A stretch of DNA of 47,677 nt from an uncultured Brachyspira sp. Its GTDB lineage: Bacteria > Spirochaetota > Brachyspiria > Brachyspirales > Brachyspiraceae. Both the position numbers and the translations under genes were made by a program. The notes under the pieces were generated by a model. It had not been told where the DNA came from. It made no database searches and worked only from the letters and a program-made list of their open reading frames with translations. Below are positions 1 through 47,677 of the stretch, piece by piece (position 1 is the stretch's first letter; each line of letters starts with the position of its first letter). The DNA lies in the NCBI GenBank assembly GCA_934725655.1, contig CAKVCJ010000002.1, positions 1 to 47,677 of the forward strand. The letters are read 5' to 3'.

Positions 1-272
1 CGCTTTTTCTTTACCACATATATTGCAATTCAAATCGCTACCCCTATAATATTATAAATAAAATTTTACCATTTAATATAAAAAATTGCAAATATTAATT
101 TTAATAATATATAATATAAAACCTTGAGCCTCTCTCATATATTAAAAGTCGTTATAAAATAGTATATCCACTTATTTCTTTATTTAGAATACTATAAATC
201 TATAGTGGATTTTTCAAATACAAAATTATTGAATATTGAAACAGAATATATTGAAGATTTGAAATTTAATAT

Positions 273-446
273 TTAGTAAACTTTAATTAATAGCGGTTGG
301 TTTAGAGAATATAACGACTTTTGGGATTTGACAGTAGCACCTCTTAAGGCTTTTAATGCATTCATTGCCATATCAATTTCTTTTTTGGTTCTTTGCCCAC
401 CACTAAAATTTAATTCAATATCAATACTATTCTTATTTGACGTATA
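273..446 (-). pseudogene. Possible gene remnant in the left flank
   Basis: An open stretch of 57 codons on the minus strand between two stop codons reads like real protein (for example SGGQRTKKEIDMAMNALKAL). It has no good start codon or ribosome binding site. A 13-base piece of it (aaaagtcgttata) recurs inverted near 145, which suggests rearranged or decayed DNA. I do not recognise the family. Apart from this, bases 1-507 show no supported gene. Confidence 0.25.
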
Positions 447-507
447 TTAACTCGTTCTTTATTTATAATATTAAATATTTTAGTTATAATAATCTAATAC
501 AAAAGTA

Positions 508-536
508 TTGACAAAAAGCCGAAGATGTATTATAAT
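508..536 (+). promoter_or_regulatory. Consensus promoter with no leader before the next gene
   Basis: TTGACA (508-513), a 17-base spacer and TATAAT (531-536). Only six bases separate the -10 box from the ATG at 543, so transcription should start at or next to the start codon. Confidence 0.6.
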
Positions 537-542
537 ATAATT

Positions 543-878
543 ATGGAAAAGAAAAGCTGGCAATCATACAATAATATTCATCATTGTTATAATCTTACGC
601 AACATGTTCAAGCTAAAGCTTCCTGTAAGGGCAGACGCCAACAAAAGCCAAAGCGTCAAAAACAAAGTTGGGTAATTGATAAAACAAAATTAAAAAATAC
701 CAATGCAGACATTTCGGCTTTTTCTATTATTCCTTATATTGTAATAGCTACATTATCAATAGTGATTATATCGATTTTTGATATTATAACATTTATTATA
801 ATTTTATTGATAGTATTACCTGTATTATGGATGGTTATTACAATAATGTCTTGTTTCCAAAATAAAGATAATAAATAA
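543..878 (+). CDS. Small basic protein with C-terminal membrane segments
   Basis: 111 residues from the ATG at 543. I prefer this start because the upstream ATG at 525 lies in front of the -10 box. The N-terminal half is basic and polar (a KGRRQQKPKRQKQ stretch). The C-terminal half is one long or two short hydrophobic segments (roughly residues 58-105), followed by a short charged tail. It looks like an inner-membrane protein of unknown function. It has no ribosome binding site, consistent with leaderless translation, and ends just before the trailer-end CRISPR repeat. Confidence 0.5.
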   Translation: MEKKSWQSYNNIHHCYNLTQHVQAKASCKGRRQQKPKRQKQSWVIDKTKLKNTNADISAFSIIPYIVIATLSIVIISIFDIITFIIILLIVLPVLWMVITIMSCFQNKDNK

Positions 879-879
879 T

Positions 880-3800
880 AATTTTATACCTATATGGTTA
901 GATTTATTATATAAATAAAATAATAAGCTCTACGCAAAAAATCTAAATTTACATTCCAATATGGTTAGATTTATTATGCACGCGTTAAGATTTTTATTTA
1001 TTGGCAAAATCATATTTACATTCCAATATGGTTAGATTTATTATAATAATATATCCAGTTTATTCGACAATACTAATTCCATTTACATTCCAATATGGTT
1101 AGATTTATTATCAAGCTGTAAATATTCTTTTTTCAAACGCTCCAATATTTACATTCCAATATGGTTAGATTTATTATGTTAAGTTCTGGGATTTTGTCGT
1201 AGCGATTAGAAATCATTTACATTCCAATATGGTTAGATTTATTATTGTAATTCATTCGCCTAATAGCTATATAATGCCAAGATTTACATTCCAATATGGT
1301 TAGATTTATTATGGCTGTATATAATGATAAATTAAACCCAGCGCAAAAATTTACATTCCAATATGGTTAGATTTATTATCGGTTTATTTATTCAAGAACA
1401 ATACTATGACGATACATTTACATTCCAATATGGTTAGATTTATTATAAACGAAGAGGCAGAATTAAAAAATAAGTATTATAGATTTACATTCCAATATGG
1501 TTAGATTTATTATTCTACGAAGTGGAACAAAGGCGATTTAACTTTAGATATTTACATTCCAATATGGTTAGATTTATTATCATTATATACTCTTTTAATT
1601 TCATTTTATAATAAGTATTTACATTCCAATATGGTTAGATTTATTATTATGTCCTCCTCTCCCCATAAATAAATCAATTTTTCATTTACATTCCAATATG
1701 GTTAGATTTATTATGTATTTTTTAATAAAAATTCGAGATATGTTTTAAGAATTTACATTCCAATATGGTTAGATTTATTATGAAAAGAGCAGGAAATATT
1801 AAATTTGTAAGTCCTAAATTTACATTCCAATATGGTTAGATTTATTATCTGATTTATTGCAAAAAGTTTATTTCGTTACTATGGATTTACATTCCAATAT
1901 GGTTAGATTTATTATTTCTTTTGGCATTTGTTGCCCGCCGTATATTGTATTATTTACATTCCAATATGGTTAGATTTATTATTCTCTTTGAAGCTTTCTA
2001 TTTTGCGCGGCTATAATCATTTACATTCCAATATGGTTAGATTTATTATAAATTGACGCTCTAAATCGCTTAATACTCTATATTTATTTACATTCCAATA
2101 TGGTTAGATTTATTATCCACAGGCTTCCTGGTCTTGTTTTTTGAATATCTGTATTTACATTCCAATATGGTTAGATTTATTATAAATAAACCAAAATGTT
2201 ATCGTCAAACTTTTCCGTATTTACATTCCAATATGGTTAGATTTATTATACGACTACTTGCATTAATTCTGAAATTTTTAATTCGATTTACATTCCAATA
2301 TGGTTAGATTTATTATTCCAGCACTCATAAGACGCTCATATTGTAAATCAAGATTTACATTCCAATATGGTTAGATTTATTATATAACCTATTTCATAAG
2401 TGCCATTACTCTCAACCTTATTTACATTCCAATATGGTTAGATTTATTATTAAAACAGAAAGCGAAAAAGTAGGACAACAATTAAAATTTACATTCCAAT
2501 ATGGTTAGATTTATTATGAAATTAATGTATATAAAACCAGAAACCATTTATGGATTTACATTCCAATATGGTTAGATTTATTATAAAATGATTATGACTT
2601 AAATCAAAAGCATTTTTGTCATTTACATTCCAATATGGTTAGATTTATTATCAGTATTTCAAACAGCACCAAACACAAACAATACAGAATTTACATTCCA
2701 ATATGGTTAGATTTATTATTCCAATTTTTAAATTCCCATATATTTGGAATTTGGTATTTACATTCCAATATGGTTAGATTTATTATTTGCATCCTAATAC
2801 TGTTTTTATATGATAATTGGTAATTTACATTCCAATATGGTTAGATTTATTATAGACGATAGAGAAGTAGCATTCTTAAAAGTAAGCAGATTTACATTCC
2901 AATATGGTTAGATTTATTATACATGAAACTAATGTATATAAAACCAAACACAACATAATTTACATTCCAATATGGTTAGATTTATTATTAACCTAGGACT
3001 AGGTCAAAAACATAAATTACCAGTATTTACATTCCAATATGGTTAGATTTATTATCCGCTTCTATCAACATAATCGACTTGACTGATTTTCTATTTACAT
3101 TCCAATATGGTTAGATTTATTATCTTAACAATAGTTTCACTATCAACAGCAAGAGTAAAATTTACATTCCAATATGGTTAGATTTATTATGTATGTTTTT
3201 AATTTTGCGTCTGTAGTATCTACCATATTTACATTCCAATATGGTTAGATTTATTATGTTTAATTCTTTAAAGTCTCGTGGTTTTAAACCTGCATTTACA
3301 TTCCAATATGGTTAGATTTATTATCGCTTTATTACTTCTACAAGCCAGACATTTTCCACAATTTACATTCCAATATGGTTAGATTTATTATAATAGAATC
3401 GGGGTTATTATCTTGTTGAAGCCAGACATTTACATTCCAATATGGTTAGATTTATTATTTGTGCTGGTGTTCGTTTTCTCGCCCATTCATACACATTTAC
3501 ATTCCAATATGGTTAGATTTATTATCATTTTTTTATAATTCCGATTGGAAAGGCTACCGCATTTACATTCCAATATGGTTAGATTTATTATGCGTGCGTG
3601 CGCGCTCGATTTAACCGACTGTAAAAGATTTACATTCCAATATGGTTAGATTTATTATGCGTCTGTCGTCAGGTTGTGATAGTTTAGCGATTTTATTTAC
3701 ATTCCAATATGGTTAGATTTATTATTCTGTTCCAAACTCATAAAATATTTTTTGTAAAAATATTTACATTCCAATATGGTTAGATTTATTATAAACATCT

Positions 3801-4322
3801 CTTTTGGTATTCTATCGACATAAACACTATTTACATTCCAATATGGTTAGATTTATTATGTTGACTCGTAGTAAGTCTTCTCCTTTCCAACTTCCATTTA
3901 CATTCCAATATGGTTAGATTTATTATCGAGAAAGTTAGACAAAGTATCAGGGCTATTCATACATTTACATTCCAATATGGTTAGATTTATTATAATCTTT
4001 TAATATAATCGGTTATTTGTTTTTCGTCTATTTACATTCCAATATGGTTAGATTTATTATGACGATTTAAATCTTGTTGATATGCGAATTGCTTCTATTT
4101 ACATTCCAATATGGTTAGATTTATTATAAATATATCGCCAGGAAGACACTCATGCCAACAAACATTTACATTCCAATATGGTTAGATTTATTATTTATAA
4201 AGTCTTCCCATTTACTCCATAATAATCTAGTATTTACATTCCAATATGGTTAGATTTATTATAATTACGCATTGATTTTTCACACTTATCACATCTCCAT
4301 TTACATTCCAATATGGTTAGAT
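880..4322 (-). CRISPR. Type I-B-like CRISPR array, leader-distal piece (51 spacers)
   Basis: A degenerate repeat at 880-910, then 50 nearly identical 31-bp repeats from 947 with spacers of 35-37 bp (period 67), then a truncated repeat at 4299-4322. On the plus strand the repeat begins ATTTACATTCCAATATGG and ends GATTTATTAT. The transcribed (minus) form ends in GGAATGTAAAT, as in clostridial type I-B repeats such as that of Clostridioides difficile. The decayed repeat marks the old, trailer end. The array has no leader of its own here: it stops at the prophage and continues 42 kb away at 46579. Open frames across the repeats are not genes. Confidence 0.97.
1648..1683 (-). other. CRISPR spacer matching the prophage (self-targeting)
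   Basis: Read in crRNA orientation this 36-nt spacer equals prophage positions 6490-6525 (plus strand) at 34 of 36 bases. The two mismatches are at crRNA positions 7 and 9. The bases just 5' of the protospacer are CCT, which fits the CCW PAM known for type I-B in C. difficile. The mismatches fall in one codon (TTG in the spacer, ATT in the prophage: Leu to Ile), so the spacer probably came from a close relative of this phage. Confidence 0.9.
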
Positions 4323-4335
4323 ATAAATTGCATAA
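4299..4335. other. attL: prophage junction inside a CRISPR repeat
   Basis: The first 24 bases of a CRISPR repeat (4299-4322, ending GGTTAGAT) run directly into phage DNA (ATAAATTGCATAA). The missing 3' part of the repeat reappears at 46579-46591. The bases shared by both junctions are TTAGAT (4317-4322), the likely crossover region. Integration therefore used the repeat as attB. Confidence 0.92.
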
Positions 4336-4407
4336 TCTAAAATTTAAACTGCATAATTCAAAATTTAAAACACATCAATTTAAAATCGCATAAATTTAAA
4401 TCGCAAG
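4325..4407. promoter_or_regulatory. Left integrase arm-site repeats
   Basis: Four related short elements lie next to attL: AAATTGCATAA (4325), TTTAAACTGCATAAT (4343), TTTAAAATCGCATAAA (4379) and TTTAAATCGCAAG (4395). Their complements resemble TTTATGCAAGTTAAA near attR (46503, 46543). Repeats on both sides of a core, in opposite orientation, are what arm-type sites of a lambda-like integrase look like. The rest of 4408-4480 holds a small palindrome (TGACAATGTCA, near 4427) and the next gene's ribosome binding site, but no strong promoter. Confidence 0.6.
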
Positions 4408-4480
4408 ATATTAAAAGCTGGCAAATGACAATGTCAAATGACAGAGTTATTAAAAATAAAAAAAATTAAGGAGAATTAAA

Positions 4481-4747
4481 ATGACAAAAGAATTACAAAA
4501 TCAAAAAGTTCTAACAAGAGACGATATAGGAATACATTTCTATTTCAACAACTATGAATATGCAAATGGACATATTTATATCGGCAATTCGATTTTTCAA
4601 AATATTTACAATTTAGAAATCGAAACACAAGAACAAGGCGAGGCTTATGAAGAACATTTAAAAGATACTTTTGAGGGTGAGACAGAAGAATATGCATGCG
4701 AACATTTAGACGAATGCATTGAAGAATTTCAATTTTTAGAATATTAA
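4481..4747 (+). CDS. Small, very acidic early protein
   Basis: 88 residues with AAGGAG upstream. The C-terminal half is strongly acidic (EHLKDTFEGETEEY, EHLDECIEEF), so the protein could mimic DNA or bind a basic partner. It is the first gene inside attL and heads the early operon. A winged-helix gene follows 48 bases downstream. Small acidic proteins beside a DNA-binding regulator in a prophage are a common setting for anti-CRISPR or other anti-defence genes, but no known family is recognised. Confidence 0.8.
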   Translation: MTKELQNQKVLTRDDIGIHFYFNNYEYANGHIYIGNSIFQNIYNLEIETQEQGEAYEEHLKDTFEGETEEYACEHLDECIEEFQFLEY

Positions 4748-4795
4748 AATTTATCTTATGAGTAATTGATATAAAAATAAAAAAGGAGGTTTGGA

Positions 4796-5089
4796 ATGGT
4801 TAGAGAAACGAGCATAAGAGCTTATAACAATGAAGTAAAGCATTTCAAAAATAAGTTATATACGATTATTTTGTCTACTCTTAATGAAATAGATAAAAAT
4901 AATGAAGGTGCTACGAGAGGCGAGATTGCTAATTATTCTAAACTTGAAAAATCGACAGTATCGGCAAGAGTAAACGAAATGTTGAAATTAGGAATGCTAC
5001 AAGAAGTCAGCAGACGGAAATGTAGATTTTCTAAAATATTAAGTTATACGATTGCTATAAATCCGAACAGACAAGGGAGGTTATTCTAA
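4796..5089 (+). CDS. Winged-helix DNA-binding protein
   Basis: 97 residues with an ideal AAAGGAGG binding site. Residues 20-85 read as a winged helix: a helix with TRGEIANYSKLEKSTVSARV followed by NEMLKLGMLQEVSRRKCRF, similar to MarR-like and phage regulatory folds. It probably regulates the early operon or acts with the acidic protein just upstream. A truncated copy of its N-terminus (MVRxTSxR) recurs at 7425. Confidence 0.7.
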   Translation: MVRETSIRAYNNEVKHFKNKLYTIILSTLNEIDKNNEGATRGEIANYSKLEKSTVSARVNEMLKLGMLQEVSRRKCRFSKILSYTIAINPNRQGRLF

Positions 5090-5090
5090 A

Positions 5091-5432
5091 ATGAATGAAA
5101 TAGATATATTGGAAAAAATGGCTTATGAACCGCCTCTTTATTTTCAAAATAAAGAGCCATTATCGGCATTACATTTTGATAAAATAAAAGCGGAGTTTAG
5201 AGTTAAAGGTTTACAAGATGATTTAAAAAATTACTTCTTTATTGAAAGTAAATATAACGAAGAAAGCGAGCGATATATTATTAGATTTAGTTATGGTGGT
5301 TTGGAATTTGAAATATGGACGACATATAAAGATACTATTTTTTATGTAAATATTAAAAATGTTAATCTTTATAAATATGAAAGCAAAGAACAACTAATAA
5401 ATCTTTTTATAAATATCGCATGTGTAATTTAA
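5091..5432 (+). CDS. Hypothetical early phage protein
   Basis: 113 residues, starting one base after the previous stop, so translation is probably coupled. It is mixed alpha/beta with many aromatic residues and has no signal or membrane segment. No family recognised. Confidence 0.65.
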   Translation: MNEIDILEKMAYEPPLYFQNKEPLSALHFDKIKAEFRVKGLQDDLKNYFFIESKYNEESERYIIRFSYGGLEFEIWTTYKDTIFYVNIKNVNLYKYESKEQLINLFINIACVI

Positions 5433-5451
5433 TTAAAAAATAGGTTAAAAA

Positions 5452-5781
5452 ATGATGCAAGTAAAAAACAATGAAAATTATTTTTTAAGAAAAATCGGCG
5501 GGCAAGACGGTTGGGATTTATGCTATAAAGATAATTTACAAAATAGCCCGTGCGTTCAAGTTATAGCAAAATTAAATAATCAATTTGAAGGCGAGACGGA
5601 CACGGCATTTGTAAAGTATGATACTAAAAAAGATATATTGCTATTTGAAGACAAAATACAATATGTATATGCTAATTACGATGTAGACGAATACGATACG
5701 ATGCCCGAAGAGGATTTTTCAAAACATATTGGGCGTTCTCTTTATGCGAGAGCGGGCGCTACATATATAGATAATTATTAA
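5452..5781 (+). CDS. Hypothetical early phage protein
   Basis: 109 residues (109 codons from ATG ATG CAA). It is acidic, with a C-terminal half rich in Asp, Glu and Tyr (YDVDEYDTMPEEDF). No family recognised. It lies in the tightly packed early operon. Confidence 0.65.
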   Translation: MMQVKNNENYFLRKIGGQDGWDLCYKDNLQNSPCVQVIAKLNNQFEGETDTAFVKYDTKKDILLFEDKIQYVYANYDVDEYDTMPEEDFSKHIGRSLYARAGATYIDNY

Positions 5782-5796
5782 GAGGAGGTTATAAAA

Positions 5797-5976
5797 ATGA
5801 AAAATATAAAAAAGTGCGCTATATGTAATGAAGCTATTAAAGATAATCTAATTAAAGTAGATTATTTGAAAATAGACGGCAGTATCGGAATTCAAATGAT
5901 GCACGATAGTTGCTATAAAAAAATTAAAAAATTAGAAAGAGAAGGAGAGAGTAAGGATGGAAGCAGAAGGCTTTAA
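5797..5976 (+). CDS. Small zinc-ribbon-like protein
   Basis: 59 residues with AGAGGAGG upstream. The pattern CAIC (residues 7-10) plus MHDSC (H36, C39) gives four metal ligands spaced as in small treble-clef or zinc-ribbon proteins. It overlaps the start of the next gene by 20 bases. It may bind nucleic acid; the specific role is unknown. Confidence 0.65.
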   Translation: MKNIKKCAICNEAIKDNLIKVDYLKIDGSIGIQMMHDSCYKKIKKLEREGESKDGSRRL

Positions 5977-6361
5977 AGAATTTATTGAAAAAATTAATAA
6001 TAGTAATAAAGACAACGAGGCTTTTAAAAATTTTTCTAAATTAGAAAATCAAATAAAAGATTATATTTTAGAGATTATTTTAAGAGATGATAATTATAAA
6101 TCTATAGACGAAATAGGTATCGAAATAACATGGAAATTGGGACACGAGGTTATACCTGATAACATAATTCCTATCGTATCTGATGTGATGTTTGTCGCTC
6201 ATGAACTTACTAAAATAAATATTTTAAATAAAAAGACAGAAATAAAAAAAAGAACATTTAATTATAATGTAGATGACACATATACAATAGATTATGTAAA
6301 GTTAAATAAAGATTATATAAATAAAATTATTAAGGAGAATAAAGATGAGCGAAGGTTATAA
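5957..6361 (+). CDS. Hypothetical early phage protein
   Basis: 134 residues, mostly helical and charged, starting inside the zinc-ribbon gene with GGAGAG upstream. No family recognised. It overlaps the broken gene downstream. Confidence 0.65.
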   Translation: MEAEGFKEFIEKINNSNKDNEAFKNFSKLENQIKDYILEIILRDDNYKSIDEIGIEITWKLGHEVIPDNIIPIVSDVMFVAHELTKINILNKKTEIKKRTFNYNVDDTYTIDYVKLNKDYINKIIKENKDERRL

Positions 6362-6552
6362 CGAAATCGGAGCATTGGAGTAGTTTTTCTAAAAAGGGAA
6401 ATCTATACGAAAGCGGACATATAAAATTGAACGGTAAAAAATACATAATAAGAGTTTATGACAATAAAAATAAAAAAAATAAACAACCTGAAAAAATTAT
6501 TTATTTATGGGGAGAGGAGGACATAAAAGATGAAAAACGAAATAACGACTAA
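6345..6552 (+). pseudogene. Frameshifted early gene carrying the self-target protospacer
   Basis: An ATG at 6345 with AAGGAG upstream encodes MSEGYNEIGALE and then a TAG at 6381. One frame over, from 6376, the text continues with WSSFSKKGNLYESGHIKL and runs to a TAA at 6550. Together they read as one small phage protein of about 70 residues interrupted by a +1 (or -2) shift, so it is a broken gene or, less likely, programmed frameshifting. The CRISPR protospacer (6490-6525) lies in its 3' part, coding EKIIYLWGEEDI. Confidence 0.6.
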
Positions 6553-7432
6553 TATACAAAAAACTAATTTCAATACGAACGATTTAATTGAAATTAGTAA
6601 AAGAGTAGCGGGAAGCGGGCTTTTAGGAAGTAGAGACGAAAATCAAATATTTACTTTAATGATGCTCGCATACAAAGACGGCATAAATCCAGTGCAGGCA
6701 AGTATGGATTATCATATTATACAAGGCAAACCCGCCTTATCCTCTCAAGCGACTTTAGTTAGATTTCAAAAAGCGGGCGGTAAAATAAAATATCTAAAAA
6801 GAACCGATAACGAATGCACGATTGAATTTTCGCATGAACAAGCGGGAGAGTTAACGATAACATGGAACATGGAACGGGCTAAACAGGCGGGACTTAATTT
6901 GAATAAACAAAATTGGAAACAATATCCACGCCAGATGCTCGCTGCACGCTGTATCGCTGAAGGTGTGCGGGCTTTATATCCAGCCTGCCTTGACGGACTT
7001 TATTTAGTCGAAGAAGTGCAAGATTTTGATAAACCTTTTAATAATCAAAAAAGTAATAATAAAGTTATCAATACTCAAGCGGAGAGTATAGACAATAGTA
7101 AATACGATATTGAAACGAATACTTATACTATTGATGATACAGAACAATATAACACAGTGCCGAGCGGAGCGAATAAAGGAAAATTATGGAAAGATTTAAA
7201 TATTAAAACATTAGACAAGGCTTTACAATATTATAAAGAGAAAAACGAAGACAACTATTCTAATGTAATAGAAAAAATCTTATTAGAAAAAATGAAAGAT
7301 AGAGAAACGGTTTCGGTTAGTGAAGACGAGGATGTATATAACGAAGAGGACGAATATATGTTCGGGGACGACGAAGACGAGATAAACGAAAACGATATTA
7401 TAGATTTTGGGGAGGATAAAAAAAATGGTTAG
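6530..7432 (+). CDS. RecT-like single-strand annealing protein
   Basis: 300 residues. The core (about residues 15-165) has the RecT-type order: an N-terminal screening segment (MMLAYKDGINPVQASMDYHI), a GKPALSSQATLVRFQKAGG stretch, then WNMERAKQAGL and RQMLAARCIAEGVRALYP ending in LVEEV. Phage RecT proteins anneal complementary strands during recombination and replication. The C-terminal third is acidic and low in complexity (EDEDVYNEEDEYMFGDDEDE). It starts inside the broken gene upstream. The VRR-NUC nuclease at 8907 could be a partner, but no classical RecE is seen. Confidence 0.75.
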   Translation: MKNEITTNIQKTNFNTNDLIEISKRVAGSGLLGSRDENQIFTLMMLAYKDGINPVQASMDYHIIQGKPALSSQATLVRFQKAGGKIKYLKRTDNECTIEFSHEQAGELTITWNMERAKQAGLNLNKQNWKQYPRQMLAARCIAEGVRALYPACLDGLYLVEEVQDFDKPFNNQKSNNKVINTQAESIDNSKYDIETNTYTIDDTEQYNTVPSGANKGKLWKDLNIKTLDKALQYYKEKNEDNYSNVIEKILLEKMKDRETVSVSEDEDVYNEEDEYMFGDDEDEINENDIIDFGEDKKNG

Positions 7433-7517
7433 ACAAACAAGTAAAAGAATAGTAGCTGGCGCTTTAGGTATAAGAATAAGAACATTATCGCGATTTGTAT
7501 TGTATTCGTTTCGATAA
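7425..7517 (+). CDS. Very short peptide, probably a gene remnant
   Basis: 30 codons (MVRQTSKRIVAGALGIRIRT and ten more) overlapping the RecT stop, with GGAGG upstream. Its start resembles the N-terminus of the winged-helix protein at 4796 (MVRETSIR), so it may be the stub of a duplicated copy. Confidence 0.35.
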   Translation: MVRQTSKRIVAGALGIRIRTLSRFVLYSFR

Positions 7518-7544
7518 TTTAAATTTTAAAAAAGGAGAACAACA

Positions 7545-7745
7545 ATGACTTATGAAGAAAATAGAATTAAATTAGAAAAAGAAGGCGCAGAATGGTTTGA
7601 TACTTTAAGAAAATTGAAAGCGCTTACAACTTCTATAATCAATAATGAAACTTTAGATATTTTAGAATATACAGATATGCGAGATAATGTAAGAGTTTTT
7701 CTATCGATTATAGAACATCACTTAAATGAATTGGAAAGAAATTAA
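7545..7745 (+). CDS. Small helical early protein
   Basis: 66 residues with AAGGAGAA upstream. It is mostly charged helices and probably a small coiled-coil or helical bundle. No family recognised. Confidence 0.65.
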   Translation: MTYEENRIKLEKEGAEWFDTLRKLKALTTSIINNETLDILEYTDMRDNVRVFLSIIEHHLNELERN

Positions 7746-7807
7746 TTACAATATCAAACAAAACGATATTGAAGTTTTATTTTATTAAAAAAAGAAGGAG
7801 TAGAAAA

Positions 7808-8032
7808 ATGAAAAAAAATAAAGATTTCAAAACTGAAAAAAATAATAAGATTGCATCATTAAAGAAAAAGCAAATTTTGGCAAAATGTTTAGCAATAACT
7901 TTATTATTAAGTAAAGAGCAATACGAAGCATTATCTCCAGACGCTTATAAAAAATTATTTGGGGATTGGACACAAAAAGAGCTAAAATGCTTATATCGTT
8001 TTTACGAAACGAACGAGCTAATTTTAGATTAA
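7808..8032 (+). CDS. Small basic early protein
   Basis: 74 residues from the ATG at 7808. I chose this start over 7769 because GAAGGAG lies at the right distance. The N-terminus is Lys-rich, followed by a helical region ending WTQKELKCLYRFYETNE. No family recognised. Confidence 0.6.
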   Translation: MKKNKDFKTEKNNKIASLKKKQILAKCLAITLLLSKEQYEALSPDAYKKLFGDWTQKELKCLYRFYETNELILD

Positions 8033-8048
8033 AAAAGAGAGGTTAATT

Positions 8049-8462
8049 ATGCTAAAAATATATTTGAGCGGAGCTATATCGAATAAAGACATAAAAGAAG
8101 CGAAAAAAGAATTTTCGGAAGCCGAAAAACGATTAAAAAAATCGATTAAATATTTATTTGATGAAAATCAAATAGAATTTATAAATCCTTTTAAGATTTT
8201 GAAAGTCAATAAAAAATATAGCTATAAAGATTATTTAAGAGAAGATATAAAAGTTTTATGCGATTGTAATATTTTAATCAATATTAGAAATGAAGGCTGG
8301 GAAAAATCGAAAGGAGCAAAACTTGAAAGAAAAATAGCAAGAGTTTTGTTTATAGATATATTTACTATAGAAGAATTTGAATCGTTTATATATCGATACG
8401 ATTTTAAAAGATATATGATAGATTTTTTTACTAATAAAAAGGTTGGAGGTAAAAAATGTTAG
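8049..8462 (+). CDS. DUF4406 / nucleoside deoxyribosyltransferase-like protein
   Basis: 137 residues. The N-terminus MLKIYLSGAIS, then an FSEAEKRL helix, INPF, a YKDYLREDIKVLCDCN block and WEKSKGAKLERKIA match the pattern of DUF4406 proteins. These share the fold of nucleoside 2-deoxyribosyltransferases and are common in phage early operons. A role in nucleotide metabolism is possible but the catalytic activity is not proven by the sequence. It overlaps the next gene by seven bases. Confidence 0.75.
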   Translation: MLKIYLSGAISNKDIKEAKKEFSEAEKRLKKSIKYLFDENQIEFINPFKILKVNKKYSYKDYLREDIKVLCDCNILINIRNEGWEKSKGAKLERKIARVLFIDIFTIEEFESFIYRYDFKRYMIDFFTNKKVGGKKC

Positions 8463-8710
8463 TAATATTAAGATTATCAAAAACTTTTGCATATAACATA
8501 CGCAGAGCATCTAGATTTGAGCTACACGGCAATATATTAAAAATTATAGACGAAGAAGGTATACAGATAGTTGATTATACATTGCCGTTATCCGAAGAGC
8601 ATTCCAAAATCTTTTTTGATATTTTTTTAGGTAATTTGAGTATAGGTAATTATGTCGATATAGATAGTCTTATTAAGAATAATTTTAAAGATGTGATGTT
8701 GAAGGAATAA
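8456..8710 (+). CDS. Hypothetical early phage protein
   Basis: 84 residues with GGAGG upstream inside the preceding gene. Mixed alpha/beta, no recognised family. Confidence 0.55.
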   Translation: MLVILRLSKTFAYNIRRASRFELHGNILKIIDEEGIQIVDYTLPLSEEHSKIFFDIFLGNLSIGNYVDIDSLIKNNFKDVMLKE

Positions 8711-8712
8711 TT

Positions 8713-8913
8713 ATGTATATATTAGAAAATCAAAATAAAAAAGAAATTAAAATGAAATACACGATTGATATTGAATTATATAATAAAAACATAGAACGAC
8801 ATGAATGCGATAATATGCAACATGTTTTATATAAGTTAAGAATAATCGAAGCGGAATATAAAGATACAATTAAAAAGATTATTCTAAAACCGAGCTGGAG
8901 TGAAAAATGTTAA
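8713..8913 (+). CDS. Hypothetical early phage protein
   Basis: 66 residues, two bases after the previous stop. It has a KYTIDIELYNKNIERHEC strand pattern followed by a helix. It overlaps the nuclease gene by seven bases. No family recognised. Confidence 0.55.
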   Translation: MYILENQNKKEIKMKYTIDIELYNKNIERHECDNMQHVLYKLRIIEAEYKDTIKKIILKPSWSEKC

Positions 8914-9392
8914 TAAGCGAAAGATTTAATATTTTTAGTATCGATAAAGTCGTTGACGAAATTAATAAACTTGAGACTGAAACATTAAAAAATAATGCGG
9001 TTGTGGAAAAAGAAGAGTATAAACGATACGATAAATATTTAGACGAAGATACTATTCAAACAATAGCTGTGGCTTATTTAAGAAAAAATAAAATTATAGT
9101 CGAAGGTTCAAAAAGCGGTATAAAAGTAAAATTTTTCAAAACATTAAAAAAAATGAAAGCGCATGGCATGGAGCGAGGATTTCCAGATTTGACGATAACA
9201 AAATGGAACGGTAAAAATACGACTTTTTATTTAGAATTGAAAACAGTAAAAGGTATTTTATCGAAAGAACAAAAAGCGATGTTAAAAGCGATAACGGACG
9301 AGCATGCTCCCGTTTCGGTTAGTTATGGACTTTACGATACGATTTACAAAATAAAAAAATATTTGGAAGGAGAGGCAATTTTATGGAAATAA
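8907..9392 (+). CDS. VRR-NUC domain nuclease
   Basis: 161 residues. The C-terminal domain (about residues 48-155) has the VRR-NUC signature of the PD-(D/E)XK superfamily: GFPDLTI, then FYLELKTVKGILSKEQK, where the Asp and the Glu-x-Lys are the catalytic metal-binding set. Phage VRR-NUC proteins act as structure-specific nucleases such as Holliday-junction resolvases. The N-terminal 45 residues are an extra helical part. It belongs with the RecT-like gene in a recombination module. Confidence 0.85.
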   Translation: MLISERFNIFSIDKVVDEINKLETETLKNNAVVEKEEYKRYDKYLDEDTIQTIAVAYLRKNKIIVEGSKSGIKVKFFKTLKKMKAHGMERGFPDLTITKWNGKNTTFYLELKTVKGILSKEQKAMLKAITDEHAPVSVSYGLYDTIYKIKKYLEGEAILWK

Positions 9393-9535
9393 ATACATAT
9401 ACGATTGAAAAAGAGGTTAAAAAAATGAACGAAAAAATAAAAAAAGAAAATGAATTTAAAAATAAAATATTAGACTTGTTAGAGAAGGCTCTAAATTCTC
9501 TAAAAGTGGAGGATACGGAAAATGGAAATAATTAA
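9383..9535 (+). CDS. Short coiled-coil peptide
   Basis: 50 residues with GGAGAG upstream, overlapping both neighbours. The sequence is almost all charged helix with heptad-like spacing of Ile and Leu. Function unknown. Confidence 0.55.
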   Translation: MEINTYTIEKEVKKMNEKIKKENEFKNKILDLLEKALNSLKVEDTENGNN

Positions 9536-9806
9536 AATAAAATCTTTTTTAATATCGGATGATAAAAAACTTATAATTGATACTTCATTAATTGAAACTA
9601 TAGAATATGTAAAATGCGATAATGGATTTTCAAATATCGTAATAAAAACAAAAGATAATGAAGAGGGGAAAATAATATATACGGCAGGAGCAAGCGAGGA
9701 GTTTTTTAGAAAAATGCAAATTAGAATATTTTATTATTTGAAAAAAAATAAAAATATAGATATGTCCGAATTGGCATATAAAATTTTAGGTAATTTAGAA
9801 AAATAG
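9522..9806 (+). CDS. Hypothetical early phage protein
   Basis: 94 residues with GGAGG upstream. The N-terminal part is beta-rich (IETIEYVKCDNGFSNIVIKT), the C-terminal part helical. The next gene has a similar layout, so the two may be distant relatives. Confidence 0.6.
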   Translation: MEIIKIKSFLISDDKKLIIDTSLIETIEYVKCDNGFSNIVIKTKDNEEGKIIYTAGASEEFFRKMQIRIFYYLKKNKNIDMSELAYKILGNLEK

Positions 9807-9819
9807 GGAGGTTTAAAAA

Positions 9820-10131
9820 ATGCAAGGTTTTATAAAAACAGAAAAAAACTATTATAAACATACTAAATTAATCAATATTAAATATATACACAATATTGGA
9901 ATTAACTTGATGGAAGAGATAGAAACGACTATGGAAGGCGGAGGCAGTTATATTTTATTTAAACCGCAAAATGATTTTGAAAGAAGCCAAGAATTTTTAA
10001 ATAGAATGATAGATAGAATATTTTTAGTATTATCCGATTGCGAATATGATAATGTTTTTATAGATATTGAAGTTATTAAAAATGATATAACAAAAGAATT
10101 AAAAGCGGAGCGGATAGCTCAAGGAGAATGA
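9820..10131 (+). CDS. Hypothetical early phage protein
   Basis: 103 residues with GGGAGG upstream. It has an N-terminal strand set (KLINIKYIHNIGINLMEE, then a GGGSYILF strand) and a C-terminal helix, like the preceding protein. No family recognised. Confidence 0.6.
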   Translation: MQGFIKTEKNYYKHTKLINIKYIHNIGINLMEEIETTMEGGGSYILFKPQNDFERSQEFLNRMIDRIFLVLSDCEYDNVFIDIEVIKNDITKELKAERIAQGE

Positions 10132-10133
10132 AA

Positions 10134-10919
10134 ATGACAATAAATAAATATCTACAAGATAAAGTCGATATAAATGAAATAACCGAAAGCGATAGAGATT
10201 TTATATTAAGACAAATAGACCAAATAGAAAATAAAGAAACTCCTTTATTTTCTGAAAAAGAAAAATATTGTATTTATCGTATATTATCTATTTATTATAT
10301 AGATTATCTTAATAATAATAAAAAAATCGTTTGGAGAACAGTTGCTAATATATATAACGATATAGGCGGTTTTGATAACAACGACGCGATAAAAGATGTG
10401 AATAAAGTATTAGATATATTAGTTAGTAAAAATATTTTGAAAGTCAAAAAAAGAAATGAAAAAAATACACGATTTCATTTTGTAAATTATAATTTTAGTG
10501 ATGCAGTTATCAATTCATTAAAAGCAATAGTTTCAAACGACAACGAAAATATAAAAGATAGTAATTGCGAATATGAATGTAATAATAAGAGTTCTGAAGA
10601 GGATATAACAAAGAAGGCAATAATAAGAGCGGAAAATATTTTTATGATTTATAACAACTATCACGGCGAAGCGATTAATCAAATTGAAGAAAGTTTAAAA
10701 TCCATATTTGGTTTTGAAATAAAAAATTATGATAATCTTTTAAAGTTTGAAATAGGCTGCGCTAAAGCGGGCAGTGTGCCATGCGGTTATAATCTTTATT
10801 TGAGTAGAGGTTATATCGTATTTGAAACAGAAGACAATTCGACTATTGATAATGTATATACATTAGATAATGTTGCAGAATTAATAGATTTGATTAAAGA
10901 GTTAAGGGAGGACGAATAA
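10134..10919 (+). CDS. Hypothetical protein with a possible winged helix
   Basis: 261 residues from the ATG at 10134. I prefer this to the ATG at 10128, which sits one base from the GGAG. Residues about 45-115 look like a helical, winged-helix-type domain (VWRTVANIYNDIGGFDNNDA, then KVLDILVSKNILKVKKR). A Glu/Asn-rich linker and a C-terminal alpha/beta domain follow. It may have a replication or regulatory role. Not recognised. Confidence 0.6.
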   Translation: MTINKYLQDKVDINEITESDRDFILRQIDQIENKETPLFSEKEKYCIYRILSIYYIDYLNNNKKIVWRTVANIYNDIGGFDNNDAIKDVNKVLDILVSKNILKVKKRNEKNTRFHFVNYNFSDAVINSLKAIVSNDNENIKDSNCEYECNNKSSEEDITKKAIIRAENIFMIYNNYHGEAINQIEESLKSIFGFEIKNYDNLLKFEIGCAKAGSVPCGYNLYLSRGYIVFETEDNSTIDNVYTLDNVAELIDLIKELREDE

Positions 10920-10921
10920 AA

Positions 10922-11014
10922 ATGAAAGAGAGAATATTAGAAATAATTAATCGTAAAGATTTGAAAGATAAAGAGAAAATAGCTTTAATAAAATATTTTA
11001 TAGAGACTATGTAA
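10922..11014 (+). CDS. Very short helical peptide
   Basis: 30 codons, two bases after the previous stop, with AGGGAGG upstream. A single charged helix. It may be a genuine micro-protein or only a coupling ORF. Confidence 0.4.
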   Translation: MKERILEIINRKDLKDKEKIALIKYFIETM

Positions 11015-11046
11015 GAGATAAAGAACGGAAGGAAAATTAAAACATT

Positions 11047-11286
11047 ATGAAAGATATTTTAATTATTGCTTTAACTATTTTGATTATTTATTTCATACAA
11101 ACGACTATTAATAATGAAAATAGAATAGTCAAATTGGAAGAGGCAATAATTGAATTACATTTTAAGATTGGCGATATAAGTCGGGCAGAATTCCGAAAGG
11201 CTTTTTGGAGTGAAACGATAACTAATTATATAGTTAAAACTAACTATAAGACAATATATAAGACTAATTACATAAACGAGGAGTGA
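11047..11286 (+). CDS. Small single-pass membrane protein
   Basis: 79 residues. Residues 4-20 (ILIIALTILIIYFIQTT) form a membrane segment, followed by a charged helix with a coiled-coil pattern. Function unknown. It has GGAAGG upstream. Confidence 0.6.
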   Translation: MKDILIIALTILIIYFIQTTINNENRIVKLEEAIIELHFKIGDISRAEFRKAFWSETITNYIVKTNYKTIYKTNYINEE

Positions 11287-11289
11287 AGA

Positions 11290-11601
11290 ATGCAAATAAT
11301 AAACGACAAAAAATATTATTCCATTAAGGAAATTATAAACGAGCTTAATGAAAGATTTGGGTTTGATTTCAAAAAAGATAATTCGACTTTTCAAAGATTT
11401 TACAGGCGAAAATATCCTTTCATGTGGGGAAAATCGGAAGAGGCAGATTTTAAATATAAATTGTATAGCGAAGATGTAATGATTGAAATAATAAATTATT
11501 ACGATAGAAAAGAGAAAATAAAAGAGTATTTTACAAAAATAAAAGAACTTCGTGCAGAGAATACTCTTTTTATAGAAAAATATAAAAAATACGCTAAATA
11601 A
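11290..11601 (+). CDS. Putative DNA-binding phage protein, paralogue of 13703-14059
   Basis: 103 residues. It shares with the 118-residue product at 13703 the layout I-I-N/D-x-x-x-YY-(S/T)-(I/L)-(K/N)-E-(I/V)-I, F-x-x-x-(Y/F)-(Y/F)-R-(R/K), then a (Y/H)-x-(E/K)-D-(V/I)-(M/V)-x-E-I-(I/L)-(N/D)-YY-x-R-K helix. The first 40 residues look like a helix-turn-helix. CRISPR spacer 1446-1481 resembles the SEEADFKYKLYS codons of this gene (about 27 of 36 bases, in frame), which suggests that relatives of this gene are CRISPR targets. Confidence 0.6.
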   Translation: MQIINDKKYYSIKEIINELNERFGFDFKKDNSTFQRFYRRKYPFMWGKSEEADFKYKLYSEDVMIEIINYYDRKEKIKEYFTKIKELRAENTLFIEKYKKYAK

Positions 11602-11624
11602 ATAAACAACGAAGGAGATTAAAA

Positions 11625-11846
11625 ATGTGGTTTAGAGCGAAAGATTATAATTTAATTATTAAAAACGAATACGGCAATTTTATAGCGATTGTTAGAAAAA
11701 ATTACTTTAAGTATTGTTTTTTTAATCGCCATAATAAGTGTAAAAAAGTTAGAATATGTATTGAAGGAAATCACTTTATTGATATATCCGTTTCAAGCGA
11801 TAATGCGGCGCTAAAAATAATTGAGGATATAAAAAAACAAATATAA
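11625..11846 (+). CDS. Hypothetical early phage protein
   Basis: 73 residues with GAAGGAGA upstream. It is compact and probably all-beta with a final helix, rich in Asn, Lys and aromatic residues. No family recognised. Confidence 0.6.
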   Translation: MWFRAKDYNLIIKNEYGNFIAIVRKNYFKYCFFNRHNKCKKVRICIEGNHFIDISVSSDNAALKIIEDIKKQI

Positions 11847-11875
11847 AAAATAAATAAATAAGTGGTAGTAAAATT

Positions 11876-12856
11876 ATGCAAAAGAATTTTTATGCGATTA
11901 TTCCAGCTTTTATTCGTTATGATAAAAGATTGCCGATGCTCTCTAGGCTTCTATATGGGGAGCTAACGGCATTATGTAGTGAAAAAGGCTATTGTTGGGC
12001 TTCAAATCGCTATTTTGCAGAGCTATATGAAGTATCTATTGAAACAATTTCACGCTATATTGCGAAGTTAAAAGAGTTTGGATATATTAGAATAACTTAC
12101 GATAGCTCAAAAAAAGATAACGACAGAAGGATATATATTACTGATATTCCAATAGAAAATATCGAACTGACAACAGAGACAAAAGCCGAACCCGAAGAAG
12201 AAGATACAACTACACCCTTGACGAAAACATCAAATACCCTTGACGAAAACATCAAGCCACCCTTGACGAAAACATCAACGACCCTTGATGAAAACATCAA
12301 GCATAATAATACATGTAATAATACATGTAATAATACAGAGAGTGACGCGCGCGCGCGTGAGCAGTCTTGTTTTGAAAAATTTATAATCGATTTTTTAGTC
12401 TATTATCAAAAATTGACAGGGCATGCCGTCTCGGATATAAATCAAGCGCCATTTTTTCGCAGTTTGAAAAACAGCGAGGAGCTAAAATCGATTTTTGAGG
12501 CTCGGCGATACAATTACAAGCAATGCCTGAAGTGTGCTTTTGAGTTTGCGGGAAAACGCCCGCCCGATAAACGATTTTTTAGTTTTTGGGATACGCTAAA
12601 AGTCTATTTGCAAAACGGCAACGGCGGTGAAATAGCGCGGTATTTATCCGAAGCGGAGCGACAAGCAAGGCTCGAAGCTGAAAAACAAAAAGCCGAAGCG
12701 GGAAAAAATGCGGAACTTGAAAAACGGCGGAAAGAATACAACGAAGCGGAAAGGATAGGGCTTACTGTCGAAGAGTATCGAAGAATGCTTGAAGTCGAAA
12801 GCGATAATATTATTAATGACTTGAAAAATAATTTATTTAAGGTTGGAGCGGTTTAA
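11876..12856 (+). CDS. Phage replication initiator (HTH domain, DnaD-like region)
   Basis: 326 residues. Residues 1-95 are a helix-turn-helix domain of the type found in phage replication proteins (KRLPMLSRLLYGELTALC, then SNRYFAELYEVSIETISRYI and a wing). After a repetitive linker (residues 113-142) comes an alpha-helical part (residues 160-240) like the C-terminal domains of replisome organisers. A long charged helix ends the protein. The gene carries an iteron array (12214-12300), as in lambda O, so it probably binds its own coding sequence to open the phage origin. Confidence 0.75.
   Translation: MQKNFYAIIPAFIRYDKRLPMLSRLLYGELTALCSEKGYCWASNRYFAELYEVSIETISRYIAKLKEFGYIRITYDSSKKDNDRRIYITDIPIENIELTTETKAEPEEEDTTTPLTKTSNTLDENIKPPLTKTSTTLDENIKHNNTCNNTCNNTESDARAREQSCFEKFIIDFLVYYQKLTGHAVSDINQAPFFRSLKNSEELKSIFEARRYNYKQCLKCAFEFAGKRPPDKRFFSFWDTLKVYLQNGNGGEIARYLSEAERQARLEAEKQKAEAGKNAELEKRRKEYNEAERIGLTVEEYRRMLEVESDNIINDLKNNLFKVGAV
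12214..12336 (+). repeat. Iteron array and AT-rich element: probable phage replication origin
   Basis: Four copies of the 20-mer ACCCTTGACGAAAACATCAA (12214, 12236, 12259, 12281; only the last differs, by one base) are spaced 22, 23 and 22 bp. They are followed by an AT-rich part with two ACATGT palindromes in AATAAT repeats (12303-12336). Because of the spacing, neighbouring copies are read in different frames (LTKTS, then LDENI). The DNA is conserved while the peptide alternates, which supports a DNA-level function as initiator binding sites. Confidence 0.7.
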
Positions 12857-12858
12857 AA

Positions 12859-13716
12859 ATGCAAAATAGCTTATTATTTGATACTGACGATATTGAAAAT
12901 GATTTAATTAATTTTGATACTAAAATCAAAGTATCGAAAGGCGATATATGGCAACTTGGAAAACATAGACTTTTATGCGGAGATGCAACGATAAAAGCCG
13001 ATGTAGAAAAACTTATGGGCGGACGCCAAGTTGACATGGTTTTTACCGACCCGCCTTACAATGTAAATTATAATGATTATAGAACAGTTGAAAGAAAAAA
13101 TATTATTCTTGGAGGTAAATTTAAACATAGAGAAAAAATACAAAATGATAATATTAAAGATATAGAGCAATTCTTTTATAAAGCATGTAAAAATATATCT
13201 ATGATATTAAACGACTATAATTCTTTTTATATTTGTATGTCTGATAAATCGTTAGACAAATTATTAAATGCTATAAATGAGGCAAAATTACAGATAAATC
13301 ATATTTTAGTTTGGAATAAAAACAGCATGGTATTGTCATTTGCGGATTACTATTATAAGCATGAGCTTATCGTTTACGGTTGGAAAGGAAAACATAAATT
13401 TTATCATAAAGGTAATTTTCGGTCGTCAGTTTGGGACATTCCGAAACATCATAAATCGGAGCTACATCCGACAATGAAGCCGATTGAACTTATAGAGAAT
13501 GCGATTAAAAATAGCACGCTTGAAAATCATATAGTTTATGATTGTTTTTTAGGAAGCGGAAGCACGCTTATAGCATGCGAATATACAAATCGTATTTGTT
13601 ATGGAATGGAAATAGACGAGCATTATTGCGGAGTGATAATAGACAGATGGGAAAAGTTTACGCATAAAAAAGCAATTAAAATTAAAGAAGGAGAATTTAA
13701 AAATGAAAATCATTGA
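12859..13716 (+). CDS. DNA adenine or cytosine-N4 methyltransferase
   Basis: 285 residues. Motif IV is DPPY (residues 64-67), followed by a target-recognition segment, HPTMKP and finally motif I FLGSGST (230-236). This is the order of beta-class amino-methyltransferases. No restriction enzyme is adjacent, so it is probably an orphan enzyme that marks phage DNA, protecting it from host restriction or serving regulation. It overlaps the next gene by 14 bases. Confidence 0.9.
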   Translation: MQNSLLFDTDDIENDLINFDTKIKVSKGDIWQLGKHRLLCGDATIKADVEKLMGGRQVDMVFTDPPYNVNYNDYRTVERKNIILGGKFKHREKIQNDNIKDIEQFFYKACKNISMILNDYNSFYICMSDKSLDKLLNAINEAKLQINHILVWNKNSMVLSFADYYYKHELIVYGWKGKHKFYHKGNFRSSVWDIPKHHKSELHPTMKPIELIENAIKNSTLENHIVYDCFLGSGSTLIACEYTNRICYGMEIDEHYCGVIIDRWEKFTHKKAIKIKEGEFKNENH

Positions 13717-14059
13717 CAACGCACGATATTATACATTAAACGAGGTTATAGATAAAATTAATAACCGCACGGGCTTAAAATTAAAAATTAATAACGCTTT
13801 AAGGCAGTGGTTTTATCGTAAAAATCATTTTTTTAATAAAGTTAAAAAAATCGGATGGAATTACTATTATCATAAAGATATAGTTAAAGAGATTTTAGAT
13901 TATTATTACAGAAAGACGGAAATTGAAAGAATAGAGAAAAAAATAAAACAAGATACGCTTAAAGATAGACAAGAGCTTAAAATATTAAGAAAATTGAATA
14001 AAACTTTTATTATAAAATACGATAAGAATTATGTTAATAAAAGCGCCGAAAGTAATTAA
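13703..14059 (+). CDS. Putative DNA-binding protein, paralogue of 11290-11601
   Basis: 118 residues with GAAGGAG upstream. The N-terminal part (ARYYTLNEVIDKINNRTGLK) looks like an HTH and aligns with the protein at 11290, as does YHKDIVKEILDYYYRKTE. The C-terminal part is a charged helix. Probably a phage regulator or replication accessory protein. Confidence 0.6.
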   Translation: MKIIDNARYYTLNEVIDKINNRTGLKLKINNALRQWFYRKNHFFNKVKKIGWNYYYHKDIVKEILDYYYRKTEIERIEKKIKQDTLKDRQELKILRKLNKTFIIKYDKNYVNKSAESN

Positions 14060-14291
14060 TGTTGATATTAATTTAGTTAGAGAATATGCAAGCGAAGGCT
14101 ATGATTTAGGTGAAATAGCCGATTTGCTTAATATATCGTTTCAAGTTTTTACTCAATATTATAATAAAGGCAAGAGCGGTAATAAAAAAATGAAAAATTA
14201 TGTTTATTATCGCTCAATCTATAAGGCTTATAATAGCGGGCATAATTTATACCAACGCTTACAGCGGGCAGACGCCAAAACTATTCGTTAG
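14031..14291 (+). CDS. Small HTH protein at the end of the early operon
   Basis: 86 residues. NLVREYASEGYDLGEIADLLNISFQVFTQYY (residues 13-43) is a helix-turn-helix of the kind found in terminase small subunits and regulators. Being the last early gene, it stands where many phages keep their late-gene activator, so it is a candidate for recognising the CACTATAG promoters. It overlaps the convergent gene 14281-14769 by 11 bases. Confidence 0.6.
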   Translation: MLIKAPKVINVDINLVREYASEGYDLGEIADLLNISFQVFTQYYNKGKSGNKKMKNYVYYRSIYKAYNSGHNLYQRLQRADAKTIR

Positions 14292-14769
14292 ATAAAAGAT
14301 TATCTATATCGGATTTTCTTATATAGATATGTCCCGTTTTATTAGAATTGGCTCTTTTTATTTTACCTTCTTTTAACCATCGGTAAACTGTATTTTTATG
14401 TAAGTCTAATTTATCGCATATAGTTTTTATATCATAGCATAGCTCTCCGTCTATCTCCATCGCATGTCCTTTAGGTTGTTTATATGCTCCTTTCAAGCCG
14501 AAAATGAATGCGGAAAGTATTTTAATAAAATGTTCGTCATCGTTAAGCATTTCAAAAAATACGCTCGGCATGTCGATTTCATATTTTGTATAAATCGGCG
14601 TAATGGTTTCAAGGAATAGGTTATAATTATTATCGTTTACGGCTTTTAATAAAGTTTGTATTTCTTTACTTAATACAGTTTCGATTTTAATGTTTGCATA
14701 TTTTTTTAATAATCGTTTGCGGAGATTATAACCTGCATTGTTTGCTTGTTTAATTAAGTCGCTATTCAT
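14281..14769 (-). CDS. MerR/excisionase-type HTH regulator
   Basis: 162 residues, read leftwards with AAGAGAG upstream. The C-terminal domain (about residues 108-160) is an HTH_17/excisionase-like fold (LCYDIKTICDKLDLHKNTVY, then RWLKEGKIKRAN and HIYIRKSDIDNLL). The N-terminal helical part is not recognised. It is the only leftward gene between the early and accessory regions and has its own promoter within a large inverted repeat. It could be the lysogeny repressor or a recombination directionality factor. Confidence 0.65.
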   Translation of the reverse strand: MNSDLIKQANNAGYNLRKRLLKKYANIKIETVLSKEIQTLLKAVNDNNYNLFLETITPIYTKYEIDMPSVFFEMLNDDEHFIKILSAFIFGLKGAYKQPKGHAMEIDGELCYDIKTICDKLDLHKNTVYRWLKEGKIKRANSNKTGHIYIRKSDIDNLLSNE

Positions 14770-14793
14770 TTTTTTACTCTCTCTTTTTTGAAA

Positions 14794-14851
14794 TTATAAT
14801 TATTATAAATTATAATAAATAAAAGTCAATAACAATTTATAATAATTATAA
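14794..14851. promoter_or_regulatory. Leftward promoter inside a 17-bp inverted repeat (operator)
   Basis: On the minus strand TTGACT (14829-14824), a 16-base spacer and TATAAT (14807-14802) form the promoter of the leftward HTH gene. Perfect 17-bp inverted arms (14794-14810 and 14835-14851) bracket it, with one arm covering the -10 box. This arrangement suggests autoregulation. Confidence 0.6.
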
Positions 14852-14924
14852 CATTTTTATTATATTTTATAGCAATTCAATTTTTACGAGATTTTACAAT
14901 ATGTAATATTATTTTTAAAATCCT

Positions 14925-15246
14925 ATGATAATAAATATATATCTTTATTATCATTGGAATAAAAATATTTGAGAAAATGATTAAAATCAATATCATAGTG
15001 TATTTATATCAAATATCATAACTTAATAGCTTAAAATCAATCTACAAAGCAATTAAAAGCAAATAAAAGAATATTGACAATATTTTAATAAGATTTGAGA
15101 ATTTTAAATAATTTTCACTTTTTTTAATTATTTTACTGTATAAAGATATTATTAATTATAGAATTATCAAAAAATTAAATATATAGCAAGCTATATATAT
15201 TTAATCAAGGTTAAATATGTATTAAATGTAGTATAATCAATGCTAC
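14925..15246. promoter_or_regulatory. Control region with operator-like palindromes and shared module A
   Basis: This gene-free stretch holds an 11-bp inverted repeat (ATGATAATAAA, 14925-14935 and 14944-14954) and, at 15161-15246, a module repeated near attR at 46278-46371. The module contains a palindrome ATATATAGC-AA-GCTATATAT (15179-15198), the 24-bp identical block 15213-15236 and an ATGTAG/CTACAT inverted pair. It lies 57 bp upstream of the -35 box at 15293, exactly as its twin lies before 46411. Confidence 0.65.
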
Positions 15247-15292
15247 ATAGTGTAAAATAGTTAAAAAAAATAAAAAAAAGTAAAAAAAAGTA

Positions 15293-15320
15293 TTGACTTT
15301 TTTTAAAAGTTTGTTATTAT
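15293..15320 (+). promoter_or_regulatory. Promoter of the accessory small-gene operon
   Basis: TTGACT (15293-15298), a 16-base spacer and TATTAT (15315-15320), preceded by A/T tracts and module A. A small hairpin (GATAGT/ACTATC, about 15328-15353) lies in the leader before the first gene. Confidence 0.65.
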
Positions 15321-15381
15321 ATATATAGATAGTTAATAAAAAATAGACTATCAAAATATTAAAAAAAAGAGGTATTTAAAA

Positions 15382-15567
15382 ATGATTAAATTGAGAAACT
15401 TAAAAACAAGAAGAGAGTTTAAAAAAACAATTAATTTAAACAATCTAACAAAAAGAGAATTGCAAAATTTATATGCAAAAAAATGGGGACTTGATGCACT
15501 TCATGAAGCTATTGAATGCAAATGTAAAAAAATAGATTATATTGATGTGCTAAAATATGAAATGTAA
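15382..15567 (+). CDS. Small basic accessory protein
   Basis: 61 residues with AAAGAGG upstream. The N-terminus is Lys/Arg-rich (LKTRREFKKTINLNNLTKRE); a helical end contains ECKCKK. First gene of the accessory operon. Function unknown. Confidence 0.6.
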   Translation: MIKLRNLKTRREFKKTINLNNLTKRELQNLYAKKWGLDALHEAIECKCKKIDYIDVLKYEM

Positions 15568-15611
15568 AATTGCGAGAAAATCAAAATTTAAAAAAAAAGA
15601 GGTATTTAAAA

Positions 15612-16154
15612 ATGAGAGTAAACACTTATAACAATGACAACTATTTATTATTAAAAAAAGATAGTGAAGTATCTATAATTAAAGATATTGAGCAACAACA
15701 AGATTATTTATTTGATAGTCAAAAAGCATTTTTAAAGAATATATCATTTAATGATATATCTTATAAAATAGAATTAGATTATCAAAAATATTATAATCAA
15801 GTGCTTTCTATTAAAACAAAAACAGAGAAAATAATAAAAATAAAATTAAGTCTTTATTATGATAAATTAAAAAACAAAATATTTATTAATGAAGATAATG
15901 AAGAATTGCTTGAAGAGATAAACACAGCAATAAAAAATTATAATGAAGAGTATAACAATTTAAAAAAGCATTTAGAATATTTTCAAGATAATTATAATAT
16001 TGTTTATAAAGAAGATACTATAATTAAACTTATAAATAAGTTTTATGATGCAAAATATATTATAAACATATTAAATTGTTATTATTCTAATAGTCTAGAA
16101 TATGATTATATTTTAGATTTAGAAACTTTAATAACAATATTAAAAATGCTATAA
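15612..16154 (+). CDS. Helical accessory protein
   Basis: 180 residues from the ATG at 15612. I chose this because an AAAGAGG site like that of the previous gene lies upstream; an upstream extension lacks one. Mostly long helices rich in Lys, Glu, Asn and Tyr, with coiled-coil tendency around residues 85-125. No family recognised. Confidence 0.65.
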   Translation: MRVNTYNNDNYLLLKKDSEVSIIKDIEQQQDYLFDSQKAFLKNISFNDISYKIELDYQKYYNQVLSIKTKTEKIIKIKLSLYYDKLKNKIFINEDNEELLEEINTAIKNYNEEYNNLKKHLEYFQDNYNIVYKEDTIIKLINKFYDAKYIINILNCYYSNSLEYDYILDLETLITILKML

Positions 16155-16183
16155 AAAATAAAAAAAAAATTGGAGTTTAAAAA

Positions 16184-16549
16184 ATGGAAAAAGAAGAATT
16201 AGAAAAAAAAATAAAGGCAGGTTTTCATCTTTTATTATTGAGAAGTGAAAATTGCAACAAGAAAAATATAAATATTGAATATGATAAAAGAGTAAAAGAT
16301 AGACAACTATATACTTATGAAAATATAGAAAATCTATTAAAGATTAATAATATTGAGTATAAAAAATATTTGTTTTATTTTTCTATGAAAAATGCAATAT
16401 TATTTGTTAATAAAAATAATATTGAAATAGTTAATAAAGAAAATGAAAATACTTATATTATAAAAGATGTAGAAAGATTATATATATTATTTAATTTAAT
16501 ATATTCTAATTTTGATTTTAATTATAAATATTTAAAGTATATAGAATAG
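16184..16549 (+). CDS. Accessory protein, distant member of a local paralogue family
   Basis: 121 residues. The C-terminal half (LFVNKNNIEIVNKENENTYI then IKDVERLYILFNLIYSNF) matches the pattern of the proteins at 16613 and 17275: strands, then TYIIKD and a final amphipathic helix. The N-terminus differs. Function unknown. Confidence 0.65.
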   Translation: MEKEELEKKIKAGFHLLLLRSENCNKKNINIEYDKRVKDRQLYTYENIENLLKINNIEYKKYLFYFSMKNAILFVNKNNIEIVNKENENTYIIKDVERLYILFNLIYSNFDFNYKYLKYIE

Positions 16550-16564
16550 AAAATAATTTAAAAT

Positions 16565-16599
16565 CCACTATGTAATATATATTAAATATTACATAGTGG
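16565..16599 (+). promoter_or_regulatory. Intercistronic hairpin next to a ribosome binding site
   Basis: A perfect 14-bp inverted repeat (16565-16578 and 16586-16599, 7-base loop) ends immediately before the GGGAGGGAG site of the next gene. There is no T-run, so it is more likely an mRNA processing, stability or translation element than a terminator. Confidence 0.5.
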
Positions 16600-16612
16600 G
16601 AGGGAGTAAAAA

Positions 16613-16993
16613 ATGCAAATAAATTTTAATGGACATGATTTATATAAAATAGCAAAATTGAATGTAGAATATAAAAGAGCATATAAAAAATGTATTGCTA
16701 AAAATGAAATTGATATTTTAGAAAATTATATAAATGATTATTTAATCAATTTATCTAATTATATAGCTAAAAAAATAGAAACTATTTATATAAAGTATAA
16801 TGAACTTGAGAAGACTATAACATTAAAAGATAATAAAGATAATATTTTAAAAATAAAAGTCTATAATCAATATTTACAATTCTTTTATAATAATGCTACA
16901 TATATTATAAAAGATGCGGGAACTTTTATAGACTTCATTGAAGACTTTTATAACAATATAGAAAATTTAAAAAATTTCAAATTAAGGGAGTAA
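16613..16993 (+). CDS. Accessory protein, paralogue A
   Basis: 126 residues with a strong GGGAGGGAG site. Residues 40-122 are nearly the same as in the product of 17275-17652: YLINLSNY, YNELEK, KDNILKI, VYNQYL, TYIIKD, FIDFIE and NIENLKNFK all recur. The fold looks like a helix, a beta-meander and a closing helix. Tandem copies suggest recent duplication and diversification. Function unknown. Confidence 0.7.
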   Translation: MQINFNGHDLYKIAKLNVEYKRAYKKCIAKNEIDILENYINDYLINLSNYIAKKIETIYIKYNELEKTITLKDNKDNILKIKVYNQYLQFFYNNATYIIKDAGTFIDFIEDFYNNIENLKNFKLRE

Positions 16994-16998
16994 AAAAA

Positions 16999-17145
16999 AT
17001 GATACATAGATTACATATTAAAAAAGATAATTCTGCATTTTCTGAAATTAAAAAAAGAATAGATTTTAATAATAATATTGACTTAATGAAGTATGTTAAA
17101 AGATATAGAATAAAATATTATAGAATAACAATTTGTGCGAGATAA
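16999..17145 (+). CDS. Small basic peptide
   Basis: 48 residues with AAGGGAG upstream, basic and Tyr/Ile-rich (KYVKRYRIKYYRITICAR at the end). It lies between the two paralogues and may bind nucleic acid. Function unknown. Confidence 0.5.
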   Translation: MIHRLHIKKDNSAFSEIKKRIDFNNNIDLMKYVKRYRIKYYRITICAR

Positions 17146-17151
17146 AAGAAA

Positions 17152-17259
17152 ATGAAAATTAAAAAATATAGTAAAGTGATTAAAAAAAGAAAATTACTAC
17201 TCTTTAATAGCAATTTATATAATAAAGCTATTAAAGAGTATATAAAAAATACAAAATAA
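17152..17259 (+). CDS. Very small basic peptide
   Basis: 35 residues, about one third Lys (MKIKKYSKVIKKRK start), six bases after the previous stop. It has only a weak ribosome binding site, so it may be coupled or spurious. Confidence 0.35.
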   Translation: MKIKKYSKVIKKRKLLLFNSNLYNKAIKEYIKNTK

Positions 17260-17274
17260 AAAAAGAGGTTAAAA

Positions 17275-17652
17275 ATGATAACTAAAAAAAGATTGGAAAT
17301 TATACAAAGAAAATATAACAGAGAATATACAAAATATTATATTATTAATAATGATATGTTTGAATATTGTATAAGTAATTATTTAATAAATTTATCAAAT
17401 TATATAATATCTAATTATATAAATAAAAAAATAGAAAATGTTTATATAAATTACAATGAACTTGAGAAGAGTATAATATTAAAAAATAATAAAGATAATA
17501 TTTTAAAAATAACAGTTTATAATCAATATTTAAAATTCTTTTATAACAACAATACTTATATTATAAAAGATATTAAAATATTTATAGACTTCATTGAGAA
17601 CTTTTTTAATAATATAGAAAATTTAAAGAATTTCAAAATTGCGGGAGCTTAA
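17275..17652 (+). CDS. Accessory protein, paralogue B
   Basis: 125 residues with AGAGG upstream. It is a close relative of 16613-16993 over the C-terminal 85 residues, with a diverged N-terminus (MITKKRLEIIQRKYNREY). Conserved core and changing N-terminus suggest variable partner specificity. Function unknown. Confidence 0.7.
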   Translation: MITKKRLEIIQRKYNREYTKYYIINNDMFEYCISNYLINLSNYIISNYINKKIENVYINYNELEKSIILKNNKDNILKITVYNQYLKFFYNNNTYIIKDIKIFIDFIENFFNNIENLKNFKIAGA

Positions 17653-17655
17653 AAA

Positions 17656-17964
17656 ATGAATAAAGAAAAACAAGATATAAAAGATATATATGAGAAATTT
17701 AAAAAATATAAAAGTGAATTATTATATAATTTATTAATATCTTTAATTTCAAAATATTTGACTTCATTAAATATTAAAAATAAAAGAAGTGAAGAAGAAA
17801 ATAAATATTATACAATTACTTTTTATATAAATAATAAAGAATATCTTTTATATATGTTTAAGAATGATTTTAAAATATTTGACAAGAGAAAAAACAGAAC
17901 TTTTAATAATGAAAATTTATTATTTGAGTATATAGAAAATAAATTATTGCCAGAAGAGGTTTAA
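17656..17964 (+). CDS. Accessory protein, possible remote family member
   Basis: 102 residues with a GGGAGC site. The pattern SLISKYLTSLNIKN, then YYTITFYINNKEYLLYMF and ENLLFEYIENKL follows the same helix-strand-helix order as the paralogues upstream, with low identity. Function unknown. Confidence 0.6.
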   Translation: MNKEKQDIKDIYEKFKKYKSELLYNLLISLISKYLTSLNIKNKRSEEENKYYTITFYINNKEYLLYMFKNDFKIFDKRKNRTFNNENLLFEYIENKLLPEEV

Positions 17965-17967
17965 AAA

Positions 17968-18339
17968 ATGAATAAAAGCAATTTTCAAAAACAATTTAGG
18001 AATATATCATATAAAGATATTAATAAAGATAATATACAATTAATTATTAAGAATGCACTTGTAATAGAAAATCAAATTAAATTAATTAATGAAATTAGTT
18101 TAAAAAATAAATCTGAAATAGCAAACAAGATATTAAAAGAATATTTAATTTTAAGTATTGATTATAGTTTAATATTACTTGACAGAGAAGAACTTTATAA
18201 AAAAATAGATAGTAATAAACAAGATATAGATAATGCAATAAATTTATTGACAGAAAATAATATTTTGACAAAAATAAAAGAAAATGATAATATATATTAT
18301 AGCTTGAATGAAAAATATTTTAATGATAATAATATATAA
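17968..18339 (+). CDS. Accessory protein with possible C-terminal winged helix
   Basis: 123 residues, GAGG upstream. The last 45 residues (IDNAINLLTENNILTKIKEN, then a short strand pair) resemble the recognition part of a winged helix. It may regulate the operon. Not a recognised family. Confidence 0.55.
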   Translation: MNKSNFQKQFRNISYKDINKDNIQLIIKNALVIENQIKLINEISLKNKSEIANKILKEYLILSIDYSLILLDREELYKKIDSNKQDIDNAINLLTENNILTKIKENDNIYYSLNEKYFNDNNI

Positions 18340-18362
18340 TAAATAAAGAGAGAGTAAAAAAA

Positions 18363-18797
18363 ATGGAAAATGTAAACAATAGCAATATTAAACTTGAAAT
18401 ATATACAAGTAATTTTGCAACAGTATTTAATAAAAATAAACCTATTGCAGAAGATAAAACAGAAGATTATAAAATATCTATAGCTACCCATACAAAACCA
18501 TTTTATAAATGCGATGAGTATTATGGCAAATATTTTGGAGCATATAATATTGAGCTTGAAGAGTATGAAGAGTATTTAAAAGAATTAGATAAAGATGGTT
18601 TTATTAATGATTTTGTTAATTTATTAAGTATTGATAATTTTGAATTAGATAATAAAGATACTGAAAAATTGAGAATATTTTTATTATGCTATGAGAATAT
18701 AGACAATAAGCCATGTCATAGAACTATATTAAAAAATTATTTGAATAAAAAATTCCCTCACTTGAATATACGAGAATTTAATAAAGAATTACATTAA
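18363..18797 (+). CDS. Last gene of the accessory operon, hypothetical
   Basis: 144 residues with AGAGAGAG upstream. Acidic, mainly helical in the second half (DIENFELDNKDTEK-like stretches and LRIFLLCYENIDNKPCHRTI). It is followed directly by a strong terminator, which closes the transcription unit that begins at 15293. No family recognised. Confidence 0.65.
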   Translation: MENVNNSNIKLEIYTSNFATVFNKNKPIAEDKTEDYKISIATHTKPFYKCDEYYGKYFGAYNIELEEYEEYLKELDKDGFINDFVNLLSIDNFELDNKDTEKLRIFLLCYENIDNKPCHRTILKNYLNKKFPHLNIREFNKELH

Positions 18798-18820
18798 TCA
18801 TTTTGACCTACTTTTTTTAA

Positions 18821-18856
18821 GCCTCTATGATTTTAATCAATCATAGAGGCTCTTTT
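18821..18856 (+). terminator. Strong intrinsic terminator of the accessory operon
   Basis: A perfect 12-bp stem GCCTCTATGATT / AATCATAGAGGC with a 6-base loop (18821-18850), followed by TCTTTT. It isolates the accessory operon from the late genes. Confidence 0.9.
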
Positions 18857-18862
18857 ATTCTT

Positions 18863-18930
18863 CACTATAGAATAATATTGATATTATTCCTATAATATTG
18901 ATATTATTCCTATAATATTGATATTATTCC
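18863..18930 (+). promoter_or_regulatory. Late promoter A with three 20-bp direct repeats
   Basis: CACTATAG (18863-18870), exactly 20 bases, TATAAT (18891-18896). The same layout is found at 28024 and 39898. Here the 20-bp unit AATATTGATATTATTCCTAT is tandemly repeated three times, so a second TATAAT follows at 18911. It drives the first late genes. Confidence 0.75.
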
Positions 18931-18960
18931 TATAAATTTAAATTTTTGGAGGTATCAAGT

Positions 18961-19101
18961 ATGGCAAGACGAAGTAAAGCGTCTATAAAAGCATCTGAAG
19001 GTATGAAAGGTAGATACGGCGAGCTAAAAGCACAAGGAAGAGCTGGCGGAGATTATGCCGACAGGCGAATAACAAACAGAAGGGCTGGCAGTAAAGGTTA
19101 A
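18961..19101 (+). CDS. Small basic protein at the start of the late operon
   Basis: 46 residues with GGAGG upstream. Rich in Arg, Lys, Gly and Ala (KGRYGELKAQGRAGGDYADR), with no hydrophobic core. Probably a nucleic-acid-binding or disordered peptide. Function unknown. Confidence 0.6.
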   Translation: MARRSKASIKASEGMKGRYGELKAQGRAGGDYADRRITNRRAGSKG

Positions 19102-19123
19102 TTAATTCCATGAAGGAGAATGG

Positions 19124-19819
19124 GTGACTTTATCAGAGAAAATAGACAAGGCTATTAAAGTTATTCAGAAGCAGGCTTTACTTACCGACATAATCGTAGG
19201 GTTATCGTATGGTAAGGACAGCCTCGCTTTATGCCAACTTTTTAGATTGGCAGAAGTTAAACCTAAATACTTTCATATGTATTTTTTACCTAACTTACGA
19301 ATTGAGCATGAGCTTGCATCGTATTGTTTGGCAAGGTTTAATATTAAAGAAAATGAAGTATTTCAATACCCGTCAGAGCATTTTATCGCATCGTATAAAT
19401 ACGGATATTATACTTACGCACTACCAGAAATGAAAAAGAAAATAAAGGCTATTTCACGCAAGCAATTATTTGCTATGATTTCACAGAAACATAAAGCCTG
19501 TATTTGCACTGGAGTGAAAAAAGCAGACGGAATTATGATGCAACGATTATTAGAGCATAACAAAGGAATTGGAATATATCCGTTAATGGATTGGACTTTA
19601 GAGGATGTTTTGACTTTTCTTAAAATGTATAAAATAGATTTACCGCCTCTAACACTTAAAGGAGTTAGAGGAATTGGAATTATGGACGAAGACATCCTAT
19701 TTATAAACAAATATTATCCAGACGATATTGAACGCATAGAGCGGTTTTTTCCTTTCATTAAAGCCGTCATTTATAAATATAAATATTACGAACTAACAAA
19801 AAAGGTAAGATTGGTATAA
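19124..19819 (+). CDS. Phage PAPS reductase-like protein (IbrA-like)
   Basis: 231 residues, starting at a GTG with GAAGGAG upstream. The N-terminal P-loop SYGKDSLALCQLF (residues 28-40) is that of the ATP-pyrophosphatase/PAPS reductase superfamily; CICTGVKKADG (residues 126-136) stands where the family has its substrate-binding loop. In several prophages such a gene is paired with a ParB-like gene, as in E. coli IbrA/IbrB, and the same pairing is seen here. It probably acts in regulation or DNA/RNA modification rather than sulfate assimilation. Confidence 0.75.
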   Translation: MTLSEKIDKAIKVIQKQALLTDIIVGLSYGKDSLALCQLFRLAEVKPKYFHMYFLPNLRIEHELASYCLARFNIKENEVFQYPSEHFIASYKYGYYTYALPEMKKKIKAISRKQLFAMISQKHKACICTGVKKADGIMMQRLLEHNKGIGIYPLMDWTLEDVLTFLKMYKIDLPPLTLKGVRGIGIMDEDILFINKYYPDDIERIERFFPFIKAVIYKYKYYELTKKVRLV

Positions 19820-19823
19820 AAAT

Positions 19824-20507
19824 ATGATTAAATTAAATAAAACGATTACATTAAAAAGGTCTCAAATAAGCCTCGCAGATTACAACCCACGCCGTATTAC
19901 CGCAGAAGCCAGAAAGTTATTAAAAAAGAACCTTGAAACCGTAGGACTTATGGGAGGCATTATATATAATAAAACTACAGGAAACCTCGTGAGCGGACAC
20001 CAGCGATTATCTTTACTTGATAAAGATAATAAATATAAACCAGCGCAAGACGGAAAACCACCGCAAAACGACTATGATATAGAAGTCACGCAAGTAGAAC
20101 TTTCTATCGAAGACGAGAAAAAACAAAACATATTTCTTAATAACCCGCAAGCTCAAGGAGAATTTGATAAAGATAAATTAAAAGTCGTTATGGAAGATAT
20201 TAAGTTTGACGAAGATACAGGATTTACTAAAAGACAATCTATGTCTATTTTCGGTATAGCATCCGCACTCTCACAAGAAGAATACGAAGAGATTGCTAAA
20301 CAAGTAGACGCTCTCACTTCTAACTTTAAAGATATGCATAATTCAGGTAAAAACTTTGACGACTTCTTTATCGTTTTAGTATGTAAAAATACAGCAGATA
20401 AACAATTATTAGTCGACAGTTTAGACTTACAATTAGACGAAAATAGATTTATTAAAGCAGAAGACTTTATAAACGCTATCACTGAAGCCAACGGCGAGGA
20501 GGAATAA
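19824..20507 (+). CDS. ParB/Srx-fold nuclease-like protein (IbrB-like)
   Basis: 227 residues. The N-terminal ParB-like domain shows ISLADYNPRRI (residues 13-23), an NLETVGLMGGIIYN helix-strand and LVSGHQRL (residues 57-64), the signature of the ParB/Sulfiredoxin fold. The second half is acidic and not recognised. It follows the PAPS reductase-like gene by four bases, so the two probably work together, and overlaps the terminase small-subunit gene by one base. Confidence 0.8.
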   Translation: MIKLNKTITLKRSQISLADYNPRRITAEARKLLKKNLETVGLMGGIIYNKTTGNLVSGHQRLSLLDKDNKYKPAQDGKPPQNDYDIEVTQVELSIEDEKKQNIFLNNPQAQGEFDKDKLKVVMEDIKFDEDTGFTKRQSMSIFGIASALSQEEYEEIAKQVDALTSNFKDMHNSGKNFDDFFIVLVCKNTADKQLLVDSLDLQLDENRFIKAEDFINAITEANGEEE

Positions 20508-20944
20508 TGGCACGCCCTATTACAGAAAAATATAAAAATATGAATAAAGTTATTAAAAAGTTCGAGGACGCATTAAAAGACGCTATATTACAAAATAAAT
20601 ATATAGTAGTTAGAGAAATATGCTTAAGAAATAACTACTCTTACGATTACATTATGGAATTAAAAAGAGAGATGCCTAAATCCGAAAACCCAGAACAAAA
20701 GGCACAAGGCGAGCGGTTAGCCCAAGCGATAAAAAATATTATTTCATGGCAAGAGGTTATTTGCGAAAAAAAATTAATTATCGGCGAAGGAAACCTTGCG
20801 GGAGTTATATTTAAGTTAAAACAACACCAGCACGGCTGGACGGACAGGCAACAAATAGAGCATTCGGCAACGGACGAAGTTATCAAAATGATTGAAGCTA
20901 AAAATAAAATGATTAAAGAAGCTATCGATAATAGCGATTTATGA
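20507..20944 (+). CDS. Terminase small subunit
   Basis: 145 residues with GAGGAG upstream. An N-terminal HTH-like region, then AGVIFKLKQHQHGWTDRQQI (residues 104-123) typical of this terminase small-subunit family. It selects phage DNA for packaging and hands it to the large subunit, whose gene overlaps by four bases. Confidence 0.8.
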   Translation: MARPITEKYKNMNKVIKKFEDALKDAILQNKYIVVREICLRNNYSYDYIMELKREMPKSENPEQKAQGERLAQAIKNIISWQEVICEKKLIIGEGNLAGVIFKLKQHQHGWTDRQQIEHSATDEVIKMIEAKNKMIKEAIDNSDL

Positions 20945-22236
20945 TATATACAGAAAAGCAAAAATTAGACATTAAATACGGAAACCATCGCTGGAATGTT
21001 AAAAGCGGAGCTACCCGTTCGGGAAAAACTTACCTTGATATTGATTTTAAGATAGTTGACAGAATAATTGAGAGAAGAGGTAAAAGCGGTATCGCTATTA
21101 TTTGCGGGAAGAATTACGGCACTATTGAAAGAAATGTTATTATTCCGCTACGGGAAGTTTACGGTAATTTAATCGGAAGTATTACGAACACATCAAAAAA
21201 CAAGTCTACTCATATTATGATAGCAGACGAGCCTGTATATTTATTCGGGGCTGGCGATATATCACGCATAGATACTTTACGAGGTTCAAGTGTTAAATAT
21301 GCTTATTGCGATGAGGTTGTTTCTTACAATCCGTTATTTTTTGAAATGTTAAAATCGAGGCTTGACAAGGAATACTCAATATGCGACTTGACATGCAACC
21401 CCGATAATCCTAATCATTGGTTTAAGGAATTCATGGACAGCGATGTCGATAAATGGATATTACATTTTACTATTGACGACAATCCTTTTTTACCGCCCGT
21501 TTTTGTCGAGCAGTTAAAAAAAGAATACGAGGGAACAGTTTATTATGATAGGTATATATTAGGTTTATGGGTAAATGCCGAAGGATTGATATTTTTACAA
21601 TTTGCTAATAATAAAAATAAATACATTATTGACAGAGCCGAGAATATTATTAAAATTGACATTGGAGTAGATTTTGGCGGGAATAAATCAAAAACAATGT
21701 TTATTGCTTCCGCAGTGGTTAGGAAATTAGAAAACGACAACGGAACATTAAAAGAAGTGTATAAATTAGTAGTCCTTGAGGAGCATCATGTCAGAGAAAA
21801 AACACAAGGAGCGGGAATAGACGCCGAACAAGTAGCGAGAGAGCATTACGATTTTTACAAAAAGATAGCCGAAAAATACAATATTATACCGCAGGTTTCG
21901 TGGTGCGACCATTTCGATTTAGCAATTATTCAAATAAGGAATTATCATAAATTAAAAGGTAGTAATCATAAAATCGATAAAGTAGATAAGTCAAGCATTA
22001 CGCTACCCGATTATATACTTACGATTAATAGTCTCCTCAATATAGAAAAATTACTTATTTTAAGTCAAAATATAAGAGTAATAGAGAGCTTGTCGACTTT
22101 ACTATATGACGAAAAGAGCAGTAAAGACGCGGTATTGGATGACGGCACATGCGATGTAGATACTTATGATGCCTTCCGCTATTCAATCTCACGCTTTTTA
22201 TTACAGAATAATTTATATCATTGGACTTATAAATAA
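20941..22236 (+). CDS. Terminase large subunit
   Basis: 431 residues. Walker A SGATRSGKT (22-30), Walker B YAYCDEV (120-126), and the nuclease motif DIGVDFGGNKS (240-250) with later acidic residues (DHFDLA). It is a PBSX/SPP1-type packaging motor with ATPase and headful or site-specific nuclease domains. Length fits the family. Confidence 0.92.
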   Translation: MIYTEKQKLDIKYGNHRWNVKSGATRSGKTYLDIDFKIVDRIIERRGKSGIAIICGKNYGTIERNVIIPLREVYGNLIGSITNTSKNKSTHIMIADEPVYLFGAGDISRIDTLRGSSVKYAYCDEVVSYNPLFFEMLKSRLDKEYSICDLTCNPDNPNHWFKEFMDSDVDKWILHFTIDDNPFLPPVFVEQLKKEYEGTVYYDRYILGLWVNAEGLIFLQFANNKNKYIIDRAENIIKIDIGVDFGGNKSKTMFIASAVVRKLENDNGTLKEVYKLVVLEEHHVREKTQGAGIDAEQVAREHYDFYKKIAEKYNIIPQVSWCDHFDLAIIQIRNYHKLKGSNHKIDKVDKSSITLPDYILTINSLLNIEKLLILSQNIRVIESLSTLLYDEKSSKDAVLDDGTCDVDTYDAFRYSISRFLLQNNLYHWTYK

Positions 22237-23909
22237 TGAGTGAAAATGTTAATCAAAATAATGCAGTAGATATAGCTATTCAATATTTGGAAAGAGCTTA
22301 CGGGATTAATTCTAATAGTATATATCAAAAACATATACCGTATATGATTAATAACAAACAATATTTATATTCTAAAGATATAAATAGCACAACGACTAAA
22401 GAATACAAATACGATAATGTAAAAGACGAAAACGGACAATATAAATTAGATAAAAAGATAACAACGAAATATAAAAGACAATTACACCCGCATTTACAAG
22501 TATGTAAAGAATTTTCTTCTTACTTCTTTAATGAAAAAGTCGATTTCAAATTGGCAGATGCCGAAAACGATAAAAAAGCAGAACTTGAAACTGCATACTT
22601 GAAAAAACATTACAACGATAAAGACTTATGGAAGAGGCTTGAAAATGAAATGGTGGATGTATTCGGAGTTGGAGCGGTTGGAATAGTTAGCTCTTATGAC
22701 GAAGTATGGGGAATACAAAATAATTTTTATGACGCTTATTGTATTTTACCGCTTACTATAATTGACAATCAAATTAAAGAAGTGGCTTTTATCGGAACTG
22801 ATGTTATTGACAATCAAAAGACGAGAATATCTTTACATCGTATTAATTGGACTACCGATACATTTTTGACTGACGAACCTATACCGCAAATATTGACTAA
22901 CAAAAAAGAAAACGGCTATATAATCGACACTATTACATTAGACCAGAACGGCAATATGATTGAAGCCGAAAGTTTATTAAATCGAATTAGTCCTGTTCGT
23001 TTATTTGTAATATTCAAGCCTTTTAATCGTAAATCTTATGATTATGCAAATTGTTTTGGAGTGCCGATTTACGAAGACAGTAAAGATATTTGTAAAGGCA
23101 TAGACAACATATATAACGCTATGGCAAGAGATTTGGATATTTCGGAAAATATGCTTTTGGTAAGCAAAATCTTATTTACGAACCCTATTAATAATAAACT
23201 TGAAATACCCGAAAGATTTGCAAACGGAAATACAATTTTATTGGGCGAGGAAAATGCAAACTCTACAGACAATAAAGCTATAGTATCGCTTGAAAATCTA
23301 CAAACTAAAATAAATGAATACTCACAAAATCTAACCGAAGCGTATAAAATGTTATCGTTATCGGTAGGGCTTGGAGCGGAAACATTATCATTAAATAAAG
23401 TGTCTACTCCGACAGCCACGCAAGTTATTAGCGATAACGGGCAAAAGTTTAATACATTAAAAAAACATTTCGGGCAGATGCGGGATGAAATATGCAAATT
23501 AAACTCCGCTATTTTATTTTTAGCTTATGAAAATACTAATAATAAATCATTAGATTATAATATTAGAATAACTTTTAATACAAGCGATAACATATTAGTC
23601 GATGACGAAACTTTGAAAGAGCAGGCTTTAAGTCAATTTCAAGCGGGTTTAATGTCGACTTATCGCTTTTTGACTGAATATGAGAACTTGACAGGCAAGG
23701 ACTTAATAGACGAATTGGCAAGGTTAGGTTATGACGAGAACGGAAAAAAAGTAGGTAATAGCGACTTTAATAATCTTTTTGGAAATATGAACGACAACAA
23801 CGACAATAAAGATAATGATAACAAAGATAATAAAAAGAATATAAATGATAATGACGACTTGAATAAAGATAATAATGATAATAAGTATGGTAAAGTAAAT
23901 AATGAATGA
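22236..23909 (+). CDS. Portal protein
   Basis: 557 residues, SPP1-like portal by position between terminase and minor head protein and by regions such as NVKDENGQY, YSSKDICKGIDNIYN-type segments and SVGLGAETLSLNK. It forms the ring through which DNA enters the head. The last 45 residues are a nearly pure Asn/Asp/Lys tail encoded by a simple repeat, probably disordered. Confidence 0.8.
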   Translation: MSENVNQNNAVDIAIQYLERAYGINSNSIYQKHIPYMINNKQYLYSKDINSTTTKEYKYDNVKDENGQYKLDKKITTKYKRQLHPHLQVCKEFSSYFFNEKVDFKLADAENDKKAELETAYLKKHYNDKDLWKRLENEMVDVFGVGAVGIVSSYDEVWGIQNNFYDAYCILPLTIIDNQIKEVAFIGTDVIDNQKTRISLHRINWTTDTFLTDEPIPQILTNKKENGYIIDTITLDQNGNMIEAESLLNRISPVRLFVIFKPFNRKSYDYANCFGVPIYEDSKDICKGIDNIYNAMARDLDISENMLLVSKILFTNPINNKLEIPERFANGNTILLGEENANSTDNKAIVSLENLQTKINEYSQNLTEAYKMLSLSVGLGAETLSLNKVSTPTATQVISDNGQKFNTLKKHFGQMRDEICKLNSAILFLAYENTNNKSLDYNIRITFNTSDNILVDDETLKEQALSQFQAGLMSTYRFLTEYENLTGKDLIDELARLGYDENGKKVGNSDFNNLFGNMNDNNDNKDNDNKDNKKNINDNDDLNKDNNDNKYGKVNNE

Positions 23910-24960
23910 TTTTTTAATCGAAGATAAAATATCTACGCTATTATCTTTAATAGACAGTTTACAACTTGACATATTGAAACTTGAAGCAAAAACGGTGTCG
24001 AAAGTTATTGAGAAAAAGATAAAACAAAAAGATAAAATTATAAGAGAATATTATAAAGAACTTAATACTTTAATCAATTCAAAACTTTATGATATAGATA
24101 AAGATTTGATAAAAGTGATAACCGAAAATGCAGAGCTATACTTAAAAACTGATTTGGAAACTTATAAAAAGGCATTCAAAAAAGGACTTATTAAATCGCA
24201 ACCTGTTATAACAAAAGCGAATAAAGTAATTTTAGCAAAAAGCATAAAAGCTGGAAAATCTATTATTGACAATACGATTAAAGAATTAAAGATTAATAGC
24301 AATAATCAAATATCGAATATTATAACGAAAGCTATATATAATACCAATAAAGGAATACCAAGAGAAAAAAATATAATACAATCGGCAACAGAAATATTTA
24401 ATAAGAGTATCAATATAAAAGATAATGCTGGAAGAGAATGGAAAGATATTACCGCTTATGTTCGTATGAATGTAAAGAGTATCGGCAATAAAACTTATAT
24501 ATCGCAACAAGAACAACTTGCAGAGGATATAGGAATACCTAAAAAAGACAGAAAAATCGAGGTTTCAAGTCATCACGGAAGCCGTCCCGAGCATGCGGTT
24601 TGGCAAGGACGGGTATATTCTTATAAAGATTTTGTAAGTATATGTAAACCGAACACGGCAACGGGTATTTGCGGAATAAACTGCAGACATCGTTATTATG
24701 AGTTTATAGACGGAATAAGTAAACCTGTTTTTACTCATTACAACGAAGAAGAGGATAAAAAAAGATATGAAATACAACAAAAACAAAGATATATCGAAGC
24801 GAACATAAGAAAATATAAGCAACAATTAGTAATATCGGAAAATATGGGACTTGATACAACGAAAGCAAAAAATAAAGTTTCACAATGGCAAGAGCGAGCG
24901 AGACAACACACTAAAGAATATAATACTTTACGAAGATATTATAGAGAAAAAATTAATTAA
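23902..24960 (+). CDS. Minor capsid protein (Phage_min_cap2 family)
   Basis: 352 residues, helical N-terminal half followed by the family signature SSHHGSRPEHAVWQGRVYS (about residues 221-239), then the Cys-containing ATGICGINCRHRY. It is likely a head-morphogenesis protein packaged or attached near the portal. It overlaps the portal gene by eight bases. Confidence 0.82.
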   Translation: MNDFLIEDKISTLLSLIDSLQLDILKLEAKTVSKVIEKKIKQKDKIIREYYKELNTLINSKLYDIDKDLIKVITENAELYLKTDLETYKKAFKKGLIKSQPVITKANKVILAKSIKAGKSIIDNTIKELKINSNNQISNIITKAIYNTNKGIPREKNIIQSATEIFNKSINIKDNAGREWKDITAYVRMNVKSIGNKTYISQQEQLAEDIGIPKKDRKIEVSSHHGSRPEHAVWQGRVYSYKDFVSICKPNTATGICGINCRHRYYEFIDGISKPVFTHYNEEEDKKRYEIQQKQRYIEANIRKYKQQLVISENMGLDTTKAKNKVSQWQERARQHTKEYNTLRRYYREKIN

Positions 24961-24981
24961 TTTTAAGGAGAGAGAGTATTT

Positions 24982-25485
24982 ATGTTTTATATCATAGTCG
25001 AAAGAAAAAAAGAATACGAAGGAATACAGAAAAAAGGCAGGGCGAAAATTGAAGGCTCTACAATAGGACACTTAAATATTTATGAAGCCGACAATATTAA
25101 AGATATTAAAGATAAGGAAAGTTTATTTAATTGTTTCACTTTAGAAAATGCGGGAGCATCAACCGACACGCCTCGACAAGATAAAAGAATAATGCCGAGA
25201 GAATATAATATTGAATGGACGACAACATCCGTGAGCCTTCCAGCAAAATATAAAGGTAAAGGTTTATTATTGTCATGCGATAGTATAATGCCGTCTTTTC
25301 GTAGACGCAGAATATTAATCCATATTGGCAATTATCCGCAAGATACTGAAGGCTGTTTATTGTTAGGCTTGAAAGATAATAATAATGGAACTATAGGACA
25401 ATCGACAGATGCCGTTTTACAATTTTACAATTTTGTCGAGGCACGAGGTGTAGAAAACTTTATATTATTTATTAAGGAAATATAA
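24982..25485 (+). CDS. DUF5675 family protein
   Basis: 167 residues with AAGGAGAG upstream. NCFTLEN, a RIMPREYNIEW strand and LIHIGNYPQDTEGCLLLG (residues about 112-129) match DUF5675, a family found in phage lysis and tail regions with a fold related to cell-wall enzymes. The His and Cys in IHIGN and EGC may be functional. It ends before a terminator and may belong to lysis. Confidence 0.75.
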   Translation: MFYIIVERKKEYEGIQKKGRAKIEGSTIGHLNIYEADNIKDIKDKESLFNCFTLENAGASTDTPRQDKRIMPREYNIEWTTTSVSLPAKYKGKGLLLSCDSIMPSFRRRRILIHIGNYPQDTEGCLLLGLKDNNNGTIGQSTDAVLQFYNFVEARGVENFILFIKEI

Positions 25486-25535
25486 TGCAATGTTTTTTTC
25501 TCATTTTTTTAACTTCTTTTTATTAATTTGAATTG

Positions 25536-25578
25536 CCTGCGATAGTTTTTTTCACAATTTTTCTATCGCAGGTTTTAT
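25536..25578 (+). terminator. Intrinsic terminator after the head-gene start block
   Basis: CCTGCGATAG (25536-25545) pairs perfectly with CTATCGCAGG (25563-25572) across a T-rich loop and is followed by TTTTAT. Confidence 0.75.
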
Positions 25579-25609
25579 AAAAAAAGTTATGTAAAGCGAG
25601 GGTTATGAT

Positions 25610-26104
25610 TTGACTAATAAAAAAGCAAGTAGACAAGCAAAAGATATGAAAGAGCGACTTTCATTTTTAGAGACGGTAATTGGTTATAATAAAAATAGCG
25701 AGCGAAACGGCAACGGCATTATTACTTTACTTGACAATTTATTTGAAAAAATAAAAGCGAGCGAGGATAGAATAGATAGATTAGATAATCGGAGTAGTGA
25801 TAGATATAACGAACTTAATAATAAAATAGAAAAAATCGAGCAAACTTTGGATATATTAGAAAAACAACTATATAACATTAACGAGCAGTATGTTATATTA
25901 AATAATTCTTTGAAAAATATTACTGATAAAATAAGCAAGTATGAAGAGAGTTTAAAAAGTCATAGCGATTTATTAAGCGATGCCGTGACGGGCAATAAAT
26001 TAATGAAAGTAGTAAAAGGTGCAGGGATTTTGAGCGGTTTTTTATTAGCTTTAGGCACGATTTTCGGAACTATAGCTTTTATATATAATAAATTAATGAA
26101 TTAA
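25610..26104 (+). CDS. Coiled-coil protein with C-terminal membrane anchor
   Basis: 164 residues starting at TTG with GCGAGGG upstream. Residues 40-125 are heptad-like coiled coil (EDRIDRLDN, KIEKIEQTLDILEKQL). Residues 140-160 (AGILSGFLLALGTIFGTIAF) form one membrane segment near the end, as in XhlA-type lysis accessory proteins. It opens the lysis cassette. Confidence 0.65.
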   Translation: MTNKKASRQAKDMKERLSFLETVIGYNKNSERNGNGIITLLDNLFEKIKASEDRIDRLDNRSSDRYNELNNKIEKIEQTLDILEKQLYNINEQYVILNNSLKNITDKISKYEESLKSHSDLLSDAVTGNKLMKVVKGAGILSGFLLALGTIFGTIAFIYNKLMN

Positions 26105-26118
26105 GGCAGTGTATAAAA

Positions 26119-26202
26119 ATGGGCTTTAAGGTAATTTTATTTTTATTGTCAAGTTTATTTTTATGTTGGGCATTGGTATTTTGGAGCGGAAGAAATGATT
26201 GA
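26119..26202 (+). CDS. Tiny single-pass membrane peptide
   Basis: 27 residues, nearly all a membrane helix (VILFLLSSLFLCWALVFW). It lies in the lysis cassette and overlaps the next tiny membrane gene by eight bases. Both could be pinholin-like or lysis regulators. Confidence 0.5.
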   Translation: MGFKVILFLLSSLFLCWALVFWSGRND

Positions 26203-26281
26203 GTTTTTATTTGGAAGTTTCGTATTAATGTTATTTTTGTTAGTATTATGTTTAATGGTTTTTTGGAGTATCGATGACTAA
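26195..26281 (+). CDS. Tiny single-pass membrane peptide
   Basis: 28 residues, one hydrophobic helix (FLFGSFVLMLFLLVLCLMVF). It overlaps both neighbours. Same possible roles as the previous peptide. Confidence 0.5.
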   Translation: MIEFLFGSFVLMLFLLVLCLMVFWSIDD

Positions 26282-26441
26282 AGAGAAATATTTTTATATG
26301 ATTGATATGAAGGATGTAGACAGAGTATTTGACTATGAAGCATACAAAAATTATTTTCGGAATAAAAATAATGTTAGTCGTTGGACGATTGACTTTATAA
26401 AGAAAATGAGGAGGTTAAAAAAGATTTATGATAAAACATAA
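26274..26441 (+). CDS. Small basic protein in the lysis cassette
   Basis: 55 residues, charged and aromatic, with no membrane segment (start MTKEKYFYMIDMKDVDRVF). It overlaps the preceding and following genes. Function unknown. Confidence 0.5.
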   Translation: MTKEKYFYMIDMKDVDRVFDYEAYKNYFRNKNNVSRWTIDFIKKMRRLKKIYDKT

Positions 26442-26679
26442 TGCTAAAAATATAAGTAATTTGATAAAAATATTAATAGTCGCTTTTATATTTTTTAATT
26501 ATACTTATCAAAGTAAAATAGCGGGGCATCCGCTTTCGGCAGACGAGTGTAAAGGGCTTTTATATATAGCAATAGCGGGCTTTATGATTTTATTACCAAT
26601 TGACAGTTCGATATTTATTAAAAATCTAAAATCGGCAAGTGAAATAAAAAAGGATGATGGCAACAATGAAAATGCTTGA
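26428..26679 (+). CDS. Putative holin
   Basis: 83 residues with GAGG upstream. Two membrane segments (about residues 12-26 and 44-62) with a short loop and a charged C-terminal tail (SEIKKDDGNNEN). This is the size and topology of class II holins, and it sits beside the other lysis genes. No family signature seen. Confidence 0.55.
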   Translation: MIKHNAKNISNLIKILIVAFIFFNYTYQSKIAGHPLSADECKGLLYIAIAGFMILLPIDSSIFIKNLKSASEIKKDDGNNENA

Positions 26680-26869
26680 AGATTGTATAAACGAAATTGA
26701 TAAAAAAATTAATTTTAATCAAAATGATAATGAAGTAGAATTATTAAAATCTATTTACTATCATTTATGTGATTATAAAGATATTTTGAATAAGACTATT
26801 GAATTGAGTAATGAAATAACGGAAATATCGAAACGATGGGAATTAGTAAAGAAAGCAAATGAAAGATAA
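26666..26869 (+). CDS. Small helical protein
   Basis: 67 residues from the ATG at 26666, overlapping the putative holin. An earlier in-frame ATG at 26654 has its ribosome binding site too close. Charged helices with coiled-coil pattern; function unknown. Confidence 0.5.
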   Translation: MKMLEDCINEIDKKINFNQNDNEVELLKSIYYHLCDYKDILNKTIELSNEITEISKRWELVKKANER

Positions 26870-26888
26870 ATAAAAATAAAGGTAATAA

Positions 26889-27248
26889 ATGAGTATAGCT
26901 TTAATTTTAAGTATAGTTAAAAAGTTATTTTCGGTTTTGACGAACAAGTGGACTTATTTTATATTGACTATTATTATAAGTTTATTAGTGATAACTTATT
27001 TAATAGTCGATATAAAAAAGAAAGATAAACATATAATAAAGTTGTCTACTGAAATAACTAATTTGACTATAAGTAATGTATTCTATCAAAATGAAATATT
27101 AGACAGAGAAGACGAAATAAGGGAATTGAATATATATAATAATAGTTTAAGTAAAATTAATCGTATAGTTATACGAACGATGCCGAGTGAAGATATAATT
27201 GCATATGATAGTATTTCAAATGATTTTATGGAGACGCAATCAAAATGA
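26889..27248 (+). CDS. Putative inner-membrane spanin (Rz-like)
   Basis: 119 residues. One N-terminal membrane segment (about residues 19-38, TYFILTIIISLLVITYLIVD) followed by a long coiled-coil-like region (STEITNLTISNVFYQNEILD and beyond). The next gene overlaps by four bases and encodes a lipoprotein. Such a pair is the architecture of Rz/Rz1, which disrupts the outer membrane at lysis. Confidence 0.6.
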   Translation: MSIALILSIVKKLFSVLTNKWTYFILTIIISLLVITYLIVDIKKKDKHIIKLSTEITNLTISNVFYQNEILDREDEIRELNIYNNSLSKINRIVIRTMPSEDIIAYDSISNDFMETQSK

Positions 27249-27586
27249 AAAAATCTTTAATTCTTTTTTCTATGCTATTTATTTTAGGATGTGCAGAGAA
27301 GGTAAAATATATAACAGTTCCTCTAACAAAACCGCCAGCCCGCTATGAAATATATACAATAACAAATACACAGCAGGCTTTACTTGAATATAGAAAAGCG
27401 ACAATGCGATTGGCAAGATGGCAGAATTGGTATAATCGACAAGTTGGTAGTAATTATTTTAATTATAAAAATTATACTAATATAATTCCGCAATATTTTG
27501 AAAGCGATACTAATTATATTATTTTTACAAACATAACAACTAATGAACTAATAACGACAAATACGAATGAAATACGAAATAAATAA
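27245..27586 (+). CDS. Putative outer-membrane spanin lipoprotein (Rz1-like)
   Basis: 113 residues. A lipoprotein signal MKKSLILFSMLFILGC with the lipobox LGC at residues 14-16, then a Pro-containing segment (VPLTKPPARYEIY). It starts in the ATGA overlap of the preceding gene. As o-spanin it would sit in the outer membrane and imply a diderm host. It is longer than typical Rz1. Confidence 0.6.
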   Translation: MKKSLILFSMLFILGCAEKVKYITVPLTKPPARYEIYTITNTQQALLEYRKATMRLARWQNWYNRQVGSNYFNYKNYTNIIPQYFESDTNYIIFTNITTNELITTNTNEIRNK

Positions 27587-28031
27587 AGACGACTTATTAA
27601 AATTAAAGAATAGACTTAAAGATATTCAAGCTAAAAACGAAAGCGATAAATATTATATTGACTTGAGAATAAAAGACCGCTCTTACGAACAATTAAAATT
27701 GTATTGGGGAGCTTGGCTTCCAGCAATTCTTTACTTTTTGAAAGACGAAATTAAATTAAATAGCGTAGAAGAATTACATATATATTTGAAAGAGTATTAT
27801 AGCTATCAAAAGAATAAAGAAGAGTATTTTAAACAAGTCGAAATTATGGGAGTGAAACGGTATATATGCATTTTTAGTATCAATTTTGATAAATGCAAGC
27901 AAGATATTTTTAACGATTATATGGATTTCGTATTAAATCATTTTTATAATTTACTTAATATAGATATATCGAATATAGACGACTTATTAATTGAATATAA
28001 TAAAGCGATAAATATAATTTCCTCACTATAG
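27567..28031 (+). CDS. Possible NinB-like recombination protein
   Basis: 154 residues. DLRIKDRSYEQLKLYWGAWL, SVEELHIYLKEYYS and a FNDYMDFVLNHFYN helix resemble the pattern of phage NinB-type proteins (K-x-R-S-x-x-Q-x-x-x-Y-W). The match is by eye only and the position in the lysis block is unusual. Its stop codon is part of the CACTATAG element of late promoter B. Confidence 0.45.
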   Translation: MKYEINKDDLLKLKNRLKDIQAKNESDKYYIDLRIKDRSYEQLKLYWGAWLPAILYFLKDEIKLNSVEELHIYLKEYYSYQKNKEEYFKQVEIMGVKRYICIFSINFDKCKQDIFNDYMDFVLNHFYNLLNIDISNIDDLLIEYNKAINIISSL

Positions 28032-28057
28032 ATAAAAAAACAACGAATTAATATAAT
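28024..28057 (+). promoter_or_regulatory. Late promoter B
   Basis: CACTATAG (28024-28031), exactly 20 bases, TATAAT (28052-28057), the same layout as at 18863 and 39898. It leads into a 110-base leader (with a small GCTTG/CAAGC hairpin near 28101-28114) before the scaffold and capsid genes. Confidence 0.75.
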
Positions 28058-28167
28058 TTTTTTATACTCATTGATAATAGAGTTATAAAATATTATCGGG
28101 CTTGGTAGCAAGCAATAAAAACTAAAATCTGTCGAGAGACATATAAATCAAGGAGACTTTTATAAGT

Positions 28168-28857
28168 ATGGAGAACACAATATTAAACGATTTGCAAGGT
28201 ATTTTCGGGGATAAGCCAATAAGTTTTGACGATTTCAAAAAAGGCTTGGAAGACAAAAAAATCAAGTTAGGAAACCTTGAAAGCGGTAATTATATCGCTA
28301 AAGAGAGATTTAATAAACTTGAAGAGGAATACAAGACTTTAGAAACGAAAAATAAAGAGCTTATGGACATGTCGGAAAAACATCAAAAAGAAATAGCTAA
28401 ACTCAATAAAGAGAGCATATCGAAAGAAGAATATGACAAGCGAATGGAAGAAATCCAAGCGAAGCATAAAGGCGAAATAGATACTCTCAAAAAAGGAATG
28501 GAGGAAGCTCAACGAAATAGTCTTATTTCTAACTTTTTGGATAGATACCCTATCGCACCGAAGTGTAAAGAGTTTGTATTGTCAAAGTTAGATAATAATT
28601 TAATAAAAGTGGATGGCGACAATATACTTGGAATAGACGAACAAATTAAAGGTATAATGGAAAATTATAGCTCTTTATTTATACAATCTAAACCCGCTGG
28701 AGCTACTCCGAATGCCGCAGGCACTGCTTCGGCAAATCCACCACTACCTACTCTATCGGACGACCCGAATGAGCGGGTAAATCAATTAAAGAAAATGAAA
28801 GAAGAAGACCCTACTTCGTATAAAAATTATATGTCAAGTAAGGGCATAAAAGTATAA
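28168..28857 (+). CDS. Capsid scaffold protein (GP20-like)
   Basis: 229 residues. NYIAKERFNKLEEEYKTLE (residues 41-59) begins a long coiled coil (to about residue 115), then a globular end. This matches phage minor structural protein GP20/scaffolds, which guide assembly of the procapsid. It lies just before the major capsid gene. Confidence 0.82.
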   Translation: MENTILNDLQGIFGDKPISFDDFKKGLEDKKIKLGNLESGNYIAKERFNKLEEEYKTLETKNKELMDMSEKHQKEIAKLNKESISKEEYDKRMEEIQAKHKGEIDTLKKGMEEAQRNSLISNFLDRYPIAPKCKEFVLSKLDNNLIKVDGDNILGIDEQIKGIMENYSSLFIQSKPAGATPNAAGTASANPPLPTLSDDPNERVNQLKKMKEEDPTSYKNYMSSKGIKV

Positions 28858-28877
28858 GAATACAAGGAGTAAATATT

Positions 28878-29864
28878 ATGGCAGTATTATCACCAACGCA
28901 AGCAAATGTCCCTTTTGACCCAGAGATATTTCTTGCATTATCACAAGAATATAGCACAGAGAAAAACCTGCTCGTGACGAGCGGAGCTTTGGCTTTCGAC
29001 CAAGAGTTATACAATATAGCGATGGCGAATGCAGGGAAAATAACAAGAGCATCATGGCTTTACGATTTCAAGGATGCTGACTATTGGGATGGACAACATG
29101 ATACCGAAGTAGACAGTATCGGACATAAAGAGCAGACTTCCGTTATAGTTCGCAAATATAAAATTTGGGGCTGGAACGAACTCACAAAGTATATGAGTAG
29201 AGGCAAGACGCCCGAAGTAGCTATAAACGATGAAGTTCAAAATCATAAAGATACTTCACTTAAACGCTGTATGTTATCTATGCTAAAAGGTATTTTCGCA
29301 AATACCACAGTGGCAGGCAAACTCGTCTATGATATATCTAAAAAGAGTATGACATCTGCGGATTATATCAAAGCAAAAACGAAGTTTTGGGGCGATATGA
29401 TGAATAGCGCGTCTTTAATAATTATGCATAGTATTCCATACGCAAACTTGCTAACGAAACTAACCGAAACGCAGATGGTTAATTTCTTACAAGGAGCGCA
29501 AATATTGGTAGACGACAGTATTACGGCTGGCACGGGCAATACATACGAAACATATATATTGAGAAACGGAGCTATAAGATGGACGGGCGATTTACCTTTG
29601 CGAAATACAGGGGTTTTCTATGAAAATAATCAACAAAAAAATCAAGGCGAAGAATATGTAGGTTATAGAAGAGCCTTCTTATTCGAGCCTGTTGGATTAT
29701 CTTTTAAGGGAACATTGACTAAACCGATTACGGCTCAAAATAGCGAGTTAGAAGTTGGCACAAATTGGGAAATGGTGCTTGAACCTAAAAAAGTGGGAAT
29801 AGGTATAATAAAATCGAAAGAGGTTTTGGAAGATACAACAGCGGAAGCATCTAAAAATATATAA
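28878..29864 (+). CDS. Major capsid protein
   Basis: 328 residues with AAGGAG upstream. Position after the scaffold, length, and segments such as FDQELYNIAMANAGKITRAS and VIVRKYKIWGWNELTKYMSR fit an HK97-fold major capsid protein. Codon choice here is less AT-biased than in the accessory operon, as expected for a highly expressed structural gene. Confidence 0.85.
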   Translation: MAVLSPTQANVPFDPEIFLALSQEYSTEKNLLVTSGALAFDQELYNIAMANAGKITRASWLYDFKDADYWDGQHDTEVDSIGHKEQTSVIVRKYKIWGWNELTKYMSRGKTPEVAINDEVQNHKDTSLKRCMLSMLKGIFANTTVAGKLVYDISKKSMTSADYIKAKTKFWGDMMNSASLIIMHSIPYANLLTKLTETQMVNFLQGAQILVDDSITAGTGNTYETYILRNGAIRWTGDLPLRNTGVFYENNQQKNQGEEYVGYRRAFLFEPVGLSFKGTLTKPITAQNSELEVGTNWEMVLEPKKVGIGIIKSKEVLEDTTAEASKNI

Positions 29865-30217
29865 TGATGGACGATATACTAACTTACGAAAAGTTTAAAG
29901 AAGAGTATCCGAACTCCAAGATAACTGAAAACGATTACAAGGCTTTATATAAAGTGTCGAGAGACTATATATTAAGCCGTATCGTTTACAGTTATGATAT
30001 TTTAAGCGAAGATAATAAAAAAGATATTCAATTTTATATACTCTATCAAATAAATTATTTTGGAGAGAACGAGCTTGAAAAAAGCGGAGTAGTAAGTCAA
30101 AGTATTAACGGCACATCATTAAGTTTTAATAGCGATAATAAGCAGGGCGACTTGAATATTGCAGGTATTGTAAATAATTGGCTTAAGAGAAGCCCGCTGG
30201 GAGTTAGACGCTTATGA
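29864..30217 (+). CDS. Head-tail connector (adaptor) protein
   Basis: 117 residues (116 if the second ATG is used). Helical N-terminal part and position directly after the capsid gene fit a gp6/gp15-type adaptor. Ends LKRSPLGVRRL. Overlaps the capsid stop by one base. Confidence 0.6.
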   Translation: MMDDILTYEKFKEEYPNSKITENDYKALYKVSRDYILSRIVYSYDILSEDNKKDIQFYILYQINYFGENELEKSGVVSQSINGTSLSFNSDNKQGDLNIAGIVNNWLKRSPLGVRRL

Positions 30218-30735
30218 AGTGGACGCCATTACCGAAGGCAAGTCTGCCTTATACGATTATGTTGTTTACGGCATTTGCGAGTAATACCAGCGATAATATA
30301 GATAGCGAATATGCTAACTATGTTATGCCGACAGTGATAGAGAATGTAAACTATACCCGAAATTCAATATATCAACAAAGTAATAATGGAATAGCTCCGC
30401 TTGGCAATTATTCGGTTGTTATCGACATGTCTACAAGCAAGTTTTACCGAATGATAGAAGGCAAGCGACATGAAGTTAGTTATTTGGATGTAATAGATTT
30501 TGGGAGTAAAGGTTTTGACGAACAGACTAAAGATTATTGGACGATACAGCAAAAAACTTCAAGTTTTATTTTAGGTATTTGCGAAAAGTATAATAACGGT
30601 TTGAAGGTAGAGAAAAAGCTAATAAGAAGTATCGATTTTAAAAAGTTAGGTTTTACCTATCATACGATAACGAATATCGATATTGGCGGGTTTGGAAACA
30701 AGCCTGACTTATTGACTTTGACGGGGAATATATGA
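30214..30735 (+). CDS. Head-closure / head-tail joining protein
   Basis: 173 residues, beta-rich, located between adaptor and tail-completion genes. No strong motif; assignment comes from the usual gene order. It overlaps both neighbours by four bases. Confidence 0.5.
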   Translation: MKWTPLPKASLPYTIMLFTAFASNTSDNIDSEYANYVMPTVIENVNYTRNSIYQQSNNGIAPLGNYSVVIDMSTSKFYRMIEGKRHEVSYLDVIDFGSKGFDEQTKDYWTIQQKTSSFILGICEKYNNGLKVEKKLIRSIDFKKLGFTYHTITNIDIGGFGNKPDLLTLTGNI

Positions 30736-31091
30736 TTAAAGTTAGTGTAATTAATAATATTACTGAAGAGGCATTATTAAAGCAACTTAATGCGAAAATA
30801 AAAAATGCTTCGGCGGTATTAGTTAATGAAATAGCAAGAGTATCTGCTCCGTTTGTTCCTTATCTTTCGGGTAGTTTGTATGATACAATGAAGTTTGAAA
30901 AGAGAGGAGACAAATTCGTTGGTATATCGTATAACATGCCTTATGCACGCCGTATTTGGTATGGCGACCCTAATTGGAATTATACGAAGGAAACGCATCC
31001 GCAAGCCTGCCCTCGCTGGATTATCAGGGCTTTTGAAGTTCATAAAAATGATATTATGAAATCGGTTGTTGAGGCTTTTAATGAAGTTTAA
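30732..31091 (+). CDS. Minor capsid / tail completion protein
   Basis: 119 residues. VPYLSGSLYDTMKF, MPYARRIWYG and HPQACPRWIIRAFE follow the pattern of the HK97 gp10/minor capsid family (an N-terminal P-x-x-x-G-x-L motif, then Y-A-x-x-x-x-x-G and W near the end). It joins head and tail. Confidence 0.7.
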   Translation: MIKVSVINNITEEALLKQLNAKIKNASAVLVNEIARVSAPFVPYLSGSLYDTMKFEKRGDKFVGISYNMPYARRIWYGDPNWNYTKETHPQACPRWIIRAFEVHKNDIMKSVVEAFNEV

Positions 31092-31539
31092 CGGTATTTA
31101 CGATGCTTTATATGACTACTTAAAAAAGGTTATAGAAAGCTATGAAGACGAAGATATTACGCTTGAGAAGACGGTAAACATTGAAATAATGAATATCGAA
31201 AACTCTAACGGAATATTGATACAAAAGATAGGTTCTAATCCTATCGATAGTGTCAGTATATGCGGAAAGAAAGATTTAATATTTAAGTTTTCTATAAAGT
31301 CGATACAGGCATACACGCCGTCCGATAACATAAATAAACTTCAAATAGTGCAATCGCTTGATAAATTAGGCGATTATATAGAGAAAGAATACAAGAGCGG
31401 GAGAAACATCCCAACATTGCCTTTTGAATGCGAAAGTATTGCAATAGAGGTGTTAAATTCCGCTTCAGTAGTAGAAAGTTCGGAGGATAGGATAACGGCG
31501 GTTATAGACCTGCAGTTTAACTATTCGACATATTATTAA
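31081..31539 (+). CDS. Tail terminator-like protein
   Basis: 152 residues from the ATG at 31081 (an upstream extension to 31066 has no better site). Alpha/beta layout and place before the major tail gene suit a tail terminator (gpU/gp17-like). Pattern match only. Confidence 0.55.
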   Translation: MKFNGIYDALYDYLKKVIESYEDEDITLEKTVNIEIMNIENSNGILIQKIGSNPIDSVSICGKKDLIFKFSIKSIQAYTPSDNINKLQIVQSLDKLGDYIEKEYKSGRNIPTLPFECESIAIEVLNSASVVESSEDRITAVIDLQFNYSTYY

Positions 31540-31564
31540 AAAAATAAATACAAGGAGAATAAAA

Positions 31565-32260
31565 ATGGCTCAAAAACAAATCGCAAGAGAAAAAGTAAGA
31601 TATTACGGCTATGTGCCAGACTGTAAAACAGGCGAAAAAAAGTATTTTATCATAGGAACGGGAACAGCATCGGCTGTCATAAATATGAATAATACTAATA
31701 AGGACAATAAAAGCATAACGCAAACGATGGGTAATACATCAATAACAAGAGGCTCGTGGACTTTCCAAATAACAGAAAATGTAGATACATCGGACAATAT
31801 TCATAACTACATAACGATTAATACATTAAGAGGAAACATGGACGACTTGCTTTTGGATGCTTTAATTGTCTTCGAGTATATTCATAAGCAAGGCGATGTA
31901 GGAACGGCTTTAGCATTTAAGGGAAAGGTGGCAGCTCCGCTCACTTCAATCGGTGGAGAGGGACAAGATAAGCTACAACTTGACGCTACATTGACTACAT
32001 CAGGCGACTTGACAGCAGGAAGTATAAAATTGAATGAATGCGGACTTAAAGGAAGCTATAACCCAGAAATTGATACTTATGGACTTACCGATTTTACGGA
32101 AGGCACAATAGCTACTAACCTTGAACCGCCAGCTAATCCATCAGGAACAGAACATACGGGACAAGATACTCAAGGTAAAGAGAATGGAGACGCTGGAGCA
32201 GAAACGGACGACCAACAAACAGCAGAGGCTGGAACAGAACAGAATACAGACCAAGTATAA
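31565..32260 (+). CDS. Major tail tube protein
   Basis: 231 residues with AAGGAG upstream. The first 180 residues are beta-rich and typical of tail tube subunits. The last 45 residues are Gly/Thr/Glu-rich and low in complexity (GTEHTGQDTQGKENGDAG), probably an exposed decoration. It precedes the tail assembly and tape-measure genes. Confidence 0.75.
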   Translation: MAQKQIAREKVRYYGYVPDCKTGEKKYFIIGTGTASAVINMNNTNKDNKSITQTMGNTSITRGSWTFQITENVDTSDNIHNYITINTLRGNMDDLLLDALIVFEYIHKQGDVGTALAFKGKVAAPLTSIGGEGQDKLQLDATLTTSGDLTAGSIKLNECGLKGSYNPEIDTYGLTDFTEGTIATNLEPPANPSGTEHTGQDTQGKENGDAGAETDDQQTAEAGTEQNTDQV

Positions 32261-32276
32261 TAAAATAATCTTATGT

Positions 32277-32306
32277 AGGGTATCTCGTTCGTAAAACGAA
32301 TACCCT
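32277..32306 (+). terminator. Hairpin after the tail tube gene
   Basis: AGGGTA (32277-32282) and TTCG pair with CGAA and TACCCT (to 32306), with a small bulge. The T-run is weak (ATATATTTAT), so it may only attenuate transcription, leaving more tail-tube than tape-measure message. Confidence 0.55.
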
Positions 32307-32333
32307 ATATATTTATAAAGAGAGAGAGATTAT

Positions 32334-32822
32334 ATGCCGACTAAAAAGAAAAATGTAAAAAATATAAAAGAAGATAGAGTTATTACTTATGACAAGAGCG
32401 GGATTAAGATTATAGACAAGTTTTTTGATGTAAACCAAGAATTGCCTTCTGCGGAAATGCTCGGGGAAATAATAAAGTATCGCTATATTCAAAAAAACAT
32501 AGATACTCAAATAAACAACTATACGGGAATAATCGAACAAATAGATAAACAACAAACTGAAATATTAAAGAACTTTACGAACACGAGCATAAGTGAGTTT
32601 AACGAGCTTGAAAAACAAAAAGAAAATTATATTGAAAAAATCGGAAGTATATATAAAGATACTTTGGAAAGTGTTTATAATATTCTTAATTGGTTATTAG
32701 GAAACGAGGCTGTCGATTATATTAAAAATAAGTCTATACCTATGAACTCTGTTTATGAAGTATTATACGAAGCTCTTAAAAGAAATAGTTATATATCTGA
32801 CAAGATGAACGATGCTACTTAA
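32334..32822 (+). CDS. Tail assembly chaperone
   Basis: 162 residues with AGAGAGAG upstream, helical and charged. Its place between the tail tube gene and the Gp15/tape-measure genes is that of tail chaperones (gpG-like). It overlaps the next gene by 11 bases in a different frame. No clear slippery site is seen. Confidence 0.6.
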   Translation: MPTKKKNVKNIKEDRVITYDKSGIKIIDKFFDVNQELPSAEMLGEIIKYRYIQKNIDTQINNYTGIIEQIDKQQTEILKNFTNTSISEFNELEKQKENYIEKIGSIYKDTLESVYNILNWLLGNEAVDYIKNKSIPMNSVYEVLYEALKRNSYISDKMNDAT

Positions 32823-33462
32823 TAAATGTCCGAATGCTATACAAATATACGATAAAATATTTGATATAGAAACGAATGCGCGATTATGGCTTAATATTTC
32901 AATACAATTAAGTAAAGTAAATAATGCTTATCAAGTAATCGATATATTATTTTCTGCGATAAAAAACAAAAAAGATATAAACGAAGAATACAATAATAAA
33001 TTACTTGAAAAATTATATTGGTTTTTGAATTGTGGAAAAACTAATAATGAAATTAAAGCCGAAAGCGAGAAAGCAATGAGAGGGAGCGGGAGTAATGAAA
33101 AATTATACTCTTTTGAGAAGGACGATACTTTAATTTTTTCTGCATTTTACAGAACTTATAAAATAGATATTGAAGCCGAATTAGATACTCTTCATTGGTG
33201 GAAGTTTATGGCAATGTTTAATGATTTAGATGAAAAAAGTAAATTAGTCGGAGTATATATGTATTATCGTGGATTAGACATTAATGAAAGTAGTATTTAC
33301 AAACATGCGAGTGAAAGAGAAAAACAGAAAATACTTGAAATGAAAAACTTTGTATCGCTTGAAAGTAAGAATATGGGAAGTAGTGTAGGTAATGCGGAAA
33401 AGGAAAAAATAAGATTAGAAAGATTAAAAATATTGGAGGCAAAAAATGGCAACAGAAACTGA
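32812..33462 (+). CDS. Phage Gp15-family protein
   Basis: 216 residues. The C-terminal half (SFEKDDTLIFSAFYRTYKID, then TLHWWKFMAMFNDL and VYMYYRGLDINES) matches the bacteriophage Gp15 family (LHWW motif), regularly found just before the tape measure gene. Probably a tail assembly factor. Confidence 0.75.
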   Translation: MLLNKCPNAIQIYDKIFDIETNARLWLNISIQLSKVNNAYQVIDILFSAIKNKKDINEEYNNKLLEKLYWFLNCGKTNNEIKAESEKAMRGSGSNEKLYSFEKDDTLIFSAFYRTYKIDIEAELDTLHWWKFMAMFNDLDEKSKLVGVYMYYRGLDINESSIYKHASEREKQKILEMKNFVSLESKNMGSSVGNAEKEKIRLERLKILEAKNGNRN

Positions 33463-36400
33463 AGGTATAATAATACCAATTCAAATTGACGGTAATCTAT
33501 TAAAGAACGACTTAAAGGCTGGTATAAACGATGTTAATAATTTCGTAAGTGAAATTAAGAAAAGTTTTGAAGGACTTAATAAACAAGCCGTTTTTAAGAT
33601 GAATAAGCAAGCGCTCGCTAAAGATATAGAAGATATACAGGAACAGCTAAAAAGCCTCGATAAAAATAAATTAAAATTGTCTGCGGAAATAGAGACTAAA
33701 GATATACGGAAACAACTTGACTTTATCGAAGAACAGAGCAAAAGATTAAACAATAAATTAAAGTTTAGAATGGAAGTGCAGGAAGCGAAAGGTAAGAGTT
33801 TACGAACATTAAATAAAGAAATTAAAGATATAAATAATATATTGAAAGAAAAAAATAAAGTTATCGTAGATGCCGATACTCAAACATTTAAGAAAACACA
33901 GAAAGAAATTGACGATTTGGAAAAGCAATTAAAGAAATTAGAAGAGACAAGAGACTTAAAAGTCGAAATAAATAAAAATAATTTAAGTCAAATACAAGCC
34001 TCATTATCGACAATGAAAAAAATGGCATTGGGAGTAGCGGCTGGAGTTGGAGCTATTACTGCGGCTCTTGTCGGCACTACAAAACAAGCGATGGATTTCG
34101 AGACGGCTTTTGCGGAGGTTAGAACATTAATAAACGACATGCCTGAAAGTGGACTTAATCAATTAAAGCAAGGCTTGATTGATTTATCGAAACAAACAGG
34201 AATATTGACGGGCGAGAGTATCCCCGCAATGTATCAAGCAATATCCGCATCCGTGCCTGCCGACAATGTAGTTAGCTTTTTAGAAGTAGCGAGTAAAAAT
34301 GCGATTGGAGGCGTGACGGATTTGCAAACATCGGTTGACGGATTAACGAACATATTAAATGCCTATGCTATGGAAACAAGCGAGGTAATGAATGTATCGG
34401 ACTTAATGTTTGAAACAATGAAACGGGGAAAGACGACAATCGGGGAATTATCAAGGAGCTATTTTAATGTAATACCGTATGCGGCATCGGCGGGCGTAGC
34501 TTTCAGAGATATATCGGCGGCTATGGCAACGATAACGGCTCAAGGAACGCCGACAAGCGTAGCTACTACTCAATTAAGACAAGCGATAGTCGAATTATCG
34601 GACGAAGGAAGTCAAGTAGGAAAAACATTTCAATCTTTGGCGGGTAAAAGTTTTAAAGATTTTATCGCAAGCGGAAAGAATTTGCAGGACGCTTTACAAC
34701 TTTTAGAAAAAAAAGCGAAAGCATCGAATGTAGGAATAAATACTTTATTTAGTTCTGTAGAGGCGGGAGCATCAGTATTAGGATTAGTGGGAAATAACAC
34801 GCAGAGATTTACGGCAGATATGGAAGCTATGGCTAACGCTGCTGGTGCTACGGAAGAAGCATTTAAGAAAATAGACGAGACGCCCGCTCAAAGATTAAAG
34901 AAAATAAGAGCGCAATTTTCAGCAATCACTTTGGAAATAGGCAATAAGTTATTACCGACAGCAGAAAAACTAATAGCAATAGCGGAAAAAAACATGCCTA
35001 AAATATCAAAAACGATTGAAGCGGTAGGCAGTGTTATTGTAGGATTAGTAAAAAATATGAATATCTTATTACCGATAGTGGCTGGAGTTGGAGCTGGCTT
35101 TTTGGGATTGAATATAGCTCTAGCAATAACCGCTCCCGCAAGTATGGGAGTGGCTACGGGGATTAAGGCTATAGCCGCAAGTTTCACTTTATTAAACGCT
35201 CAAACGGGCGGGCTTATAATAGCTATCGGTTTATTGGCTACGGCTATAGTATCGCTTATTACTAATTTTGAAACGGTGGCAAAATGGGCGGATAAATTAT
35301 TAGCAAAGTTAGGCAATTTGAATAGTCAAATGAAAGTCGCTGGACAACAAGCTGAAAAATCAAGTCATGCTATGAGCGAGAATGCGAAAGCGATACAGTC
35401 GAGCAGCGATGCTTTAACGGAACTTATATTAACTTACGATAAACTTAATAAAAAAACAAATAGAACAGCAGAAGAGAATGAAAAATTAAAAAATACTTTC
35501 GAGGAATTAGCAAAAGAAATGCCAGAATTGGCGGAGGCTATAGAAAAGAATGGGGGGAAGATTGATAATAATATAGGATTAGATAAATTCTATACAGAAG
35601 AAGAACGAGGACAAAAAGATTTAGCAAACAAATCTTATTTAGACGCCGATAACGCATATAAAAAAGCTGTAGAACAGAGAATAGATTTAGAAAAAAGGCA
35701 AGCACAAGCAAAGGAATATACAAAAAAGAATTACGATAAAAGTATAGCAGATGCACTTAAAAAAGAAGCAGAGGCTATGGAATTAAAAAACAAAGCACAA
35801 GCTGAAATGATTAGATTATCGGAAACATTAAAAAAAAGACGAGGTGGTTATAAAACAAGTGATACTTCAACAGACATAACAGATACGGGAATGGACGCAG
35901 ATGTAGGCGGTGGTAATGAGAAAGACCCTATTGCTGAATTAAAGAAACGCTGGAAAGCAAATAAAGAATTTATTAATAATACTATAGCGGATGAAGAGAA
36001 GAAGAATGAGGCTTTACTTGAAGAAAATAAAAAATTCTTTAGTGATTTGGAAAGTCTTACAAAAACAACTAACGCAAAACTTATAGCTGACGGAAAAAAT
36101 AAATCGGCAACCGAAAAAAAATATTTGCAAGGCTTGGTAAAAGATAATATATGGGCGAGGGAAGAATTAGAAAAATTAAATAAAGACGATTTACATAAAA
36201 AAAGATTAGAATTATTGGAAAAAGAATATAATGCAAATGTAAAAACTATAGAGAAAACGATTGAAGACGAAAAAGAAAAAAATGCAACCTTGAAAGCACG
36301 ATATAAAAAATATTTGCAAGATGTAATAACCGAAAAAGAAAATCAATTAAATAAACTTAATGCTTTGTCTCAAGAAGAAAAAGAGGCTCGAGCTGACGAA

Positions 36401-37489
36401 ATAGCGGGATTAGAAAACGACTTAAAAGACTTAAGAAAAAAATTAAAAGATGCAGGAGGCGATGGCGACACTTTAGGCGAAGCATTGAAAAAGCAATGGC
36501 AAAATATAGTTAGTCATGTGCAGAACGCCGTTAATTCTATAGCTAATATTTGGTCGACAATGTGGAGTAATCAAATTGATGTCGTGCAGGACGCTCTTGA
36601 CGAAGAATTAAAAAGAATAGAGAAGAACCTTGAAGAACAGCAGAAAATGTATGATAACCAAATAAAAGAGACAGAAGAAAGAGAAGCCGAAAGAAAAAAG
36701 ATAATTGAAGATACTCAAAAAGAAATAGACGAGATAAACGAAGAAATCGGCGAACACATGACTGAAGAAAAATATAAACAGTTAGAAGAACAGCGGGAAG
36801 CATTGGAAGAGAAATTGCAAGCCGAACAAGAGGCTTTGGAACAAGACGAATTATACAGGCAAGAATTAGAAACTCAAAAACAATTAAGAGAAGACGAAGC
36901 TCAATTATTGAAAGAACAGAAAGAAAGAGAAGCGGCTATTAAAACCGCCGAACTTAAAAGAAAGCAAGCGATAATGGATAAGGCAACGGGCATATTTAAC
37001 GCAACCGTATCATTGGCAAGCGGTATAGCTCAAGCGACAGCCGCAGGCTCGGTATTCCCTGCCGTATTAATCCCGCTTTATGTTGGTATGGTTGTAGCTG
37101 CAGCTGCAGGACAAATAGCGGCTATAGCTGCCACGCCTTTACCTGAAATACCTCAATTTGCTTCGGGCGGTTATGTTCCGAGCGGTAATGAAAATTATTA
37201 TAAAGGACTTGTTGGAACGAGCGGTAATGAAAAAGATAAAACTTTAATATGGGCTTCGGAAGGCGAGCGGGTATTAAATCACGCCGAAACTAAACAATGG
37301 GAATATTATCAGAGTAGAGAATTAAAGAGTATAAATAATAATACGATAAATAATAAAAATCCTGTTGTCAATTTGGGCGGTATAACGATAACGGGAGTAG
37401 GACAAGACGCTAGAAAATTGGCTAATTTGTCGGGTAAGGCTATAGCAAAATCGGTGGTAATGGCAATAACAAGAGGTTATAATTCATAA
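33446..37489 (+). CDS. Tail tape measure protein
   Basis: 1347 residues, with GGAGG upstream. An N-terminal coiled coil (1-190), a TP901-type core (about 200-480: TKQAMDFETAFAEVRTLI, GGVTDLQTSVDGLTNILNAY), hydrophobic segments (about 515-610), a long Glu/Lys coiled coil (about 690-1165) and a C-terminal hydrophobic and Gly region. It sets tail length (roughly 200 nm by the usual 1.5 angstrom per residue) and takes part in DNA ejection. Confidence 0.92.
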   Translation: MATETEGIIIPIQIDGNLLKNDLKAGINDVNNFVSEIKKSFEGLNKQAVFKMNKQALAKDIEDIQEQLKSLDKNKLKLSAEIETKDIRKQLDFIEEQSKRLNNKLKFRMEVQEAKGKSLRTLNKEIKDINNILKEKNKVIVDADTQTFKKTQKEIDDLEKQLKKLEETRDLKVEINKNNLSQIQASLSTMKKMALGVAAGVGAITAALVGTTKQAMDFETAFAEVRTLINDMPESGLNQLKQGLIDLSKQTGILTGESIPAMYQAISASVPADNVVSFLEVASKNAIGGVTDLQTSVDGLTNILNAYAMETSEVMNVSDLMFETMKRGKTTIGELSRSYFNVIPYAASAGVAFRDISAAMATITAQGTPTSVATTQLRQAIVELSDEGSQVGKTFQSLAGKSFKDFIASGKNLQDALQLLEKKAKASNVGINTLFSSVEAGASVLGLVGNNTQRFTADMEAMANAAGATEEAFKKIDETPAQRLKKIRAQFSAITLEIGNKLLPTAEKLIAIAEKNMPKISKTIEAVGSVIVGLVKNMNILLPIVAGVGAGFLGLNIALAITAPASMGVATGIKAIAASFTLLNAQTGGLIIAIGLLATAIVSLITNFETVAKWADKLLAKLGNLNSQMKVAGQQAEKSSHAMSENAKAIQSSSDALTELILTYDKLNKKTNRTAEENEKLKNTFEELAKEMPELAEAIEKNGGKIDNNIGLDKFYTEEERGQKDLANKSYLDADNAYKKAVEQRIDLEKRQAQAKEYTKKNYDKSIADALKKEAEAMELKNKAQAEMIRLSETLKKRRGGYKTSDTSTDITDTGMDADVGGGNEKDPIAELKKRWKANKEFINNTIADEEKKNEALLEENKKFFSDLESLTKTTNAKLIADGKNKSATEKKYLQGLVKDNIWAREELEKLNKDDLHKKRLELLEKEYNANVKTIEKTIEDEKEKNATLKARYKKYLQDVITEKENQLNKLNALSQEEKEARADEIAGLENDLKDLRKKLKDAGGDGDTLGEALKKQWQNIVSHVQNAVNSIANIWSTMWSNQIDVVQDALDEELKRIEKNLEEQQKMYDNQIKETEEREAERKKIIEDTQKEIDEINEEIGEHMTEEKYKQLEEQREALEEKLQAEQEALEQDELYRQELETQKQLREDEAQLLKEQKEREAAIKTAELKRKQAIMDKATGIFNATVSLASGIAQATAAGSVFPAVLIPLYVGMVVAAAAGQIAAIAATPLPEIPQFASGGYVPSGNENYYKGLVGTSGNEKDKTLIWASEGERVLNHAETKQWEYYQSRELKSINNNTINNKNPVVNLGGITITGVGQDARKLANLSGKAIAKSVVMAITRGYNS

Positions 37490-37497
37490 AAAAACTG

Positions 37498-37526
37498 TTG
37501 ACTTTTTATAAAAAATGTTTTATATT
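37498..37526 (+). promoter_or_regulatory. Promoter after the tape measure gene
   Basis: TTGACT (37498-37503), 17 bases, TATATT (37521-37526): a normal sigma-70-type promoter, unlike the CACTATAG class, so the next genes may also be expressed in the lysogen. Confidence 0.55.
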
Positions 37527-37560
37527 TTTTATAAATTAAATAAATAGGTATTTAAAATTT

Positions 37561-38448
37561 ATGAGTATAAAGACTTACAATAATATTTTATTATACGGTT
37601 CAATTTCAATATTAATATTTTTTATTCTTTCGCTTATAACGGGACTTTTAGGTTTATTTATAATTTTTGGTTTTTGGGGTGTGCTTTATTTAATTTTTAT
37701 CGCAGTAAAAAGACATCAAGCCATAGAGGAAGAAAATAATCGGTTAGATTTGGAAATAAAAATAAATATGTTAAATAGAGAAGAAGAAGAATTAGAAAGT
37801 ATAAACGAAAATATAGATATTAATAAACCAGAAATAGATAATAATTATATGCCAATAAAAAAACAAGACGATAAAATAAGATTTTATACCGAAGAAGATT
37901 ATAATACTACGGATATTACAAAAATATTTTATGATGTAGAAGGTTCGGGCGGCGTTTTAGTTGGTAATATGCGTGAAAGAGTAAAACAGGAATTAAACTC
38001 AATTAATAAGTTTATTAGAGAAGCCCAAGATATGCGAATTCCTGTAAAACCGTTTTTTAATATAGATATAGATAAAGTTATTTTTGATTTGCCGAATGAA
38101 AATCAAGACCAAATTATGTCTTATACTCACTTTATTAAAGAAAATCTAACAAAAACAGGGAAAACTCCAAAATATCCGTATCGCTTATTTTTTAGGACTG
38201 TAGAATATGCATGGATTGAAAGCGATGGCATAATATCGACAAAAAAATATGATACCATTCACGGCAATTTATATTATTTAGAAAATCAGACAATAGGCAA
38301 GGCGTGGTTTGTAATGTGGAAGCAACATAATTCATATAAAATAGAATTAAAATTAATTGACAATATTTTATCGTTAGGTAAAATAGAATACTCGACACCT
38401 AACCATCAATATTACGAAACTTTATATAAAGCGGAGGATAAAAAATGA
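37561..38448 (+). CDS. Membrane protein, possible lysogenic conversion gene
   Basis: 295 residues. Two N-terminal membrane segments (about residues 9-32 and 33-48), a charged helix, then a soluble C-terminal domain with WI, YYLENQ and WFVMWKQHNSYKIELKLI. It has its own promoter within the tail genes, typical of an inserted moron. Function unknown. Confidence 0.65.
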   Translation: MSIKTYNNILLYGSISILIFFILSLITGLLGLFIIFGFWGVLYLIFIAVKRHQAIEEENNRLDLEIKINMLNREEEELESINENIDINKPEIDNNYMPIKKQDDKIRFYTEEDYNTTDITKIFYDVEGSGGVLVGNMRERVKQELNSINKFIREAQDMRIPVKPFFNIDIDKVIFDLPNENQDQIMSYTHFIKENLTKTGKTPKYPYRLFFRTVEYAWIESDGIISTKKYDTIHGNLYYLENQTIGKAWFVMWKQHNSYKIELKLIDNILSLGKIEYSTPNHQYYETLYKAEDKK

Positions 38449-38873
38449 AAACAAAAATAATTTTAATTTTTATATTATTTGTCTTATCTTTATTTTCGCA
38501 AGTAGAAATAGAAGACGATGCCCTTTTTGTTAGAGTTCCAGAATATAAAAACAAAAACCTACACTGCGAAATTGTAATTATGAAAACGGGCGGTTGGGCT
38601 ATCTATTTTATAGAAACAGACGAAAAAATTAACATAATAACAACCGATAATTATAGATATAATTTTAAATCGTCTGAAGTAAACAATGATAATGGTTTTT
38701 GGATGTCTACTACAATATCATTAGATAACGATACACAAAAAAAAATACTTAAAGATATTATAAATTCAGAATATGTTATAATAACAACAGAAAAAAAGGT
38801 TTACGGTTTTTATTTTAGTAAATACAAAAAAGAATTGGAAAATAATGCATTCTATAAAAAGATAATGCAATAA
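38445..38873 (+). CDS. Secreted or periplasmic hypothetical protein
   Basis: 142 residues with an N-terminal signal peptide (MKTKIILIFILFVLSLFSQ) and a small beta-rich domain (GWAIYFIETDEKINIITTD). It overlaps the membrane protein gene by four bases and probably shares its promoter. Function unknown. Confidence 0.65.
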   Translation: MKTKIILIFILFVLSLFSQVEIEDDALFVRVPEYKNKNLHCEIVIMKTGGWAIYFIETDEKINIITTDNYRYNFKSSEVNNDNGFWMSTTISLDNDTQKKILKDIINSEYVIITTEKKVYGFYFSKYKKELENNAFYKKIMQ

Positions 38874-38878
38874 ATTAC

Positions 38879-38907
38879 TTGACAAAAAATAAAATTAATT
38901 TAATATA
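38879..38907 (+). promoter_or_regulatory. Promoter with no leader before the next gene
   Basis: TTGACA (38879-38884), 17 bases, AATATA (38902-38907), then six bases and the ATG at 38914. No ribosome binding site lies between, so the message should be leaderless. Confidence 0.5.
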
Positions 38908-38913
38908 TTGATT

Positions 38914-39225
38914 ATGGACGATAAACAATTAATTAATGAAAGTATAAAAGTAGCAGATATACTTGCAAAAGAATTATCTTTTTGGAAACGACTATTTATA
39001 TATACTTGCAGTGTATTATTATCAGTTTTAATTGTTTTTGGAATATTGGCTTATATCTATATTTATAATACAGAGACAACTATTGAAACTACGACACTTG
39101 AAGGCAATCAAAATAAATACGGAACTACAGGCAACGATATTCAATTATTGACAAGCGATTTAACTAATGAGAATATAATAAAGTTTCTTAACGATTTTCA
39201 TAAAACAAATAATATTACAAATTAA
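38914..39225 (+). CDS. Small membrane protein from a leaderless message
   Basis: 103 residues from the ATG at 38914. Residues 22-47 hold one membrane segment (LFIYTCSVLLSVLIVFGILA), then a Thr-rich tail. Function unknown; likely a moron gene. Confidence 0.55.
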   Translation: MDDKQLINESIKVADILAKELSFWKRLFIYTCSVLLSVLIVFGILAYIYIYNTETTIETTTLEGNQNKYGTTGNDIQLLTSDLTNENIIKFLNDFHKTNNITN

Positions 39226-39234
39226 GGTTTTTTT

Positions 39235-39312
39235 ATGGCAAAAATTATTGTAAAAAAATATAAACGAACGAGAAGAAAGGCAATTAAGACGCCGAAAATA
39301 AAGAAAAAATGA
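39235..39312 (+). CDS. Tiny, very basic peptide
   Basis: 25 residues, over half Lys/Arg (YKRTRRKAIKTPKIKKK end). It overlaps the nuclease gene by four bases (ATGA) and may be a coupling ORF or nucleic-acid-binding peptide. Confidence 0.4.
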   Translation: MAKIIVKKYKRTRRKAIKTPKIKKK

Positions 39313-39731
39313 AAACAAAATTATTACTATTTTTATTTATTATATTTTGCTATTCCTACTCCGCAGAATACTCCGACACTATCACGGACAGAGACTTTAC
39401 AATTATTAAAGTTAGAGACGGCGATACTTTTATTATAGATATTCCTAACATACCTGATGTATTCGGTAAAAACATAGCGGTTAGAATACGAGGCATTGAC
39501 ACGCCCGAACTTAACGACAGCAGAGAAGAAATAAGAAAAATATCTATTCAAGCAAAAGAAGAATTAGAAAAATTATTATTAAACGCTAAAGAAATAACTT
39601 TATATAATTTAGGGCGGGATAAATATTTTAGGTTATTGGCAAGTGTAAAAGTCGATAATGTGGATGTAGCGGAATATTTGATTAAAAAAGGACTTGCTAA
39701 AAAATACAACGGAGGCAAAAAAGAATGGTAA
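39309..39731 (+). CDS. Secreted thermonuclease-like (SNase) protein
   Basis: 140 residues. Signal peptide (residues 1-18), then the SNase fold: VRDGDTFIIDI, RIRGIDTPELND and GRDKYFRLLASV with the catalytic Arg/Asp/Glu set, and VAEYLIKKGLAKKY. It would cut DNA or RNA outside the cytoplasm, perhaps helping nutrition, exclusion of other phages or release of the host's external DNA. Confidence 0.88.
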   Translation: MKTKLLLFLFIIFCYSYSAEYSDTITDRDFTIIKVRDGDTFIIDIPNIPDVFGKNIAVRIRGIDTPELNDSREEIRKISIQAKEELEKLLLNAKEITLYNLGRDKYFRLLASVKVDNVDVAEYLIKKGLAKKYNGGKKEW

Positions 39732-39886
39732 AAAATGATTTAGACGAATTTGACGATATAACAAAATTAATATTAGTAAACGCTGGAATAGAGGTTTTAA
39801 AATCTAATCTTTATAATACCTTTCTAAAATTACCAGAAGAAAAACAAAAATTATTTTTGGAAAAATTAAAAGAAATAAATAAATAA
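39725..39886 (+). CDS. Small helical protein
   Basis: 53 residues, overlapping the nuclease stop by seven bases. Acidic start (DLDEFDDITK), Lys-rich helix at the end. Function unknown. Confidence 0.5.
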   Translation: MVKNDLDEFDDITKLILVNAGIEVLKSNLYNTFLKLPEEKQKLFLEKLKEINK

Positions 39887-39897
39887 CTCTCTCTCCT

Positions 39898-39931
39898 CAC
39901 TATAGAATAATCGACACGACTTACTTATAAT
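39898..39931 (+). promoter_or_regulatory. Late promoter C
   Basis: CACTATAG (39898-39905), exactly 20 bases, TATAAT (39926-39931). The first seven bases after CACTATAG (AATAATC) partly match late promoter A (AATAATA). Only six bases separate TATAAT from the ATG at 39938, so the tail message is probably leaderless. Confidence 0.78.
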
Positions 39932-39937
39932 TTAATT

Positions 39938-40789
39938 ATGAGTAAGAGAATATGGTCTAACCTTGAATTTATACTAACCGACACGAATACGGGTGAAACT
40001 TTACACTTGGGCGAAGGCTCAAAAACATACCCGTCTATTTCAAGCGATGAGGCTTTATTTAATGCTTTACAATCATTTACTGTAGAAGAAGACGAAGGAC
40101 GGACTATTCCTATTAAATTATTATTAAGGAATATGAATGAAACCGCTTTTTTGAATGCTTTTCTTAATCCGAAGCGAAAATATAATTTGAAAGTTATTAG
40201 AGACGGCTTGAATTATTATACTCAATGCACGGCATTAGAACCCGAGCCTGCGGGAATTGACGATTTATACGGAGACAGTCAAAAAGGTATAACCTATACC
40301 GTCAACCTTCAATTATTGGCAAGTCGGAATTATTTTGAAAGCGACCCTATCAGTAATAATAGTGTTGGCAGTCAATTATCGGAAAACTTTATGTTTGGAG
40401 TATCTTATCCGCTTGATATGAAGCAATATATTTTTTCGGTAAAATTACCTATACAGCCTGTGGTTGTTAACAATCAAGGTGGCGATAATATCGGCTTTAC
40501 TCTAACGATAACGCCTCAAGCTCCTTTAATCAATCCGATTTTACGCAATGAGACAACAGGGCTTGAAATGAAAATATTTATACGAGCTGAAGTTGGCGAC
40601 ACTTTAATTATAGATACGAGAGACAAGACAGTATCGCTTAACGGTGTTTATTATGAGAATGTAAAGAGAATACAAGATAATTGGCTCAAGTTAGAATTAG
40701 GGAATAATACATTAAAGTTTGATGCCGATACGGGCGGTGGCTCTGCTGATGCTTATATTGTATTTAGAAATAAATATCGAGGCTTTTAA
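39938..40789 (+). CDS. Distal tail protein (Dit-like)
   Basis: 283 residues. N-terminal half (FNALQSFTVEEDEGRTIPIK, LNPKRKYNLKVIRDGLNYYT) and beta-rich C-terminal half fit distal tail/baseplate hub proteins, as does the position before the Gp37-like protein. No ribosome binding site; it appears to be translated from a leaderless message starting at late promoter C. Confidence 0.65.
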   Translation: MSKRIWSNLEFILTDTNTGETLHLGEGSKTYPSISSDEALFNALQSFTVEEDEGRTIPIKLLLRNMNETAFLNAFLNPKRKYNLKVIRDGLNYYTQCTALEPEPAGIDDLYGDSQKGITYTVNLQLLASRNYFESDPISNNSVGSQLSENFMFGVSYPLDMKQYIFSVKLPIQPVVVNNQGGDNIGFTLTITPQAPLINPILRNETTGLEMKIFIRAEVGDTLIIDTRDKTVSLNGVYYENVKRIQDNWLKLELGNNTLKFDADTGGGSADAYIVFRNKYRGF

Positions 40790-41961
40790 TGAAAAATCCG
40801 CAAAACATAGACGAATTATATATATTTGATTATGATTTTAATTTTTTATGTAATATAAAAGAGTTTAAAAAACTTGAATGGACGGAGAAGATATTTGAAG
40901 CCGACAGCTTTACTTTGGAATTAGAGTTTAAAAAAGAAAGGAATACGAGGACGGCAGAGTATAACTATTATAAGACTTTATACGATGCGATAGTAGGCTC
41001 AAATAGATATTATGATAACGAACAAAAAAAATATAAGAGCGGTTTTTATTATCCACGATTTATTATAACGAACGCCGATAGCGGACTAACGCCTATAGCA
41101 TATATACAAAGTTATAAGTTTACAGACGAGGGAACGCTTGAAATAAAAGGCGAGGGTTTTTTACAATTTTTAGAAAAAAGATATACGATTAAAAAAGAAT
41201 ATATACCTACCGATGAAAATAATGATAAATGCGGACGAGTAATGTGTAGAATAATCAACGATAATAATAACAATAGCCAAACCAATTTTATGCCTTTCTT
41301 TATTGCAGAAGAATATGATAACGATAACGGAGAGGAGATATATGTTAGTTGTGAAAGGAAAGATACTTTATATAAAAAATTAAAAACTCTTTCGGAAGCA
41401 TACGAAGTAGGAATGCAAACGCTTTACCATCCCGAAGAGAAAAAGATATATTTCAAAACTATAAAATATCCAAAAAAAGATTTGCAAGATTTAAGAGTAT
41501 TAAGCGAAGACGATGACAATGTAGTATCTATCGCTATGGAAGTAGACATTGATAAATATCGTAATTATGTATTAGTCGAAGGCGAGGAAAATGTAATAAT
41601 AGATATTAGACAAGATAAAGAAAAAGAGCCTGCCCTTGAATTAGTAATACAATCGAATAAAAAGCGAGGCAGTAAAACATTAGAACAATATAAAAAAATA
41701 CTTGAAGCCGAAGGCAGAGAAAAACTTTCAAAATATCTTATGGAAGAGGCTTTCGATATTGAACCTACTCAAGATGTAAAAGTAGATTTGGGCGAATATG
41801 TTTTATGTAAATTAGATTTAGGATATGAAACTATTTATAAACAATTATTAGTAAGCGAGATAACGCATACTATAGAAAATGGCAAATATACACGAGAGGT
41901 TGCTTTTGGTAAACCTTTCGGATTAATAAATGAATTACAAAACAAGATTTTGGAGGAATAA
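40789..41961 (+). CDS. Siphovirus Gp37-like tail protein
   Basis: 390 residues. ELYIFDYDFNFLCNIKEFKK followed by EWTEKIFEADSFTLEL is the N-terminal pattern of the ReqiPepy6 Gp37-like/tail-endopeptidase family. It probably forms the tail tip. It starts one base inside the preceding stop. Confidence 0.75.
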   Translation: MKNPQNIDELYIFDYDFNFLCNIKEFKKLEWTEKIFEADSFTLELEFKKERNTRTAEYNYYKTLYDAIVGSNRYYDNEQKKYKSGFYYPRFIITNADSGLTPIAYIQSYKFTDEGTLEIKGEGFLQFLEKRYTIKKEYIPTDENNDKCGRVMCRIINDNNNNSQTNFMPFFIAEEYDNDNGEEIYVSCERKDTLYKKLKTLSEAYEVGMQTLYHPEEKKIYFKTIKYPKKDLQDLRVLSEDDDNVVSIAMEVDIDKYRNYVLVEGEENVIIDIRQDKEKEPALELVIQSNKKRGSKTLEQYKKILEAEGREKLSKYLMEEAFDIEPTQDVKVDLGEYVLCKLDLGYETIYKQLLVSEITHTIENGKYTREVAFGKPFGLINELQNKILEE

Positions 41962-41963
41962 AA

Positions 41964-43046
41964 ATGCAAAGAAATGGAATAACGCAAGATATAACGGTTT
42001 TACCTGTGAACTCTCAACCTATAATGGTAGTGCAAATTGGAAGCGGTGAGAATATAGAATTGATACGATGGGGTATAGATACTATTATAGAGTATTATGT
42101 CGAAACTACAGGATTATGGAACGAGGCTAAAGTATTATCGCCTTCTTCTGTAAAAGACGAGAAAACGCAAGAAGTTATTAACCTTCAAGCGAACACGCCT
42201 GTTAGATTAAAAGAAAATCCGACAACGAGCGGTTTATTAGTATTATCGACTAAAATGTATGATATAGAATATAACGCCGAAGATTTACAAACGACTTATC
42301 AATTCTTATATGGTAGCGGAATAGTAAAAGATAAATTATACGGAAATATAATTGCATCTGGCGGTAGACAAATAACTGTAAGTTCGTCTCAATTTGTTAT
42401 AGACGGTTTCGTAGGATTTTTTAAGTCTCCGCAAAGTGTTATTGTAGATATTGGGGACGGTTCGGTTAGAAAAGATTTACTTATATTAAGAAAAGTGCAA
42501 GCTGAAGGCGATGTATATTTATGTATAAAAAGAGGCATCCCTTCCCCTAATCCCGAGCCTCCGAAATTAACTCAAAATACGAATGGAATATATGAAATAG
42601 CTTTAGCGGAAATATCGGTGCAGGCAAATAGTCAAACAATAAGTCAAGGCGATATTAAAGATGTCCGTCCGACAGGCTTTTTATCTATTATCGATATGAT
42701 TTATCCTGTAGGTTCAATTTATACAAGTTTAGATAAAGATTTTGACCCGAATAACACTTGGCAAGGCACGACTTGGGAGAAAATTAAAAGCGGTATATTT
42801 TTAGAGGCTACTACAGATATTAATCAAGTCGGAAAAGAAATTCAACCAGGACTACCTCAACCAAAAGGAGCATATAAGGATGCTAGGTATCGAGGAGGAA
42901 GTGTAGTTGACCCTGGTTATACTACAGGGGTATATTCTCAGGACATGCTTACAGATATTATATTTAGAGATACAGATATATACGGTAAATCTAACACCGT
43001 GCAGCCTCATTCTATAAGATGTTTTATTTGGCAGAGGATAAGGTAA
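41964..43046 (+). CDS. Baseplate / receptor-binding tail protein
   Basis: 360 residues with GGAGG upstream. N-terminal baseplate-binding part (residues 1-60), a middle beta region, and a C-terminal YPVGSIYTSLDKDFDPNNTW (about residues 251-270) with GTTWEKI, a motif common near the ends of tail fibres and collar-like receptor-binding proteins. It probably decides host attachment. Confidence 0.75.
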   Translation: MQRNGITQDITVLPVNSQPIMVVQIGSGENIELIRWGIDTIIEYYVETTGLWNEAKVLSPSSVKDEKTQEVINLQANTPVRLKENPTTSGLLVLSTKMYDIEYNAEDLQTTYQFLYGSGIVKDKLYGNIIASGGRQITVSSSQFVIDGFVGFFKSPQSVIVDIGDGSVRKDLLILRKVQAEGDVYLCIKRGIPSPNPEPPKLTQNTNGIYEIALAEISVQANSQTISQGDIKDVRPTGFLSIIDMIYPVGSIYTSLDKDFDPNNTWQGTTWEKIKSGIFLEATTDINQVGKEIQPGLPQPKGAYKDARYRGGSVVDPGYTTGVYSQDMLTDIIFRDTDIYGKSNTVQPHSIRCFIWQRIR

Positions 43047-43339
43047 TGAAAGATAAAGACTTTACTTTAAGCGATGTTAATATTATTTTAAATATGCCAG
43101 AAAAAGAATATATCGATACTCTTTTATCTTTAGTCAATCTAACAGATAAGGAAAGAGAAACTATCGATATGTATTATTTCAAGGGATTAAGAGATATTGA
43201 CATTGCAGAAAAACACGGTATAGACCCTCGTCAAGTATCGGCAATCAAAAAGAAAGCAAAATTAAAAATGTATCAAGTGTGGAAATATAACGCTATGGCT
43301 ATTGCTTTTTCAAATTTATATACTCAAAATAATTCTTAA
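43046..43339 (+). CDS. Sigma region 4-like regulator
   Basis: 97 residues. Start ATG at 43046 overlaps the previous stop. LTDKERETIDMYYFKGLRDI then DIAEKHGIDPRQVSAIKKKA (residues 31-70) is a sigma-70 region 4-type helix-turn-helix: a helix with the L-T-x-x-E-R-E start, turn and recognition helix. Such proteins often turn on phage late genes, so it is a candidate reader of the CACTATAG element. Confidence 0.7.
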   Translation: MKDKDFTLSDVNIILNMPEKEYIDTLLSLVNLTDKERETIDMYYFKGLRDIDIAEKHGIDPRQVSAIKKKAKLKMYQVWKYNAMAIAFSNLYTQNNS

Positions 43340-43369
43340 AAACTTCTTTAATTTTTCGTTTATTTATCA

Positions 43370-43397
43370 TTTACAAAAACACGGCAAATATTATTAT
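43370..43397 (+). promoter_or_regulatory. Promoter close to the next start codon
   Basis: TTTACA (43370-43375), 16 bases, TATTAT (43392-43397), nine bases before the ATG at 43407; no ribosome binding site, so a near-leaderless message. Confidence 0.4.
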
Positions 43398-43406
43398 TTT
43401 GTTATT

Positions 43407-43661
43407 ATGATAGAGAATAACACTAATAACATAACTAAAATAATACAGGCTATACCGAACATATTAAAACAAGCTCAAAATAAATATGTTGACGACAATT
43501 CGATTATTCAAATTGCTAAAAGTCAAGGAGTAGACTTGAATAAAGTTTTAAGTGTTATTAGTCAATACGAAAATAATATAATTGTAGTTAGTATCGCTCA
43601 AAAGTTTGGAGTAGATATAGTGGCGGTAAAAAATAAAATACAAAGTTTAGTAAATAGGTAA
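43407..43661 (+). CDS. Small helical protein with two HTH-like repeats
   Basis: 84 residues from the ATG at 43407. Two similar segments recur: DDNSIIQIAKSQGVDLNKVL and IIVVSIAQKFGVDIVAVKNK, each resembling a short HTH. May bind DNA. Not recognised. Confidence 0.5.
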   Translation: MIENNTNNITKIIQAIPNILKQAQNKYVDDNSIIQIAKSQGVDLNKVLSVISQYENNIIVVSIAQKFGVDIVAVKNKIQSLVNR

Positions 43662-43727
43662 AAATATCCGCAATGGTTTACACCATAAAGGATTTTTTAT
43701 ATATATCAATATTATAAGGAGTATATT

Positions 43728-44201
43728 ATGAATGAAGGTTCAAACGCTATGACAGGCGGAAGTATCGGAGTATGGGCTATAGCTGTAATTATATTATTAG
43801 CTATGTTCGGCGGAGGCGGTTTTTTCGGAGGCTTTAATCGTTTTCCAATGGGAGCTGGCGGTGATTGTGTGACGCCTAAAAATAATTTAGAGTTCGGGTT
43901 TTATAGTATGAATAATACTAACTCTAAAATAGACGCTTTGGCAACGCAAAACGCTCAAGAGTTTTTTAACTTACGACAAACGATAGACGGCAACGAATTA
44001 ACAAGAGTTAGAGACGAACTTGCAAAAACGCAGATGGCTTTGGCTTTGGAAAAACAAGGCAGATACATGGACGAACAATTCTGTAGAATAAACGCACGAC
44101 TTGACGGAATACCAAAAAGTCCGACTTTTTATCCTGCAGGAAATATCAACGCTTCATGTGTTTATAAATGCCCGACTGAAACGACAACAACGACAGCGTA
44201 A
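43728..44201 (+). CDS. Gly-rich membrane-associated phage protein
   Basis: 157 residues with AAGGAG upstream. A membrane segment (about residues 13-27) runs into GGGGFFGGFNRFPMGAGG, followed by a coiled coil and a Cys-containing end (INASCVYKCPTET). Such proteins are found near the ends of phage tail operons; the role is unknown. Confidence 0.6.
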   Translation: MNEGSNAMTGGSIGVWAIAVIILLAMFGGGGFFGGFNRFPMGAGGDCVTPKNNLEFGFYSMNNTNSKIDALATQNAQEFFNLRQTIDGNELTRVRDELAKTQMALALEKQGRYMDEQFCRINARLDGIPKSPTFYPAGNINASCVYKCPTETTTTTA

Positions 44202-44208
44202 AACGAAC

Positions 44209-44254
44209 AGGGCTTTTTATTGTATATAGCAATGAGAAGCCCTATATTTTTTTG
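44209..44254 (+). terminator. Intrinsic terminator
   Basis: AGGGCTT (44209-44215) and ATTG pair with CAAT and AAGCCCT (to 44243), followed by ATATTTTTTT. Confidence 0.8.
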
Positions 44255-44273
44255 AATTATAAGGACGGTTATT

Positions 44274-44396
44274 ATGAATAATGTTTTATTTTTAGTATTA
44301 GGTATCGCAGGCACTCTTTATGTTAAAGATAAAGATTTTAGGAATGAATGCAATAAAACGATAAAAGAAATTATAGAAAATATGAGGAATAATTAA
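44274..44396 (+). CDS. Small membrane-anchored peptide
   Basis: 40 residues with AAGGACGG upstream: a hydrophobic start (VLFLVLGIAGTLYV) and a charged helix. Two bases separate it from the next gene. Function unknown. Confidence 0.5.
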   Translation: MNNVLFLVLGIAGTLYVKDKDFRNECNKTIKEIIENMRNN

Positions 44397-44397
44397 A

Positions 44398-44895
44398 ATG
44401 ACACATGAAGAAAGAGATATATTGAAATTAAGCGAAGAGCAGGCAAATCTTCTTGACGGCAATGTTATGGATGCCTTTTATACGAAAGTGCAAAAAATGA
44501 TAAAGGCAGGTGCGGGTGCATTTAACGAAGACGACATTATAGTTTATATGCTCGCTAAAAAATATATTTTACATGAGAATAAGAATATTGATAAAAATAC
44601 AATGTCGGAAGAAATACAGGACTTATCGGAAGATGTAAAGAAGAGTTTTAACGAAGTCTATAAAGAGTATAAAGATATAAAGCATAAATATAGCAAAATG
44701 ACTAATTCTATAGATAAAGCGGATGTTGTAGAAGCTCATAAAAGAATGTCGGATGGTTTACATAACATTTTGGATTATATAGAGGATTTATTCAGAGACT
44801 TATATAGCTGTAGCGAATGCGAAGAAGAGAGAAACGAGTTGAGAAAATCAATAAAAAATCTTGCATTAGAATATAAGATAATAAATAAAGAATAA
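44398..44895 (+). CDS. Helical hypothetical protein, last rightward gene
   Basis: 165 residues, nearly all helices with coiled-coil pattern and a CSECEEERNEL motif near the end. It closes the rightward genes before the convergent integrase. No family recognised. Confidence 0.6.
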   Translation: MTHEERDILKLSEEQANLLDGNVMDAFYTKVQKMIKAGAGAFNEDDIIVYMLAKKYILHENKNIDKNTMSEEIQDLSEDVKKSFNEVYKEYKDIKHKYSKMTNSIDKADVVEAHKRMSDGLHNILDYIEDLFRDLYSCSECEEERNELRKSIKNLALEYKIINKE

Positions 44896-44903
44896 ATAAA
44901 CTA

Positions 44904-44966
44904 TTGACTGTAAACCTTTTATAAGTTATAATATAGTCGATTAAAAGGTTTACAGTTAGTAAAAGT
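44904..44966. terminator. Inverted repeat between convergent genes, with embedded promoter
   Basis: A perfect 15-bp inverted repeat (44907-44921 and 44942-44956) is followed on the plus strand by GTTTTTTTT (44965 on), so it should terminate rightward transcripts and perhaps leftward ones from int. Inside it lies a clean rightward promoter: TTGACT (44904-44909), 17 bases, TATAAT (44927-44932). Confidence 0.65.
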
Positions 44967-45020
44967 TTTTTTTAATTCTCATAGCCTCTTGGGTTGTTGC
45001 CAGCATCCGCAGAGGCTTTT
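44939..45020 (+). ncRNA. Possible small RNA antisense to the 3' end of int
   Basis: Starting from the promoter at 44904-44932, transcription would run about 80 bases to a second hairpin AGCCTCT (44983-44989) / AGAGGCT (45011-45017) followed by TTTTTT. The product overlaps the last codons of the integrase on the other strand. The first hairpin and its T-run at 44957-44972 could also end it earlier. Confidence 0.35.
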
Positions 45021-46144
45021 TTTATTATATCGATTATTTTATGCATATTATTCTTTATATATTCAGACAATACTTCGTCCGATATTTCATTTGAAATAGG
45101 CTTTTTTTCTTCAATTAATTTTTGTTTTCTAATTGAAAAAGACGGATGCCGTTTTACCGCTCGTATCATTTCTTTATTTTGTAAGTCTAAATAATGTTTA
45201 TTAGTAGTATCAACGCTTTTATGTCCGATTATTCTACTTACCATCGTCAAATCTATTCCGCTATCGTATAAGTCTGAAACATAACCTGCTCGGAGTTGAT
45301 GTAAATGAAACTTTATGCCGTATTTTTTTTGAAATCTTTCGGGAATTCTATCCATAATACTTTCGCTTGCATTTTCGCCGTTCGCATTAATAAAAAAACT
45401 GTCCGCACTTCTATTTGCATATTTTTCGCGTTCGTCAAGGTAAAGTTTAATATATTTCATAGCGATAGGCGGAATTAATACAATTCGGTATTCTTCCGTT
45501 TTTGATTGAAATAGTTTTATTTTATGCTCTTCAATATTAATTATAGAATAAGCATCATTAGTATTTTTTAATTTCAGGTTTGTCAATTCATTTTTTCTTG
45601 CTCCCGTTATTGAGTAGAGAAGAAAAGCTATTAAATCTCTTCGTTCAATAAACTTTTTTGTCTTATGATAATTTTCTTTGAATAAAGTAATAACATCTCT
45701 AAAGAGAAAAGCATCGGGGGTTTTATGCATTCTTTTCGGAAGTTTAATATTGAATATACTTAAATCTAATTTTTTTGTAGTAGTATCGTTTAAGAAATTA
45801 TAATATTTTCTTAATGCCGATGCGCATGAATTAAGCGCGCTACTCCCTCTTTTATATTTTTTAAGCAATTCCCCAAACGCTCTTTTAACATCTGCTTTCG
45901 ATATATCTTTTATTTGTTTTGATTTTATAAAATCAATTCCAAAAAAATTTTTGAGCCAAAATACATCCATTTTTAACGAACGCATTTTATTAGATATAGC
46001 ATAATAATTAATATATTCTTTTTCTTTTAACATAAACAAGTCTCCGCTTTTAAAATCTTCTGGCAAATGAAAATCAAACAACAGAGAATTATTTATATTA
46101 TCATTATCGGAAAGTAAATAATTAAAGTTTAATACAGAAATCAT
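44972..46144 (-). CDS. int: Tyrosine-family integrase
   Basis: 390 residues with AGAGAGGA upstream. An N-terminal part for arm or core binding, then the catalytic domain: Arg183 (TGARKNEL), His282-x-x-Arg285 (HQLRAGY), His308 (IGHKSVDTT) and Tyr318 (NKHYLDL). All catalytic residues are present. It adjoins attR and must have inserted the phage at TTAGAT inside the CRISPR repeat. It is read in the same direction as the CRISPR transcript. Confidence 0.93.
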   Translation of the reverse strand: MISVLNFNYLLSDNDNINNSLLFDFHLPEDFKSGDLFMLKEKEYINYYAISNKMRSLKMDVFWLKNFFGIDFIKSKQIKDISKADVKRAFGELLKKYKRGSSALNSCASALRKYYNFLNDTTTKKLDLSIFNIKLPKRMHKTPDAFLFRDVITLFKENYHKTKKFIERRDLIAFLLYSITGARKNELTNLKLKNTNDAYSIINIEEHKIKLFQSKTEEYRIVLIPPIAMKYIKLYLDEREKYANRSADSFFINANGENASESIMDRIPERFQKKYGIKFHLHQLRAGYVSDLYDSGIDLTMVSRIIGHKSVDTTNKHYLDLQNKEMIRAVKRHPSFSIRKQKLIEEKKPISNEISDEVLSEYIKNNMHKIIDIIKKASADAGNNPRGYEN

Positions 46145-46181
46145 AAAATAGTCCTCTCTTTTTAATATTATATTTAATTAT

Positions 46182-46210
46182 AGTATATATATTATTATTA
46201 AAAAATTCAA
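46182..46210 (-). promoter_or_regulatory. Promoter of the integrase gene
   Basis: On the minus strand TTGAAT (46210-46205), 17 bases and TATACT (46187-46182), 38 bases before the start codon. Confidence 0.55.
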
Positions 46211-46277
46211 GTTTTTTATTTAAAATATCTGTTTCAAGCTATTTTAATATTTTTATGTAGTTATGTTTACTTATTAT

Positions 46278-46371
46278 GAAATAATCAAAAAATAGATTAT
46301 ATAGTATGCTATATATATTTTTTCAAGCTAAAATATGTATTAAATGTAGTATAAACAGAGTATTTGCTACA
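46278..46371. promoter_or_regulatory. Regulatory module B, copy of 15161-15246
   Basis: It contains a 24-bp block (46331-46354) identical to 15213-15236, a TATGCTATATATA palindrome half matching module A, and a TGTAG/CTACA pair. The block ends 57 bp before the -35 box at 46411, the same distance as in module A, so the two promoters are probably bound by the same regulator. Confidence 0.7.
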
Positions 46372-46410
46372 AAAAAAGCTAATTTTTTTTATTTTTTTAA
46401 AAAAAAGCAC

Positions 46411-46491
46411 TTGACAAAATATATTTTATGATTTATAATATAATTATAAGTTAATTGAGAGATTGACTTTAAGAGAGTTCTTTAATAGATA
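46411..46491 (+). promoter_or_regulatory. Two tandem rightward promoters facing attR
   Basis: First: TTGACA (46411-46416), 17 bases, TATAAT (46434-46439). Second: TTGACT (46463-46468), 17 bases, TAGATA (46486-46491). No gene lies between them and attR. In the lysogen they fire into the CRISPR array; in circular phage DNA they would lie about 300 bases upstream of the early gene at 4481. Confidence 0.75.
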
Positions 46492-46502
46492 CGAGATTTA
46501 AA

Positions 46503-46557
46503 TTTATGCAAGTTAAACTGAAACATGCAATTTATATTAAGTTTTATGCAAGTTAAA
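46503..46557. promoter_or_regulatory. Right integrase arm-site repeats
   Basis: Two identical copies of TTTATGCAAGTTAAA (46503-46517 and 46543-46557) and a related CATGCAATTTA (46524-46534). They mirror the left-end repeats at 4325-4407. Confidence 0.6.
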
Positions 46558-46570
46558 TGCACTATCTATA

Positions 46571-46591
46571 CATTATAATTAGATTTATTAT
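46571..46591. other. attR: prophage junction inside a CRISPR repeat
   Basis: Phage sequence (CATTATAA) passes into TTAGATTTATTAT (46579-46591), the last 13 bases of the CRISPR repeat, followed by a normal 36-bp spacer. The shared crossover bases are 46579-46584. Confidence 0.92.
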
Positions 46592-47397
46592 TCTGCTCTC
46601 GTTTCATTTATTTTATTTTTTAGTAATATTTACATTCCAATATGGTTAGATTTATTATGAAGACTACTCTCTCATATGCCTAGGGGTGTTAAACAATTTA
46701 CATTCCAATATGGTTAGATTTATTATAGCTTGACTTTGTTTAGCTGATAAATACGCTTCGATATTTACATTCCAATATGGTTAGATTTATTATTAATTGA
46801 CAATCACGAACTGATAAACTATAATTTCGATTTACATTCCAATATGGTTAGATTTATTATCGATTACCAAAAATAAAAAGTATAACTTTGTATTTTATTT
46901 ACATTCCAATATGGTTAGATTTATTATAAACATTTCCTTTGGTATCCTATCGACATAAACGGAATTTACATTCCAATATGGTTAGATTTATTATATTTAA
47001 AACTTTCATAATTAAAGACCTCCATATACAAATTTACATTCCAATATGGTTAGATTTATTATCCATAAACGCCATAAATCGAAGTCTATTTTACTTCGAT
47101 TTACATTCCAATATGGTTAGATTTATTATTTTTATATTGTTCTTGCTTTAATAGTCCGCTTACTCTATTTACATTCCAATATGGTTAGATTTATTATACG
47201 ACTACATCCCAAAATTTAACTTCAAATTTTGAAATTTACATTCCAATATGGTTAGATTTATTATTCCAACTTCCTATACCGCTAGCTATCGCGCTTCCTG
47301 ATTTACATTCCAATATGGTTAGATTTATTATTCCATTTTCAATCCTTTACAAGCACTATTGCCAATATTTACATTCCAATATGGTTAGATTTATTAT
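46579..47397 (-). CRISPR. Type I-B-like CRISPR array, leader-proximal piece (12 spacers)
   Basis: A 13-bp repeat remnant and 12 complete repeats (46628 to 47397), identical to those of the left piece, with 12 spacers. It holds the newest spacers because the leader and cas2 lie to its right. Spacer 46927-46962 encodes, on the minus strand, the same 12 amino acids as left-piece spacer 3794-3829 with six synonymous changes. Confidence 0.97.
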
Positions 47398-47590
47398 CCG
47401 TTTTTTCGGCATGAAATATGAAAAGACAAAAACTTTTACATATTAAATTTAGAGTAAGTCGATATAAAAACTATATAACATTACAAAATACGAACCTATT
47501 TCAAAAAACTTGTCTGTCGATAAGCCGTAAAATATTATAGATTATACATCGACATACTTGTATTTTATATAAAATTTGAAGTTTTGTCAA
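47398..47590 (-). promoter_or_regulatory. CRISPR leader with promoter
   Basis: On the minus strand TTGACA (47590-47585), 17 bases and TAAAAT (47567-47562) start a transcript that crosses about 155 bases of AT-rich leader into the first repeat. The promoter overlaps the last codons and stop of cas2. Confidence 0.75.
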
Positions 47591-47677
47591 TATCTTCTTT
47601 AACTAAAAACTCTTTTTCAAGCCACTTTTCGTTTCTGCTTTTAAATATTATGCATGAGTCTTTATGTTCTCTTAATA
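47565..47677 (-). CDS. cas2: Cas2, C-terminal fragment
   Basis: 36 complete codons enter from the right edge and end at a TAA (47567-47565). The sequence (REHKDSCIIFKSRNEKWLEK, then a short tail ending SNFI) matches the end of type I-B Cas2 proteins, where D-S-x-I-I-(Y/F)-x-(F/S)-R precedes a last strand and an N-(F/I/L)-I ending. Cas2 with Cas1 inserts new spacers. The rest of the cas operon should lie outside the window. Confidence 0.75.
   Translation of the reverse strand, partial: LREHKDSCIIFKSRNEKWLEKEFLVKEDIDKTSNFI

Follow-up and report, generated by a model that had tools for sequence, protein, structure and literature searches.

Temperate phages of the lambda type usually integrate at a tRNA or single-gene site, and the phages that act as regulatory switches through active lysogeny are found in comK or hlb. 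The locus described here lies in a stretch of 47,677 nucleotides from an uncultured Brachyspira (the window). It resembles the lambda-type siphophages in having an integrase beside attR, a short common core, arm-type repeats on two sides and a packaging-head-tail gene order; it differs in that the probable attB is a CRISPR repeat, present in 60-odd copies in one locus. As with the comK and hlb phages, precise excision would rebuild the interrupted element, but the element here is adaptive immune memory and its excision is predicted from the sequence join. According to the accessible portions of the respective reports, CRISPR arrays inside prophages occur in C. difficile (PMC8473940), Halanaeroarchaeum prophage 1 carries a I-B system (PMC4866403), and a prophage located in a tRNA gene of Oenococcus sicerae is matched by type I spacers (PMC9867325). 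The prophage-borne arrays share with this locus the physical linkage of phage and CRISPR, whereas the array here is outside the att cores, flanking a phage that contains no repeat. Oenococcus sicerae is similar in that its genome carries spacers matching its own resident prophage, but the site there is a tRNA gene and here a CRISPR array. Within the genus, the Brachyspira hyodysenteriae prophage pphBhCH20, as outlined in the available part of its report (PMC8845278), has a methylase, a PBSX-type terminase, capsid genes, tail genes and a terminal integrase, all features of the present prophage; the likeness is one of description, and the available part names no attachment site. No precedent for a CRISPR repeat as attB of a prophage was found among the titles and opening parts of abstracts listed from the open-licence PMC literature (two of the lists covered 40 of 67 and 20 of 25 papers), a search that could miss a report elsewhere.

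The 31-base repeat (ATTTACATTCCAATATGGTTAGATTTATTAT) is present in the window in 62 identical copies, 50 left and 12 right of the prophage, in keeping with the sequence-only reading, which had counted more than 60. One further repeat is cut in two, with overlap TTAGAT: the attL side (4299..4322, reverse strand) holds its initial 24 bases (repeat positions 1-24) and ends in the TTAGAT core, and the attR side (46579..46591, reverse strand) starts with the core and holds the final 13 bases (positions 19-31). Spacers of 35-37 bases run on at both sides, 63 in all. The leader-distal part of the array (911..4298, reverse strand) comprises 50 full repeats and 51 spacers and is closed on the left, at its trailer end, by a degenerate terminal repeat with 5 mismatches (880..910, reverse strand); the leader-proximal part (46592..47397, reverse strand) comprises 12 spacers and 12 full repeats, and the full repeats of both parts are exact copies. 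Once 42,262 bases are removed the repeat is again perfect, wherever within the core the join is made. The split repeat first noticed from the sequence alone, with a prophage between its halves and spacers on both sides, is thus confirmed by an exact repeat map and a perfect restored join. TTAGAT alone is frequent, with 27 more copies within the prophage. The left flank (1-946) matched other genomes in short conserved pieces only, and the array could not be placed in another genome from it; a degenerate repeat-like sequence near 779 kb in a related genome (G004) was inspected and dropped.

The DNA between the repeat halves (4323..46578, forward strand) is a siphovirus-type, temperate-phage-like prophage of 42 kb. 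Profile matches identify terminase, portal, head and tail genes in packaging-head-tail order: terminase large subunit (20941..22236; PHROG 2, 8.5e-33), portal protein (22236..23909), major head protein (28878..29864; PHROG 247, 1.3e-46) and tape measure protein (33446..37489; PHROG 991, 4.3e-69), all on the forward strand. The same strand encodes a RecT-like annealing protein (6530..7432; PHROG 561, 4.4e-14) and a replication initiation protein (11876..12856) with internal 22-base tandem repeats at 12213-12300; a helix-turn-helix protein on the reverse strand (14281..14769; PF12728, PHROG 66) is a candidate regulator or excisionase. No lysis gene was recognised among the 40 proteins scanned with PHROGs and the 11 scanned with Pfam, from 84 ORFs in total. 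The window and 20 integrase loci contain no tRNA, and Rfam gave no match in the window at gathering thresholds.

A tyrosine integrase of 390 amino acids is encoded beside attR (44972..46144, reverse strand; PF00589, 8.3e-21; PHROG 1, 3.7e-26). Its residues R183, H282, R285, H308 and Y318, which we take to be catalytic, are invariant across 19 aligned sequences. Near the same end, the motif TTATGCAAGTTAAA occurs in two exact copies 40 bases apart (46504..46557, forward strand). The left end (4322..4393, reverse strand) carries inverted near-copies, TATAAATTGCATAA at 4322, TTTAAACTGCATAA at 4343 and TTAAAATCGCATAA at 4380, with 2, 2 and 3 mismatches, respectively, to the right-end motif. With up to two mismatches allowed, TTATGCAAGTTAAA is found at six places in the window, four of which lie, mirrored, inside the 343 bases of the two prophage ends. 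These repeats on the two phage arms are likely to be the arm sites of the integrase. The integrase domain, the virion genes and this motif scan bear out the earlier description of a prophage with an edge integrase and mirrored arm-site repeats.

Recombination would join the phage half-sites CATTATAA and CAATTTAT, which surround TTAGAT, to the repeat half-sites CAATATGG and ATAATAA. Of 640 other placements, 5 reach the half-site similarity seen at the observed core, for a frame picked after viewing the sequence; this control omits the observed placement itself, whose last half-site extends one base into a spacer. Core, half-sites, arm-type repeats and adjacent integrase together make up a site-specific recombination anatomy at the CRISPR repeat. 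It is probable that the 42-kb temperate-phage-like genome was placed in one repeat by its own tyrosine integrase, with the CRISPR repeat as attB and the exchange occurring at the TTAGAT core. The proposal that a CRISPR repeat served as attachment site is supported for this prophage (by the perfect restored repeat, core, half-sites, arms and integrase); the accompanying suggestion of a preference at the level of a phage family goes beyond one insertion.

The right end of the window (47398..47677, reverse strand) contains the leader and the 3′ end of cas2, the sole cas sequence present. This region is conserved in two other genomes, at 94.6% in B. catarrhinii (L046) and 87.6% in G004 (L059), and includes a promoter-like TTGACA-17-TAAAAT at 47590-47562. 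In B. catarrhinii the same leader adjoins type I-B cas genes (an operon of cas8b, cas7, cas5, cas3 and cas6), so transcription of the array should run right to left; the array-bearing strain is presumably also of type I-B. If, as predicted, the leader at the right end drives transcription of the array, 12 spacers would stay under its promoter after the insertion and 51 would be severed, including one against the same phage. Excision would bring back the complete array, with a perfect repeat at the join. The phage may derive some benefit from the insertion. A promoter-like sequence directed outward from the prophage into the distal array (4408..4437, reverse strand; 10/12 match) might keep that half transcribed, counter to silencing; such promoter-like sites in the region number 6, compared with 4.1 ± 1.9 in shuffles, which is not above chance.

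The spacer against the phage is a new observation, missed by the sequence-only reading. Located on the leader-distal side as the 52nd spacer from the leader (1648..1683, reverse strand), it matches 34/36 bases at 6490..6525 (forward strand), a protospacer with 5′ flank CCT directly upstream of the recT-like gene; the phage sits between the leader and this spacer. It is the only one of the 63 to match the prophage. The next best spacer has 9 mismatches, and the lowest count among 186 comparisons with control sequences (first-order Markov sequences, not exact shuffles) was 10. The two mismatches fall at positions 7 and 9 counted from the PAM side and could by themselves weaken targeting. In another Brachyspira array (G004), two of nine spacers match the prophage perfectly, one of them within the portal gene (22858-22893, 5′ CCG); none of the nine in G001 does. 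When matches with at most two mismatches are counted, CCN lies 5′ of all three protospacers (CCT, CCG, CCT); in the accessible text of PMC8406132, no motif class measured for C. difficile I-B was more effective than CCN. A further G004 spacer match, with 9 mismatches and 5′ flank ATT, was left out of the targets.

Chance does not reasonably explain the split repeat: the cut points are complementary within one 31-base unit, one of them has an integrase next to it, and arm-type repeats are found at both. An assembly join, in which phage and array halves would come from different molecules, had been raised as a possible refutation, and the window, apparently a whole contig, does terminate inside cas2. 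This objection is very improbable: no more than 6 bases are common to the junctions, the halves fit together exactly as one repeat and make a single complete array (one leader at one end, one degenerate terminal repeat at the other), and the integrase and arm-type repeats are located at the junctions. Homologous recombination through a phage-borne repeat was rejected, with just 6 bases in common, as was a CRISPR array carried by the phage, since no repeat with up to 9 mismatches exists within the prophage, hybrid ends aside.

More serious, though still unlikely in our judgement, is a loose specificity for short AT-rich sites, under which the insertion into a CRISPR repeat was accidental and was perhaps kept because a large array can be hit without harm. 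A single insertion was seen, its shared core is as short as 6 bases, and the two integrase relatives of about 50% identity, from MAGs, adjoin different genes in their two genomes. Those relatives have other repeats, common to both, upstream, and on that account say little about the present integrase. An 86% identical integrase (P0035) and a 100% identical terminase (P0056) each have a longest contig of 34,361 bases, an agreement that would fit an exchange of integration modules. A survey of isolates from human spirochetosis, in the portion of its text available, reports neither a CRISPR-Cas system nor a prophage in the genomes it adds (PMC6779451); a 92% identical integrase carries the name B. 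aalborgi, and should the bacteria that carry it have no array, that phage must be integrated at some other site. Against loose specificity, the attP and repeat half-sites are more alike than at nearly all other placements, and the array without the prophage, at 4,262 bases, is roughly 0.2% of a genome of 2.5-2.7 Mb. Somewhat less likely again is a selective reason for the arrangement, only those lysogens having survived in which the spacer at 1648-1683 was silenced. The match, its CCT flank and its leader-distal position fit this idea, but the insertion has 51 of the 63 spacers behind it, which gives a matching spacer a probability of about 81% of being there by chance, and the mismatches at positions 7 and 9 may on their own be enough for escape.

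In both related genomes carrying this repeat, exact copies of the 15-base sequence GGTTAGATTTATTAT are confined to CRISPR repeats (10/10 places in G004 and 11/11 in G001), and one mismatch adds 4 and 1 places, respectively, outside them; this fits a CRISPR-restricted site, short of proof. The search for related integrases in CRISPR repeats that had been suggested found the accessible ones outside arrays, but these are distant (78-79% and about 50%). The closer, in B. catarrhinii, is an N-terminally shortened copy; neither it nor the two MAG relatives has an array nearby, and none was found in 5 loci scanned. Among 30 further integrase loci (L016-L045; flanks of about 1.5 kb, less at contig ends), 26 show no array-like signal. 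The signal at L026, L042, L044 and L045 consists of 44-45 base repeats, dismissed as simple tandem repeats at three of the four (L026 left out). The scan did not take in L071-L078, and with most matches distant it is weak evidence for or against a site preference.

A wider reading, which we offer tentatively, is that a widespread Brachyspira phage lineage uses the host CRISPR repeat as attB, that integration cuts off leader-distal memory including anti-phage spacers, and that excision restores it exactly. Integrase gene and array share one orientation, so the CRISPR leader may even drive expression of the integrase in the lysogen. If this is true, CRISPR repeats would add a new class to the attachment sites of phages, one that is multi-copy, restricted to array-bearing hosts and coupled to immunity; a phage could switch off stored immunity by insertion rather than by anti-CRISPR proteins, and the position of an integrated phage in the array may decide which spacers still work.

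The search brought up 46 other integrase proteins, and in a comparison of the proteins 26 of them reach an identity of at least 94%. A genome contig search with the single protein gave no match, and with the alignment 5, of which 3 are Brachyspira; in IMG/VR neither query found a relative. Exact searches of IMG/VR for the full repeat, for the attP junction, for a truncated repeat and for the doubled arm motif were likewise empty. The terminase had no match in 26 Brachyspira species genomes (a search run without a positive control). Annotated phage records yielded two weak integrase matches, no megablast match to window positions 20000-37500, and 414 terminase matches, all below 60% identity, the maximum among the best 20 of the 414 being 41.8%. 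Two RecT relatives (47% and 49%) were found in IMG/VR, as was one 5.9-kb contig with a 97% identical terminase.

A prophage does interrupt the CRISPR array at one of its repeats. The array comprises 62 identical copies of a 31-base repeat in the window, with spacers of 35–37 bases, and one further repeat that is cut in two, as the sequence-only reading had proposed: a first part of 24 bases ends at 4322 and a last part of 13 begins at 46579, and the two share TTAGAT. Joining the flanks in silico at any point within TTAGAT restores a perfect repeat. A degenerate repeat (880–910) closes the array on the left, and a leader with the 3′ end of cas2 (47398–47677; 94.6% identity to locus L046 of B. 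catarrhinii and 87.6% to locus L059 of a second Brachyspira genome, G004) stands on the right, so the halves are best read as a single array with one leader end and one trailer end. Every repeat in the window carries a promoter-like TTTACA-18-TATTAT on the plus strand (e.g., 46629–46658), facing the leader.

The insert is 42,262 bases long, with a GC content of 29% (26% in the flanks); genes were assigned from 40 scanned proteins among 84 ORFs. These include RecT, replication initiation, and DNA methyltransferase genes; a packaging and head set (terminase, portal, minor head proteins, scaffold, major head protein, and head-tail adaptor); and tail genes (tape measure, Dit, and minor tail protein). 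A minus-strand tyrosine integrase of 390 aa lies at the edge (44972–46144; Phage_integrase domain); no lysis gene was recognised among the 40 proteins scanned. A minus-strand helix-turn-helix gene is a candidate regulator, and a PAPS-reductase-like gene (19124–19819) is phage-borne. Four tandem copies of a 22-base repeat in the replication initiation gene (12213–12300) are possibly the phage origin.

Mirrored arm-type repeats were confirmed: TTATGCAAGTTAAA occurs in two exact copies at the right phage end and as inverted near-copies at the left, and of its six occurrences within two mismatches in the whole window, four lie inside 343 bases of the two phage ends. Around TTAGAT, attP has the half-sites CATTATAA and CAATTTAT, and the CRISPR repeat has CAATATGG and NATAATAA; the pairwise identities of these half-sites sum to 27, a value that 5 of 640 other placements equal or exceed (top score 28). 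The exact 15-mer GGTTAGATTTATTAT falls only in CRISPR repeats in G004 (10 of 10 places) and B. catarrhinii (11 of 11, including one in a degenerate repeat that lies on another contig); allowing one mismatch adds four places and one place, respectively.

Site-specific integration into the CRISPR repeat is the best reading of the insertion, and the phage may prefer this site. The integrase relatives with available DNA (the B. catarrhinii copy and two MAG copies) adjoin no CRISPR array. The B. catarrhinii relative (78–79% identity) is shortened and lies between two genes that, by their translations, are MMPL-like and formate-tetrahydrofolate-ligase-like; the MAG relatives (~50% identity) have other neighbouring genes and other repeats upstream. 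Literature searches of open PMC papers listed no phage whose attB is a CRISPR repeat. A survey of human isolates records no CRISPR-Cas system and no prophage among its new genomes (PMC6779451), so carriers that lack arrays may exist. Tandem arrays of 44–45-base units lie at most ~1.5 kb from other Brachyspira integrases (loci L042, 292–465; L044, 253–430; L045, 811–1081).

In B. catarrhinii, cas6, cas8b, cas7, cas5, cas3, cas1, and cas2 (type I-B; the scan passed over a 169-aa ORF between cas3 and cas1) precede the leader shared with the window; in G004, where few of the further ORFs were scanned, a shortened cas1 and a cas2 adjoin the array. A promoter-like TTGACA-17-TAAAAT is kept in all three, and the array should be transcribed leftwards, starting at the right-end leader. 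No terminator-like site was found in 46100–47677. The integrase gene (start 46144) thus lies downstream and shares the leader's orientation, and read-through into it is possible. The insertion would silence leader-distal spacers and may benefit the phage.

This CRISPR system very probably does target the phage family. One of the 63 window spacers (1648–1683, number 52 counted from the leader) agrees with prophage positions 6490–6525 in 34 of 36 bases, with mismatches at positions 7 and 9 counted from the PAM side and a CCT flank; the next-best spacer has nine mismatches, and Markov controls never had fewer than 10 (186 comparisons). Two of nine G004 spacers (the second and third at L059) match perfectly, at 22858–22893 and 33083–33118, with flanks CCG and CCT; none of nine B. 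catarrhinii spacers matches. The CCN flanks agree with type I-B data from C. difficile, where plasmids with CCN yielded no transconjugants and the effect of TCN was weaker (PMC8406132). The prophage stands between the leader and spacer 1648–1683; since 51 of 63 spacers are leader-distal to it, this position alone is no evidence of selection. Spacers 3793–3828 and 46928–46963, one on each side of the prophage, agree at 30 of 36 positions without a shift in register, as though both had been acquired from a single locus in related phages.

In sequence archives this phage is common: the 120 terminase matches listed include 52 proteins (P0049–P0100, the window's own counted) with at least 94% identity over 99–100% of their length. 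Terminase P0051 carries the name Brachyspira aalborgi; the longest contig listed for it and the one listed for the 92% identical B. aalborgi integrase (P0026) both measure 260,674 bases. The longest contigs of an 86% identical integrase (P0035) and a 100% identical terminase (P0056) are also equal in length (34,361), which suggests that integration modules are exchanged within this phage.
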